Source: Phycisphaerae bacterium (lineage in GTDB: Bacteria > Planctomycetota > Phycisphaerae > UBA1845). Taken from it: a stretch of DNA of 50,095 bases. Below the pieces are notes generated by a model. It ran no database searches. It saw only the letters and a list, made by a program, of their open reading frames with translations, and had not been told where the DNA came from. Every line of letters begins with the position of its first letter. The stretch's first letter is position 1. Shown one piece after another: positions 1-50,095 of the stretch. Made by a program: the position numbers and the translations under genes. The DNA is taken from assembly GCA_029260075.1 (NCBI GenBank), contig JAJDDY010000040.1, positions 1-50,095 on the forward strand, in the 5' to 3' direction.

Positions 1-729
<729 letters not shown>

Positions 730-1003
730 AAATCCGTTCCAAATCGTCGAACCCGAAGGTTCAACGCTCAGTTCGACAAAGGGCTTTACATTCTTTTCGT
801 CTGTGAGAATGAAAGCTAAACAAAGCTCCGTTGCGAATCGGCTGGCACCGGTCCGCGGAGCTATAAGGCCCGCACAGCCTAAACAGACGATGGCCAAGCG
901 AGCCTTCACATTCTCACGACGACAAACCTGTTCACTTGTCAAAGAGCACACCCTCATTTGCAGGGCGAACCGGCCATCATAGGGATGGCGGACACCCTGT
1001 CAA
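730..1003 (-). promoter_or_regulatory. rRNA promoter, leader and boxA antitermination site
   Basis: On the minus strand a near-consensus promoter is visible: TTGACA (1003-998), a 16-base spacer, and TATGAT (981-976). An AT-rich stretch upstream (about 1004-1060) could act as an UP element. About 30 bases downstream of the -10 box lies TGCTCTTTGACAA (948-936), which differs by one base from the E. coli boxA TGCTCTTTAACAA used by the Nus antitermination complex. The leader up to the mature 16S end is about 240 bases. It holds a GAACCTTCGGGTTC hairpin near 750-765 that may take part in processing. No protein gene is expected in this stretch. Confidence 0.85.
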
Positions 1004-1257
1004 CAGCATTGCTAACGATATTGGAAGAATTATTTTCCGCCGCAACTGCAAAAATTGAGCCGCCGATGGCGTTGGCCACCATCCGTTCAACGTCCGGCCC
1101 CGGACCCCTTACCCATTCCACCCAGATACGCACACCGGCGCGGGTCGGCTCGTCGGGTGCGGTGTGTGGGTGAATCCGTTCGATGCTAACATACCCCGCA
1201 AATCCGCTACGACGTAACGGGCGGCCGCGATGGGTCGATCGCGCATCAGGAACCACA

Positions 1258-2520
1258 ATGAAGCGGTCACCGCTCACGATCATACTATTCGTCGCCTTCG
1301 TCGACTTGATCGGCTTCGGATTGATCATCCCGCTGCAGGCGGTCTACGCCAAGCGGCTCGGTGCCACGAGCTTGACATTCGGTTTGCTGATTGGCGTGTA
1401 CGCAATCATGCAATTCGTGTTCAACCCCGTGCTGGGACGATGGTCCGATCGCGTCGGCCGTCGCCGCGTGCTGTTGCTCAGCATGGCGGGAAGCGTCATC
1501 AGTCACACGTTGCTTGGTTTGGCTGACCTATCCTATTCCCTACCGCTGTTGTTCGTCGCGCGCATTATGGACGGAATCACCGGTGCCAACGTCGCGACAG
1601 CACAAGCGTACATCGCCGACGTCACGACCGACGAGAACCGTGCTCGCGGTATGGGTTTGTTCGGCGCGGCGTTCGGGCTCGGGTTCGTGCTCGGTCCGGC
1701 CATCGGCGCCGGTCTGGCCGGCGTTGGCGGAATCGTTGGTGACCCGCGATACGCAACAGCCTGGCCGGCGTTCGGCGCCGCGGTGATCTGCGCCATCGCA
1801 TTCGTACTCGTCTGGCGATACTTGCCCGAGTCACGCCGCGCCGAATCAAGCGAAGACGCAACTCCGTTTTTCTCGATGCATCGCCTGCGTGAAGCGATGA
1901 CCCATGATCGCCTGCGCGAGTTGTTCGTGCTGTCGTTCGGCGTGACCTTCGCGTTCGTCATGCTCGAAGCGACGCTTGTGTACTTATGCAAAGATCGATT
2001 GGACATTTCCATTTCGGAAACCGGCTTGCTGTTCGCATACATCGGCATGATCATGGTCGTCGTTCAGGGTGGCTTCGTAGGCAAGCTCGTGGCGAGATTC
2101 GGAGAGATGCGCCTCTTGACGTGTGCTCCGTTTATCACCGCGACGGGGTTTGCATTGCTGGCCACCGTGCCCGAACTCACCGACGTGCGGATGGCGTGGG
2201 TAATGTTGTTTTTGGGGTGCCTCCCCATGGCCATAGGGCAGGGGTTAACCGGTCCAAGCCTCAACGCACTGATTTCTCGCCAAGGAGCGCGCGAGCGCCA
2301 GGGGCTGACGATGGGGCTATCGCAGGGTGTCGGATCGCTGGCCCGTGCGGCCGGGCCTCCGATCGCCGGTTTTCTCTACCTGATCGGTCCGAGTCGACCG
2401 TATCTCGTTGGCGCGGGCGTGCTTTGCGTCTGTGGTCTGTTTGCGCTGTCGATTCGCGGACGACAGCAGCGATCGCTTCGCACAACAACTTCAACGTCGA
2501 CGCCCGACCATCCCTCGTAG
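1258..2520 (+). CDS. MFS transporter, TetA/multidrug-efflux type
   Basis: A 420-residue, 12-TM protein of the major facilitator superfamily. The first helix carries FVAFVDLIGFGLIIPL, typical of TetA-like drug/H+ antiporters. The loop 2-3 signature GRWSDRVGRRRVLLLS (the DxxGRR motif) is intact, and the motif-C-like segment GAAFGLGFVLGPAIGAGLAG follows in TM5. The ATG at 1258 is preferred because upstream in-frame residues look non-coding and the hydrophobic start follows directly. An AGGA lies about seven bases before it. The protein should sit in the cytoplasmic membrane and export a small hydrophobic compound, but the substrate cannot be read from the sequence. It is divergent from the 16S promoter and followed 26 bases later by a glycosyltransferase, so the two may be cotranscribed. 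Confidence 0.9.
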   Translation: MKRSPLTIILFVAFVDLIGFGLIIPLQAVYAKRLGATSLTFGLLIGVYAIMQFVFNPVLGRWSDRVGRRRVLLLSMAGSVISHTLLGLADLSYSLPLLFVARIMDGITGANVATAQAYIADVTTDENRARGMGLFGAAFGLGFVLGPAIGAGLAGVGGIVGDPRYATAWPAFGAAVICAIAFVLVWRYLPESRRAESSEDATPFFSMHRLREAMTHDRLRELFVLSFGVTFAFVMLEATLVYLCKDRLDISISETGLLFAYIGMIMVVVQGGFVGKLVARFGEMRLLTCAPFITATGFALLATVPELTDVRMAWVMLFLGCLPMAIGQGLTGPSLNALISRQGARERQGLTMGLSQGVGSLARAAGPPIAGFLYLIGPSRPYLVGAGVLCVCGLFALSIRGRQQRSLRTTTSTSTPDHPS

Positions 2521-2546
2521 AGCGCAACGGAGTGTTCGCCACAGGA

Positions 2547-4121
2547 ATGAACAGAGCAACACCATCAATCAACGACGAGCTGCGGATTGAAGGCACGTCA
2601 ACATACCCGACGCGCCGTGGCCGAGTCTTACTGGCAGGCTTCTTGTTCGTCCTTGTGCTCGGCGGTTTCCTGCGTTTTGAAGGCGCGGGATCGCGATCGC
2701 TTTGGCGGGACGAGCTGTGTACTTGGCATGTATCGAGAATACCCATCGGCGAAAGTCTTCGGTGGGGTCCGGAGCTGACGAAACCTCCGCTATACCAATT
2801 CGCGCTGCGCGTGCTGAGCAGCGATCCGCAACCGTCGGAAGCCGCACTTCGCTTTCCGGCCGTGTTGTGCGGCGCGCTCACGTTGGTGGCCGCGTTCTGG
2901 TTGGGGTGGATGGGCGGTGGGCTTCAGGTAGGGTTGGCGCTGGCTGTCCTGCTTGCGTTTAACGCCCTACAGATCGAATACAGCCGGGAAGCCAGACCGT
3001 ACACGATGTTGGTGCTCGGGTGCGCGCTCTCCGTGCCGCTGTGGTTCCGTCTGGTCACCACAGGTCGCCGCCGATACCTCTTGGCCTACGTCTTGACGGC
3101 CACCCTGACACTCTACGCGCACTACCTGGCTGCGTTAACCTTTGTCGGTCAGGGGGTCTGGTGGTTGGTGCAGCTTCGCCGCAGCCCGCGCGAAGTTGAG
3201 GATGACGACTCCAGCGACCAGATGCTGTCACCCAAAGGGAAGCGCTACGTGCTGGCGCCGGTTATCGCGATACTTCTGATCGGAGTTTTCTGCATCCCAC
3301 TGGCCGTGCGCTACCTGAAATACAAGTCGTCGATGTTCCAAGGGTTGGAGTGGATCGCACCGCCGACGCTCCATCGAAGCTTGGGTACGTTGGAATCGCT
3401 GACGTACGGATGGCGATGGCTTTACGGAATGTTGGCGACGTCGCTAGTCGTGTGGCTCGTGACATTGAGTCGTTGGCGCCCCAAGCGATGGACACGTTTG
3501 TGGGCTCCGGGCGATGCCGAACCGGAAGCGATGACCGGTTTACTCATAGCCTGCCTCGTCGGATCCTGGTTCGGACTGCTCGTCATCTCGTGGATCGCCC
3601 ATCCAGCGATGGTGGCTCGCTACGCGCTACCGGCGGCCATCCCCGCGCTGCTGATTCCGCTGATGATCGCGCAACGTCTACATCGCCGCGCGCCACTCGT
3701 AATCGCGCTCGTGTTCGTCGTGGGGTCGGCGCCGGTGTGGATCAACCGGCAGGCAAACGTGGGTCTTCGCGAGATGTCGCAGTATCTGATCGAGCACGTC
3801 GACCCCAACCGCGAGCTTGTCGTCCTTACGATCGACAACACGATCTATACCGGTTGGGAAGACTCGGAGCGACTTGGGTTCGAGTACTACCCTATCCCCG
3901 GCCTACCCGTCGCCGAGTTGCACTTGGAATCCGACGGCGTGACGGCCCGCAACGACGTGCTCAAAGACCCGCGAGGGCTCTATCTGATTGTGCTGTGGGC
4001 GGATGAACTGAAGATCATCGAAGCTGCGGGACGCCGGATCGAACCGATAAAAATAGACGGCATCAAGCTGTCGCGATTGCTGTTTGAACCGTATCGACTG
4101 ATACGCATTGCGCCGCTGTAA
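2547..4121 (+). CDS. Membrane glycosyltransferase, GT-C fold (PMT/ArnT-like, family 39)
   Basis: A 524-residue polytopic membrane protein. After the first helix (about residues 28-45) comes SLWRDELCTWHVSRIP, the acidic RDE loop that GT-C enzymes use to bind the lipid-phosphate sugar donor. Then come KPPLYQFALRVL, SYSREARPY-like loops and about ten further hydrophobic segments. The C-terminal ~130 residues form a soluble domain facing the periplasm. These enzymes move a sugar from a polyprenyl-phosphate carrier onto a lipid, protein or glycan outside the membrane, and the acceptor here is unknown. The ATG at 2547 is preceded by ACAGGA. The gene lies 26 bases after the MFS gene and ends before a strong hairpin. 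The product name is secure at superfamily level only. Confidence 0.85.
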   Translation: MNRATPSINDELRIEGTSTYPTRRGRVLLAGFLFVLVLGGFLRFEGAGSRSLWRDELCTWHVSRIPIGESLRWGPELTKPPLYQFALRVLSSDPQPSEAALRFPAVLCGALTLVAAFWLGWMGGGLQVGLALAVLLAFNALQIEYSREARPYTMLVLGCALSVPLWFRLVTTGRRRYLLAYVLTATLTLYAHYLAALTFVGQGVWWLVQLRRSPREVEDDDSSDQMLSPKGKRYVLAPVIAILLIGVFCIPLAVRYLKYKSSMFQGLEWIAPPTLHRSLGTLESLTYGWRWLYGMLATSLVVWLVTLSRWRPKRWTRLWAPGDAEPEAMTGLLIACLVGSWFGLLVISWIAHPAMVARYALPAAIPALLIPLMIAQRLHRRAPLVIALVFVVGSAPVWINRQANVGLREMSQYLIEHVDPNRELVVLTIDNTIYTGWEDSERLGFEYYPIPGLPVAELHLESDGVTARNDVLKDPRGLYLIVLWADELKIIEAAGRRIEPIKIDGIKLSRLLFEPYRLIRIAPL

Positions 4122-4156
4122 TGACCCGAAACAAACCGCAACGCCGATCGCCCGGC

Positions 4157-4187
4157 CGGCAGATTTCACCTGACGTGAAACCTGCCG
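4157..4187. terminator. Convergent-gene hairpin terminator
   Basis: CGGCAG-A-TTTCAC, loop CTGAC, GTGAAA-C-CTGCCG: two perfect stems of six base pairs separated by one A/C mismatch. The site lies in the 103-base gap between the glycosyltransferase (ends 4121) and the convergent Cys-rich protein gene (ends 4225). There is no long T tract on either side, so termination in both directions is inferred from position and stem strength. Confidence 0.6.
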
Positions 4188-4224
4188 ACACGGGATGATT
4201 GGCAGTAATCGAACGACTCGTCGC

Positions 4225-7200
4225 TTACGGCATGAACGCGCCGGTGAACAGGTGCGCATCGCGCAGGTCAACGAATCCGTCGTTGTTGAGGTCCGCAACC
4301 AGACACGAGGTGTCAGCCGGAATGGCTGGACCCTTCATGCACCTGGCCAGAATGCTCCAGTCGTTATTATCCACGACGCCGTCACCGTTAATATCGCCGA
4401 ACTTGGGACAGAGCTCTCTGGCCAATCCGGCGCAGTTCGGTCCCCATCCGCCGTCGCAGCAGAACGCAGAGACAGCGCAGACCCTGTCGCAACAGGTGGC
4501 GTCGTCGCAGAACGGCGTGTCGTTGCCCGGGTCGAAGCAGTCGCCCGTCGACGCGTCACCGCACTTCGGGAACGTGCCGTGGCGAGCGCTGACCAGGTTG
4601 GCAATCTTCACACCCGCGCCGCGAACCGGTGTGTCGTACAGCGGCAAGCAACCTGTCGGATGGATGTACTCCGTATCCGGAGGCAGGCAGTCGATCTTCG
4701 ACAGCACCTTGAACGCCGCTTGGTTGTACACCGGACGGCCACTCGGAAGCGTCAACTCAAAAAAGACATCGAAGAAGCTGTCCACACCCTCAGGCGCCGT
4801 CGGCTGTTCCACCATCGAACCAAGCGATGGACGAAGAACGCCCAACGCCCCGCCGAAGCGACCCGCACGAAGCGAGACACCAGCGCGACTCAACATCAGC
4901 GCCACCATCTCCGTATCGATCACGTCGAGGTGAGCGTCCAACGTGCCCACGTTGGGGAACTGCACCGAAGCGTCCAGCGGCTGACTGCGACGGATACTCA
5001 CCGGACCACCAAGCACCAAACTTACGTCTGCTACGCAGTCCAGATCGAGGTCGATACCGATCTTGGCACCAGAGGGCACCGTGTCTTGACCCGGCTGACA
5101 CGTGTCGATCCAGTGAGCGCCCGGACCGCACTCGTCACACTGCGTGTTGTCCTCGCACGCGTCGTCAACCTGGTTGCCGTCCGCATCACCCAGACACTTC
5201 GTATCCGGACCAAGCGGCGTGCCGTCTTCCAAGCGGCAGAGTTGCGGACGAAGGTCGGCGCAGCGACCACTGTCCAAACAGCACGCCTCCGTCGGGAACG
5301 TCGTGTGGTTCGGAGCCACAAGCCAAGCCACAGGCACGCCACCAACGACCGCGTTGTCGAACAACGGAATACGCTGCGTTACGTGAATGTACGTCGTGTC
5401 CGGCGGGATGCAGTTGATCTTCGAGGCCACACGCAACGGCTCACGGTTGTACAGCGGCGTCGCTAGCGACGGCGACGTCACCTCGAAGAACACGTCGAAG
5501 AAGCTGTCGGCCATCGTATTGTCACCCGACTGCTCAACGATCGAACCGAGTGTAGGTGGCAACACACCGCCCACACCACCGCCAAACCCGGCACGCAGCG
5601 TCACGCCGCCGCCGGTAAGGTTCATGGACAATATCTCCGTTTGAATCGTGTGCGTCGTCGCATCGCCGGCATCGCGACGGATCGTCACCGGACCACGAAG
5701 AATCAGGTTGGTCTCCGGAACGCCGTCGCCGTCAAAGTCCAGACCGGCCAGCGCACGTGAGGGCATCTGATCGTCGCCCGCAGGGCACGCATCCACCCAG
5801 TGAGGACCGGGAGCACACTCGTCGCACGGATCATTCATCTCGCAAACATCATCGCGACCGTTGCCGTTGCCGTCACCCGCACAAGCACTGCCCGGTCCGC
5901 CGGGCGCACCGTTACGCAAACGGCAATCCACAGCCGGAACCATCGCACAAGTGCCATCAACAAGACAGCAGGATTCAAGCGGAATGGGACACACGGTCGT
6001 AGCGCATGTACTTCCCGGTTCCTGAGGAGTCCCGCCGGCGGCGCGGCAGCGATCGGGCTCGAGCATCGAGCAATCTCCAGCCACTAGGCAGCAGGCATCC
6101 TTCGGGAACGTAACGTGCCTCGGCTTCACAAGATTCGCCACCGGCGTTCCGCCGGCGAAGGGCGAAACATAGAGCGGAATGCAATCGGTGATGTGAATGT
6201 ACGAGGAATCGGGCGGAACGCAGTCAATCTTGGACAACACGGTGATCGGCGTTTGGTTGTAGACCGGACCGCCGAGCTGGCTTGCGGTGATTTCGACGAA
6301 CACATCGAACGAACTATCGGCCAAGGCAGGTGTGTTGGCCTGCTCGACGATTGCGCCGAGGGAACGCCTCAATACACCGCCAAACCCGCCGCCGGCGTTC
6401 ATCGTGACGCCGCCACCGGTGAGTTGCATGGCTACGATTTCGGTGTCGATGGTGTGGTTGAGGGCGTCGCCCGCGCCGCGATGGATGGTCACCGGCCCGC
6501 GAAGAATCAGATCGACATCAGCCACACAGTCCAGGTCGAGATCAAGCCCGACCAGGGCACGCGAGCGAATGCGGTCGCTACCCTGCGGGCACTGATCGAC
6601 CCAATGAACGGCGCCGCCGCACTGATCGCAGGGCGTATTCAGTTCGCACGAGTCGTCCGTTCCGTTCCCATCGGCGTCACCGGCGCATCGCGTCCGGGGT
6701 CCGCCGGGCGCGCCGCCGTTGAAACGACACTCCGCACGCGGAACGTCCACGCAGGTGCCCGTAGGGCCGCAACACGCCTCGGTCACGGGCACACAGATCG
6801 CCACTTCACAATTGGCACCGGTGCTATCGGGGATACCACCTTCGAGTTCACAGTCGGCCGCCGTGCTTTCCGCACAAGTTCCGTCCGGGAAGCAGCAGGC
6901 CTGAATTTGAGGACAAGTCGTAGCTGCATTGCGAACGCACTCCGCGTCCCAACCGGTGGTGCAACAATGCGGAAGCAGTTCACAAACCGACCGACAACAA
7001 ACCAAGTCGTCACAATACGGCGTGCCATTGACTAGATGGCAATCACCGGCTGCCGGATCGCCGCACTTGGGAAACGTCGTGTGATCGGCTGCGGTGAGTC
7101 GGGCAACAACTTGACCGGCGCCGATGAACGGCGAATCGTACAAGTCAGTGCATCCGGTTGGATGGATATACCGGGCCGCGGGCGGTACGCAATCGATTTG

Positions 7201-9198
7201 ATCTTTGACGGTCAGCGGTTCATGGTTGTACGCAAATTGCCCGCCTCCCAAGTCGATTTCGAAGAACACATCGAAGAAGCTGTCGCTCAACGAAGCATCG
7301 CCCACGTCCTCAAGAATCGCTCCGAGCGATGGGCCAATCGGTGCGACTGCTTGACCGGATCCGGCGGTCAGCGAAAGTCCACCGCCCGTGAGTTGCAACG
7401 AAACCATCTCGGTATCGATCACGTCAAGGTGACGGTCCAGCGGCTTCGATCCTGGAAAATTGGAGGAGTCGTCCAGCGGACCGGAACGAACGATGGTGAC
7501 CGGACCGGTGAGTACGACGTTGGTATCCGGGATGCAGTTGGCGTCGAGATCGGTATCGATGCCGACGAGCGCACCGGTGGGCATGACATCGCCGCCGGCG
7601 AAGCATTGGTCCATCCAATGCGGGAAACCACCGCAGTCGATGCAGGGGCTGTCGTTTTGACACGTGTCGTCCGTACCGTTGCCGTCCTTGTCACCTATGC
7701 AGAATGAACCTGGCCCGTGCGGGACGCCGCCAGCTTCATCACACCGCGCCCTTGTCACGGTCGAGCACGTACCGTCTGCAAGGCAGCATGCGCCGAGCCT
7801 CGGGCACACGAAGTCACGACAATCCCCTCCCTCGAACCAGACGCCGCGTGCGTTGGCACAGTCCACCTTCGACATTGTTCCGAGGCACTCGCCGTCGGTG
7901 CAGCATGCGCCGAGTATGACGGGCGTGCACGTGAGCTTGGCGGAATACTCTGCCCCGCAGGGGAACGGAGCGTTCGTGGAACTGGCTCCTACGAAAGTCC
8001 AATACGTTCCAGGATTCAGCTGCACGGTGGCCGTACCAGGAACGCAGGCCGCGCCATCAATTAGGGGTACTAAGTTGCCGGTCGTATCAGCGCAAACGCC
8101 TGAGCCCGGTGGCAGTGTTTCTACAATCCCGGCCGTAGAATCAAACTCGGCATTGACCGCCCACGAAACGATGGTTGGCTGGGTCAGCGTAAACTCGAAC
8201 CAATCCGTATCGCGGGTGGGTCCGGCCGCGCCAAGTGCAAGCTCGGCCGTTCCACATGTCGTTGCGCCGCACGCGATCCGCGTGAATAGCGGATCAAGCA
8301 GATTGCATCCGCCGTTGACGGTGTCTGTGGGCAGTCCGCAGTTCGGTTCGTTCTCCGGGGTGCTCGCTGCGTCGCACACCACATCGCACACCGGTCGGCA
8401 CGCCACCTGGGTGCAATCTGCTCCTTCGAACCAGGTCCCGCCGGCGCGGTTGCATCCGGCGAGCGACGGAACCATCGAACAGTCACCCTGAACGCAGCAC
8501 GCACTTAGCGACCTGCACTCAACAGCACCGGTACACACACCAGTAGCACTAGATACGGTCAAGTCGAACCCGCCCGTAAGCCCGGGGGCACCGTGAACCA
8601 AGATGAGGTATTCACGCCCTTGCACCGAGCACCAGTCGACAATCTCCAATCCGCCACCGACCGCCGTGCAATTGTCATCTTGACCGGCCACACAAACCAA
8701 ATCGGCGCAGTCACCGCAGTAGACGCTGATACGAGTATCGTAATCGTTGAACTCGTTGCAATTGCTCGCGGTCATTCGGCTGCCCGTGCCGATGACTGAG
8801 TACCAAATACCCGGCGCTACATCGCTGACACCACAAAAAGGTGCCGCGTCGGCGGTCGCAGCCGTGGTGAAGCCCACGGAAAACCCCGGTACACTAAGTC
8901 GCTGGGCGTTGATACACTTGTCGTTGAGCGGAGTACCGGCGACGGTGCCTGTTGCGGGTAGCTCGGCGGGCTGTGGCGAGGCGATCCGTGTCGTCCACAC
9001 GGGAACACGATCCTCCGCGCGCACGTCGGCTACGTCCTGTCTTTGTGTTGTTGAAGATGTGATGCGTGGAGCGACTGAGCGTTGCGCTCCCAATGTCTTG
9101 CGCGAGTCTTGTCGATTGGTCTGTTGCTGGGCTTCCGCGCCACCGACCCCTACTAATGAAGCGGCCACCAAAGCGGTGATCGAGAGCGTGAGTCGCAT
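4225..9198 (-). CDS. Large exported Cys-rich modular protein with C-terminal dockerin
   Basis: A 1657-residue protein of unknown function. A signal peptide is clear (MRLTLSITALVAASLVGVGG then AEA). An earlier ATG at 9237 would add 13 residues, and neither start has a convincing ribosome site. At least eight short Cys modules of the pattern ACCxxDGxC...C...GG...C occur along the chain. Four longer units of roughly 230-340 residues each contain HWxDxC, a DxDxxG-rich Ca-like loop, LxGPVxIxR, TExxxMxLTGGG and SxFDVFFE. They start near residues 530, 867, 1136 and 1366. The last ~55 residues form a dockerin pair (GDINGDGVVDNNDW and ADLNNDGFVDLRDA). This suggests a secreted or surface-attached Ca-binding protein. 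Large antisense open frames over the gene are shadows. Confidence 0.9.
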   Translation of the reverse strand: MRLTLSITALVAASLVGVGGAEAQQQTNRQDSRKTLGAQRSVAPRITSSTTQRQDVADVRAEDRVPVWTTRIASPQPAELPATGTVAGTPLNDKCINAQRLSVPGFSVGFTTAATADAAPFCGVSDVAPGIWYSVIGTGSRMTASNCNEFNDYDTRISVYCGDCADLVCVAGQDDNCTAVGGGLEIVDWCSVQGREYLILVHGAPGLTGGFDLTVSSATGVCTGAVECRSLSACCVQGDCSMVPSLAGCNRAGGTWFEGADCTQVACRPVCDVVCDAASTPENEPNCGLPTDTVNGGCNLLDPLFTRIACGATTCGTAELALGAAGPTRDTDWFEFTLTQPTIVSWAVNAEFDSTAGIVETLPPGSGVCADTTGNLVPLIDGAACVPGTATVQLNPGTYWTFVGASSTNAPFPCGAEYSAKLTCTPVILGACCTDGECLGTMSKVDCANARGVWFEGGDCRDFVCPRLGACCLADGTCSTVTRARCDEAGGVPHGPGSFCIGDKDGNGTDDTCQNDSPCIDCGGFPHWMDQCFAGGDVMPTGALVGIDTDLDANCIPDTNVVLTGPVTIVRSGPLDDSSNFPGSKPLDRHLDVIDTEMVSLQLTGGGLSLTAGSGQAVAPIGPSLGAILEDVGDASLSDSFFDVFFEIDLGGGQFAYNHEPLTVKDQIDCVPPAARYIHPTGCTDLYDSPFIGAGQVVARLTAADHTTFPKCGDPAAGDCHLVNGTPYCDDLVCCRSVCELLPHCCTTGWDAECVRNAATTCPQIQACCFPDGTCAESTAADCELEGGIPDSTGANCEVAICVPVTEACCGPTGTCVDVPRAECRFNGGAPGGPRTRCAGDADGNGTDDSCELNTPCDQCGGAVHWVDQCPQGSDRIRSRALVGLDLDLDCVADVDLILRGPVTIHRGAGDALNHTIDTEIVAMQLTGGGVTMNAGGGFGGVLRRSLGAIVEQANTPALADSSFDVFVEITASQLGGPVYNQTPITVLSKIDCVPPDSSYIHITDCIPLYVSPFAGGTPVANLVKPRHVTFPKDACCLVAGDCSMLEPDRCRAAGGTPQEPGSTCATTVCPIPLESCCLVDGTCAMVPAVDCRLRNGAPGGPGSACAGDGNGNGRDDVCEMNDPCDECAPGPHWVDACPAGDDQMPSRALAGLDFDGDGVPETNLILRGPVTIRRDAGDATTHTIQTEILSMNLTGGGVTLRAGFGGGVGGVLPPTLGSIVEQSGDNTMADSFFDVFFEVTSPSLATPLYNREPLRVASKINCIPPDTTYIHVTQRIPLFDNAVVGGVPVAWLVAPNHTTFPTEACCLDSGRCADLRPQLCRLEDGTPLGPDTKCLGDADGNQVDDACEDNTQCDECGPGAHWIDTCQPGQDTVPSGAKIGIDLDLDCVADVSLVLGGPVSIRRSQPLDASVQFPNVGTLDAHLDVIDTEMVALMLSRAGVSLRAGRFGGALGVLRPSLGSMVEQPTAPEGVDSFFDVFFELTLPSGRPVYNQAAFKVLSKIDCLPPDTEYIHPTGCLPLYDTPVRGAGVKIANLVSARHGTFPKCGDASTGDCFDPGNDTPFCDDATCCDRVCAVSAFCCDGGWGPNCAGLARELCPKFGDINGDGVVDNNDWSILARCMKGPAIPADTSCLVADLNNDGFVDLRDAHLFTGAFMP

Positions 9199-9239
9199 AG
9201 AATCAGACGGATTGCGTCTACGTGTGTAATGTTGCATTC

Positions 9240-9956
9240 TGTGGCCCCCAAGGCGAAGTGGGCTCCGCCATTGCCTCTCGGCGCGGTCATCGCGTCGAGG
9301 AATTCTACTGCCCTCGTGTTCTTCGATCGTATGAAGCCGCTACGCGACAAGCTGTCCGTCCGAAGAAGGCAGCGCGGGCATAAACCGCGTGCCCTGAACA
9401 ACCACACACTAGCCACAACCTTATTCAACAGGTTGAACAACAGCAGGTGTATGGATCAATATTGTGGTAAGACAAGCCCCAGGACGCACCCAAGAATCGT
9501 GTGCAAACAGCCGACTCGTAAGACTGACCGAGTGGATTCCGTTTCGATCCACAACGCCGACACGACACCGGCCCGCGTCGCGCGAGAGATCCCTCAATTA
9601 CGCCCCCACGTAATTAATCCGCCAAACGCACTAAGCGCACGCGACGGCTACGACACATAACGCCCTCATCGGTCGTCACGCTGACTCCCAGTCTACGCGA
9701 ATGACAGTCCCAGTTCAAGTCCACAAAGCAAATTTTGTGTCCCAGGTCCGATATCAAAGACGTTGGTATGATCCCAGGCGTTCGCCGCGCATTCCCGCGC
9801 TCTGGATGAAGCTTACTCCGCTTGAAAACACTTAAGCACTGACGTTTCTTCTATTTCTCGAGGCCGAATAGCAGTTGCCGCAGCAAGCCCGGGAACTCAC
9901 TCCGGGAACCGGGGTTTGATCGTGAGGGGTCTTGATCGCGCAAAAACGACGTGCCG
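9240..9956. other. Intergenic stretch without a convincing gene
   Basis: About 700 bases upstream of the Cys-rich protein gene. Several short open frames exist on both strands. None has a ribosome site, a recognisable domain or a natural protein composition. The segment may hold the promoter of the gene starting at 9198, but I could not pick one with confidence. Confidence 0.4.
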
Positions 9957-9983
9957 AAAAAAAACCGCCCCTGAAGGAGCGGC
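9957..9983 (-). terminator. Rho-independent terminator (minus strand)
   Basis: Read on the minus strand: GCCGCTCC, loop TTCA, GGGGCGG, then eight T residues (9964-9957). This is a classical intrinsic terminator with one G-T pair in the stem. It lies about 240 bases after the stop of the RRM protein gene (10226) on the same strand, so it probably ends that transcript. It would leave a long 3' UTR holding a palindromic repeat. Confidence 0.8.
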
Positions 9984-10170
9984 TGCTCATTATTGTTTCG
10001 GATTGGCCAACCCGCGAGCGCGAACCGTAACTGCGGAAGCCATTTCGCCGGCCAGAGATTGGGCACGCAGTTAACGGCAGTCCTAGCAGTCTACTTGAAC
10101 AGGGCTGATATTCAGACGCATCGCCGCGAACCCGCCTGTGACAGCGGGACTTGTCCCCGTCAAGAGGCGG

Positions 10171-10216
10171 AAATCGCTAACGGATCACCCGCTGGAAGCC
10201 GGTGCCACACGTGTTC
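10171..10216. repeat. Palindromic repeat, family A (GCTGGAAGCCGGTGCCACAC)
   Basis: The core pairs with itself as ACCGGCT/AGCCGGT. It is nearly identical over about 45 bases to 45586-45630: both start AAATCGCT, continue GATCACC and end in GCCACAC. Related cores lie at 37499-37534, 37665-37702 and 49985-50015. It sits in the 3' UTR of the RRM gene. Confidence 0.8.
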
Positions 10217-10225
10217 AAACGGATT

Positions 10226-10555
10226 CTAGTAGCGGTCGCGGCGACCACCCCCACCGCCACCACCGTAGCCAGCGCCACCTCGACCACCGCCACCGTCACT
10301 TCGTGGGGCGCGGGGCTTGGCTTCATTGACTTTCAGCGCACGGCCGCCGTTTTCCACGCCGTCCAGCGCGCTGATGGCTGCTTGGGCCTCGGCATCGGAA
10401 TCCATTTCGACGAAGCCGAAGCCCTTGCTCTGTCCGGTCGCCCTGTCACTAATGACTTCCGCACTCAACACGGTTCCGTGCTCCGCTAGTAAGGTGTGCA
10501 GGTCCGAGCTGCTTACGTCGTAGCCTAGGTTTCCAACATACAGTTTCTTGCCCAT
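10226..10555 (-). CDS. RRM-domain RNA-binding protein, glycine-rich tail
   Basis: A 109-residue protein that begins directly with an RNA recognition motif. RNP2 is KLYVGNLGY (residues 3-11) and RNP1 is KGFGFVEM (about 43-50); both aromatic RNA-contact positions are kept. The tail (about 82-109) is rich in Gly and Arg, as in the cyanobacterial and planctomycete cold-induced Rbp proteins. It should bind single-stranded RNA in the cytoplasm and may act as an RNA chaperone or stability factor. The ATG at 10555 is preceded by GAGGAG nine bases upstream and follows a long leader from a TTGACA promoter. Longer in-frame starts run into the leader and are rejected. Confidence 0.95.
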   Translation of the reverse strand: MGKKLYVGNLGYDVSSSDLHTLLAEHGTVLSAEVISDRATGQSKGFGFVEMDSDAEAQAAISALDGVENGGRALKVNEAKPRAPRSDGGGGRGGAGYGGGGGGGRRDRY

Positions 10556-10727
10556 CGCATACTCCTCTGTGATGGCATTTGCGCCCCGAAACCAGTCCAT
10601 TCGGGCCGAGTGTGAAAGCAGCCGACGATTCAGCCGCATATAGGAAGGAAAGCGATGCGGCGATGCACACCGGAACTGAGAGACCATGGTCTGAGACGTG
10701 CCTCGCTCGACGAACCAACCGCCAGCG

Positions 10728-10755
10728 AGTCTAACCCGCGCCCTATGCGTGTCAA
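10728..10755 (-). promoter_or_regulatory. Sigma70-type promoter of the RRM gene
   Basis: Minus strand: TTGACA (10755-10750), 16 bases, TAGACT (10733-10728). Transcription from here would give a 5' UTR of roughly 165 bases before the GAGGAG ribosome site. Long leaders are common for cold-regulated RNA-binding proteins, so regulation at the mRNA level is possible, but this is an inference. Confidence 0.6.
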
Positions 10756-10814
10756 CCTGAAAACACGGGCAAACTCGTGGTGGGGTGCGTGACAGAATCG
10801 GCGTCGGGCACTTT

Positions 10815-10885
10815 TCAGAGCACCGGGCGCAAGCCCGGTGACACGCTGACGCAGGGAGTCCGCAGGCTGGCGCCTGCGGCTCTGA
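10815..10885. repeat. Bipartite palindromic element, TCAGAG/CTCTGA ends, 71-bp form (family D)
   Basis: The element starts TCAGAG and ends CTCTGA (exact inverted ends). It contains two hairpins. The first is CACCGGGC-GCAA-GCCCGGTG (10821-10840), a perfect 8-bp stem with a GNRA loop. The second is GCAGGCTGGCGCCTGC (10862-10877). The second half matches one half of the 58-bp elements at 12095 and 40652. No coding function is visible. Confidence 0.75.
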
Positions 10886-11104
10886 CTCGGCGCACCCCTC
10901 CCGCCGGAAGTGTCAAAGACCCCGCGTGGTGCGTACGAAATTGCGAGCGCTCGCGAGGGCCACGAATGGTAGTTATTACCGGTCGGAAACGCAGATCCTG
11001 CTTGTGCTCGGATTATGCGTACGGATGCCGCGATGTACGCTTCACTATCGCGCCGGTGGCTGGGGCGGCACCTAATAGAAGGCCGACCCAATTTCACTTT
11101 TTCT

Positions 11105-11134
11105 TTGACTTTCGGTGCCGTTTTCGGTTACGAT
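11105..11134 (+). promoter_or_regulatory. Sigma70-type promoter
   Basis: TTGACT (11105-11110), an 18-base spacer and TACGAT (11129-11134), about 90 bases before the start at 11225. It is the best-matching pair upstream of that gene. Use in vivo is inferred. Confidence 0.5.
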
Positions 11135-11224
11135 CCGGCGTTAGGGTGCGCCTCCATGTCATTGGGGCCGCGCGAAAGGGGCAGTACAGCGAGGGTGAAC
11201 GACGTGCTTTCCGGAGGTATCACT

Positions 11225-12001
11225 ATGGTTACTTTGAGACGGCGCTTCTTCTTTGGTCTTGTTTGCGCCGGCATATTCGGCGCCACGACGCGATCATTCG
11301 CCGAAACCTCCATCAGCCTCTCACTAGCCAAACCTGGGCCGACGACCATTCCAGCGGGCGTCGATGTGACCGTCGAGGTCCGCGCGACGTTTGACACGCG
11401 TCTCTCAGCCGTATCGTTCACGCTTGCCGCGTCGGGCAGCGTGGAGACGTGCATGGCCGGACGGTCCGCATCGCCGACCACACCGGCCGGGTTGACCTAC
11501 GTATCACCGGTTTCTCAGATCCCGTTCGATGGTCAGCTACCGCATGATCTCGTTGCGGCGCCGCTGACGGAAGTGCTGTTTGACGGCGACTTCGATGGCG
11601 CACCCGGCGGGGCGACGGATGGCCTGCCTCCTGGCGTGGGCATGCTCATTGAAGAAATCACCATCCGTGCGCGGGGCGTAGGTCCGCTTAGCCTTTCGCT
11701 CACAAAGGTAACCGCCGCGCACACCACGAAGCCGCCGGGCGGATCTCTGTTTGATGTGATGAGCGTTGGTGCCGGAGTACTGGCACTCACAGTTGTACCC
11801 GGTCCCGGCGACGTCAACGGTGACGGACTGCTCACAAACGTCGATGTCGCCGCGGTTCCTTCTTGTATGCTTGGTCCTGGTGCCGGATCGCCCGGCGCGC
11901 CGTGCGACGTATTCGACGTGGATGCCGAAGGTGCAGACGGCGACGTAGACCTCAAGGACATGGCGGTGTTTATGCGCATGTTCACAACGCGATGCCCGTA
12001 A
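11225..12001 (+). CDS. Exported cohesin-like/dockerin-like protein
   Basis: A 258-residue protein. The ATG at 11225 follows GGAGGT seven bases upstream, the best ribosome site of this area. Residues 1-27 form a signal peptide (FFFGLVCAGIFGATTRSFAE). The middle (about 35-195) is a beta-rich segment beginning IPAGVDVTVEVRATF and containing VSFTLAASG, which resembles cohesin-type or carbohydrate-binding beta sandwiches. The C-terminus (about 197-258) is a degenerate dockerin: GDVNGDGLLTNVDVAA, then DVDAEGADGDVDLKDMAVF with the second Ca loop stretched. Such proteins are frequent in planctomycetes and are presumably surface or matrix components. The first domain assignment is tentative, the dockerin good. 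Confidence 0.8.
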   Translation: MVTLRRRFFFGLVCAGIFGATTRSFAETSISLSLAKPGPTTIPAGVDVTVEVRATFDTRLSAVSFTLAASGSVETCMAGRSASPTTPAGLTYVSPVSQIPFDGQLPHDLVAAPLTEVLFDGDFDGAPGGATDGLPPGVGMLIEEITIRARGVGPLSLSLTKVTAAHTTKPPGGSLFDVMSVGAGVLALTVVPGPGDVNGDGLLTNVDVAAVPSCMLGPGAGSPGAPCDVFDVDAEGADGDVDLKDMAVFMRMFTTRCP

Positions 12002-12094
12002 TGCTACGCGAGAAACGAGGCGTGTCGAAGCACTAGTGCAGGGTCACACGTCCTCTTGTGGGTCCTTCGGGTTGGGTCGTAGCTTCCCGCAGCA

Positions 12095-12152
12095 TCAGAG
12101 CCGCGAGCGCCAGCCTGCGGACTGGTCGCGCCGCTAGCGCGGTGGACTCTGA
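12095..12152. repeat. Bipartite palindromic element, 58-bp form (family D)
   Basis: Bounded by TCAGAG and CTCTGA. Inside are CCGCGAGCGCCAGCCTGCGG and CGCCGCTAGCGCGGTG, each able to fold. The reverse complement of 40652-40709 has the same length and matches at most positions. It sits between the gene ending at 12001 and the giant gene starting at 12300. The rest of that gap shows no gene. Confidence 0.8.
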
Positions 12153-12299
12153 CCGATGCGACAGTTGTTTCGAGCAGAAACATCCGTACAGCACTGGTTC
12201 GACGCACAGCTTCGTATGTACGCGGCGCATGGAACACCAGGCCGCAGCAAGGCTACGGATATTGCAAGACGCGACGGAAGCGATTCGGAGGTAAGGAAG

Positions 12300-15200
12300 A
12301 TGAAACGATTGTGGAACCGCGACAACCGCCGACGAGCCTTGCTGTCGTGTGCAGCTATCACGGTGGGCTGGCTGGCCACGCCCACCGCCGGTCTGGGTGC
12401 ATCGCCGTATCGAACTGCGGATCGTAAGAACGATCCATACGTGCGTTTCGCAAGCCCAGCGCGTCGAACGGTCAGCTACGCCAAGGGCGCTTCGCGAATT
12501 TTGCGTGATCGCGTTTCGCTTTCCCTCGTGAGCGCACCGATTACGACGAACCCCGGATTCTCGAACGGTGGTATTAGGACCAGCGCCGGCCTGGCTGGTC
12601 CGATCAACAATGCGGGTTTCCTTTGGGTCGACACCAGTGTCATGGGCGTCAGCGACGCCGTGAACAACACCGGAACGATTTGGGTCGGTGACGGGTCATC
12701 TGGCGGCGGCAACGTCGGTCTTGATCTTCAAAACGACCTCTCCCTTTCGGGCACCGGCGAGATTTACTTCCTCTCGACAGCAAGCGTCGTAGACAACCAG
12801 CCGTTCTTGCAGGTAACGGGCACGGTGACGAACGGCGTGGATCACCGCATTCATGGTGGCAACGGCCGAATCGTCGGCCCCGGTCGTTTTGTTAACGAGG
12901 GTCTGGTCGATGCAGACACACCACTGCGAACGATTCGAATTGAAACAGCCGAGCTGACCAACGTCGGTAATCTTTGGGCACGGTCCGGCAACCTGAGAAT
13001 CAGCGTAGCAGACTGGAGCAACGAAGGCGTGGTCCGGGTTGCGCAGGGCAGCCAATCGACGATCACGGGGACGCTATTCACGAACCAGATGACGGGCGTT
13101 GTTGAGAGCGTCGCCGGTTCGTCTCTGTCGATCGGAGCGAACGTAACCAACTTGGGGCGAATCTCCACGGATGCATCCGGGGACGTGTCGATTACCGGTA
13201 GCAACCGCCGGGTGACGAATCTCTTGAGCGGCGTGTTCGAAGCGGACGCAGGGGCTATACGATTCGCGTCGACCAACGGGCTCTTGCAAAACCTCGGAAC
13301 ACTTCGCGCGAACGCGGGTACGATCGAGTTTTCCAACGGGATGGATGCGTTCGGCGGCGATCTCATGCTGGAGAACGGTTCAACGGCGTCCGTTCTCGTG
13401 GGCACAACCACCATGACGCGCGTCCGCACGTCGCTGGATTCCGACAGTACGTTCGCGTCCGTGAACAACGGTCGTGGCGCCGCCACGCTTACCTTCAACG
13501 GCATCGTCGACAATGCGGGCGGTACGCTGCTTGCGAATTCCGACGCTGCGGGGGCAGCCACGTTCAATCTTTCGGGCGTGCTCGTTGATGATGGTGGCAC
13601 GCTGCGATCGGACGGCGGGGTCTTTGCCGCGAGCAATCTTGAGATTGAAGAGTCGGGCGTCCTTGCACTTCAACTTCGCAACAGTGGTACGATGAGTCTT
13701 ACGAACGTGGCGTCCACCGCCGGGACCATCGCCGTGGACTGGACGGGCACCGGTGGGGCGCTGACGTTCAACAACTACCGATCGGAAGGCGCGACCACAT
13801 TGTTGAATCTGGCCGGTTGGTCAGGCGACGGTGGTTCGTTGACCATCTCCGGCGGTACGAATCTGGAAACCGCCGGTTTCATCGCACTCGCTTCCGGCGC
13901 GGTGCTCAGCGTTACCGGCGCCGGGTCACGCCTGGTCTTGCCGACCGCCACGAGTTCGGCGTCCACTTCGGTGGTCGACTTGGTTAGTGGGGGTCGCCTT
14001 GCCATTCCGGACTTGGCCGTTGGCGGCGATCTGCGGCTTCGCGGCGGTCGGGTCGAAGGGAATGTACATCTTGCGTCGACCGGCACGCTTGCGATCACCA
14101 GCGGTTCCAACACCATCGACGGCGATCTCTCCTGGGATGGTGACCAAGCAATATCGATCAGCGCGAACAGTGTCAATTTGTCCATTGGCGGCGAAGTGAA
14201 CGTCGCGCCCGGTTCGTCGATGGAGCTTCGCGCGAGCAGTGCCCGTTTCTTCGGCGCCGGGAACGTGACCAATAGCGGATTGATTCTCGGTGGCCCGACC
14301 GGCACGAACCAGAGTACGTTCTTCGATCTCAGCCTGACCAACAACGCGGACGGTATCGTCCGGGCGTTCCAAAATGGCGCCGCCACGGACACGCTTTTCC
14401 GAATTCGCGGTAGCGTCAACAACGCCGGGCTCATGGAAGCCGACGGGGCGACGCTTTACTTCGAGGGCGCCAGTGTCATCAACAGTGGAACGTTGCGTAC
14501 TACCGACAACGCGGCGCGAAGTCGCCTGATCTTCGTTGGCGGCTCAAGCGTTACGGACCAGGGGGGCGTAACGGACATTAACGGGGCTCAGAGTCGGTTG
14601 GAGGTTTCGGGCGGTTCCAATGTCGACCTCGGAATGTTGACCCTTGCTGACGGGGCTAGCGGCTTCGTTTCCGGCGCCGGTTCGGTGCTGACTTCTAACA
14701 GCGTCGTCGAAATCGGCGCCTCAGCAGCGTTCGACGTGGCCAGCAGCTCGCGCCTCAACGCAGCAGGTTTGTTGGTGAATGGTGGCCTATCGGTTCGAAG
14801 CAGCGCTGTCATCAACGCAGCCGACTTGTCGTTATCCGGTGACTTGACGATTCAAAGCAGCGCGGTGGTCAACGCTGCGGTCGTCGTTAACCCAACCGGC
14901 AGCGTAATCGCCAACTCCAGCGTGGGCACTTTTAACGGTGCCATGTCCATTCTTCGCGGGGCGACCGAAGCCGGGCTGTTGTCGATTCAGGCCAACAGCG
15001 CTCGAGTGAACGGAACCGGGACGATCACCAACAGCGGTCTCATTCGGGGCGGCGGCACATCGAACAACACAAGCACCTATCTCAATCTGAACCTGATCAA
15101 CAACGCCGACGGCGTGGTCCGTGCTTTTCGAAACGGTACACCCACAAACACGTTGTTCCGGTTGACCGGAACGATCGACAACGCCGGCATCATGGAAGCC

Positions 15201-18200
15201 GACGGCGCCAGGCTCTACTTTGAAGGGGCCAACGTCACCAACCGCGGCACGTTGCGTACGGTGGCGGGCGACGTGGCGAGCAGCCTCCAGTTCTTCGCTG
15301 GTGCTAGGGTCGTTGACGACGGCGGTACAACACAGATTGGTGGCGCGCTCGATCGGCTTGAGGTTTCCGGTGGGTCGGATGTTCATCTTGGCACGCTCAC
15401 ACTTGCTAATGGAGCGAGTGGATTTGTCGAGACGGCGGGTTCTTTCCTTCGCGCCGACAACGTCGTGCAGATCGGAGAAGCATCCAGTTTTCGGGTTTCA
15501 TCGAGCGGGCGGTTCGATACACCTGGCATCAGCTTGGACGGTCTCCTGAACCTTCAGAGCTCGGGCGTCGTCGAGGCGCCGGTCACCGTCAATCCAACAG
15601 GGCAAATCTTGGCCAACTCCAGCATCGGATCGCTAAATGGCGATGTGACCGTGCTCCGGGACGGTGGCGGTGCGGGAAGGATTTCCTTGGTCTCCAACAG
15701 CGCGCGGCTCAATGGTATCGGCTTGGTGACCAACAGCGGCTTGATCGAGGGCGGAGGCACGTCTAACAATACCAGCACATACTTCGACCTAAGCCTCACG
15801 AACAACGCAGACGGCGTCGTCCGTGCTTTTCGCAACGGAACGGCGACCAACACGTTCTTCCAAATTACCAATGACGTTCAGAACAGCGGCGTGATGGAGG
15901 CGGTTGGCGCCAATCTTTACTTCAATACCGCGACGGGGCAGAACGCCGGTTTGCTCCGCGCCGTCGACAACGCGGTCGCCAGCAAGCTCATTTTCGTCGG
16001 CGGTACACGACTCACGGATGCTGGTGGTGCAACCGGCATAGATGGCGCGCTAAGCCGGCTTGAGGTTTCCGGGGCGGCCAACGTCGAACTCGGAGCGCTC
16101 AGTTTCACCAATGGCGGTGGCGGGTTCATCAGCGGCGCCGGGAGCGTTGTGACGGCCAGGAACGTCGTGCCGTTGGGCGAAGCGTCTCAGTTCAGCGTTG
16201 TCTCGTCGGGTCGGCTGAACGCGGTCGGGGTTGATGTACACGGCGACCTCATCCTTCAGTCGAACGGCGTGGTGGACGCAGCCACAACAGTCAGCCCCAC
16301 CGGGCAAATTATCGCGAACTCGTCTACCGGGACGCTGAGCGGCAGCGTGACGGTAGACCGCGATGCCACGGACACCGGGCGGATATCTCTGGTCACCAAC
16401 AGCGCGCGATTGAACGGCAGTGCGGCTGTCACGAACAACGGATTGATTGAGGGCGGAGGTACGTCTAACAACGTCAGCACGCACTTTAACCTAAGCTTGA
16501 CCAACGAAGCCAACGGCGTCGTCCGGGCGTTCCGCAACGGGACGCCCACCAACACGTTCTTTCAGATCACGGAGACGGTTCAGAACAACGGTTTGATGGA
16601 GGCGGTCGGCGCCAATTTGTATTTCAATACCGCTAACCTTACCAACGCCGGCGTGCTCCGTACCGTCGACGACGTGGCCGTCAGCAAGCTGATTTTCGTC
16701 GGCGGGTCGCGTGTGACCGACGCCGGTGGAATGACGCAGATCGATGGGGCGCTCAATCGGCTGGAGGTGTCCGGCACGTCCAACGTCAATCTCGGCGCAC
16801 TCAGTTTCACCAACGGCGGCGGGGGTTTCGTCTCAGGCGCCGGCAGTGTGGTGGCTGCGACCAACGTCGTTCCCATCAGCGAAACGTCGCGATTCTCCGT
16901 CGTCAGCAGTGGACGGTTTGACGCGCCGGGCATCGATCTTGGCGGCGAACTCGTACTGCAATCCAGCACCGTGGTAAACGCACCCGTCACCGTGCTATCG
17001 ACCGGTCGGATCACCGCCAATTCCGGATTGACTTCGCTCAACGACGATGTCACCGTGCTCAATGACGGTGGTGGAGGGATCGGACATGTGTCTGTCGTAG
17101 CGAGCAGTGCACGCATTGCGGGCACGGGAACGATTTTCAATCACGGTGTTGTCGAAGGCGGAACCGACCGAAACAATGGGCTTACTCGAATAGACAACGA
17201 TATCGTCAACGAATCTGACGGCATGGTCCGAGCCTTTGCCGATGCGTCGGCCACGTCCAACAACTTCCAAATTTTTGGCGACGTGACGAACCGTGGCACG
17301 CTCCAAGCCGACGCGGCTACGCTTAGCTTGTCGAGCTCATTCGTGGACAACGATGGCGGAACGCTTTCGGCGATCAACGGCGGTCGAGTCCTGGTAACCG
17401 GATCGTTCGTTGGTGGATCGTCGGGCAGCGATGCGACGATTGACGGTGATGCCAGCCTGCTCGACGTGGCTACGGGCTCGCTCGTCGGGTTGGACTCGCT
17501 GAACCTCATCAATGGCGGAGACGCACGGGTCCGCGACACGAACAGCGTGTTGGCCATCGCATCATCGTTGAACGTCGGCGTAGACAGCGTGGCCACTGCG
17601 GGGATTCGCGGCCGGCTTCAGGCTACGGACTTTAATATCGACGGTACGCTCGCCGGGCAAGGCGGTACTGTACTGGGCGACGTGCATATCGGGGCGACGG
17701 GTAGCATTCTCGCCACGACGAGCACGACAACCATTGACGGCGACGTGACGACAACGTCGTCGGGCAGTCTGATTAGTGTGACCGGGTCCGGAACACAACT
17801 GCGGGTCGAGGGTGCAATCAACAACGCAGCCGACGCGACAATGTCGGTGAACACGAACTCGACGTCCATCGCTGGACCGGGCACGATCACCAACGCTGGC
17901 TTGATCGAGGGCGGCGGGCTCAACAACAACAACACGTCGACGATTTCCAAGCCGTTGATCAACAACGGTGAGGTGGTCGCGCGAAGACTGGGTACGTCGA
18001 CGGGAACAACGCTGCAATTCAACGCCGCCAATATCATGAACTCCGGCTCGATGACGGCTTCGGGCGTTCAGCTTCTGATCACCGGATCCACCGTCGACAA
18101 CAGCGGTCTATTCCGTGCTGAGAATGATAGCCTGTTCACGTTGCAGAGCAGTGCCGTCGTCAACAACTTGGGCGGCGGGGTCGAGGTGGACGGCGATGGC

Positions 18201-19793
18201 AGCGCGTTCCGTGTGCTGTCGCGGTCCGACGTGTCGGTCGCATCGATGATCATCACCGACGGTGGCGATGTCACGGTCAACAACGCCACGCTAGATGTCG
18301 CAAGCCCGTTCACGACGACAACGGGGTCCGTCGTAACCGTGGAGAACTCAGGCGTCCTCAACGGTCCTGGTGTCACAGTCAATGGCATCATGAACGCCGG
18401 GCGATCGACCGTCACCGCACCGACGACCGTTGGGCCGACGGGTGATCTGTTTGTGCGGAGTTCTTCGACGGCCACGTTTAACGCGCCGATTACGATTCAA
18501 ACCGACGGCGGAGCCAACAGCGGCGCCCTTCACTTGCTCGGGAACAATTTCCGGCTCGGGGGTACAGGCAACATCGTCAATGGCGGGCTCATCGAGGGCG
18601 GCGGAACGAGTACAAACAGCAACGTCTTCATCAACAAGGACATCATCAACGACGGGGTTGTTCGGGCGATCCAAAACGGTGCAGCCGTAAACTCTTCGCT
18701 CCAACTCGACGGCAATATCACCAACAACGGCGCCATGGAGGCTAGTGGCGGCAATCTTTTCCTCACCGGCGCCTCCGTCAACAACAATGGCGTTGTTCGC
18801 GCTGTGGACCACGCGGCCGGAAGTCGTGTAATCGTCAGCAGCGGTACGACCATCAGCGATCTTGGTGGATTCGGCGAGGTTGACGGCGCCGCCAGTAGTC
18901 TGGAAATTTCCGGCGCCGCAACGGCGACCTTTGGAACGCTGACGGTGACCAACGCTGGTGCGGTCAGTGTGACCGGTGCGGGGTCGCGACTCTCCGGCTC
19001 CTTAGTGACGGCGGCGGGAACAAGCGTTTCCGCGACGACTTCATCCGCGATCGGCATCGATGCGGGCGGGCTATCCAACGGCGGCACGTTGTCGGTCTCT
19101 GGTGGCGCAGGCCTGGCCGCTGCGGGGGCGGTCGTCAATGAATCCACCGGCACGATCGATCTCGATGGTACGGGCGGGTTCCTATTCCAATCGTCGCTGA
19201 CCAACAACGGCAACCTGGACTTGAACGCGACCACAGTGGACATTGACGGCGACTTGGCGTTCGGAGCGGGTGCCATGCTCGCGGCATCCGCCGGTGCGGT
19301 TCTGCGACTTTCCGGTGACTTCGCAAACGCCGTGACGGCGCCGGCTGACTTCGCGTCGCAAAATCTGGCGCTCAATCTCGACGCCTCATTCAACGTGGCC
19401 GACGCACTCAGGTTGGAAGTAGCCAGCGCGGATGTTGGCGCCCTCGCGACGGGCGGAGACAACAACTTCGGACTCGGCGCCCTGCGAGTCACCGGCGCCG
19501 ACGAATTCGTAATTCTTGTGGACGATTTTGATAACCCGCTCGATGGTTCGTTACTTGCGGATGCACTATACGTGTCCGAACTGACGATTGCCGATCCGGA
19601 TTCGAGGCTGACGCTGAACGGGTTCAATGTGTACTACGGCGTCTTCATCGGCGACCTCAGCCAGATCGACCTATCGGGCGGTGGCTCGTTAACACAAGTG
19701 GACGGTCTCGCGATCGCTCCGGAGCCCGGCACGCTGGTGCTGCTGCTCATGGGGTTCGGAATCTCCTATCGCCGACGTCGCAGGCAGGGTTAG
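12300..19793 (+). CDS. Giant repeat-rich exported protein with PEP-CTERM sorting tail
   Basis: 2497 residues. The ATG at 12300 follows GTAAGGAAG, and a signal peptide covers about residues 1-34 (ending GLGAS). The chain is rich in Gly, Asn, Ser, Thr and Val with short beta-strand repeats like those of autotransporter passenger or beta-helix proteins. A repeat of about 234 residues (702 bp) is clear. Its marker (NSGLIxGGGTSNN-like) falls near residues 654, 906, 1140, 1374, 1609, 1860 and 2089, each followed by NNADGVVRAFRNG and LEVSG blocks. The C-terminus is PEPGTLVLLLMGFGISY then RRRRRQG, a PEP-CTERM sorting signal processed by an exosortase, which is not in this window. Probably a surface adhesin or matrix protein. 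Overlapping antisense frames are shadows. Confidence 0.93.
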   Translation: MKRLWNRDNRRRALLSCAAITVGWLATPTAGLGASPYRTADRKNDPYVRFASPARRTVSYAKGASRILRDRVSLSLVSAPITTNPGFSNGGIRTSAGLAGPINNAGFLWVDTSVMGVSDAVNNTGTIWVGDGSSGGGNVGLDLQNDLSLSGTGEIYFLSTASVVDNQPFLQVTGTVTNGVDHRIHGGNGRIVGPGRFVNEGLVDADTPLRTIRIETAELTNVGNLWARSGNLRISVADWSNEGVVRVAQGSQSTITGTLFTNQMTGVVESVAGSSLSIGANVTNLGRISTDASGDVSITGSNRRVTNLLSGVFEADAGAIRFASTNGLLQNLGTLRANAGTIEFSNGMDAFGGDLMLENGSTASVLVGTTTMTRVRTSLDSDSTFASVNNGRGAATLTFNGIVDNAGGTLLANSDAAGAATFNLSGVLVDDGGTLRSDGGVFAASNLEIEESGVLALQLRNSGTMSLTNVASTAGTIAVDWTGTGGALTFNNYRSEGATTLLNLAGWSGDGGSLTISGGTNLETAGFIALASGAVLSVTGAGSRLVLPTATSSASTSVVDLVSGGRLAIPDLAVGGDLRLRGGRVEGNVHLASTGTLAITSGSNTIDGDLSWDGDQAISISANSVNLSIGGEVNVAPGSSMELRASSARFFGAGNVTNSGLILGGPTGTNQSTFFDLSLTNNADGIVRAFQNGAATDTLFRIRGSVNNAGLMEADGATLYFEGASVINSGTLRTTDNAARSRLIFVGGSSVTDQGGVTDINGAQSRLEVSGGSNVDLGMLTLADGASGFVSGAGSVLTSNSVVEIGASAAFDVASSSRLNAAGLLVNGGLSVRSSAVINAADLSLSGDLTIQSSAVVNAAVVVNPTGSVIANSSVGTFNGAMSILRGATEAGLLSIQANSARVNGTGTITNSGLIRGGGTSNNTSTYLNLNLINNADGVVRAFRNGTPTNTLFRLTGTIDNAGIMEADGARLYFEGANVTNRGTLRTVAGDVASSLQFFAGARVVDDGGTTQIGGALDRLEVSGGSDVHLGTLTLANGASGFVETAGSFLRADNVVQIGEASSFRVSSSGRFDTPGISLDGLLNLQSSGVVEAPVTVNPTGQILANSSIGSLNGDVTVLRDGGGAGRISLVSNSARLNGIGLVTNSGLIEGGGTSNNTSTYFDLSLTNNADGVVRAFRNGTATNTFFQITNDVQNSGVMEAVGANLYFNTATGQNAGLLRAVDNAVASKLIFVGGTRLTDAGGATGIDGALSRLEVSGAANVELGALSFTNGGGGFISGAGSVVTARNVVPLGEASQFSVVSSGRLNAVGVDVHGDLILQSNGVVDAATTVSPTGQIIANSSTGTLSGSVTVDRDATDTGRISLVTNSARLNGSAAVTNNGLIEGGGTSNNVSTHFNLSLTNEANGVVRAFRNGTPTNTFFQITETVQNNGLMEAVGANLYFNTANLTNAGVLRTVDDVAVSKLIFVGGSRVTDAGGMTQIDGALNRLEVSGTSNVNLGALSFTNGGGGFVSGAGSVVAATNVVPISETSRFSVVSSGRFDAPGIDLGGELVLQSSTVVNAPVTVLSTGRITANSGLTSLNDDVTVLNDGGGGIGHVSVVASSARIAGTGTIFNHGVVEGGTDRNNGLTRIDNDIVNESDGMVRAFADASATSNNFQIFGDVTNRGTLQADAATLSLSSSFVDNDGGTLSAINGGRVLVTGSFVGGSSGSDATIDGDASLLDVATGSLVGLDSLNLINGGDARVRDTNSVLAIASSLNVGVDSVATAGIRGRLQATDFNIDGTLAGQGGTVLGDVHIGATGSILATTSTTTIDGDVTTTSSGSLISVTGSGTQLRVEGAINNAADATMSVNTNSTSIAGPGTITNAGLIEGGGLNNNNTSTISKPLINNGEVVARRLGTSTGTTLQFNAANIMNSGSMTASGVQLLITGSTVDNSGLFRAENDSLFTLQSSAVVNNLGGGVEVDGDGSAFRVLSRSDVSVASMIITDGGDVTVNNATLDVASPFTTTTGSVVTVENSGVLNGPGVTVNGIMNAGRSTVTAPTTVGPTGDLFVRSSSTATFNAPITIQTDGGANSGALHLLGNNFRLGGTGNIVNGGLIEGGGTSTNSNVFINKDIINDGVVRAIQNGAAVNSSLQLDGNITNNGAMEASGGNLFLTGASVNNNGVVRAVDHAAGSRVIVSSGTTISDLGGFGEVDGAASSLEISGAATATFGTLTVTNAGAVSVTGAGSRLSGSLVTAAGTSVSATTSSAIGIDAGGLSNGGTLSVSGGAGLAAAGAVVNESTGTIDLDGTGGFLFQSSLTNNGNLDLNATTVDIDGDLAFGAGAMLAASAGAVLRLSGDFANAVTAPADFASQNLALNLDASFNVADALRLEVASADVGALATGGDNNFGLGALRVTGADEFVILVDDFDNPLDGSLLADALYVSELTIADPDSRLTLNGFNVYYGVFIGDLSQIDLSGGGSLTQVDGLAIAPEPGTLVLLLMGFGISYRRRRRQG

Positions 19794-19848
19794 TCTGATG
19801 GTTGGTTTTATTGATCGAACAGAGCGTACCTATGACGGTGATGATGCC

Positions 19849-22149
19849 ATGAACAATACCCTTACGTTGAGAAATAATCTGCTTCGTGGACGCGGTGGTC
19901 GAAGGGCGTTGGCGTTCGTGCTGACGATGCCTCTATTGACCGCAGGGCTCGCACTGGCCGGCACCACGGGCGATGTCGAGCCAAATCAGGCGGTCGACCT
20001 TCGCGACCTGCTGCAGATACGCAACGCGCTCGGCCAAACCGGAGCCCCCGGTTTCATTGGCGCGGACGTGGACAATAATGGCCTCATCAACTCGGTGGAC
20101 ATGGTGCTCTGGCGACAGAATTTCCCCTTCGTCGGCACGCCGCTCAGCCCATTTCTCCGCGTCGTCAGCCCCGCAGATGGCTCACTTACTGGCGATCGCC
20201 GCCCGACCATCGTCATCGATTACAGCCCAACGACCCTCAACGTCGACCCGGACTCCATTGTCCTTCTTGTGGACGGCGTGGACCGGACGGCGGACGCATT
20301 CACGAGCTTTCGTAGTGCCGTCTTGGCGCTCGACGCAGACCTGGGCGATGGGCTCCATAGCGTCGAGGTGACCCTCGACGATGAGCAGGGTGTCGCGGCG
20401 ATGGCACGAAGCGATTTCGAGATCGTGTCGCTTCGACTCGACCCTAAGGTCACGCCGCTCACCGGCCCGGCGCCGTTGGACGTCCGATTCATACCCGATG
20501 TCATCTGGGCGGATATTCCTCCGGCGTGGTATCGGTGGGACTGGGAAGACGACGGCGTGTACAATGTGGTGGACGCGCGACCTGACGCCCGCGTGAACAC
20601 CTTCTTTGAAGAAGGCGTCCACACCGTGCGGTTCCAGGTACAACAGAGCGACGGCACGCTTACGGATACAACCGTCGACATAGCCGTAACCGAGCGTTTC
20701 GCCAGCGTCTCTCCGGCGAACGGACGTGTGCCGCTCACGGTCTTCTTGCACGGAATCGCCGCAGACTTGGACGACCCGATCGTGCTCTACGAATGGGACT
20801 TTGATTTCGACGGCGTGTTTGCAGCCGACTACTCGTCGACGGTCGATTCGAACGTGACGCGTATCTATCCATCCGCCGGCGTGTTCCGTCCGGTGTTTCG
20901 GGCCACGCACGATTCCGGCGCTATGGTCAAATACCCGATCATTCAGGATGAACTTCAAGTCACGGCGCTCGGCGAACCGACGGCTTCGGCGTCTGCGGCA
21001 CAGGGCGCTGGCGCTTTGACGGTCAATTTTTCAGGGACGGGAATAGACGACGGAAGTATCGCACTTTACGAATGGGATTTCGAAAACGATGGGGTTTGGG
21101 ATGTTTCGAGCTCGATTTCAGGGCAGGCGAGCCACGTCTATCCCACAGCCGGCGAAAAGGTGGCTGCATTCCGCGTGACTGACAACAACGGCAACACATC
21201 GATCGATCATGTTCGCGTCGAGACGGTTGCCCCGGCGTTCCTTGAGGTTCTCGACGATACTATCTTTCCCGACCTCGACGAGATGGTCACGGTGCGAACC
21301 ACGACGACGATTGAGTCTACGGTTTGGATGTATGTTCGTGACGCGGACGGGTATATCGTTCGGACGCTTGTGGATCACGAAATTCGACCGGCGGGCGTAT
21401 ACGACGACGCATGGGACGGGCTCGATTTCCGCTATGAACCCGCGCACCCCGGAGCCTATTTTGTCGTGCTGCAATACAGCTATCCCGGACGAACGGATAC
21501 GCTTGATGCGTCGGAGACGACCGGCAACAATCATTACTTCGCCGCGCGTGTTCCGCCCATCGTAACCACGCTCGACCCGCTGGAAAACGAGCCGTTGCCT
21601 ATGGGCTTTCGTATCCCGTCGGCGTCGCGGACCTCGCTGTACATCCTGCCCGGCGGTACCAATCGAACGAACACGGTGTTCGACAACCTCGCCCTCGGCG
21701 CGGGTGACTACACGTATTTCTGGAACGGCGTAACATCCGAGGGTGGGTTTGCCAGTAAGGGAACCTATCTCTGGTCCGTCAACGGCTGGACGCTTCCCGA
21801 CAACGCTATCGTCGTACGAAGTCAACCGGAACTCGCTGATGTGATGACGACACCCACGCGCCTGAGCCCAACGGATCGGCCGTTGGGTAGCGCGATGGCT
21901 GAGGTGAGTTTCCGTGTCAACGAGCCGTCAGCGGTGTTTGCTGAAATCATCGCGATGGAAAACCTTCGAAGCCTTCGGGTGATTCGTCTATCCGATCTGC
22001 CCGCAGGATCGAATACTTTAGTTTGGGACGGAAAAGCGGCCGATGGTACGTATGTATCCCCAGGGTTCTACCGCATCGTCATGATCGCGGCGGATGATAA
22101 TGGGAACCTTTCCATCGCCCGTGACGCGATTATGGAAATAAGGTACTAA
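19849..22149 (+). CDS. Exported PKD-domain protein with N-terminal dockerin-like and FlgD-type Ig domains
   Basis: 766 residues from the ATG at 19849; an in-frame ATG at 19798 would add 17. Neither has a strong ribosome site, and the shorter form gives a normal signal peptide (ALAFVLTMPLLTAGLALAG). Residues about 40-95 carry two Ca-loop helices (GDVEPNQAVDLRDLLQ, GADVDNNGLINSVDMV), unusual because dockerins mostly lie at the C-terminus. Three PKD-like domains follow, with YRWDWEDDGVYN, YEWDFDFDGVF and YEWDFENDGVWDV. The last third has FlgD-Ig-like folds (VWMYVRDADGYIVRTL; LVWDGKAADGTYVSPGFYRI). It starts 55 bases after the giant protein gene and precedes the RHS gene, so the three may form one surface-protein unit. 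Function unknown. Confidence 0.85.
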   Translation: MNNTLTLRNNLLRGRGGRRALAFVLTMPLLTAGLALAGTTGDVEPNQAVDLRDLLQIRNALGQTGAPGFIGADVDNNGLINSVDMVLWRQNFPFVGTPLSPFLRVVSPADGSLTGDRRPTIVIDYSPTTLNVDPDSIVLLVDGVDRTADAFTSFRSAVLALDADLGDGLHSVEVTLDDEQGVAAMARSDFEIVSLRLDPKVTPLTGPAPLDVRFIPDVIWADIPPAWYRWDWEDDGVYNVVDARPDARVNTFFEEGVHTVRFQVQQSDGTLTDTTVDIAVTERFASVSPANGRVPLTVFLHGIAADLDDPIVLYEWDFDFDGVFAADYSSTVDSNVTRIYPSAGVFRPVFRATHDSGAMVKYPIIQDELQVTALGEPTASASAAQGAGALTVNFSGTGIDDGSIALYEWDFENDGVWDVSSSISGQASHVYPTAGEKVAAFRVTDNNGNTSIDHVRVETVAPAFLEVLDDTIFPDLDEMVTVRTTTTIESTVWMYVRDADGYIVRTLVDHEIRPAGVYDDAWDGLDFRYEPAHPGAYFVVLQYSYPGRTDTLDASETTGNNHYFAARVPPIVTTLDPLENEPLPMGFRIPSASRTSLYILPGGTNRTNTVFDNLALGAGDYTYFWNGVTSEGGFASKGTYLWSVNGWTLPDNAIVVRSQPELADVMTTPTRLSPTDRPLGSAMAEVSFRVNEPSAVFAEIIAMENLRSLRVIRLSDLPAGSNTLVWDGKAADGTYVSPGFYRIVMIAADDNGNLSIARDAIMEIRY

Positions 22150-22246
22150 CGCTGCTGCTGTCTTATTGAACGAATGTGACCGATTGCCAACGTGCCGCAA
22201 GTTGCCCGGCATGACATGAATGATGGGCGTGCGCTGGAGCCGAGAG

Positions 22247-25200
22247 ATGATGTTGAGATGGTCTGTTCCAATCGGGGGCGTGGTGCTGCTCCTTGGTTTC
22301 TTGTCGATGCCCCGCGTGTTCGCTGCCGATAACCCGGCCTTGGGTATTGGAGAACCGAACACGCCCTTCGACAAACCGAAAGACGAGTGCGAATGCGAGG
22401 GCGTCGAGTGTGAACCGTGCAAGTCGAGCGGTTCGCCGGTGATGTTGCAGTCGGGGCAATATTTTCAATCCTTCACAGACTTGCCCACCGATCTGTCATT
22501 CAACCCGCTACCGCGCAACGGCTCGGACGTGCCGTTCGAGTTTTCCCGCATGTACTTCAGCAACGAGTTCTACGTCGGATTCTTCGGAAAGGGCTATCAT
22601 TCCAGTCTGGACATGATGTCCATTCCAACGGCCCGTGGCGGACCGCCGAACGAGGTCGTGGTTATTCGCTGGCCTGACGCTCGACGATCGCGCTTTACCA
22701 AACAACCCGGCGGCGAATACGCCCGATCGCTCGGTCGTTTTGAAGACTTGTTCGAGATTGCCGGCGGGTTCCGACTCGTCGACACCGACCAGACCGTATA
22801 TCTGTTCGACGACGAGACGAAGCTTCTGAGCGTGACGGATCGCAACGGCAATGAAATCGCCTTCAGTTACGACAGCGAGGGTAGGCCTGTTCTCATCGCC
22901 CAGTCCGGCGGTCGCGATACCATCATCACCTACACAGCCGACGGATTCGTGGAGTCGATGACGGACTTCGCCGCGCGCACGGTATCGTACGTGTATGACG
23001 GTGTATTGCTTACGGCGTTCACAGATATCGGTGGCAACCAGTGGACCTATGAGTATGGCTCCGACGACCGGCTGGCGCGTATCATCAACCCACTCGGGCA
23101 AGTCAGTCTCGATCTCACCTATGACGCCAACGGGCGCATCTCGCGTGTGATCGACGAAGACGGCGACTTTTCCTACGCCTATCCGTCAGCCACACGAACC
23201 AACAAGACGAACACCGCGACCGGCGGCGTTTGGCAATACACCTACAACGCGCAAGGAGCGGTCACGCAAATCATCGATCCGCTAGCCGGAAGGACAAATT
23301 TCGTCTTCGACAGCATGATGAACCTGCTGAGCGAGAAGGACCCGGCTGGCAAGACCACAACCTTCACGTACAACGACGACGGGGACGTGTTGACGGAAAC
23401 CGACGCCCTAGGCCACACCACGATCAGCACGTACAACGTCGACGGTCTAATAGAAAGCGAAACCGACCCGCTCGGTGTTGTGACGCGTTATGAGTACGAC
23501 CTTGAGGGCAACCTGACGAGGATCGTCGAGGCGTTCGGTACGCTCGCACAGCGTCAATCTGTGTTCGCGTACGATGCCAACGGCAACCGGATCAGCATGC
23601 TGAACCCCGGCGGTCACAGCACGACATTCACCTACGATGCCGCCGACCGACTGACCAGCAAGACGAATCCGCTTGGCCAAACGACGAGCTATACATACGA
23701 CGTTCAGGGGAATCTGGCCACTGAGACGGACGCCCTCGGCAGCACTTGGACCTACACGTACGACATATTCTCCCGGTCGGCCACGGTCACCAATCCGCTT
23801 GGTGACACCGCGTCCAAGACGTACGACGCGGCTGGCAACCTGGTCACAGAAACAGACCACCGGGGTAATGGGACGACGCTTGCCTACGACGGGTTTGGCC
23901 GCGTCCTTTCCGAAACCCGGCCGGGCGGCGGCGTAACGACGCATGTGTTGCGCGCTGACGGATTTGTGACCTCAACGACCGATGCACTGGGGCAGGTGAC
24001 CGAGTTCGAGTACGACCTGCTGGGTCGTCTCACGCTCGAGCGTCAGCCGGACGGTCGTGAAATCGGGAAGACGTACGACGCCGTCGGCAATCAACTGACC
24101 GAAACAGATACGCAAGGCGGAGACACGTCGTTCACCTACGACGCCATTGGACAGCAACTGACAAAGACCGATTCACTGGGGAACACCACGCAAACCGCGT
24201 ACGATTTCGTAGGCCAAGTCACCTCGATCACGGCTGCGGACGGCGGCGTGCAGTCGTTTGAATACGACGACTTCGGGCAAACGACCGTCGAGCGTGACGA
24301 GTTGGGTAACGTGACCCAACGAGCATACGACGCCGTCGGCAACGTCACCAACGTCACCCTGCCTGGTGGATTTGCGACGACGTACATCCACGACGCGAAC
24401 GGGCAAGTGACCACGGAGATCAACGCGCTCGGCGGACTCGTCCAAAACTTCTACGATGCGGGCGGCAGGCTGATACGGGTTACCGATCAAAGGGGCAATG
24501 ACTGGCGGGCGACATACGATAATCTTGGACGCATCAAGTCGTCGACGAACGCACTGAACGACGCGGCGAGTTTCGCGTACGACGCGGTGGGCAACCTCAC
24601 CACGTTCACAAACGCACGCGGTCAGACGACTACGTATACCTACGACAACGAAGACCGACCGACGAGCGTCGTGCTTCCCGGAAACGTAACTAGAACGCTC
24701 GAATACGACATGCTTGGACGGCGAACGCGGGCCTCCGATCCCGACACCGACCTGACGTTCACCTACGATCACGACGGGCGCGTGCTGACCGTCGTCGACG
24801 CGAAGCTTGGCAACACCGTGACGTATACCTATCAAGGCGACCAGCTCAGTTCACGTTCGGCCACCGGATTGGACCCGGTAACCTTTGAGTATGATTCCGC
24901 AGAGCGTCTTATACGCATCATCGATGGGACGGACGCCTACACGTTGGCGTACGACGCGGTCGGGCGGCGCACGACGCTCGTGCGACCGAGTGGCGTCACT
25001 AGCAACTACATCTACAACCTACGTGGCGATACCACGGGAATTGCCCACGAGGATTCCGTCGGAACAACCTTGGACGAACTCACCTACACGGTCGACGCCT
25101 TGGGTCGCAACACGAGGATCGACTTCTCCGGCGGCGACACGGCCACCTATACATATGATCCACTGTCCCGACTGACCAACGAAACGCGCACGGGGGGCAC

Positions 25201-26410
25201 GGCGTTTCAACGGACCTATTCGTACGACGCCCTTGGCAATCGCGTCGCCAGAATTGAAGGAGGCGCGGTTACGACGTACGTCTACAATGCGGCCAACCGG
25301 TTGACCACAGAAACGACGGGCGGCGTGGCCACCACGTACGCATACGACGCGGACGGCAACCAAACCCAACGTACGACGGGGGCTGTGGTTGCGCAGCATA
25401 CGTTCGACGCCCAATCACGAATGGTCGGGTTCAGCGATCCGAATCACACCGCCACCTATGCATACGATGTGGACGGCCGGATGACGGGTGTCACGGTCGA
25501 CGGCAGTACGACCAACTACATGTATGACGACACTTCACTTCTGGCAGCAATGGACGGGGCAACCATTGCGGAGTCCTGGCTGATGGCTGGTGATCTGGTG
25601 GCTGGAGTCGACCTGGGCGGAACAAAGTACAGCGTGCTCCAAGATGTCGTCCAATCCGTTCGCGGGCTGGTGGACAGCAGCGAGGCCGTTGTGAGCGACT
25701 ACGAATATGGCGCATTCGGAACCGTCGAAGTTGAGAATGTCGGACCGAGCAGTTCCCGTCGATTTGGCAGCCGACTGCTTGATGTAGCCACCGGGAGCCC
25801 GCTGTTCAAGCACGGTGTGGTCGATGTTTCTACGGGTCGGTTTGGATCCACGGAACGGGCCGATACGTTGCATAATCGCAACGAGTATCCCCTCGGTGAG
25901 AACAACCCCGTCCGTGAACTGCCGACCGATTTCCTGGCGATCGGGTCGTTGGTGCGACCGGCCGCTTCCGGTTGGTGGACGGGCGATTGGTGGAAAGACA
26001 GCAATACCATTTTGTGTGATGGAAAGGGATCATTCGAGGTCAACCTGCACGATGATTTTGGACGCGGCAACAAGTGTGCCAAGGCCCACGAGAAGAAGCA
26101 TATCAGGGACTGGCTGTTTCGGTACGGCACGGATATTTGCAAGGGCCGATCGAGGGGCGACCTCCCCCACTTCAAACCGCCTGGAAAGGAAGCCTATAGC
26201 AAGTTCATCAAGAAGACGGAGTGCAGCGCCAACACGGTGGACTGCAATTGCGCAAAGAAGAATCGCAAGAAGTGCTGCAAAGGGAAGAACGGGAAAGCGC
26301 GGAGGAAGTGCGATCAAGAGTGGGACAAGTACATGAAGAACTTGGACCGCGATTTCAAGAACACCGGATACGTCGGTAGCAATTGCGCTACCAAGAAGTG
26401 TAGCGGCTAG
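22247..26410 (+). CDS. RHS/YD-repeat protein with Cys/Lys-rich HExxH C-terminal domain
   Basis: 1387 residues. The ATG at 22247 follows GGAG; earlier ATGs at 22220 and 22223 lack a ribosome site. A signal peptide ends near FLSMPRVFAA. Residues about 65-190 match the N-terminal RHS domain (SGSPVMLQSGQYF, FEFSRMYFS). More than thirty YD repeats follow (YTYDVQGNLATETDALG and variants). The RHS core ends in a degenerate form of the usual motif: TGRFGS...NRNEYPLGENNPVRELP. After it lies a unique tail of about 160 residues with AHEKKHIRDW (HEKKH at 1281-1285, the zincin pattern) and many Cys and Lys. In RHS toxins the shell encloses a variable C-terminal effector, so a metallopeptidase toxin is plausible but unproven. 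Confidence 0.9.
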   Translation: MMLRWSVPIGGVVLLLGFLSMPRVFAADNPALGIGEPNTPFDKPKDECECEGVECEPCKSSGSPVMLQSGQYFQSFTDLPTDLSFNPLPRNGSDVPFEFSRMYFSNEFYVGFFGKGYHSSLDMMSIPTARGGPPNEVVVIRWPDARRSRFTKQPGGEYARSLGRFEDLFEIAGGFRLVDTDQTVYLFDDETKLLSVTDRNGNEIAFSYDSEGRPVLIAQSGGRDTIITYTADGFVESMTDFAARTVSYVYDGVLLTAFTDIGGNQWTYEYGSDDRLARIINPLGQVSLDLTYDANGRISRVIDEDGDFSYAYPSATRTNKTNTATGGVWQYTYNAQGAVTQIIDPLAGRTNFVFDSMMNLLSEKDPAGKTTTFTYNDDGDVLTETDALGHTTISTYNVDGLIESETDPLGVVTRYEYDLEGNLTRIVEAFGTLAQRQSVFAYDANGNRISMLNPGGHSTTFTYDAADRLTSKTNPLGQTTSYTYDVQGNLATETDALGSTWTYTYDIFSRSATVTNPLGDTASKTYDAAGNLVTETDHRGNGTTLAYDGFGRVLSETRPGGGVTTHVLRADGFVTSTTDALGQVTEFEYDLLGRLTLERQPDGREIGKTYDAVGNQLTETDTQGGDTSFTYDAIGQQLTKTDSLGNTTQTAYDFVGQVTSITAADGGVQSFEYDDFGQTTVERDELGNVTQRAYDAVGNVTNVTLPGGFATTYIHDANGQVTTEINALGGLVQNFYDAGGRLIRVTDQRGNDWRATYDNLGRIKSSTNALNDAASFAYDAVGNLTTFTNARGQTTTYTYDNEDRPTSVVLPGNVTRTLEYDMLGRRTRASDPDTDLTFTYDHDGRVLTVVDAKLGNTVTYTYQGDQLSSRSATGLDPVTFEYDSAERLIRIIDGTDAYTLAYDAVGRRTTLVRPSGVTSNYIYNLRGDTTGIAHEDSVGTTLDELTYTVDALGRNTRIDFSGGDTATYTYDPLSRLTNETRTGGTAFQRTYSYDALGNRVARIEGGAVTTYVYNAANRLTTETTGGVATTYAYDADGNQTQRTTGAVVAQHTFDAQSRMVGFSDPNHTATYAYDVDGRMTGVTVDGSTTNYMYDDTSLLAAMDGATIAESWLMAGDLVAGVDLGGTKYSVLQDVVQSVRGLVDSSEAVVSDYEYGAFGTVEVENVGPSSSRRFGSRLLDVATGSPLFKHGVVDVSTGRFGSTERADTLHNRNEYPLGENNPVRELPTDFLAIGSLVRPAASGWWTGDWWKDSNTILCDGKGSFEVNLHDDFGRGNKCAKAHEKKHIRDWLFRYGTDICKGRSRGDLPHFKPPGKEAYSKFIKKTECSANTVDCNCAKKNRKKCCKGKNGKARRKCDQEWDKYMKNLDRDFKNTGYVGSNCATKKCSG

Positions 26411-26453
26411 CTGCGGGCGTGGATGCCGACATCCCGCTCATGGGAGAGACGCC

Positions 26454-26867
26454 ATGCGCAACACAAGGGTTCATGTCGTTCGGCGTACCGGACTGCGCCG
26501 GCTGGTCTGTTGTTTGCTAGGTACATCCGTCGCTCTGGCGGTGACCCGGTGCGACTCACCAGCGCGCGATCTGCCGGCCGGCCAACCGCGCACTCCGGAC
26601 GATGCCGCCAAGACGACCGAGCCATCGCCTCAACCGCAATCCACATCGCCGACCGCTGCGCACGACGCTGATAGCGCCGAGAAGATCGCACAGGACGAGC
26701 TTCGGCGCCGGGGTATTGACCCCAAGAGCTATATCGCCGCAACGAAACGAGTAGACTCGGAATGGGTCGTGCAATTCCTCCACAAGCCCCCTCGGCCGCC
26801 GGGTGGTCTGATTACGATTCGCGTCGGCGCGGCCGGTACAATCGAGGAATTCCGGCGCGGCAAGTGA
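26454..26867 (+). CDS. Small exported protein, candidate RHS immunity partner
   Basis: 137 residues, starting 43 bases after the RHS stop with GGGAGAGAC before the ATG. The N-terminus is a signal sequence (LVCCLLGTSVALAVTRC), possibly a lipoprotein, though Arg before the Cys makes the lipobox poor. A Pro/Thr-rich linker (about 40-75) leads to a small domain with AEKIAQDELRRRGIDP, SEWVVQFL and GGLITIRVGAAGTIEEF ending in RRGK. This order (helix, central W, GG-strand, final Gly turn) resembles NTF2-fold immunity or PepSY-like domains. The neighbourhood suggests protection against the RHS tail in the periplasm. Both the fold and the role are inferences. Confidence 0.75.
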   Translation: MRNTRVHVVRRTGLRRLVCCLLGTSVALAVTRCDSPARDLPAGQPRTPDDAAKTTEPSPQPQSTSPTAAHDADSAEKIAQDELRRRGIDPKSYIAATKRVDSEWVVQFLHKPPRPPGGLITIRVGAAGTIEEFRRGK

Positions 26868-26883
26868 CGGGTTCGTCCGATAC

Positions 26884-26968
26884 GAGCCGCGACCGTAAGG
26901 GAGTGATTTCAAACCGTCACGCCCGGAATTCAAACGTCCGCTTCTTTACGGGCGCGGCTCGGTAAACT
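26884..26968. repeat. Inverted pair of family-B repeats (GAGCCGCGACCGTAAGGGAG)
   Basis: One copy at 26884-26903 (GAGCCGCGACCGTAAGGGAG). A second, inverted and diverged copy lies at about 26944-26968 (reverse complement CCGAGCCGCGCCCGTAA). A similar inverted pair is at 37570-37633. When translated in the right frame the core gives LPYGRGS, which explains spurious peptides here. Confidence 0.7.
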
Positions 26969-27056
26969 CGTCATTCGATGTGTAACGGAGCGCGAGGCCC
27001 TTCCAAAACAGAACAACTTGTGCTACCGGTGCGTTTTGCACGATAACAAGCGGTAG

Positions 27057-28442
27057 ATGATCGTCACTATGCATTCAACCCGAAGAAACGTCGGCCGGTG
27101 GGGAACACCAGCGGCTCGCGATACATGGCCACACGGTCGCCGGTCGCCGAGCACACACGGATGTGCGAAGTGCCTGTTGGCTGGGCTCGCCGTTGTCGCC
27201 CTGTCCACGGTCGCGTGCAAGCGATCCACGCCCAACGACGTGCAGGATGGTTCCACGTCCACGACGCAGGATACCTCCTCCAAGAGTGACTCACCGAAGC
27301 AACCGACCGACTCCGCGATTCCACCGGCTCCCGGAGGTACGAGGCCCACAACCACGACCACCGCGACCAAGCTTTCCATCGCACACGTCGAACGTCTGCA
27401 GCGATCGTTCAACCCGTCAAGCGGCGAAGACGTAACCATACGGTTCTCCGTTTCCGTTCCCGCGAACGTAACGTTAACTGTCCACGGTCCCAACCGCGAG
27501 TTGGTCGCGCGTGTCCTTGACGCGAAATCGTGCCGCACAGGTTTGACGACCGTGACGTGGAATGGCCGCGATGTGGATGGGCAAATCGTCCCGGACGAAG
27601 CGTACTTCTTTCGAATCGAAGCCATCGCCGGCGATCGTAGTGACCTTTGGGATCCCTCGGTCTTGGGTGGCGGGGAGCGTATGACCGCCGGTCACCTTAC
27701 GACACTTTCTGGAAATCGTTTTTCCTATGAACTGCCGTCGGCCGGTCGCGTGCTCGTTCGAGCCGCCGTGATCGACGGACCGCTACTCAAGACGTTGGTT
27801 AACTGGTCACCGCGAACAGCCGGAGCGTGCATCGAAACGTGGAACGGAATGGACGAAGACAACCTCCGTGATCTTTCCACGCTATCGCGGCTGCGCCTGG
27901 CTGTCATGGCGTTTGCCCTACCCGACAAGACCGTCATCGCAACCGGCAACACATCCGAAGCATACCGAGCATACTATGCTCGCGTCGGCCACAAGCGTCC
28001 ACGACTCGATACGAACGTGCGCACACGTCAGGGCGATAGTGTGTTGTCGCCGCATTGGCGAATTCCACCACACCTAAACCGTGATCCGGGATTGACGATG
28101 TCCATCGCGACGAAGGGCGTCGCAGCTACACCGTCCGACACGAACGACAAAACGAATGAAGCCGCGAACGTGCTTGCGTTGACGTCAAGCGAAAGCCCCT
28201 ACCTCGTGCGGGTCGACATCCCCGATCCGCAGGAGAAGGCATTCATGAACGATCAGAGATTCGAAATGATCATCTACGTGGACGACCGGCGGGTGCTCGA
28301 AGTCGAGCAGGGGCACGTACCGTTCACCTATCCGTGGGACATTTCCAGTCTCTCACCCGGTCGACACGTATTCACGGTCAACGTCGCGAGCTTTCGCAAC
28401 CACGTCGGAACGGTCAGTCGTTTGGTGGATGTATCGCCGTGA
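27057..28442 (+). CDS. Lipoprotein with FlgD-type Ig-like domains
   Basis: 461 residues from the ATG at 27057; an alternative ATG lies at 27069. The long basic N-terminus leads to LLAGLAVVALSTVAC, a hydrophobic stretch and acceptable lipobox, followed by a Ser/Thr/Pro/Asp linker (about 55-105). Residues about 105-200 hold an FlgD-Ig-like fold (FSVSVPANVTLTVHGPNRE, TVTWNGRDVDGQIVPDEAY), and a second such fold is likely at 225-310 (YELPSAGRVLVRAAVID, ETWNGMDEDN). The C-terminal ~90 residues are another beta domain (DPQEKAFMNDQRFEMIIYVD). It is presumably attached to a membrane and faces the periplasm or surface. It overlaps the next gene by four bases and heads a five-gene run ending in an ABC substrate-binding protein. 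Confidence 0.8.
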   Translation: MIVTMHSTRRNVGRWGTPAARDTWPHGRRSPSTHGCAKCLLAGLAVVALSTVACKRSTPNDVQDGSTSTTQDTSSKSDSPKQPTDSAIPPAPGGTRPTTTTTATKLSIAHVERLQRSFNPSSGEDVTIRFSVSVPANVTLTVHGPNRELVARVLDAKSCRTGLTTVTWNGRDVDGQIVPDEAYFFRIEAIAGDRSDLWDPSVLGGGERMTAGHLTTLSGNRFSYELPSAGRVLVRAAVIDGPLLKTLVNWSPRTAGACIETWNGMDEDNLRDLSTLSRLRLAVMAFALPDKTVIATGNTSEAYRAYYARVGHKRPRLDTNVRTRQGDSVLSPHWRIPPHLNRDPGLTMSIATKGVAATPSDTNDKTNEAANVLALTSSESPYLVRVDIPDPQEKAFMNDQRFEMIIYVDDRRVLEVEQGHVPFTYPWDISSLSPGRHVFTVNVASFRNHVGTVSRLVDVSP

Positions 28443-29386
28443 AGACCTGGCACGTGTTGCTGCTGTGGTCGATCGCGACGAGCACCGCGTCTGCCTTGGC
28501 GGTCCCACCGTCGAACCTGCAACTCGCAACAATCGTTAAGCAGCAAGCCAACGATTCGCAGTTGCTGGCCTTCACCGCGTACGTCGACGACAACTGGGAC
28601 ATATTCACGTGGGATTTTGATCCCGAGCACGAACCCGTTCAGCGCACGCGCACTCCGTATGACGAGTCCGCGCCGTCGCTGGCGATGGATCAGGCCTTCT
28701 GCGTCTATGAGACCGTCGACGGTCGCCTGTGGCAGCTCGACTTGCGAACCGAACGGGCGCCGCGCGTCCTGCCATTCGGGTCCGATCAGAAGTTGGACAT
28801 GCACCCTGCGGTCTCACCACGTGGAACACAAGTCGCCTTGGCCACCAGCCTTGACCGAACGTCGGACAACACCGACTTGATCATCTACAGCACGTCGAGC
28901 CGCACGTTCGGCCGCCCGTTGCAACTTCTCTCCTTCCAACACTATCCCGCGTGGGCGCCGGACGGTCGACACATCGCCTTCGCCAATCTTCATGGGCGAC
29001 TTCAAACCGGTCGGCCAATCAGCGAAATCTGGGTGATGCGCAGCGACGCACCGTGGGCGAGGCAGATGACGCTTCTCGATGCGTTCTCGATATCTCCCGC
29101 GTGGTCGCCCGACGGCGGCTTGATCGCGTTCGCCAGCAACCGTAAGGGACGATTCGACATCCAGATCGTCGATACCGCCACGCGGGCGGTTCGACCACTC
29201 ACCGACCAGACTTCATCCGACACGGATCCCGTATTCGGTCCCGATGGACGTAAACTCATCTTCGTATCAACCCGCAGCGGCCACGTGGGCTTGTGGCGTC
29301 AGTCGCTGGACAAGAATGACGCCCGTGCCGTAACGCCGTTCGCCGGTCGAACAGGCATTGCATGTAAGGATCCGGACTGGCGATGA
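28439..29386 (+). CDS. Exported PD40 (TolB-like) beta-propeller protein
   Basis: 315 residues, starting at GTG 28439 inside the stop of the previous gene (GTGA overlap). A signal peptide is present (VLLLWSIATSTASALA). At least four PD40 blades are visible: HPAVSPRGTQVALATS, YPAWAPDGRHIAFAN, SPAWSPDGGLIAFASNRKG and DPVFGPDGRKLIFVSTRSG, with two weaker ones earlier. Such propellers form protein-binding platforms in the periplasm, as in the C-terminal half of TolB. The N-terminal TolB domain is absent, so this is not TolB itself. Translational coupling on both sides ties it to the lipoprotein before it and the ChrB-like protein after it. Confidence 0.85.
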   Translation: MKTWHVLLLWSIATSTASALAVPPSNLQLATIVKQQANDSQLLAFTAYVDDNWDIFTWDFDPEHEPVQRTRTPYDESAPSLAMDQAFCVYETVDGRLWQLDLRTERAPRVLPFGSDQKLDMHPAVSPRGTQVALATSLDRTSDNTDLIIYSTSSRTFGRPLQLLSFQHYPAWAPDGRHIAFANLHGRLQTGRPISEIWVMRSDAPWARQMTLLDAFSISPAWSPDGGLIAFASNRKGRFDIQIVDTATRAVRPLTDQTSSDTDPVFGPDGRKLIFVSTRSGHVGLWRQSLDKNDARAVTPFAGRTGIACKDPDWR

Positions 29387-29943
29387 AATCCGCGCCGCTC
29401 ATCGCCGCTGTGCTTGTCACGGCCTCACTTGTGTGGATGTTTGTGATCCCCACAAAGCCAGACGCCATCCCGAGCGAATCGCCGCCGCCGGATGCACTAA
29501 CCGCGACGTTGTATTGGACGCCGCCGGTATTGGAACCGGATACGTGTGTGGCTGCGTGGTTGCTGAGTCGATTGGTCACGCCGAGTGCGACGATCGCGAT
29601 CCGCGAAAAGTCGAAAGACGGCGCGACCGCCGACCAAGGCACGCCCTTCGACATGCCGGGGTGTACGTTGCAGCGATCGCCGGGCTTGTCGACGTCCGAC
29701 GTGGTGATGCAAACGTATAACCTCGACAACGACTTCGCCCGCAAGGCCGTGGGTGTGGTTCGCGAGTTGGAACTCAAACCCTGGACCACCAACGACGACG
29801 AGTTCTTCGTTCGCATCCGCTCCGGTCTTGCCGACGCCCTCAATGCATCGAAAGACGACACCGTCTGCATGACCAAAGCATTAGCTTTCCTCGATGACCT
29901 GTACGGTAGCTACCGGTCGAGCGATGCGCCGGACTCGCCGTGA
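29383..29943 (+). CDS. Membrane-anchored ChrB-like (chromate-resistance domain) protein
   Basis: 186 residues, ATGA overlap with the preceding gene. Residues 5-22 form a membrane anchor or signal peptide. The rest follows the layout of the ChrB C-terminal (chromate resistance, PF09828-type) domain: DTCVAAWLLSRLV (53-65) in place of the usual DRxAcpWLIxRF, TPFDMPGCTL (87-96) in place of xPFDxPGaxL, then DFARKAVGVVRELELKPW, a GL(A)DAL segment and a final AFLDDLYGSY like the family's vyDaLY end. ChrB proteins take part in the response to chromate, often as sensors. A periplasm-facing version next to an iron-type ABC importer suggests a role in metal handling. The family match was made by eye, so treat it as likely rather than certain. 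Confidence 0.6.
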   Translation: MKSAPLIAAVLVTASLVWMFVIPTKPDAIPSESPPPDALTATLYWTPPVLEPDTCVAAWLLSRLVTPSATIAIREKSKDGATADQGTPFDMPGCTLQRSPGLSTSDVVMQTYNLDNDFARKAVGVVRELELKPWTTNDDEFFVRIRSGLADALNASKDDTVCMTKALAFLDDLYGSYRSSDAPDSP

Positions 29944-31568
29944 CTCAGCGCATGCGAGTTCGAAGTGTCCACGGTGCCGTTCGACCACATTTCTTCGACG
30001 CACTCCTCACGTGCTGGGTCGTAGGTGCGCAAGCCTTCATCGTGTTGATCGGTGTGGCGTTCGGGCTGTACCTGGTGGTACGACCGTTTGTACCGGGTGC
30101 GTCATCGACCACGACGTCATCGGGTGATCTTTGGGCCATCATATCCACCTGGCCCGAGCTTCTCGGTACTACACTCATCGTCTGCGGCACGGCGAGCGTC
30201 ATAAGTTTGGCACTCGCGCTGCCCATAGCCTACTTGCTGTTTCGCACGAACTTACCCGGACGCCGGGCGATCACGGCCGGACTTCTTCTTGCGGCGTGTA
30301 TGCCGGTATTCGTCGGCGCTTCTTCGGTCATTGCGCTAATGGGCTTGCACCTCGGGAGCGGCAACCCTTGGCTCGCCGGCGTCATCCACGGTTGGGTCGC
30401 CATGCCCCTGTCCGTGCTGCCCATCGGCTTGGCCTATCGATGTGTCGATCGCGCGTGGATTGACGCGGCTGCGATTGAGGCGAATTGGCGTTACACCTGG
30501 CGACATGTCGAATGGCCCGTCATTCGCTGGTCGGTGGCCGCCGTCGTGGTATTGCAGTTCTGGCTGGCCGGCGTGGACATTACCGTGACCGACTTGCTCG
30601 CGGTACGCACGTTTGCCGAGGAGGTCTACGTCGGTTTTCAACTCGGCGGATCGACGGCGCTGCAGTCCCTGGTCATCGCACCGTATCTCGCCTTGTTCGG
30701 GATCCTTCTGTTCGAGTTGCGCCGTATGACGGTATCAGCCGACTTACGTTGGGAGCGAATCACCGGAGCCGAACCTCCTGCGACGAAACTTGGCACAGGT
30801 CGCTGGCCACTTCTTGCGGCCATGTTCATCGTGTTGACGGCGATTATGGGCGTACCATTGCTGGCCGTAATGAGACAAGTCGGTTCGCTGTCGGAGTTGC
30901 CCATGATGGCCCGAAGCATGACGCGTGAACTGGGTGATTCGCTATTGCTCGCCGGCGGCACCGCCATTGCCGTCGTCATCCTGATCATGGGAATTGCTCC
31001 CGCCATCGTGTCGAGGAGGACCATCGGTCGCGCGCAGCGTGCGGCCATTTTGTTACTGTTCGCCCTGCCGACGCCTTGCCTGGCGATCATGCTCATCGAG
31101 ATGACCGACCAACCGATGGCCCCTCTGTCTTGGCTTTACGACTCAATCGCACTGCCGATTCTCGGTCAGACGTTGCGATGGCTTCCCGTGGCGGTGCTCG
31201 TGATGCTACCCGGTCTCGTTCGCGTCACGAAGCAGCATATCGACGCCGCAAGACTCGACGGCTGTCGCGGCGTGGGACTCTACCGCACGCTCTATTGGCC
31301 GGCGTGTCGACCGTTCCTCGTGCTGGCGGCGCTCGCGGCGTTCGTACTCACGCTTGGAGAGGTGACGCTTTCTGTTCTGCTGTCACCGCCCGATTTCTTG
31401 CCGCTCTCCGTCCGCTTCTTTACACTGGCCCACTACGGTCTGCGCGGTGAAGCCGCAGTGGTCGTGGTGCTTGTTGTCGCGACTGTTGTGCTTCCTTGGA
31501 GCTTGGCGAGTCAATGGTTACACCGCTCAGTCGATCATCAGTCTACGCCATCGCGCTCTGCGCGATAG
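29940..31568 (+). CDS. ABC transporter permease, iron(III)/thiamine type (FbpB/ThiP-like)
   Basis: 542 residues with about twelve TM helices, the duplicated two-domain build of FbpB, SfuB and ThiP. It starts at GTG 29940 in a GTGA overlap with the ChrB-like gene. The first EAA loop reads EANWRYTWRHVEWPVIRW; the second reads DAARLDGCRGVGLYRTLYWP. Both are where the ATPase would dock. Together with the substrate-binding protein that follows, it should import ferric iron or another small ligand across the inner membrane. No ATP-binding subunit is encoded in the window, so it must come from elsewhere or be shared. Confidence 0.9.
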   Translation: MTQRMRVRSVHGAVRPHFFDALLTCWVVGAQAFIVLIGVAFGLYLVVRPFVPGASSTTTSSGDLWAIISTWPELLGTTLIVCGTASVISLALALPIAYLLFRTNLPGRRAITAGLLLAACMPVFVGASSVIALMGLHLGSGNPWLAGVIHGWVAMPLSVLPIGLAYRCVDRAWIDAAAIEANWRYTWRHVEWPVIRWSVAAVVVLQFWLAGVDITVTDLLAVRTFAEEVYVGFQLGGSTALQSLVIAPYLALFGILLFELRRMTVSADLRWERITGAEPPATKLGTGRWPLLAAMFIVLTAIMGVPLLAVMRQVGSLSELPMMARSMTRELGDSLLLAGGTAIAVVILIMGIAPAIVSRRTIGRAQRAAILLLFALPTPCLAIMLIEMTDQPMAPLSWLYDSIALPILGQTLRWLPVAVLVMLPGLVRVTKQHIDAARLDGCRGVGLYRTLYWPACRPFLVLAALAAFVLTLGEVTLSVLLSPPDFLPLSVRFFTLAHYGLRGEAAVVVVLVVATVVLPWSLASQWLHRSVDHQSTPSRSAR

Positions 31569-32560
31569 GGCTCACCAACGCCGCCGGTTGCAACCGGGAC
31601 CAAAACACGACGCAAGGCGCCGTCGTGATCTACGCATCGCTCGACCGCACATTTTCCGAGCCGATTCTTCTTGAGTTTGAGCGGGAAACCGGGATCGACG
31701 TGCAGGTCGTGTACGACACTGAGTCGACCAAGAGCGTCGGGTTGGCCAACCGCATTCGCGCCGAGCGCCACCGCCCACGCTGCGACGTGTTCTGGAACAA
31801 CGAAATCCTCAACACACTCTTGCTCGAACGTTCCGGTCTGCTGCGCGCCACGCATCCCGCCAACGCCGCAGCCTATCCCGCGAACGTGCGCGATGCGGAC
31901 GGCATGTGGTATGGCTTCGCCGCTCGAGCCCGCGTGTTGATCGTGAATACCGAGAAGCTCGGCGATCGATCGCCGCCCAAGTCGATGTACGATCTGCTTG
32001 ATAAGCAGTGGCGCGGCGAAGTGGGCATCGCCAAACCTGTCGCCGGCACCACGGCCACGCACGTCGCCTGCTTGTTCGCGGTGCTGGGTCCGGACAAAGC
32101 GAAGGATTACCTGGACGGACTGAAGAGCAACGGCGTACATATCGAGCCCGGCAACAAGGGGTGCGCCGAAGCCGTGGGAACCGGTCGACTTACCATCGCT
32201 TGGACCGACACGGACGACGCCATCATCGAGGTCGATGCGGGCAAACCGGTCACTATTGTTTATCCCGACAGCGAACCCGGTGGACTTGGTACGCTCTTCC
32301 TGCCCAACACACTTGTCGCCGTGCGCGACGCGCCCAACACCGATGCGGCTGATAAACTGATCGACTACTTACTGTCACCTGATGTCGAAACGCGATTGGC
32401 TTCCGGTCGCTCGGCGCAGATTCCACTTGGTCGCAATTGCTCAACACAGCCGCGTGTTAGGGGTCCGGGCGAGATCGAGTCGATGCACGTCGATTTCGAT
32501 ACGGCCGTCGGACATTGGGCCGAAGCCCAGCAATACATCCGTTCGCGGTTTCTTCGATAG
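31514..32560 (+). CDS. ABC substrate-binding lipoprotein, iron(III) type (FbpA-like)
   Basis: 348 residues from the ATG at 31514, which lies inside the end of the permease gene. An upstream ATG at 31496 has no better ribosome site. A signal sequence ends in NAAGC, a normal lipobox. The mature part starts VVIYASLDRTFSEPILLEFE and continues TGIDVQVVYDTE, typical of FbpA/AfuA-type periplasmic iron-binding proteins, with CDVFWNNE and YGFAARARVLIVNTEKLG in their usual places. The C-lobe has VGTGRLTIAWTDTDDA and a final LLSPDVETRLASG. It captures the ligand outside the inner membrane and hands it to the permease. The cargo could be ferric iron or another oxyanion-bound metal; this cannot be settled by eye. 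Confidence 0.9.
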   Translation: MVTPLSRSSVYAIALCAIGLTNAAGCNRDQNTTQGAVVIYASLDRTFSEPILLEFERETGIDVQVVYDTESTKSVGLANRIRAERHRPRCDVFWNNEILNTLLLERSGLLRATHPANAAAYPANVRDADGMWYGFAARARVLIVNTEKLGDRSPPKSMYDLLDKQWRGEVGIAKPVAGTTATHVACLFAVLGPDKAKDYLDGLKSNGVHIEPGNKGCAEAVGTGRLTIAWTDTDDAIIEVDAGKPVTIVYPDSEPGGLGTLFLPNTLVAVRDAPNTDAADKLIDYLLSPDVETRLASGRSAQIPLGRNCSTQPRVRGPGEIESMHVDFDTAVGHWAEAQQYIRSRFLR

Positions 32561-32622
32561 CAACCCGCTCGAATCAATCTCGAATCCGATGGGAGTGCGC
32601 AGGAGAATCGGCGGGAACGGTA

Positions 32623-32881
32623 TAGCTGGTGCGTGAATCCCTTCTCGCACGCATCGTGGTTATAGCTAGCGCGTGACTCCTTTCTCGCACCTATCGTGGT
32701 TACCGCTGGTGCGTGAATCCTTTCTCGCACCCACACTCGCGGGAATCCCTTCCCTTTGGTTGCCAGAGTCATGGAATGCAGGATAGGAATCCTTCTTGAT
32801 CCGAGGGACGAGATGGGAATCTCGTCCCAGCATTATGGCTGGTGCGTGACTCCTTTCTCGCACCTATCGTGGTTACCGTTT
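32623..32881. repeat. 40-bp repeat cluster (GTGCGTGA...TCTCGCAC)
   Basis: Three direct copies with exact 40-bp spacing start at 32623, 32663 and 32703, and a fourth lies at 32836. Each has GCTGGTGCGTGA(A/C)TCC(C/T)TTCTCGCAC followed by a conserved ATCGTGGTTA spacer in three of them. GTGCGTGA and TCTCGCAC can pair with one mismatch, so each unit forms a hairpin. The cluster fills most of the 380-base gap between the substrate-binding protein gene and the aminopeptidase gene. It is not a CRISPR: units abut and the spacer parts are alike. Confidence 0.8.
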
Positions 32882-32941
32882 GACTCCACACCTGCCGATC
32901 CCGATAATGGGTATACGGAGTTAGGGCCGGAGCCGATCGTT

Positions 32942-34150
32942 ATGCCATTGCGAACATCCACAAGACCACGACGTCCCGATGGCGTCGCCATGCTGATGCT
33001 AGTCGCGTCGTTCGCCGGTTGCAGTGTGGACTTCGACTACTTACTACCGCAGGCCACCGGGCAGCTACAGCTACTTCGTCGCAGTGTGCCACTCGCCAGC
33101 GCCATCGAATCGCCGGACCTGAGCGAGGACCAAATTGCCAAGCTCACGCTCATTCGCAATGCGCGGACCTACGCACGCGATGTGATTGGCCTCGACGTTG
33201 TCGACAGCTACGAAACGTTTTATGACTCACACGGTGAGGCCGTGGCGTTCAATGTGTCCGCGTCCCGCAAAGATGCGTTCGATCCGCGAACTTGGCGCTT
33301 TCCGATCGTGGGCGAAGTCCCCTACCTGGGTTTCTTCGACCGAGCGGATGCCGACCTACAAATCGCAGAGTTGGCGGACGACGGGCTTGACGTGTTCATG
33401 TACGAGATCGATGCGTACAACTCGTTGGGCGCCATACCCAACCCGGTGCTGTCGCCGATGTTGAAGCGTTCCGAATCCTCGCTCGCAGAAACCGTATTTC
33501 ACGAACTGCTTCACAGCACGGTCTGGCGGACGAATGATACGGCCTTCAGTGAGAGCTTGGCGACGTTCTACGGCCGAGCGGGCGCGATCGCATTCTTTGA
33601 AAACAGCTATCCGGACGAACCCGAACGTGTGACGGAATCATTCCAACGGTTCGAGGATACCGACCGCTACAACGAATCGATGCTCATGTTGCTCGACGAT
33701 CTCGACGTTGTGTATGCGTCTGAAATGTCGGTCGAAGAGAAGCTCGCAACCCGCGAGTCCGTTCACGCCGCCGGAATCGAACGCTTCAACGAAGAGGTGC
33801 TTCCACTCATGAACCGCCCGGAGCGTTTTGCGTGGGTAGCGGGGCTCCCGATCAACAACGCGTTCTTGCTGGGCATTCGCCGATACAATCTCGAAATCGG
33901 TTTGTTTCAGTCGGTGTTCGATGCGACCGGAAGGGATTGGGCCGTGTCGATCACCGTGTTCCGAGCTTCCGCAGCAAGCGATGACCCGTACGAATACCTG
34001 CGCAATTGGCTTGGCGTGGACGATACAGCCGCCAAGCGTTCCGCCGTCGCCGCGAAACTGAGTCCAACGTTCGCGCAGAGTGCCAAAGAAATGGCACCGC
34101 ATAGCTCGTGCGCTCGCTGTCGTAGTACGACGTTCATCCCCACGCGTTAG
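32942..34150 (+). CDS. Predicted lipoprotein aminopeptidase (PF10023/DUF2265-like zinc peptidase)
   Basis: 402 residues from the ATG at 32942. Longer in-frame starts would translate the hairpin repeats upstream. A signal sequence (VAMLMLVASFAGC, Cys 27) suggests a lipoprotein. The core carries ETVFHELLHSTVW with the zinc motif HELLH at 187-191, and DTAFSESLATFYG with the third ligand Glu near 204, the layout of the predicted aminopeptidase family. Preceding RTYARDVIGLDVVDSYETFY and FPIVGEVPYLGFF also match that family. It likely trims peptides in the periplasm. Substrate and direct partners are unknown, and it is convergent with the propeller gene that follows. Confidence 0.88.
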   Translation: MPLRTSTRPRRPDGVAMLMLVASFAGCSVDFDYLLPQATGQLQLLRRSVPLASAIESPDLSEDQIAKLTLIRNARTYARDVIGLDVVDSYETFYDSHGEAVAFNVSASRKDAFDPRTWRFPIVGEVPYLGFFDRADADLQIAELADDGLDVFMYEIDAYNSLGAIPNPVLSPMLKRSESSLAETVFHELLHSTVWRTNDTAFSESLATFYGRAGAIAFFENSYPDEPERVTESFQRFEDTDRYNESMLMLLDDLDVVYASEMSVEEKLATRESVHAAGIERFNEEVLPLMNRPERFAWVAGLPINNAFLLGIRRYNLEIGLFQSVFDATGRDWAVSITVFRASAASDDPYEYLRNWLGVDDTAAKRSAVAAKLSPTFAQSAKEMAPHSSCARCRSTTFIPTR

Positions 34151-34179
34151 AGCGTCTGCACCGCCCGGACCGAGTGGTT

Positions 34180-34209
34180 GGCCCATGGCTTTAGCCGTGG
34201 GGGAGTCGA
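34180..34209. repeat. Palindromic repeat, family E (CCCATGGCT..AGCCGTGGG), between convergent genes
   Basis: A 9-bp stem (one T-G pair) with a two-base apex, followed by GGAGTCGA. It differs at one base in 30 from the reverse complement of 40497-40526. Lying between stop codons at 34150 and 34243, it may also end transcription from both sides, but there is no T tract. Confidence 0.75.
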
Positions 34210-34242
34210 ATCGACGCGGGATTCGCGCCCAGCGATTCGTCG

Positions 34243-37200
34243 CTACTCAGTCTTCTTGAACATGATAGCCGGCACATCTTCCTTGCGAACCAGGTCGTTG
34301 AACGCGGGGACGTCTTTGTCGACGATTTTCTTCAGCGCATCCAGTTGTTCTTGAAGCTGCGCGTTGAGGTCGTCGAACACGGCCGACGACTGATCCGTCG
34401 GGGCGTAGTTGGCTCGCGATATGACGCCGGACAATGCGGCGATTTTGTTGTTGAGTTTGATCGGGAAGTTGAGCGGATCCTGGCCGCTCTTCGATTTCGT
34501 CTGGATCAATTCCTCTTCAATCAGGGTCAACTTTTGGACGAGCTCAGTCGCAGCCTCTTCCACGGCTTTGTTCTCGTTGTATTCCTTGATGCGTTTCCCA
34601 GCCGCTTCGGCTTGCTCTTTAATGCTGCGAATCTGAATGATGGCGTCGTGCGCCTTCGACAGTGCGTCGCGAATCTTCAGTTGCAGCGTGAACCGTGCAT
34701 CGAAGTCGTTCGAGGACGACGTCGTTCGCGGATCGATCACGATTTCGAGCGGTTGCGTGGTGGACTCATCGCCAACGGTCAAGCGTATTTCGTATGAGCC
34801 GGGCGGCGCGGCTGGTCCGCGTGTGCTGCCGCCCCACATGACCGCGCTCTTAAGTTCCGTCGCGTCCTCGTAGCGCATGTTCCACTCGAACTCATTCATA
34901 CCCTTGTCGGCTGTGCAGTTCTTGCTACTCGGCGCGAAGAAAAACGAACGACGCGATTCCGCTTCCTCCTTGGCGTCGGGGTCCTTCGTGGTAAAGCTCT
35001 TGACGACCTCGCCCTTGCTGTCAAGGAAATCCAACGTCAGCTTGTCTTCGGGTTCTTCTTGAAGGCCATAGCGCACCGTGACGGTTCTGTCGATTCCGGA
35101 AACCACCGGTCGCGGCGCGAACAGATGCATGTCGGACGTAGCTACTTCGTCGTTGAGCTGATGCAACAACGTCAAGTCATCGAGTATCCAAAAAGAACGC
35201 CCCTGCGTCGCAGCCACAAGATCGTTGTTCTTCACGACCATATCGGTGATCGGCACGATGGGCAGGTTCATCTGCAGTGGTTGCCAGTGCCCACCATCGT
35301 CAAACGAAACGTACGCCCCGGTCTCCGTGCCTGCATACAACAAACCCCTGCGGTTGGGATCTTCGCGAACGACGCGCACAAACGCTTCGCGTGGAATACC
35401 CTGCGTAAGCAGCGACCACGTCACGCCGTAGTCCGTCGTCTTGAAAATGTATGGTGAGAAGTCGTCCATTTTGTACGCGTTGACCGCGAGGTAGCAGGTG
35501 GCTGGATCGTGCTTGGAAATCTCGATCATGCTCACCGTGGCCCACTTGGGCAGATCGAGCGGCGTGACGTTGGTCCAATCATCGCCGCCGTTGCGGGTGA
35601 TGTGTACCAACCCGTCATCGCTACCCGCCCAGATCACACCCTTCTCGTGGGGCGACTCCGCCACCGAAAAGATCGTGCAATAGTACTCAACGCTCGTGTT
35701 GTCGTGCGTGATCGGCCCGCCCGACGGGCCCTGTTTGCTCTTGTCGTTCGTGGTCAGGTCCGGGCTGATGGCGGTCCAACTCTGCCCTTCGTTCGTCGTC
35801 TTAAACAACACATTGCCCGCCGCATAGATCACGTTCACATCGTGCGGTGAGAAAAGGATCGGGAATGTCCATTGGAATCGGTACTTGAGCGGCCCCGCGC
35901 CCCAGCCCATCGGGTTCTCAGGCCACACGCTGATGTTGCGAAACTGCTGCGTGGTCCGATCGTACCGCGTCATGAATCCGCCATAGCTTCCGGCGTAGAC
36001 GATGTTGTGATCGTCCGGATGCGGTGCGATGTATCCGCTCTCGCCGCCGCCGACGGAGTAGAACTGAGCGCGTGGCCCGGGTCGAGCGCGACTCGAAATG
36101 GATAGCGTACTGTTGTCCTGCTGTGCGCCATACACTCGATACGGAAACTGATTGTCGGTGATCACGTGATAGAACTGCGCCGTAGGCTGCATGTCCTGCC
36201 GCGACCAACTCTTGCCGCCATTGAACGAAACGTTGGCCCCGCCGTCGTTGGCGTTGACCATTCGCTGGTTATCGTTCGGGGCGATCCACAGATCGTGGTT
36301 ATCGCCGTGCGGAACACGGATCGACGAAAACGTCTTCCCGCCGTCGGTCGACTTACCGAACCGCGTGTTCAACACATACACCGTGTCGGCGTTCTGCGTG
36401 TCGGCGAAGATATGCGTGTAGTACCACGCCCGCTGCCGCCAACCGCGATCCTCGTTGACCCGCTTCCAACGCTTGCCGCCGTTTTCCGAGCGGAAGATTC
36501 CGCCCTTGTCGGATTCGACGATCGCCCAGACACGGCTAGGATTCACCGGCGAAACCGCGACGCCGATCCGACCCTTGATGCCTTCGGGCAGACCCTTGGT
36601 CAGCTCGACCCATGTATCGCCGCCGTCGGTCGTCTTGTAAATCCCACTGCCCGGTCCGCCGCTCTCTAGTGAATAGGGCGTGCGCCGAACCTGCCATGTG
36701 GCTGCATAGATGATGCGCGGGTTGGTGGGGTCCATGGACAAATCGACCGCACCGGTGAACTCGTCGACGAACAAAACGCGGGCCCACCGTTTGCCGCCGT
36801 CGGTGGAGCGGAACACACCGCGCTGACTGCTCGGTCCGAAGACGTGACCCAACGCCGCGACGTACACGATATTCGGATCGTCAGGATGAACACGCACGCG
36901 GCCAATCTGCCGCGAGTCTTCCAAACCGATGTGCGTCCATGTCTTTCCGGCGTCGGTCGATTTGTATACACCGTCGCCGTGCGAAAAGTTACCCCGCACG
37001 CACGATTCACCCATGCCGACGTATACGACGTTGGGGTTGCTGTTTGCGACCGCAATCGCTCCGACCGAACCGGTCTTGAAGAACTTGTCCGTCATCGGCG
37101 ACCACGAACTACCCCCGTCTTCCGTCTTCCACACCCCGCCGCCGGTTCCGCCCATGTAATAAACGAGCGGCTGACTCGGTACGCCGGCCACCGCAACGGA

Positions 37201-37428
37201 TCGACCGCCGCGACTTGGACCGATGCTGCGCCATTTCATCTGACTATAGAGGTTTGCGTCAACGCCCTTGCTCGGCACAGCCTTCGCCGCCGCATGCGTG
37301 GCCCCGGCCGAACAACAGACGGCCGCAACGACGATCATCCGAAACATCGACGGACCATAGCGTGATCGACAAGAACGTGGTTGACGAAGCACTGAACGAC
37401 CAATACTCGACTGAGACAAACTCTTCAT
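34243..37428 (-). CDS. Exported BNR/VPS10-like beta-propeller protein
   Basis: 1061 residues from the ATG at 37428, preceded by CGAGGGAA. A signal peptide is likely around MFRMIVVAAVCCSAGATHAA. Residues about 60-700 contain repeated Asp-box/BNR motifs: VWKTEDGGSSW, VYKSTDAGKTW, VFRSTDGGKRW, IYKTTDGGDTW, IFRSENGGKRW, LFKTTNEGQSW. This fits the two-propeller build of sortilin/VPS10-like and exo-glycosidase-like families. The last ~300 residues include an Ig-like strand set (GSYEIRLTVGDESTTQPLEI) and a helical, probably coiled-coil region. Databases often call such proteins glycosyl hydrolases, but I see no sialidase Arg triad or other catalytic signature. A secreted binding protein is as likely. 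It is transcribed alone. Confidence 0.88.
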   Translation of the reverse strand: MKSLSQSSIGRSVLRQPRSCRSRYGPSMFRMIVVAAVCCSAGATHAAAKAVPSKGVDANLYSQMKWRSIGPSRGGRSVAVAGVPSQPLVYYMGGTGGGVWKTEDGGSSWSPMTDKFFKTGSVGAIAVANSNPNVVYVGMGESCVRGNFSHGDGVYKSTDAGKTWTHIGLEDSRQIGRVRVHPDDPNIVYVAALGHVFGPSSQRGVFRSTDGGKRWARVLFVDEFTGAVDLSMDPTNPRIIYAATWQVRRTPYSLESGGPGSGIYKTTDGGDTWVELTKGLPEGIKGRIGVAVSPVNPSRVWAIVESDKGGIFRSENGGKRWKRVNEDRGWRQRAWYYTHIFADTQNADTVYVLNTRFGKSTDGGKTFSSIRVPHGDNHDLWIAPNDNQRMVNANDGGANVSFNGGKSWSRQDMQPTAQFYHVITDNQFPYRVYGAQQDNSTLSISSRARPGPRAQFYSVGGGESGYIAPHPDDHNIVYAGSYGGFMTRYDRTTQQFRNISVWPENPMGWGAGPLKYRFQWTFPILFSPHDVNVIYAAGNVLFKTTNEGQSWTAISPDLTTNDKSKQGPSGGPITHDNTSVEYYCTIFSVAESPHEKGVIWAGSDDGLVHITRNGGDDWTNVTPLDLPKWATVSMIEISKHDPATCYLAVNAYKMDDFSPYIFKTTDYGVTWSLLTQGIPREAFVRVVREDPNRRGLLYAGTETGAYVSFDDGGHWQPLQMNLPIVPITDMVVKNNDLVAATQGRSFWILDDLTLLHQLNDEVATSDMHLFAPRPVVSGIDRTVTVRYGLQEEPEDKLTLDFLDSKGEVVKSFTTKDPDAKEEAESRRSFFFAPSSKNCTADKGMNEFEWNMRYEDATELKSAVMWGGSTRGPAAPPGSYEIRLTVGDESTTQPLEIVIDPRTTSSSNDFDARFTLQLKIRDALSKAHDAIIQIRSIKEQAEAAGKRIKEYNENKAVEEAATELVQKLTLIEEELIQTKSKSGQDPLNFPIKLNNKIAALSGVISRANYAPTDQSSAVFDDLNAQLQEQLDALKKIVDKDVPAFNDLVRKEDVPAIMFKKTE

Positions 37429-37498
37429 CGTATTCCCTCGCACGTTGGACAGATCAGGATACCTTCCCGCCCGTTGAAAAGGTGTGCAGCGCAAAAGC

Positions 37499-37702
37499 GT
37501 GGCCCCGGCTTCCAGCCGGTGATCCCATTAGCGGGGCCACGAACGTCACTAGGAAGTCTCCTTCAGAGACGCGCCCGTAAGCAAGCGGTCCGGGTTCAAC
37601 TTCGCAAACCGCTCCCTTACAGTCGCGGCTCGGTTCGAAACAACCCTTCCAAAACACGCCATTACAAGTGTGGCACGGCTTCCAGCCGGTAACCCATCAG
37701 CG
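37499..37702. repeat. Palindrome cluster: two family-A copies flanking an inverted family-B pair
   Basis: Family A cores at 37499-37534 (CCCCGGCTTCCAGCCGGTGA) and 37665-37702 (CACGGCTTCCAGCCGGTAAC) lie in the same orientation. Between them is an inverted pair of family B: CGCGCCCGTAAGCAAGCGG at about 37569-37587 and CCGCTCCCTTACAGTCGCGG at 37609-37628. This occupies the 5' side of the propeller gene. No gene is visible. Confidence 0.7.
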
Positions 37703-38005
37703 CCTATCCGCTCTTGACGAGACCCCAGACCGTTGGGACCGACGAACAGCCCGCCACGCAAGAATACGTGCTTCAATCCATAGGCTGTGACGAGCGCACC
37801 GGCGGCATCAACTATGACCGCCCCTCGTGGGCATGTCGATAGGCCACCTGCAAGGAACTGTCGGCGACCGATAACTACGCCATTAGCTAGCAATTGGTTG
37901 AAGATGTGCAAACCGCGGTAATCGAGTCTGGAACGGCCGAACCCGTTGGTCCGTGCATTATGGCCCAACCCGGTAGATGGGGCTTTCATCCCCATCTACA
38001 GGACT
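37703..38005. other. Intergenic stretch with a strong hairpin at 37972-37998
   Basis: GTAGATGGGG, loop CTTTCAT, CCCCATCTAC: a perfect 10-bp stem just after the stop side of the gene ending at 38006, so it could end that transcript. The rest of the stretch has an open minus-strand frame running into the palindromes. It has no ribosome site or domain and is not accepted as a gene. Confidence 0.55.
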
Positions 38006-38851
38006 TCAGGGCAACAGTTCGTCTTGTCGTCTCAGGACTTGAGACGTTGGATCCTCAAGCTGTATCGTGGACATACTCATGCGAATTGCCCTTTCATTCC
38101 CCTCGATCCGTGACAACTCGACAAGGCGGCGCATCCCGCTGAAAGGGTGCTCGCCATCTACCGAGACAGGCGACTCTAGTTCCTCGGATATCCGCGGGCG
38201 ATGATACTGGTCAAAGAATACGGTTCCGTTCTCGGCACGTAAGTTTTTGATCGATGTTGTCCACGGCTCAAACTCCCGAACGTGGAAGCGGAGATTGCCA
38301 TCCCCCTCGTCCGAGATCGTGTAGAGGACGTTGCCGTCATCGTCGATCCATGTCCCGACGAAGGAGACGTACCCATTCTCAGGTACCATCCTTCGCTTGC
38401 TCAAAACTGGATCTGGCGGCAGATCATGGGCACCAATCACTTCTTGCCATCGTGCGATCATGTTCGGGCGATCCCACACCACGACCATGTCAATCGCTGC
38501 CGGTCCATATCCTTGCATTGTTACATGTGGATGATCCGGAAACCTGTACAGCAACTCCTGCCAGAGACGCTTGGACTCCAGCGATGGGACCGAGATGCTC
38601 CTCAGGACAAATTCTCGACGCTCGAAGTAGCCGAGTCGCACAAGGGCATCGCGGTGGGCATCGTATCTCTCGATAAACTCGGATTGTCGCGGATCGCGTG
38701 CGCCAGTTTTCGCGATCTTCTCCCTCGCGGTGCCCATCTGTGAAACATGGAAGCGAATCGCTGCCGAGTCACTCGTTAGCCACCATAGGCCGAGACATGA
38801 CAAGAGAACCAAGCCAACAATGAAGCTCAATCTTACTGCACGGTTCAGCAT
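38006..38851 (-). CDS. Hypothetical membrane-anchored protein
   Basis: 281 residues. One N-terminal membrane segment (LSFIVGLVLLSCLGLWWLT, about 8-26) is followed by a soluble domain, so the protein is probably tethered and faces the periplasm. No family was recognised. Visible features are a helical first part (about 35-100, with RDPRQSEFIERYDAHRDALV), and a beta-rich second half with SFVGTWIDDDGNVLYTIS and RFHVREFEPWTTSIK, which reads like a small lipocalin- or DUF-type barrel. The gene stands alone between the palindrome-rich gap and the aldehyde dehydrogenase gene on the same strand, 175 bases downstream of the latter's stop. Codon use looks ordinary for the window. Confidence 0.7.
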   Translation of the reverse strand: MLNRAVRLSFIVGLVLLSCLGLWWLTSDSAAIRFHVSQMGTAREKIAKTGARDPRQSEFIERYDAHRDALVRLGYFERREFVLRSISVPSLESKRLWQELLYRFPDHPHVTMQGYGPAAIDMVVVWDRPNMIARWQEVIGAHDLPPDPVLSKRRMVPENGYVSFVGTWIDDDGNVLYTISDEGDGNLRFHVREFEPWTTSIKNLRAENGTVFFDQYHRPRISEELESPVSVDGEHPFSGMRRLVELSRIEGNERAIRMSMSTIQLEDPTSQVLRRQDELLP

Positions 38852-39026
38852 GATTCCCGCGATTCAAGCGTTGGCCATTGTAAAATCCGCTCTTTCCCAA
38901 TGGGTACGGCCAAGTAGAGCGGGTTATTGTGTCGCCCGCGAAGAGTTCATCCCAACTCGCTAGTACGAGCACGGACACCTCATCCTTCAAAACAACTGAA
39001 GAACGGGAAACGGACGAGACACGATG

Positions 39027-40466
39027 TCAAAGCTCCGCAGAACGAATCACTAGCAGTTTCTCGATCTGCATATCTTCCATCGTATACGGAATACCACCAA
39101 TGCCGAGACCAGACTCTTTCAGCCCGGCGAAGGGCATCCAGTCTACGCGGAAGGCTGTGTGGTCGTTCACCATCACCGCGGCCGCATCGAGACGTTTCGC
39201 CGTGCGCAGCGCTGTATCCATATCTCGCGTGAAGACGGACGATTGAAACGCGAACGGCAAACTGTTCGCCCGCTCAATGGCTTCGTCCAGTTCATCGAAC
39301 GGGTAGACACAGGCCACGGGGCCGAAGATTTCCTGTGTGCTGACGCGGGCGTCGGCCGGTGGATTAAGCAGCACGGTCGGCGAATAGCAAGTGTCCAACA
39401 CCATAGACCCACCGCACAACAGCTCTGCGCCACCGGACACCGCCTCTTTCACCCACTCATCAACGCGGTTCACCTCGGCACTACGAATGAGTGGACCGAC
39501 GTCGGTTTCTTTTAGTGTGGGATCACCCACACGTAGCGACTTGGCTTCGACCGCAAGGCGATCAGCCAGGTCACGCGCTATGCTGCTATGAGCGAATATC
39601 CGTTGCACGGAAACGCAGACCTGCCCGGCGTGGTAGAACGCGCCTTTGGTCATCAGGGGAAGGGCAGAGGTCACATCGGCGTCGGCGGCGACGATGACAG
39701 GGGCCGCGCCACCGTGCTCCATCGAACAACGTGCACCCGGCGCCAACTTCGACCGAAGCATCCATCCCACCCGACCGCTGCCAATGAACGTGAAGAACGC
39801 CACGCGCGGGTCGGCGACCATGGCGCCCGAAACGTTGCGGTCTGTCGGCACCATCGCTTGACACCACGACTCGGGCAGACCGGCTTCGCGAAGAATGGAT
39901 ACGAACCGCATGCACGAAAGGGGCGTCGCCTCTGCGGGTTTGACGATGACCGGGCAACCGACAGCCACGGCCGGCGCCACCTGATGTACGATGAGGTTCA
40001 GTGGGTGATTGAACGCACTAAACGCCAGCACGACGCCGATGGGTTCGTGCATCGTCATGGCCAATCGACCGGACGACGCGGCGTTGATTCCCATGGGAAT
40101 CATGGTCCCGCTTTGCGTGCGCAGGGTCTCTACACAAATCTTTATGCAGTCGATCGCGCGATCCGTTTCGACGATGGAATCGACCAGCGGTTTTCCACCC
40201 TCCATCGCAGCCGCTTCGGCCAGCTCGCTACGAGATTTCTTCATGATGGCGGCGGTGCGGTCGAGGATTGCGATTCGTTCAGCTGGCGCAAGCCATGCAT
40301 CGCGATCGCGAAACAAACCGTCCGCAGTTTCGAGCGCGCGCTCCGCCGCATCCGAACCGGCACGCTCGACGGTCGCAATCGTCGACCCGTCGAAAGGGGC
40401 TGTTACCGTAAGATGCTTGCCAGCGGATTGGGCACCGTGGATCATGAGCGGAACGTGATTGGTCAT
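39027..40466 (-). CDS. NAD(P)-dependent aldehyde dehydrogenase
   Basis: 479 residues, normal length for the ALDH superfamily. AAGGGAAG lies before the ATG at 40466. The catalytic set is intact: Asn 153 (SAFNHP), Lys 176 (VIVKPAEATP, cofactor binding), Glu 250 (SMEHGGAAP) and Cys 284 (HAGQVCVSVQR). The MEHGG version replaces the commoner LELGG, as in phosphonoacetaldehyde, lactaldehyde and glyceraldehyde-3-phosphate (non-phosphorylating) type enzymes. It oxidises an aldehyde to the acid in the cytoplasm. The exact substrate is not determined. The gene is monocistronic; upstream lie a family-E palindrome and a family-D element. Confidence 0.95.
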   Translation of the reverse strand: MTNHVPLMIHGAQSAGKHLTVTAPFDGSTIATVERAGSDAAERALETADGLFRDRDAWLAPAERIAILDRTAAIMKKSRSELAEAAAMEGGKPLVDSIVETDRAIDCIKICVETLRTQSGTMIPMGINAASSGRLAMTMHEPIGVVLAFSAFNHPLNLIVHQVAPAVAVGCPVIVKPAEATPLSCMRFVSILREAGLPESWCQAMVPTDRNVSGAMVADPRVAFFTFIGSGRVGWMLRSKLAPGARCSMEHGGAAPVIVAADADVTSALPLMTKGAFYHAGQVCVSVQRIFAHSSIARDLADRLAVEAKSLRVGDPTLKETDVGPLIRSAEVNRVDEWVKEAVSGGAELLCGGSMVLDTCYSPTVLLNPPADARVSTQEIFGPVACVYPFDELDEAIERANSLPFAFQSSVFTRDMDTALRTAKRLDAAAVMVNDHTAFRVDWMPFAGLKESGLGIGGIPYTMEDMQIEKLLVIRSAEL

Positions 40467-40496
40467 TGCGTACTTCCCTTACAAAGCTACGGACAG

Positions 40497-40526
40497 TCGA
40501 CTCCCCCACGGCTAGAGCCATGGGCC
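40497..40526. repeat. Palindromic repeat, family E (second copy)
   Basis: CCCACGGCT AG AGCCATGGG, 9-bp stem; the reverse complement matches 34180-34209 at 29 of 30 bases. It lies 31 bases upstream of the aldehyde dehydrogenase start, in a position where it could not be a terminator of that gene. Confidence 0.75.
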
Positions 40527-40631
40527 ACCCAGTGTGTGCGAAAACGTCCGGGGCGTCGCTCCTTGTTGGAGCGAAACCACATCACAAGTGCAGCGTCACA
40601 CCTTAATGTTCGGGTTGTCGCCGCCCGCACC

Positions 40632-40709
40632 ACCGGCGCCAGGCGCGCCGGTCAGAGCCCTCCGCGCTAGCGGTGGGACCGGTCCGCGGGCTGGCGCCCA
40701 CGGCTCTGA
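40632..40709. repeat. Hairpin plus 58-bp bipartite element (family D)
   Basis: ACCGGCGC-CAGGC-GCGCCGGT (40632-40652) is a perfect 8-bp hairpin that abuts a 58-bp element (40652-40709) starting TCAGAGCC and ending GGCTCTGA. The element is the inverted copy of 12095-12152. The remainder of the 389-base gap between 40466 and 40856 shows no gene. Confidence 0.8.
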
Positions 40710-40855
40710 TGCCGTCGCAAACCCGTAGATTTAGCTGTGACGGAGCACTAGAGTACAACACTCAGACTGTTCTACGTCACGAGACGCTCGGGTGGAGCAC
40801 TGCTCGCTCAAGGATAACCGAAAGATATGCCCATCAGAAGCGGACGTGACAAACA

Positions 40856-41770
40856 ATGACCGCCTACGTCGGCGAAGCTTACGCGCTCGCGGCGGCGATG
40901 ACGTGGTCGTTGGCCCTCGTGCTGTTCAAACGCAGCGGAGAATCCGTTCCGCCGCTTTCGCTGACGCTGTTCAAGAACACCATCGGGCTGATTCTGCTGA
41001 CCATTACCGTGTTGGTGGTTGAAAACCCATGGTCCAGCGCCCGCGCCATGCACACCCACGACCTGTACATTCTCATCCTCAGCGGGATCGTCGGCATTGC
41101 CATCGCGGATGCATTGCTGTTCTTCGCGCTCAATCGCATCGGCGTCGGCCTGCTTACGATTACGGAATGTGTCTATTCGCCGTGCGTCATTTTCTTCGCT
41201 TGGTGGATGCTCTCGGAGCGGATTTTCACTCATCACTATATCGGTGGCGCGCTTGTCTTGAGCGGCATCCTCGTCTCATCGTCACACGCAACACCGCCGG
41301 TCCGGGTTTGTGATCAATCCGCTAATCCACGTCTGCGACTGATCGGCGGCATGTTCCTCGGGGCTGTGGCCATAGCCATGATGGCCGCGGGGATTGTCGT
41401 AGCCAAGCCGATTCTAGAAACCACACCACTCCTTACCGCAACGCTAATCCGTCTTGTTCCGGGTACGATCGTGCTGGCCATTCCGATGGCGGTCGGCAAG
41501 AAGCGGCGCGAACTGTTTGCGGTATTCAAACCGTCGCATGTTTGGTGGTATTCCGTCCCGGCGTCCATCCTCGGAACGTACTTCGCGATGATCTTCTGGG
41601 TCGCGGGTTTCAAGTATGCCGAAGCGTCGGTGGCTGCCATCCTCAATCAAACATCAACCGCCATGGCCCTTGTGTTCGCCGCGTTGATTCTGAAAGAACC
41701 GCTAACACGTCAAAAACTTGCCGCAGCGGCGTTGGCGCTTGTAGGGGTCGTAGTCATCGCGGTGGGATAG
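40856..41770 (+). CDS. EamA-family (DMT) transporter
   Basis: 304 residues with ten predicted TM helices arranged as two EamA repeats. The first is about 8-130 (ALAAAMTWSLALVLFKRSGE to ALVLSGILVSS), the second about 160-304 (GAVAIAMMAAGIVVAKPILE to AALALVGVVVIAVG). Each repeat ends in the family's G(A)xLVLxGV-like helix, and the second has NQTSTAMALVFAALILKEPL. Members export amino acids, metabolites or drugs through the inner membrane. No substrate can be named. The ATG at 40856 has no strong ribosome site. It is a single gene, 197 bases before a response regulator on the same strand. Confidence 0.9.
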   Translation: MTAYVGEAYALAAAMTWSLALVLFKRSGESVPPLSLTLFKNTIGLILLTITVLVVENPWSSARAMHTHDLYILILSGIVGIAIADALLFFALNRIGVGLLTITECVYSPCVIFFAWWMLSERIFTHHYIGGALVLSGILVSSSHATPPVRVCDQSANPRLRLIGGMFLGAVAIAMMAAGIVVAKPILETTPLLTATLIRLVPGTIVLAIPMAVGKKRRELFAVFKPSHVWWYSVPASILGTYFAMIFWVAGFKYAEASVAAILNQTSTAMALVFAALILKEPLTRQKLAAAALALVGVVVIAVG

Positions 41771-41967
41771 GCGGGCGTAGGGTCGCGACCCGCATCGCTC
41801 GCCTTCTCGGACCCAATGCTCCCGCGCTCGTATCAGAAACACCAACGGTCCAATCCGCGTCAATCCTTACACCGCCAGACTGCTAAAGCCAACCGCAAAG
41901 CAGGTCGATCCAGTCTCTGGCGCGGTCCCATTTCAGACGGCGGTAGAACCTATTTAGATTTGTAGGA

Positions 41968-42390
41968 ATGATGCTGATGAGTACCACTCAGATTCTTGTC
42001 GTAGATGATGACGACGGCGCGCTTCGAATGATCCAGATTCGCCTCGAGCGTGCGGGTCTAGCATGTGACACCGCGACTTGCGGCGCGGAAGCACTCGCGC
42101 GCCTGCGTCAACTCCATTACCGCGTTGTTATCACGGACTACAACATGCCGGAGATGAACGGCATTGAACTGGCCCGCAACATTAAAGAAATCGCGCCGCT
42201 CACGCAGATCATCATGCTCACGGCGGACGACGCCATCGCCACGATTGCGGACGCCATGTCGTCCGGGGCGTGCGAATACATTTCCAAGACCGACAAGCAC
42301 GCACTGATGATCGACACGACAAGACAGTGTCTGGAGCGCGCCGAACGGTGGTGGAGGTCGTTTGAAAAAACGATAACGTGCACCGGGTAG
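41968..42390 (+). CDS. Stand-alone CheY-like response regulator
   Basis: 140 residues made of one receiver domain. Acidic pocket VVDDDD (Asp 14/15), phospho-acceptor Asp 57 in VVITDYNMPEMNG, Thr 85 (MLTAD) and Lys 107 (YISKTD) are all present. The alpha-beta order is complete and no output domain follows. ATGs at 41968, 41971 and 41977 are all possible starts. It should be phosphorylated by a histidine kinase and act through protein contacts. No kinase gene is in the window, so it is an orphan. It is convergent with the cystathionine beta-synthase gene. Confidence 0.92.
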   Translation: MMLMSTTQILVVDDDDGALRMIQIRLERAGLACDTATCGAEALARLRQLHYRVVITDYNMPEMNGIELARNIKEIAPLTQIIMLTADDAIATIADAMSSGACEYISKTDKHALMIDTTRQCLERAERWWRSFEKTITCTG

Positions 42391-42457
42391 CGCCTCGACA
42401 CACCGAGACCGTCGTACTCGTTCAAGAAGCGTGGCGGTGTCCCGAGACTCGATCGGG

Positions 42458-43837
42458 TCAAGTGCGTGCCGCGAGGAATTCCACAAAGTCGATCTGACCG
42501 ATGATGCCCACAATATCGCCACGGTCCAACACCACGGCCATTTGGTTCTTGTCGAAGACCTGCTGTACCCTTGCCAGTGAATCATCAAGTCGCACAAGAC
42601 CGCTCAAGTCGGTGGCGACGTCAAGAACAGGGTCGCCTGCGGAACACGTGCCGGTGATCAGCGCATCAAGAATGTCCGACTCGTGGACCATCTTCATCGG
42701 CCGACCTTCTTCGACCGTCACGGGCATTTGCGATATGCCGAGTTCGCGCATGCGCCGAGCCACGTCCGCAACGGTCTCCACGCGCCCGGCGAAGTCCACA
42801 TGCTCGCCCTTGAACTGAATCAACTCGCGAACAGTGCCAAGTCTCTGCTCGTGGTCTAGGTAGCCCATGTCCTTCATCCACTCGTCATCGAAGCACTTGC
42901 TGATATAGCGATCGCCTGAGTCGGGAATGATGACGACGACGGTTTTCCCCGGACCCAACTCTTTCGCGACTTGCAGCGCACCGAACACTGCCGTCCCCGC
43001 CGACCCGCCGGCGAAGATACCCTCCTCGCGAACCAACCGGCGTACCGTCGTGAACGAGTCGTGATCGGATACTTCGCGTATCTCGTCGATCACGGAAAAA
43101 TCCAACGTACCGACCATGAAGTCGTGACCGATCCCCTCTACGCGATAGATGCCCGGGTCGCGCGGGTCGCGACCGTTGAACATATCAAAGTAGATACTTC
43201 CGACCGGGTCGGGGCACACGATAGAGATGTTCCGACCGGTCTTGGCTGCCTGCTCCTTGAGGTACTTGCCGGCGCCGGAAATGGTTCCACCCGTACCGAT
43301 TCCCCCAACGAAACAGTCGATCTTCCCGTCGGTGTCATCCCAGATTTCCGGCCCGGTCGTGAGGTAATGCGCCTCGGGGTTGTCCATGTTGTAGTATTGG
43401 TCGGTGTAGAACGCGCCGGGCGTCTCGCGACAAATCCTCTTCGCCACCTCGACGTAGCTCTCCGGATGATCGTGCGGCAAATCGGTGCGCGTGATGACCA
43501 CCTCAGCCCCGTAGGCTTTGAGCATGTCGACCTTCTCGCGGCTCATCTTGTCGGGCATGGTGAACACGCTGCGGTAACCGCGCACCGCCGCCATCATCGC
43601 GAGGCCCAGCCCCGTGTTGCCCGACGTGCTCTCCACGAGCGTCGTACCGGGTTTGACGTCGCCACGTTGTTCCGCACATATGACCATGTTGTAGGCCATG
43701 CGATCTTTGACCGACCCGCCGGGGTTGAGCTGCTCCAGCTTGACCAGAACGGTGGCCATCGTGTCGTCGACCATCCGATTCAAGCGGACCATCGGCGTAT
43801 GGCCTATGAGGTCCAGAACGCTTTCGACATACTTCAT
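42458..43837 (-). CDS. cbs: Cystathionine beta-synthase with C-terminal CBS domain pair
   Basis: 459 residues from the ATG at 43837, preceded by GGAAGG. The fold-type II PLP enzyme core occupies about 1-325: LIGHTPMVRLN, PLP lysine 44 in NPGGSVKDRM, the substrate loop TSGNTG (71-76) and the phosphate-binding GGIGTGGTISG. The last ~120 residues form a CBS (Bateman) module with ISQMPVTVEEGRPMKMVHES and DKNQMAVVLDRGDIVGIIG. This build is that of eukaryote-like cystathionine beta-synthases, which condense serine and homocysteine, and the CBS pair may sense an adenosyl ligand. Cysteine synthases are shorter and usually lack CBS domains, so CBS is favoured. Bacterial members can show mixed activity. 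Confidence 0.92.
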   Translation of the reverse strand: MKYVESVLDLIGHTPMVRLNRMVDDTMATVLVKLEQLNPGGSVKDRMAYNMVICAEQRGDVKPGTTLVESTSGNTGLGLAMMAAVRGYRSVFTMPDKMSREKVDMLKAYGAEVVITRTDLPHDHPESYVEVAKRICRETPGAFYTDQYYNMDNPEAHYLTTGPEIWDDTDGKIDCFVGGIGTGGTISGAGKYLKEQAAKTGRNISIVCPDPVGSIYFDMFNGRDPRDPGIYRVEGIGHDFMVGTLDFSVIDEIREVSDHDSFTTVRRLVREEGIFAGGSAGTAVFGALQVAKELGPGKTVVVIIPDSGDRYISKCFDDEWMKDMGYLDHEQRLGTVRELIQFKGEHVDFAGRVETVADVARRMRELGISQMPVTVEEGRPMKMVHESDILDALITGTCSAGDPVLDVATDLSGLVRLDDSLARVQQVFDKNQMAVVLDRGDIVGIIGQIDFVEFLAART

Positions 43838-44088
43838 GTTGTTGAGACCTTCCCTGAAACGCCGGTTATCACGAGCGCGATTCTTGCCGAATAACGCGCC
43901 GTAGACGGGCAACGGCCTGCATCCCGAGCGCGGATCGAATCGGCGACGACCCTTGTGGGCGACGCGCCGCTAGCTAAGAGGCATCATAGGGTGTGGCGTG
44001 CCAACGTGGCAAGAATCCGGGCGCGCGATTGGCCAGCACGGTCTACCGAGACCTAGTGCATAGTAGGGGAAGGAAATGAAATCGGCGC
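43838..44088. other. Intergenic stretch, nothing recognised
   Basis: About 250 bases between the cystathionine beta-synthase start and the small gene at 44089. No domain-bearing frame, clear promoter or strong hairpin was seen, although the promoter of the synthase must lie here. Confidence 0.4.
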
Positions 44089-44313
44089 TCAGGACTCGCC
44101 AGGGGTGCGTGTCAGACCGCCGACCAACTCAGTTTCGGGCGGACCGTCCGTCGCCCCGCCGGCAGACGCCGACGCCTCTTCGCAGTCCCGATGAACCCTG
44201 TCGATTTGTCGCTGATGGGACACCTTGGCCTCGTAGCCCATTTTCGACAAATCCCGCGTTCGCAACGTCTCAAGGCGTTGTTTCAGTCTGTGTAGCGAAG
44301 TCTTGCTGTCCAC
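44089..44313 (-). CDS. Small hypothetical helical protein
   Basis: 74 residues starting with GTG at 44313, which has a good ribosome site (GAGGTGG, about five bases upstream). The N-terminal half is charged and helical, probably a short coiled coil (LHRLKQRLETLRTRDL, VSHQRQIDRVHRDCEEA). The C-terminal half is Gly/Ala/Pro-rich. No family was recognised. The ribosome site and composition argue for a real gene, but no homology backs it. Confidence 0.45.
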   Translation of the reverse strand: MDSKTSLHRLKQRLETLRTRDLSKMGYEAKVSHQRQIDRVHRDCEEASASAGGATDGPPETELVGGLTRTPGES

Positions 44314-44460
44314 GGGCCACCTCGGTTTCGTTCGACCAGCCGTTTCGACCGGTGCACAAAGTGATCACGGTATGATCGGTTCGCGTACAGTGCGCAGGCG
44401 GGCATACCCCCGCCCAACAAGTTGCGTCTGAACACAAGATCAGCACAGTGCATTCTCCGG

Positions 44461-44763
44461 CTAACGTTTGATCGGCAGTTGAAGCGTCCCTATCGAGTCT
44501 GATCCTGTAAACGACACGCGAAATCCGCCAGCGCGACCGCCAAACACAATCGTCGTTTCCCTCACGTCTGATGGCCACGCCGACGCGATGCGCGGAATGG
44601 TCTCGAACTGACCCCGAACGAGACGGGTACTACGGCCGACTCGAACCGGCGGGATTCGGTCGCACCACGAACCAACCAACTCGCTGAATTGTTCCGCGAG
44701 AGTCGTTCGGTGCGCAGTCGTTTGAGTCTGTGAACACTCTACCGACAGACGCAACCAGTCCAT
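44461..44763 (-). CDS. Small hypothetical protein
   Basis: 100 residues from the ATG at 44763, with AGGCGG just upstream. The sequence has natural protein composition (LAEQFSELVGSWCDRIPPVR, TTIVFGGRAGGFRVSFTGSD) and no signal peptide or membrane segment. It suggests a small soluble alpha-beta protein. It lies 147 bases upstream of the other small gene on the same strand and is divergent from the HU-like gene. A GC hairpin at 44397-44414 follows it. No family recognised. Confidence 0.45.
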   Translation of the reverse strand: MDWLRLSVECSQTQTTAHRTTLAEQFSELVGSWCDRIPPVRVGRSTRLVRGQFETIPRIASAWPSDVRETTIVFGGRAGGFRVSFTGSDSIGTLQLPIKR

Positions 44764-44975
44764 TCCGCCTACGATCCGACGTGCCGCGAAAACGGTTTCG
44801 CATCATTATTTTCGGAGTTTTTGACGATGAAGAAGCTGACATGACTTCGCGACTCGAACGCACTTCGGGCTTCGAATTGGCATTGGCGCTTGTCAATGTT
44901 TTGAGAATTCCGTTTTTTTTGCGGGGAAAAGCGCTTGACGCGCTCGATAAATACTGTTTTTCTAGGGAAAATTGC

Positions 44976-45004
44976 TTGATCGCGCGTATGGGGCGGCGTA
45001 TATT
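44976..45004 (+). promoter_or_regulatory. Sigma70-type promoter of the HU-like gene
   Basis: TTGATC (44976-44981), a 17-base spacer, TATATT (44999-45004). Transcription would start about 45 bases before the ATG. A second -35-like TTGACG lies at 44935. The AT-rich region upstream (about 44890-44975) fits a strongly expressed gene. Confidence 0.7.
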
Positions 45005-45056
45005 CCCGCCGCACGTGATCAACGACTGGTCTCGCGTTAACTGAAAGGAAACGACA

Positions 45057-45398
45057 ATGGCAAAGAAGAAAAAGAAGAAGAGCAGCGTAACCGCTACCAA
45101 GGCGCGCACAAAATCGGAAGTCTTCGGAGGTCTCGCCGACTCCAGCGACATGACCAAGAAGCAAATCGCGACGATTTTCGATAGCCTCGGCGGCATGATC
45201 AAGAAAGATCTCGGTAAGCGCGGCCCCGGTACGTTCACCGTTCCCGGTCTCATGAAGATCAAAGTGGTCCGCAAGCCCGCAACCAAGTCGCGCAAGGGTA
45301 TCAACCCGTTCACGAAAGAAGAAATGGTCTTCAAGGCCAAGCCGGCACGCAACGTCGTCAAAGTCCTTGCACTCAAGGGTCTTAAGAGCATGGTCTAG
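45057..45398 (+). CDS. HU/IHF-like DNA-binding protein
   Basis: 113 residues. AAAGGAAA precedes the ATG at 45057. A Lys-rich start (AKKKKKKSS) leads into an HU-family fold: helices with RTKSEVFGGLADSSDMTKKQ and ATIFDSLGGMIKKDL, then the strand GPGTFTVPGLMKIKVVRKPA, arm segment KSRKGINPFTKEEMVFKAKP and the end VKVLALKGLKSMV. The arm keeps the Arg-x-Gly-x-Asn-Pro signature that reaches into the DNA minor groove. It packages and bends DNA. The basic N-terminal extension is longer than in E. coli HU. The strong promoter and terminator suggest a highly expressed single-gene unit. Confidence 0.95.
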   Translation: MAKKKKKKSSVTATKARTKSEVFGGLADSSDMTKKQIATIFDSLGGMIKKDLGKRGPGTFTVPGLMKIKVVRKPATKSRKGINPFTKEEMVFKAKPARNVVKVLALKGLKSMV

Positions 45399-45453
45399 TC
45401 GCCGTCGCGACTCGCCACGCCACGGCCTAAGCGAACGACGCACAGAATCAACG

Positions 45454-45494
45454 GACGGCGATCGAGTCAATCGGCTCGGTCGCCGTCTTTCTTT
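45454..45494 (+). terminator. Rho-independent terminator of the HU-like gene
   Basis: GACGGCGATCGAG, loop TCAATCGG, CTCGGTCGCCGTC: a 13-bp stem with a single T-G pair, followed by TTTCTTTG. It lies 56 bases after the HU-like stop codon. Confidence 0.88.
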
Positions 45495-45585
45495 GTGCGC
45501 CAAGCGAAAGTGCCGACAAGGGATTCACGGCACAGCAAGAACGGGCGCACGACTTGACATTACACTGGTGCGATGAGAGAGGAAG

Positions 45586-45630
45586 AAATCGCTCATAGAT
45601 CACCGGCTGGAAGCCGGTGCCACACTTGTC
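45586..45630. repeat. Palindromic repeat, family A
   Basis: CACCGGCTGGAAGCCGGTG is a perfect palindromic stem, flanked by AAATCGCT on one side and CCACACTTGTC on the other. It is nearly the same as 10171-10216 over its whole length. It lies just after the stop of the GmhB-like gene (45641, minus strand), in the same relation as the copy after the RRM gene. Confidence 0.8.
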
Positions 45631-45640
45631 CAGAAATTTG

Positions 45641-46534
45641 CTAGCGAAAACGCTCGATGGCGATGGCCGTCATTGAAGCGAGTTGAAAGAAACATGCGAG
45701 CGTCAAGCGTGCGGTGGCGACTTGGGCGCGGTCGTCGAAAATCGCGATCATGCCCCATAGGGCTACCATGATCGCGAACATTTGCAGCAACGTGCCGAAC
45801 AGTCTTAGGACGGAAAAATCCTGCTGCGTATCCTGACGCTGCGCTCGATCAATTCGATCACGAATGTCTTTGAGCAAGTCAACGACGTCACCATCCGCAG
45901 ATTTGAAAACCTCACCGGGACTAGACGCCTCGACTTCGGAGTGTGAATCCGTCGGCGCATGTTCTTCGCCATCTTCGGTCATGGGTTGCGTCACCAATGG
46001 TACAGCGTCCAAGATGTTGCTCACCGTACACTCCGCATCCGTCGGCTCTAAATCCTTTTTGCCGTTGGAGCCGAGCACATGAATCGTCCGGCAGCCTGCA
46101 CGTCGACCCGCTTCGGCATCGCAAGGCGAATCGCCCAACATCCAGGAGGCCTCCAGATCGATGTCCAACTCCTTCGCAGCTTGGAACAACATGCCGGGGC
46201 GGGGTTTGCGTAGTTCGCTGTCAAGCCGATAGAGCTCGACGCGGGCGTCCGGACCGTCCAAGTATGGACAATAGTAGGCGCCGTCGAGCGACGCCCCCTC
46301 GGCTGACAACACTTCCACCAATCGCTCATGTACACGGGACAGCGCAGCCTCGTTGAAAAGACCCCGCGCTATGCCCGACTGATTCGATGCGAGTACAACG
46401 AGGAATCCAGCGTCGGAAAAACGCCGCACGGCTTCGGCCGCTCCGGGAAGCAACCGCACCTCCTCCGGCGTAGCCAGATAGGGAACCGGCTCGATGAGCG
46501 TTCCGTCGCGATCGAGAAACACCGCCGGTTTCAC
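45641..46534 (-). CDS. HAD phosphatase, GmhB-like, with C-terminal membrane domain
   Basis: 297 residues, GTG start at 46534 in a GTGA overlap with the preceding gene. Residues 1-170 form a HAD-IIIA phosphatase close to D-glycero-D-manno-heptose-1,7-bisphosphate 7-phosphatase: FLDRDGTL (nucleophile Asp 8, acid/base Asp 10), ASNQSGIARG, ELRKPRPGML and WMLGDSPCDAEAGRRAG. The zinc loop of GmhB (CPHHP...CxCRKP) is reduced to YCPYLDG...SELRKP, so the metal site is probably lost. The last ~70 residues hold two hydrophobic segments (LLQMFAIMVALWGMIAIF, TLACFFQLASMTAIAIE) after an acidic linker, an unusual fusion. Membrane attachment of a heptose-pathway or related sugar phosphatase is inferred. Confidence 0.85.
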   Translation of the reverse strand: MKPAVFLDRDGTLIEPVPYLATPEEVRLLPGAAEAVRRFSDAGFLVVLASNQSGIARGLFNEAALSRVHERLVEVLSAEGASLDGAYYCPYLDGPDARVELYRLDSELRKPRPGMLFQAAKELDIDLEASWMLGDSPCDAEAGRRAGCRTIHVLGSNGKKDLEPTDAECTVSNILDAVPLVTQPMTEDGEEHAPTDSHSEVEASSPGEVFKSADGDVVDLLKDIRDRIDRAQRQDTQQDFSVLRLFGTLLQMFAIMVALWGMIAIFDDRAQVATARLTLACFFQLASMTAIAIERFR

Positions 46535-47511
46535 GTGAACGACTCCGTAGCGAAGCGATCCAACACAGCGTATCGCAGAAGAGGAAGAAGGATTTCGTGG
46601 TGACCGATCACTTCGTGCCCACGACCCTTGGCGACAGGACGCGTGACGACGTTTTGTCCGGTCCGGTAGTGGCGCATCATATCGAAGTTGGCTGTTGTCA
46701 TGGCGTCAAGATCGGCGCCGAAGTTTCGGGCCACGGATACGGCTTTGAGGAAGACTTCGGGCAACACCACGGCGGACCCCACGTTGAGGAATACGCCGCC
46801 AACGCCGGAATCGTCGACGGAACCCAAGTCGGAAACGACGTCGCAGACCAGACGAAAATCTAGCATTGACGCAGCGCCCAACGCAGCGCCGTCAAGCCCG
46901 CCCGACGCGTGGACCGTATCGGTACCCAGCGCCACATGTACCGTGGCGGGAATGGCCGCTCGATACGCGGCGGCGAATACACTCGACGAAATGTTGGGGG
47001 CCTTCTTGTCGAGAAGCACACGCCCGACGGCCGCGCCCAAACCGACCTGCCCCGCTTTCGCGTGCTCAGCCACCTCGTCAAAAAACGCCATGGTCTCATC
47101 CACCATGCCAAAGCTGCCATCGCGAATCGTGTCTGCCACTTCCTCGCTGGTTTCGCCGAACATCGCCAACTCCACATCGTGGATCGCGCACGCGCCATTG
47201 CAGGCGATGGCACGAATGACGCCGCGCTCGATGAGGTCGATGAGCACGGGAGCGCAACCAACCTTCAACACATGAGCGCCAAAGGCAACGACGACAGGAC
47301 GGTCATTGAGAACGGCTGAAACGATGGCGTCGGTAACATGGCGGAACGCCGTCGCGCCGAGGTAGTCGGGGAACGAATCGAGAAGCGAACGGGCTGAGGC
47401 GCCGGGCGCGGGCAACTCCGCGGCGCGACGCACCTCGGACTTGTGCCGTCGCCGAGCGACGGAATACGTCTTGAGGCGATCGAAGTTAACTGGTCGGTAG
47501 GAGCGCGTCAT
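46531..47511 (-). CDS. Conserved protein, deoxyhypusine-synthase-like (function uncertain)
   Basis: 326 residues from the ATG at 47511; a TTG at 47520 is also possible. A Rossmann-like domain is suggested by RPVVVAFGAHVLKVG, RAIACNGACAIHDVELAM, TSEEVADTIRDGSFGMVDET and VGLGAAVGRVLLDKKAPN, then a Gly/Ser-rich C-terminal part (VGGVFLNVGSAVVLPEVF). This ordering resembles bacterial proteins grouped with deoxyhypusine synthase, but the eukaryotic active-site lysine motif is not evident. The function may differ, since bacteria lack hypusine. It lies between lpxK and the GmhB-like gene with overlaps or gaps of a few bases, so a role in sugar or lipid A metabolism is as likely. Confidence 0.7.
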   Translation of the reverse strand: MTRSYRPVNFDRLKTYSVARRRHKSEVRRAAELPAPGASARSLLDSFPDYLGATAFRHVTDAIVSAVLNDRPVVVAFGAHVLKVGCAPVLIDLIERGVIRAIACNGACAIHDVELAMFGETSEEVADTIRDGSFGMVDETMAFFDEVAEHAKAGQVGLGAAVGRVLLDKKAPNISSSVFAAAYRAAIPATVHVALGTDTVHASGGLDGAALGAASMLDFRLVCDVVSDLGSVDDSGVGGVFLNVGSAVVLPEVFLKAVSVARNFGADLDAMTTANFDMMRHYRTGQNVVTRPVAKGRGHEVIGHHEILLPLLRYAVLDRFATESFT

Positions 47512-47516
47512 TCGGA

Positions 47517-48569
47517 TCAACCCCGGCGTAGCGTTTCCTCGATGATCTTCTCCAGGATTGTACCACCGTCATCCTCGAAGTCGATCCTCACGTTCACTAC
47601 GCCGATGTCCATCTGATCGATACCGGGTATCGCGGCGAGCTTGACCGCGTCCTTCTCCGTCGTCAACAACAAGTCGTGCGACGGCGCATCGGCGCCCGAC
47701 GCGATCTTGCGCAGATCAGCGGGACGATAGTGATGATGATCGGGCCACCAATGCTCGCCCACGACTTCGATACCCATGGTTCGAACGGTAGTGGCAAAGG
47801 CCAACGGACGTGCGATCCCTGCGAACAGCGCAGCTCGCCGTCCGACGACATCGTCGTCTCGCACCGTGCCGTCAAGTCGCGTGATGGTGGTAACCTTATG
47901 GTGGGCACAAAGATGAACAGCCTGCGGCGCCAGTCGCGTAAGACGTTGCTCTGTGTGCGCACGATCGGATGAAGACACTTGGTCGCACCGCGTCAACACG
48001 ATGACACGGGCGCGGCGCAGCGACGACAAAGGTTCGCGCAGCAGACCACGGGGCAAGAGGTGACCGTAGCCGAAGGGACACGTGGCGTCGATCAACACGA
48101 CGTCCAGATCGCGGTTGAGCGCACGATGCTGGAACCCGTCATCGAGCACGATCACGTCGGCACCGAAGCGCTGACACGCTGTCAATGAACCGGCGACACG
48201 ATTCGCATTAGCCACGCACGCCACGCCGGGGCATTGCCGCTGGATCAGCCGTGTTTCATCATTGGGTTGCCCCTCGACCGACTTGTAGCCCCGCGACACG
48301 ACGGCCGGGTTACATCCCATTCGCGTCAGGCGCGTCACAAGATCGATGACCAGTGGCGTCTTGCCCGTGCCCCCGACAGTGACGTTGCCCACACTTAGCA
48401 CCGGAACAGGCACACTTCGCGAACTGTTGCCATGGTCGTAACGGCGGTTGCGAAAACCCACGCACACGCCGTAGGCCATTGAGCCCGCATGAAGCAACGC
48501 ACGGACAGGGCTCGACCACACACCGGACTCGCCGGAAATGATTTGACGGTACAGGCCAGGTTCAGACAT
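47517..48569 (-). CDS. lpxK: Tetraacyldisaccharide 4'-kinase
   Basis: 350 residues, the usual LpxK length. The Walker A form special to this family is present: SVGNVTVGGTGKTPLV (about 59-74). Then come SRGYKS, the conserved VLDDGFQHRALNRDLDVVLID block (catalytic Asp-rich loop), and LLPRGLLREPLSSLRRA. The N-terminus includes one hydrophobic patch for membrane contact. The enzyme phosphorylates the lipid A disaccharide at the 4' position at the inner membrane, so the organism should make lipid A. The ATG at 48569 lies four bases after the stop of the Memo-fusion gene, and its own end touches the next gene: a translationally linked operon. Confidence 0.96.
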   Translation of the reverse strand: MSEPGLYRQIISGESGVWSSPVRALLHAGSMAYGVCVGFRNRRYDHGNSSRSVPVPVLSVGNVTVGGTGKTPLVIDLVTRLTRMGCNPAVVSRGYKSVEGQPNDETRLIQRQCPGVACVANANRVAGSLTACQRFGADVIVLDDGFQHRALNRDLDVVLIDATCPFGYGHLLPRGLLREPLSSLRRARVIVLTRCDQVSSSDRAHTEQRLTRLAPQAVHLCAHHKVTTITRLDGTVRDDDVVGRRAALFAGIARPLAFATTVRTMGIEVVGEHWWPDHHHYRPADLRKIASGADAPSHDLLLTTEKDAVKLAAIPGIDQMDIGVVNVRIDFEDDGGTILEKIIEETLRRG

Positions 48570-48573
48570 GGGC

Positions 48574-49782
48574 TCAGGTATACATCATGGCGGCGCAGGT
48601 GACACACGTTTGGGCTGATTGGTCGACAGCCTGGTGATACTTAAGAAGCTGCGGCGTCGCGTCAGACAACGCTACCGACAACGTATATATACATCCCGCA
48701 CTGCACACCCGGGTTGCGTTGTCACGCTCCGCGAGGAATGAGACGAAACCATCGGGGTCACCGCGTTGCAGGTGCGACACGGCGCCGCGATCGCCCGCCT
48801 CCACCTCATCCAGAAACGCTTCATCGAGCATGCGGTCATCACCGAAGGACGCACCTACGTGACTAAGGTCTGCCCCGGAAACCAACATGGTGTCACCATC
48901 AAGTTCACGAATCGCCGCCCTCAGCGCTACGGCAAAGTCGTGCAAATCGACGCCGCGACCGTCGACGGGGGCCGTACCCGTTGGACCGCACGGGTCGGGA
49001 CACAGGAAAGGCAGCATGAGGAAGTTGTCGGCGCCGAATAGGAACTGAAGCCACGCCACCTGCAACTCGATGGAATGTTCGCGCTGATGGTCGAGCTCAT
49101 ACTCGCGCAAACCGCCGCACCGTTCTTCCAACCGCGCCAACAGATCAAGGTCTGGCTGCGTGGTTCCCAGCGGCGTTCTGAAACCTTGCGCCGTAGACAC
49201 CACGGATCGCGATCGACCGAAATGATTCGTGCCGAGAATGATGACACGATTCGGCGCGGGTTGGTCTCGAAGCGTTGCATAACCTTGCGCGTAACAAGGC
49301 CCGCCCCGAGGATAGTCGAGGTGGGGCACGACCAGACCGCGCGGCCTCTGCGACACACCGTTAGCCGGCACGTCGCCCAAAGCCTCGGCAAACACTTCGC
49401 CGTGTTCCTCTACGCCTAGAGCGGCGGCGGTGGGCATGTCTCGAAATTGGGCAGCGCGGTAGTCGGTCACGCGCAACTCGTAATAGGAGTCGAAGGCTAC
49501 GCCCTCAAGGAAATGGGCCTGATCCAAATGCGCGAGCATCTGTTGAAGCGTCGCCTCAGATAGCTCTTGGTTGAATCGATCGCGGAACTGCTGTCGGATA
49601 TGACCGCACGTGTTCGTGCCATCCATCATCGCCAACACGTGCAACGCCGGTTCCGACATCGTAAGCACGACGTCGGACAGACCGGCGCTGTCGCGGACAT
49701 GAATCTGGCCATCGTCTTGACCGGGCGTGCGAAACGCCTCGACCGGACGCAAGCAAGGTGTATCACCGGACTGACAGCGCAA
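48574..49782 (-). CDS. PqqD-like/Memo (AmmeMemoRadiSam B) fusion protein
   Basis: 402 residues if started at the TTG at 49782, which has GGAG seven bases upstream. A GTG at 49869 would add 29 residues of unlikely composition and has no ribosome site. Residues about 15-95 look like a PqqD-type winged helix (LSDVVLTMSEPALHVLAMMD, IRQQFRDRFNQELSEATLQQ). The rest is a Memo domain: GLVVPHLDYPRGGPCYAQGY, VIILGTNHFGRSRSVVST, HQREHSIELQVAWLQFLFG and VSGADLSHVGASFGDD, with the His residues that line the metal site. Memo proteins often pair with AMMECR1 and a radical SAM enzyme of unknown substrate, and PqqD domains bind peptide substrates of such enzymes. The partners are not in the window. Confidence 0.88.
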   Translation of the reverse strand: MRCQSGDTPCLRPVEAFRTPGQDDGQIHVRDSAGLSDVVLTMSEPALHVLAMMDGTNTCGHIRQQFRDRFNQELSEATLQQMLAHLDQAHFLEGVAFDSYYELRVTDYRAAQFRDMPTAAALGVEEHGEVFAEALGDVPANGVSQRPRGLVVPHLDYPRGGPCYAQGYATLRDQPAPNRVIILGTNHFGRSRSVVSTAQGFRTPLGTTQPDLDLLARLEERCGGLREYELDHQREHSIELQVAWLQFLFGADNFLMLPFLCPDPCGPTGTAPVDGRGVDLHDFAVALRAAIRELDGDTMLVSGADLSHVGASFGDDRMLDEAFLDEVEAGDRGAVSHLQRGDPDGFVSFLAERDNATRVCSAGCIYTLSVALSDATPQLLKYHQAVDQSAQTCVTCAAMMYT

Positions 49783-49984
49783 CGTGAGACTCCAAGCTAG
49801 GAAGACTGACCGCGCGACCCGATGACGCTGCGCCACTCGCGTCAATCTGAACGCGAGGCGCGACGCCACAACATCGACGCTGCTACAACACTAAGACGAA
49901 TCATTCTAACAGAGGAGTAGCCAAGAGACCAAACGCGTGATCAGACCGGAAGACCTGAGGAAGTTCTTGGCAGCCTGTTGAAAA

Positions 49985-50015
49985 AGTGTGGCACCGGCTT
50001 ACAGCCGGGGGCACA
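49985..50015. repeat. Palindromic repeat, family A (right edge)
   Basis: GTGTGGCACCGGCTTACAGCC then GGGGGCACAC; a diverged copy with the stem CCGGCT/AGCCGG and the same TTGAAAAAGTG left flank as the copy at 37470-37500. The stretch from about 49800 to the window end shows no accepted gene. The final ~60 bases hold GCGGCCATGTCCTTCAGTCC, which may belong to a further repeat. Confidence 0.65.
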
Positions 50016-50095
50016 CATGCTCAACTTTAGCATAGAGAAGTCCGGGGGTTTGGGAGAGGGCGGCCATGTCCTTCAGTCCAGCCGGACCGGCCATA

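What the first reader, a model, noticed from the sequence alone, without database searches (positions are those of the whole stretch)
10815..40709. Bipartite palindromic element with exact TCAGAG/CTCTGA ends, three copies
Copies at 10815-10885 (71 bp), 12095-12152 (58 bp) and 40652-40709 (58 bp, inverted) share inverted ends and one hairpin half, while the second hairpin varies (one form has a GNRA loop). Fixed ends plus a swappable stem are what one expects of a short mobile REP/BIME-type element moved in trans, perhaps by a RAYT transposase, rather than of terminators. I see no target duplication.
Basis: partly seen in the sequence, partly recalled or inferred. Interest (0 to 1): 0.7.

Follow-up and report, generated by a model that had tools for sequence, protein, structure and literature searches.

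The report
Palindromic repeat pairs riding inside mini-transposons
The three short palindromes are paired copies of a repeat that belongs to a single-strand DNA transposase, but in this planctomycete genome most copies lie inside two unrelated kinds of miniature transposon that appear to have carried them around the chromosome.

Summary
In detail: all three copies are exactly where stated. The genome holds 59 exact TCAGAG-N38-66-CTCTGA pairs (reversed control 4), built from a 28-bp repeat: TCAGAGC, 7-bp hairpin with a GNNA loop, GAC (157 strict matches, control 0).

The RAYT guess is supported. A 175-aa HUH/Y1 transposase gene with the motifs and CnGA foot of TnpA class 3 lies among seven copies of this repeat, and two relatives show the same linkage.

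TCAGAG is not the end of what moved. Of 77 inverted pairs found in the sequence held, 39 lie inside shells with IS630-type ends (CTAGTGC...GTCAC) and 24 inside shells with ends GGGTGCGTGACA and 9-bp target duplications. An IS630-family element and a Tn5-like IS4-family transposase with matching ends are in the same genome. Fourteen contig ends stop at the 140-bp shell and pair 7-to-7 by identical 9-bp flanks.

Best reading: REPINs of a class-3 RAYT, captured as passengers by two families of non-autonomous DDE transposons. REPs of other RAYTs occupy the same shells. I rate it a new variant of a known kind. Seen in passing: RAYT genes lying in frame inside alaS and valS.

The parts
10783..10922 (-). 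Mini-transposon M9a, 140 bp, ends GGGTGCGTGACAGA / GGGTCTTTGACACT, containing the 71-bp palindrome pair
   Evidence: BLAST copy of the 140-bp element, 97% identity; ends and flanks
10774..10782 (.). Target duplication, left copy CTCGTGGTG
   Evidence: 8 of 9 identical to the right copy
10923..10931 (.). Target duplication, right copy CGCGTGGTG
   Evidence: 8 of 9 identical to the left copy
10815..10842 (+). REP unit, loop GCAA
10858..10885 (-). REP unit, loop GCCA; forms the 71-bp pair with 10815-10842
12033..12152 (+). Truncated mini-transposon M4: IS630-type end CTAGTGCAGGGTCACAC, left arm and 58-bp pair; right arm absent
12095..12122 (+). REP unit
12125..12152 (-). REP unit; forms the 58-bp pair with 12095-12122
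40585..40751 (-). Mini-transposon M4b, 167 bp, ends CTAGTGCTCCGTCACAGC and CAAGTGCAGCGTCACACC (CTAG mutated to CAAG), containing the 58-bp pair
40652..40679 (+). REP unit, loop GCTA
40682..40709 (-). REP unit, loop GCCA; forms the 58-bp pair with 40652-40679

Best explanation
The palindrome is a REPIN: an inverted pair of 28-bp REPs (T-CAGA-GC foot, 7-bp hairpin with GNNA loop, GAC) belonging to a class-3-like RAYT coded elsewhere in the genome. Here it sits as a passenger in the middle of two unrelated families of non-autonomous DDE transposon. M9 (140-183 bp with this REPIN) has the ends of a Tn5-like IS4-family element and duplicates 9 bp of target. M4 (about 166-187 bp) has the ends of a resident IS630-family element and lies at CTAG. 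Shown: anatomy, shell ends, 9-bp duplications, transposase genes behind matching ends, RAYT-REP linkage, and REP pairs without shells in relatives. Inferred: that the RAYT made and first spread the REPs, that shells captured a REPIN at least twice, that the DDE transposases rather than the RAYT made the present copies, and that the REPIN is not needed for those moves.
For: Shell ends on both sides of 63 of 77 inverted pairs. 9-bp duplications: 14 of 19 internal M9 copies match at 8-9 of 9, none of 462 mismatched comparisons reaches 8; 14 contig ends pair 7-to-7 at 9 of 9, the other 42 combinations at most 5. IS630-family element with M4 ends; Tn5-like transposase behind an M9 end. RAYT amid seven REP units; same linkage in G069 and G049. 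No shell round 6 of 6 checked pairs in G090 and 2 of 2 in G069. Whole 140-bp elements, shell included, are identical in 15 of 19 hits.
Against: No empty site was found. The far end of the Tn5-like element lies beyond a contig end, so no complete autonomous M9 element was seen. Three of 19 internal copies show no 9-bp duplication as aligned. The M4 core is better conserved than its arms (91% against 58% and 76%, arms partly measured over unrelated flank), which could mean the core matters. Five relatives with REP units (G054, G070, G077, G089, G090) gave no RAYT match.
Confidence: 0.82

Rival explanations
1. The REPIN is a working part of the mini-transposons (for example a cruciform, transcription barrier or host-factor site that helps them move or be tolerated), not a passenger.
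For: M9 shells contain palindromes of three REP families and M4 shells of two; of 34 places with an M9 end, only 2 lack any REP trace; the M4 core is better conserved than the arms.
Against: Within 42 M4 cores the hairpins drift: one pair is broken in 20 of 42 and I saw no double changes. Two M9 elements have a deletion through the palindrome (L093, L094). The arm comparison is confounded by unrelated flank.
Confidence: 0.1
2. One reading: TCAGAG...CTCTGA is itself the mobile unit, moved in trans by the RAYT; the outer sequence is incidental.
For: RAYT amid the same repeats; pairs without shells in G090 and G069; a 78-bp pair inside the mnmG frame of G090.
Against: Core-shell junctions are constant in aligned copies and flanks become unrelated only beyond the shell ends; 9-bp duplications lie at the shell ends.
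Confidence: 0.06
3. Ordinary transcription terminators that happen to look alike.
For: GC-rich hairpins, and the three window copies appear to lie between genes (my reading of the ORF list).
Against: No T-run follows the hairpins; identical copies with 9-bp duplications; a pair lies inside a coding frame in a relative. The terminator scan tool was not run.
Confidence: 0.02

Closest known systems
REPINs with RAYTs (Bertels & Rainey 2011, PMC3116915; passages seen)
   Same: Inverted REP doublets, compensatory changes in stems, high copy number, RAYT gene flanked by the same REP.
   Different: Most copies here lie inside DDE-type shells with terminal inverted repeats and, for M9, 9-bp duplications; in the passages seen MITEs appear as a separate class used for comparison.
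Class 3 TnpA-Y1 and its hairpins (Quentin et al. 2018, PMC6006769; Class 3 section and passages read)
   Same: Planctomycete, 175 aa (class entry 178), NHVH, WT, Y----Q, hairpins with 5' foot CAGA (CnGA); CCGA/CGGA in G049.
   Different: That paper calls the class-3 hairpins atypical; here they are regular 7-bp stems in inverted pairs, mostly inside mini-transposons.
IS630-derived MITEs such as Correia and RUP elements (named in PMC2817692, passages seen)
   Same: Short, no coding capacity, IS630-type ends, resident IS630 partner.
   Different: The centre is a REP pair of another element class; other M4 shells carry a different REP family (R4).
Tn5/IS4-type non-autonomous elements
   Same: 9-bp duplication and a Tn5-like transposase (Tnp_DNA_bind, DDE_Tnp_1, Dimer_Tnp_Tn5) behind an M9 end; the 9-bp habit of Tn5 is recalled.
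   Different: Shells carry palindromes of three REP families (R1, R2, R4).
IS elements inserted into REPs, such as ISPpu9 (PMC8450116, search listing only)
   Same: REPs and IS elements in physical association.
   Different: There the IS lies in the REP; here the REP pair lies in the transposon.

Membership tests
REPIN | Two inverted REPs able to form hairpins | tested here: met
   157 units; 77 inverted pairs; covariation
REPIN | Same REP flanks a RAYT gene in the genome | tested here: met
   seven units round C52:1627-2154
REPIN | Predominantly outside genes | tested here: inconclusive
   Only the three window copies looked at, from the ORF list; one pair in a relative is inside mnmG
REPIN | Moved by its RAYT | not testable with these tools
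   No experiment; five relatives with units gave no RAYT match
Class 3 TnpA-Y1 (PMC6006769) | NHVH, W[TA] and Y----Q motifs, about 178 aa | tested here: met
   P0001 has SNHVHVVV, VWTRHG, YVTECQ, 175 aa, compared by eye
Class 3 TnpA-Y1 (PMC6006769) | Flanking hairpins with a 5' CnGA foot | tested here: met
   CAGA; CCGA and CGGA in G049
Class 3 TnpA-Y1 (PMC6006769) | Match to that paper's class-3 profile | not tested
   Profile not available
RAYT as modelled by NCBIfam REP_Tyr_transpos | Score above the curated cut-off | tested here: not met
   22.5 bits against 80; IS200 model 33.3 against 55; not filed there. Pfam Y1_Tnp 38.7 against 23 is met
IS630-type MITE (M4) | Terminal inverted repeats shared with a resident IS630 element | tested here: met
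   CTAGTGC...GTCAC ends; L144:867-2093
IS630-type MITE (M4) | TA duplication within CTAG | tested here: inconclusive
   CTAG at both ends of many copies; no empty site; the target rule is recalled
Tn5-like MITE (M9) | 9-bp target duplication | tested here: met
Tn5-like MITE (M9) | Complete autonomous element with both M9 ends | tested here: inconclusive
   Transposase and one end in L151; the other end is beyond the contig end

The most novel reading that the evidence does not exclude
Shell and core form a two-stage mobility system: RAYTs write REPINs into DDE mini-transposons again and again, and the shells then multiply the RAYTs' substrates. M9 shells here carry REPs of three RAYT-linked families (R1, R2, R4) and M4 shells of two (R1, R4), so capture would be recurrent and perhaps selected rather than an accident.
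Probability: 0.3. Interest if true: 0.75.

Novelty: new variant of a known kind. Interest (0 to 1): 0.6.

Why it matters
REP copy number is usually read as the work of a RAYT. Here the same REP pair is carried by ordinary mini-transposons of two families, and shelled pairs occur in four genera, so REP abundance need not measure RAYT activity. The genome also offers a test system: twelve M9a insertions, eight of them identical, with a Tn5-like transposase and an apparently intact RAYT of class 3, whose describers wrote that further experiments are needed to determine its origin and behaviour (PMC6006769).

Tried and rejected
Terminators as origin: rejected (no T-run after the hairpins, duplications, a pair in a coding frame of a relative); the terminator scan tool was not run. 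TCAGAG as the true end: rejected once outer flanks were aligned. L147 as partner of M9 because of a GTGTCCGTGACA stretch: rejected, its inverted repeat runs on to other ends. tRNA and Rfam scans of the window gave no tRNA and one family, the 16S fragment. Empty sites by joining flanks: the matches that span the joint are the same places in overlapping loci, or relatives of the flank that end there; no clean case. One M9b copy (L098) lies in a word found uninterrupted in L001, by eye only. One search used a pattern one base too long and found nothing; repeated. The first duplication script mis-set some right ends and lost contig-end copies; redone. Of the three failures, L073 gives 9 of 9 when shifted by one base; L077 and L085 stay failures. 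The shells of relatives (L179, L180, L184) show no 9-bp duplication (4, 1 and 4 of 9), and L180's ends are weak (3 mismatches each). Double changes within M4 cores were looked for and not seen.

Paper searches listed nothing that I recognised as REP pairs inside DDE mini-transposons; of the 54 papers only 10 were listed. Searches listed nothing on RAYTs inside tRNA-ligase genes. Only an open-access library was searched. Seen: the Class 3 section and passages of PMC6006769; passages of PMC3116915, PMC3733652 and PMC2817692; others as listings or starts of abstracts.
Full report
1. The observation. The three copies are exactly as given. Each is two inverted 28-bp units: TCAGAGC, a 7-bp arm, a 4-base loop, the other arm, GAC. 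Between the units lie 15 bases (71-bp form) or 2 bases (58-bp form). The 58-bp form is 7+7+4+7+3+2+3+7+4+7+7 with nothing left over, so on paper it can fold as a cross in which the outer TCAGAGC/GCTCTGA also pair. In the 4.92-Mb genome the pair pattern occurs 59 times per strand (reversed control 4) and the single unit 81+76 times (control 0).

2. The unit is structured. On 55 distinct units picked by hand, 94.5% of stem cells pair, 98 cells have both sides changed (29.8 after shuffling) and the covariation score is 0.664 against 0.153 (sd 0.022), 0 of 500 shuffles as high. On the 46 distinct own-genome units matching the pattern in held sequence, with no hand selection, 297 of 322 stem cells pair and 25 of 46 units are fully paired, against a mean of 8.1 and a maximum of 18 when arms are dealt anew.

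3. A RAYT goes with it. Of six Y1_Tnp matches in the genome, the one at C52:1627-2154 codes for 175 aa (Pfam Y1_Tnp 1.2e-9) and has seven exact units within 400 bp on its two sides. It scores below the cut-offs of NCBIfam's REP_Tyr_transpos and IS200 models. Among 114 genomes of the order, own included, 54 have a relative of the protein at E 0.001 or better, and 26 have the strict single unit, several of them through one or two chance-like matches. G069 (62% identity) has three units within 350 bp of its gene. G049 (71% identity) has none of the strict form, but its gene lies among the same hairpins with the foot changed to CCGA or CGGA. This fits class 3 of Quentin et al. (PMC6006769: Class 3 section read; table row seen): NHVH, W[TA], Y----Q, Planctomycetes, hairpins with a 5' CnGA foot. 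Against a strict link: G054, G070, G077, G089 and G090 have units but no match.

4. TCAGAG is not the end. Aligned flanks show two kinds of shell. M4 (58-bp core) runs from CTAGTGC..GTCAC to GTGAC...GCACTAG, and beyond that sequences are unrelated. M9 has ends like GGGTGCGTGACAGA and carries the 71-bp core (M9a, 140 bp), a core with a 40-base spacer (M9b, mostly 181 bp) or a decayed core with a 25-26-base spacer (M9c, 182-183 bp). Of 77 inverted pairs found in held sequence, 39 have both M4 ends, 24 both M9 ends (one, L085, with a doubtful right end), 9 one M4 end, 2 one M9-like end (L012, L072), and 3 are RAYT arrays. One search printed 71 entries; one stands for 14 contig-end copies, counted here as 7 insertions. 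The same loose test calls 'both' for 17 (M4) and 32 (M9) of 5000 random windows, some of which may hold real shells. Badly decayed pairs (for example L070, L079, L088) are not among the 77, and a few hits were not fetched.

5. Target duplications. Of 19 internal own-genome M9 copies with this REPIN and both flanks, 14 match at 8-9 of 9 bases, 2 at 7 and 3 fail; none of 462 mismatched comparisons reaches 8. Fourteen of the 19 M9a hits lie at contig ends. The 9 bases next to these give 7 left and 7 right flanks that pair one-to-one at 9 of 9, while the other 42 combinations reach at most 5. So 19 hits are 12 insertions and the assembly broke at this element; 15 of the 19 hits, that is 8 of the 12 insertions, are 100% identical over 137-140 bp. 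The window copy has CTCGTGGTG/CGCGTGGTG, 8 of 9.

6. Transposases for the shells. L144:867-2093 is a 1227-bp IS630-family element with two overlapping ORFs (DDE_3 6.6e-20; IS630 model above cut-off) and ends CTAGTGCTTTGTCACAGCT as in M4. In L151 a 485-aa transposase with Tnp_DNA_bind, Dimer_Tnp_Tn5 and DDE_Tnp_1 (IS4 model 362 bits against 160) lies behind an M9-type end; its other end is beyond the contig end. That Tn5-like elements duplicate 9 bp and IS630 elements choose CTAG/TA is recalled.

7. Other REPs in the same shells. Three further Y1 genes lie beside other hairpin repeats: R2 GCCCTGAAAGGGC at C86:275039, R3 CACCGGCTTCCAGCCGGTG at C88:21884, R4 GAGCCGCGACCGTNAGG at C54:129300. R2 is in M9e (L095, 333 bp, 8 of 9 duplication) and beside the Tn5-like transposase. 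R4 is in an M9 element with a perfect duplication (L096) and in M4 elements of 110-161 bp. The 39 hits to the M9 end at 0-1 mismatch I grouped by hand into 34 places: 30 carry recognisable R1, R2 or R4 palindromes, 2 have a deletion through them (L093, L094), and 2 (C4:25951 and window 44103) show neither a second end nor a REP.

8. Relatives. A scan of the collection of 84,980 species found the pair pattern in 7 stretches: 6 from Planctomycetota MAGs and 1 from a contig labelled Rokubacteria; records of the window's own genome may be left out there. In the order it is in 4 of 114 genomes. Checked pairs without shell ends: 6 of 6 in G090, 2 of 2 in G069, 2 of 3 in G077. Shelled pairs like the window's: G054 98/140 identical to M9a, G070 122/183 to M9b, G061 147/205 to M4b with flanks. 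With the window's own, four genera. In G090 a 78-bp pair adds 26 codons in frame to mnmG, in a stretch where solved MnmG chain 3cp2_A has about 42 fewer residues.

9. Reading. REPs exist beside RAYTs and without shells in relatives, so I take the REPIN as independent of the shells and captured by them. Within shells the junctions are constant and the duplications lie at the shell ends. Within 42 M4 cores the hairpins drift (one pair broken in 20 of 42, no double change seen), which speaks for a passenger; the core's higher conservation (91% against 58% and 76% for arms, partly measured over unrelated flank) speaks the other way. Odds: captured passenger 0.82, working part 0.10, RAYT-only 0.06, terminators 0.02.

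10. Seen on the way, perhaps worth more than the finding. The R4-linked RAYT of this genome lies in frame inside alaS (alaS model 619.9 bits against 457, with the Y1 match between its pieces), its REPs read as SRDRKEA repeats. In 7 of the 29 other-genome RAYT loci examined (L114-L142) the Y1 domain is in frame inside alanine--tRNA ligase, and in 1 inside valine--tRNA ligase. The motif used to find the frames missed some loci, so these are minimum counts. Another Y1 gene lies in frame in purH.

Noticed in passing
L021:352-3192 (G000:C54, Y1 match at 129300); L125, L129, L133, L136, L137, L138, L139: A RAYT (Y1_Tnp) lies in frame inside alanine--tRNA ligase in this genome and in 7 of 29 RAYT loci of other genomes of the order, with REPs translated as linker repeats (SRDRKEA, PLPHGRGS). 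Six of the 8 cases break the ligase at about the same place (profile 253-266); L133 and L137 lie elsewhere. Paper searches listed nothing on it.
   Followed up: partly
L130:1-3468 (G030): Y1_Tnp domain in frame inside valine--tRNA ligase, with REP-derived linkers.
   Followed up: partly
L087:859-3219 (G000:C88:20858-23218): A different Y1 gene in frame inside purH (AICARFT/IMPCHase), beside CACCGGCTTCCAGCCGGTG repeats. Pfam Y1_Tnp 22.2 bits, just under its cut-off of 23; 25.7.
   Followed up: partly
L176:1627-1704 (G090): A 78-bp REP pair inserted in frame in mnmG, adding 26 codons.
   Followed up: partly
ends of G000 contigs C5, C11, C24, C49, C51, C54, C68, C72, C76, C80, C82, C83, C84, C85: The assembly broke at the 140-bp element; the 9-bp flanks predict seven contig joins.
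   Followed up: yes
L165, L167, L088:2015-2184: M4 elements with the left arm of one subfamily and the core plus right arm of another, meeting at TCAGAG: possible recombination or template switch at the REP.
   Followed up: no
window 26884-26960, 37609-37631: R4-type REP words in the window.
   Followed up: no
window 10186-10204, 37503-37521, 45601-45619, 49992-50010: R3-type hairpin words CACCGGCTTCCAGCCGGTG, one perfect and three diverged.
   Followed up: no
window 12021-12036: Another M4-type end abuts the element at 12033, sharing its CTAG: tandem or nested insertion.
   Followed up: no
L103:6029-6104: The only REP pair from a record not labelled Planctomycetota lies 12 bases from the end of a 6.1-kb contig of a Rokubacteria MAG; stray binning and transfer were not told apart.
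   Followed up: no
window 1-729: Fragment of a 16S rRNA gene on the minus strand, cut by the window start.
   Followed up: no
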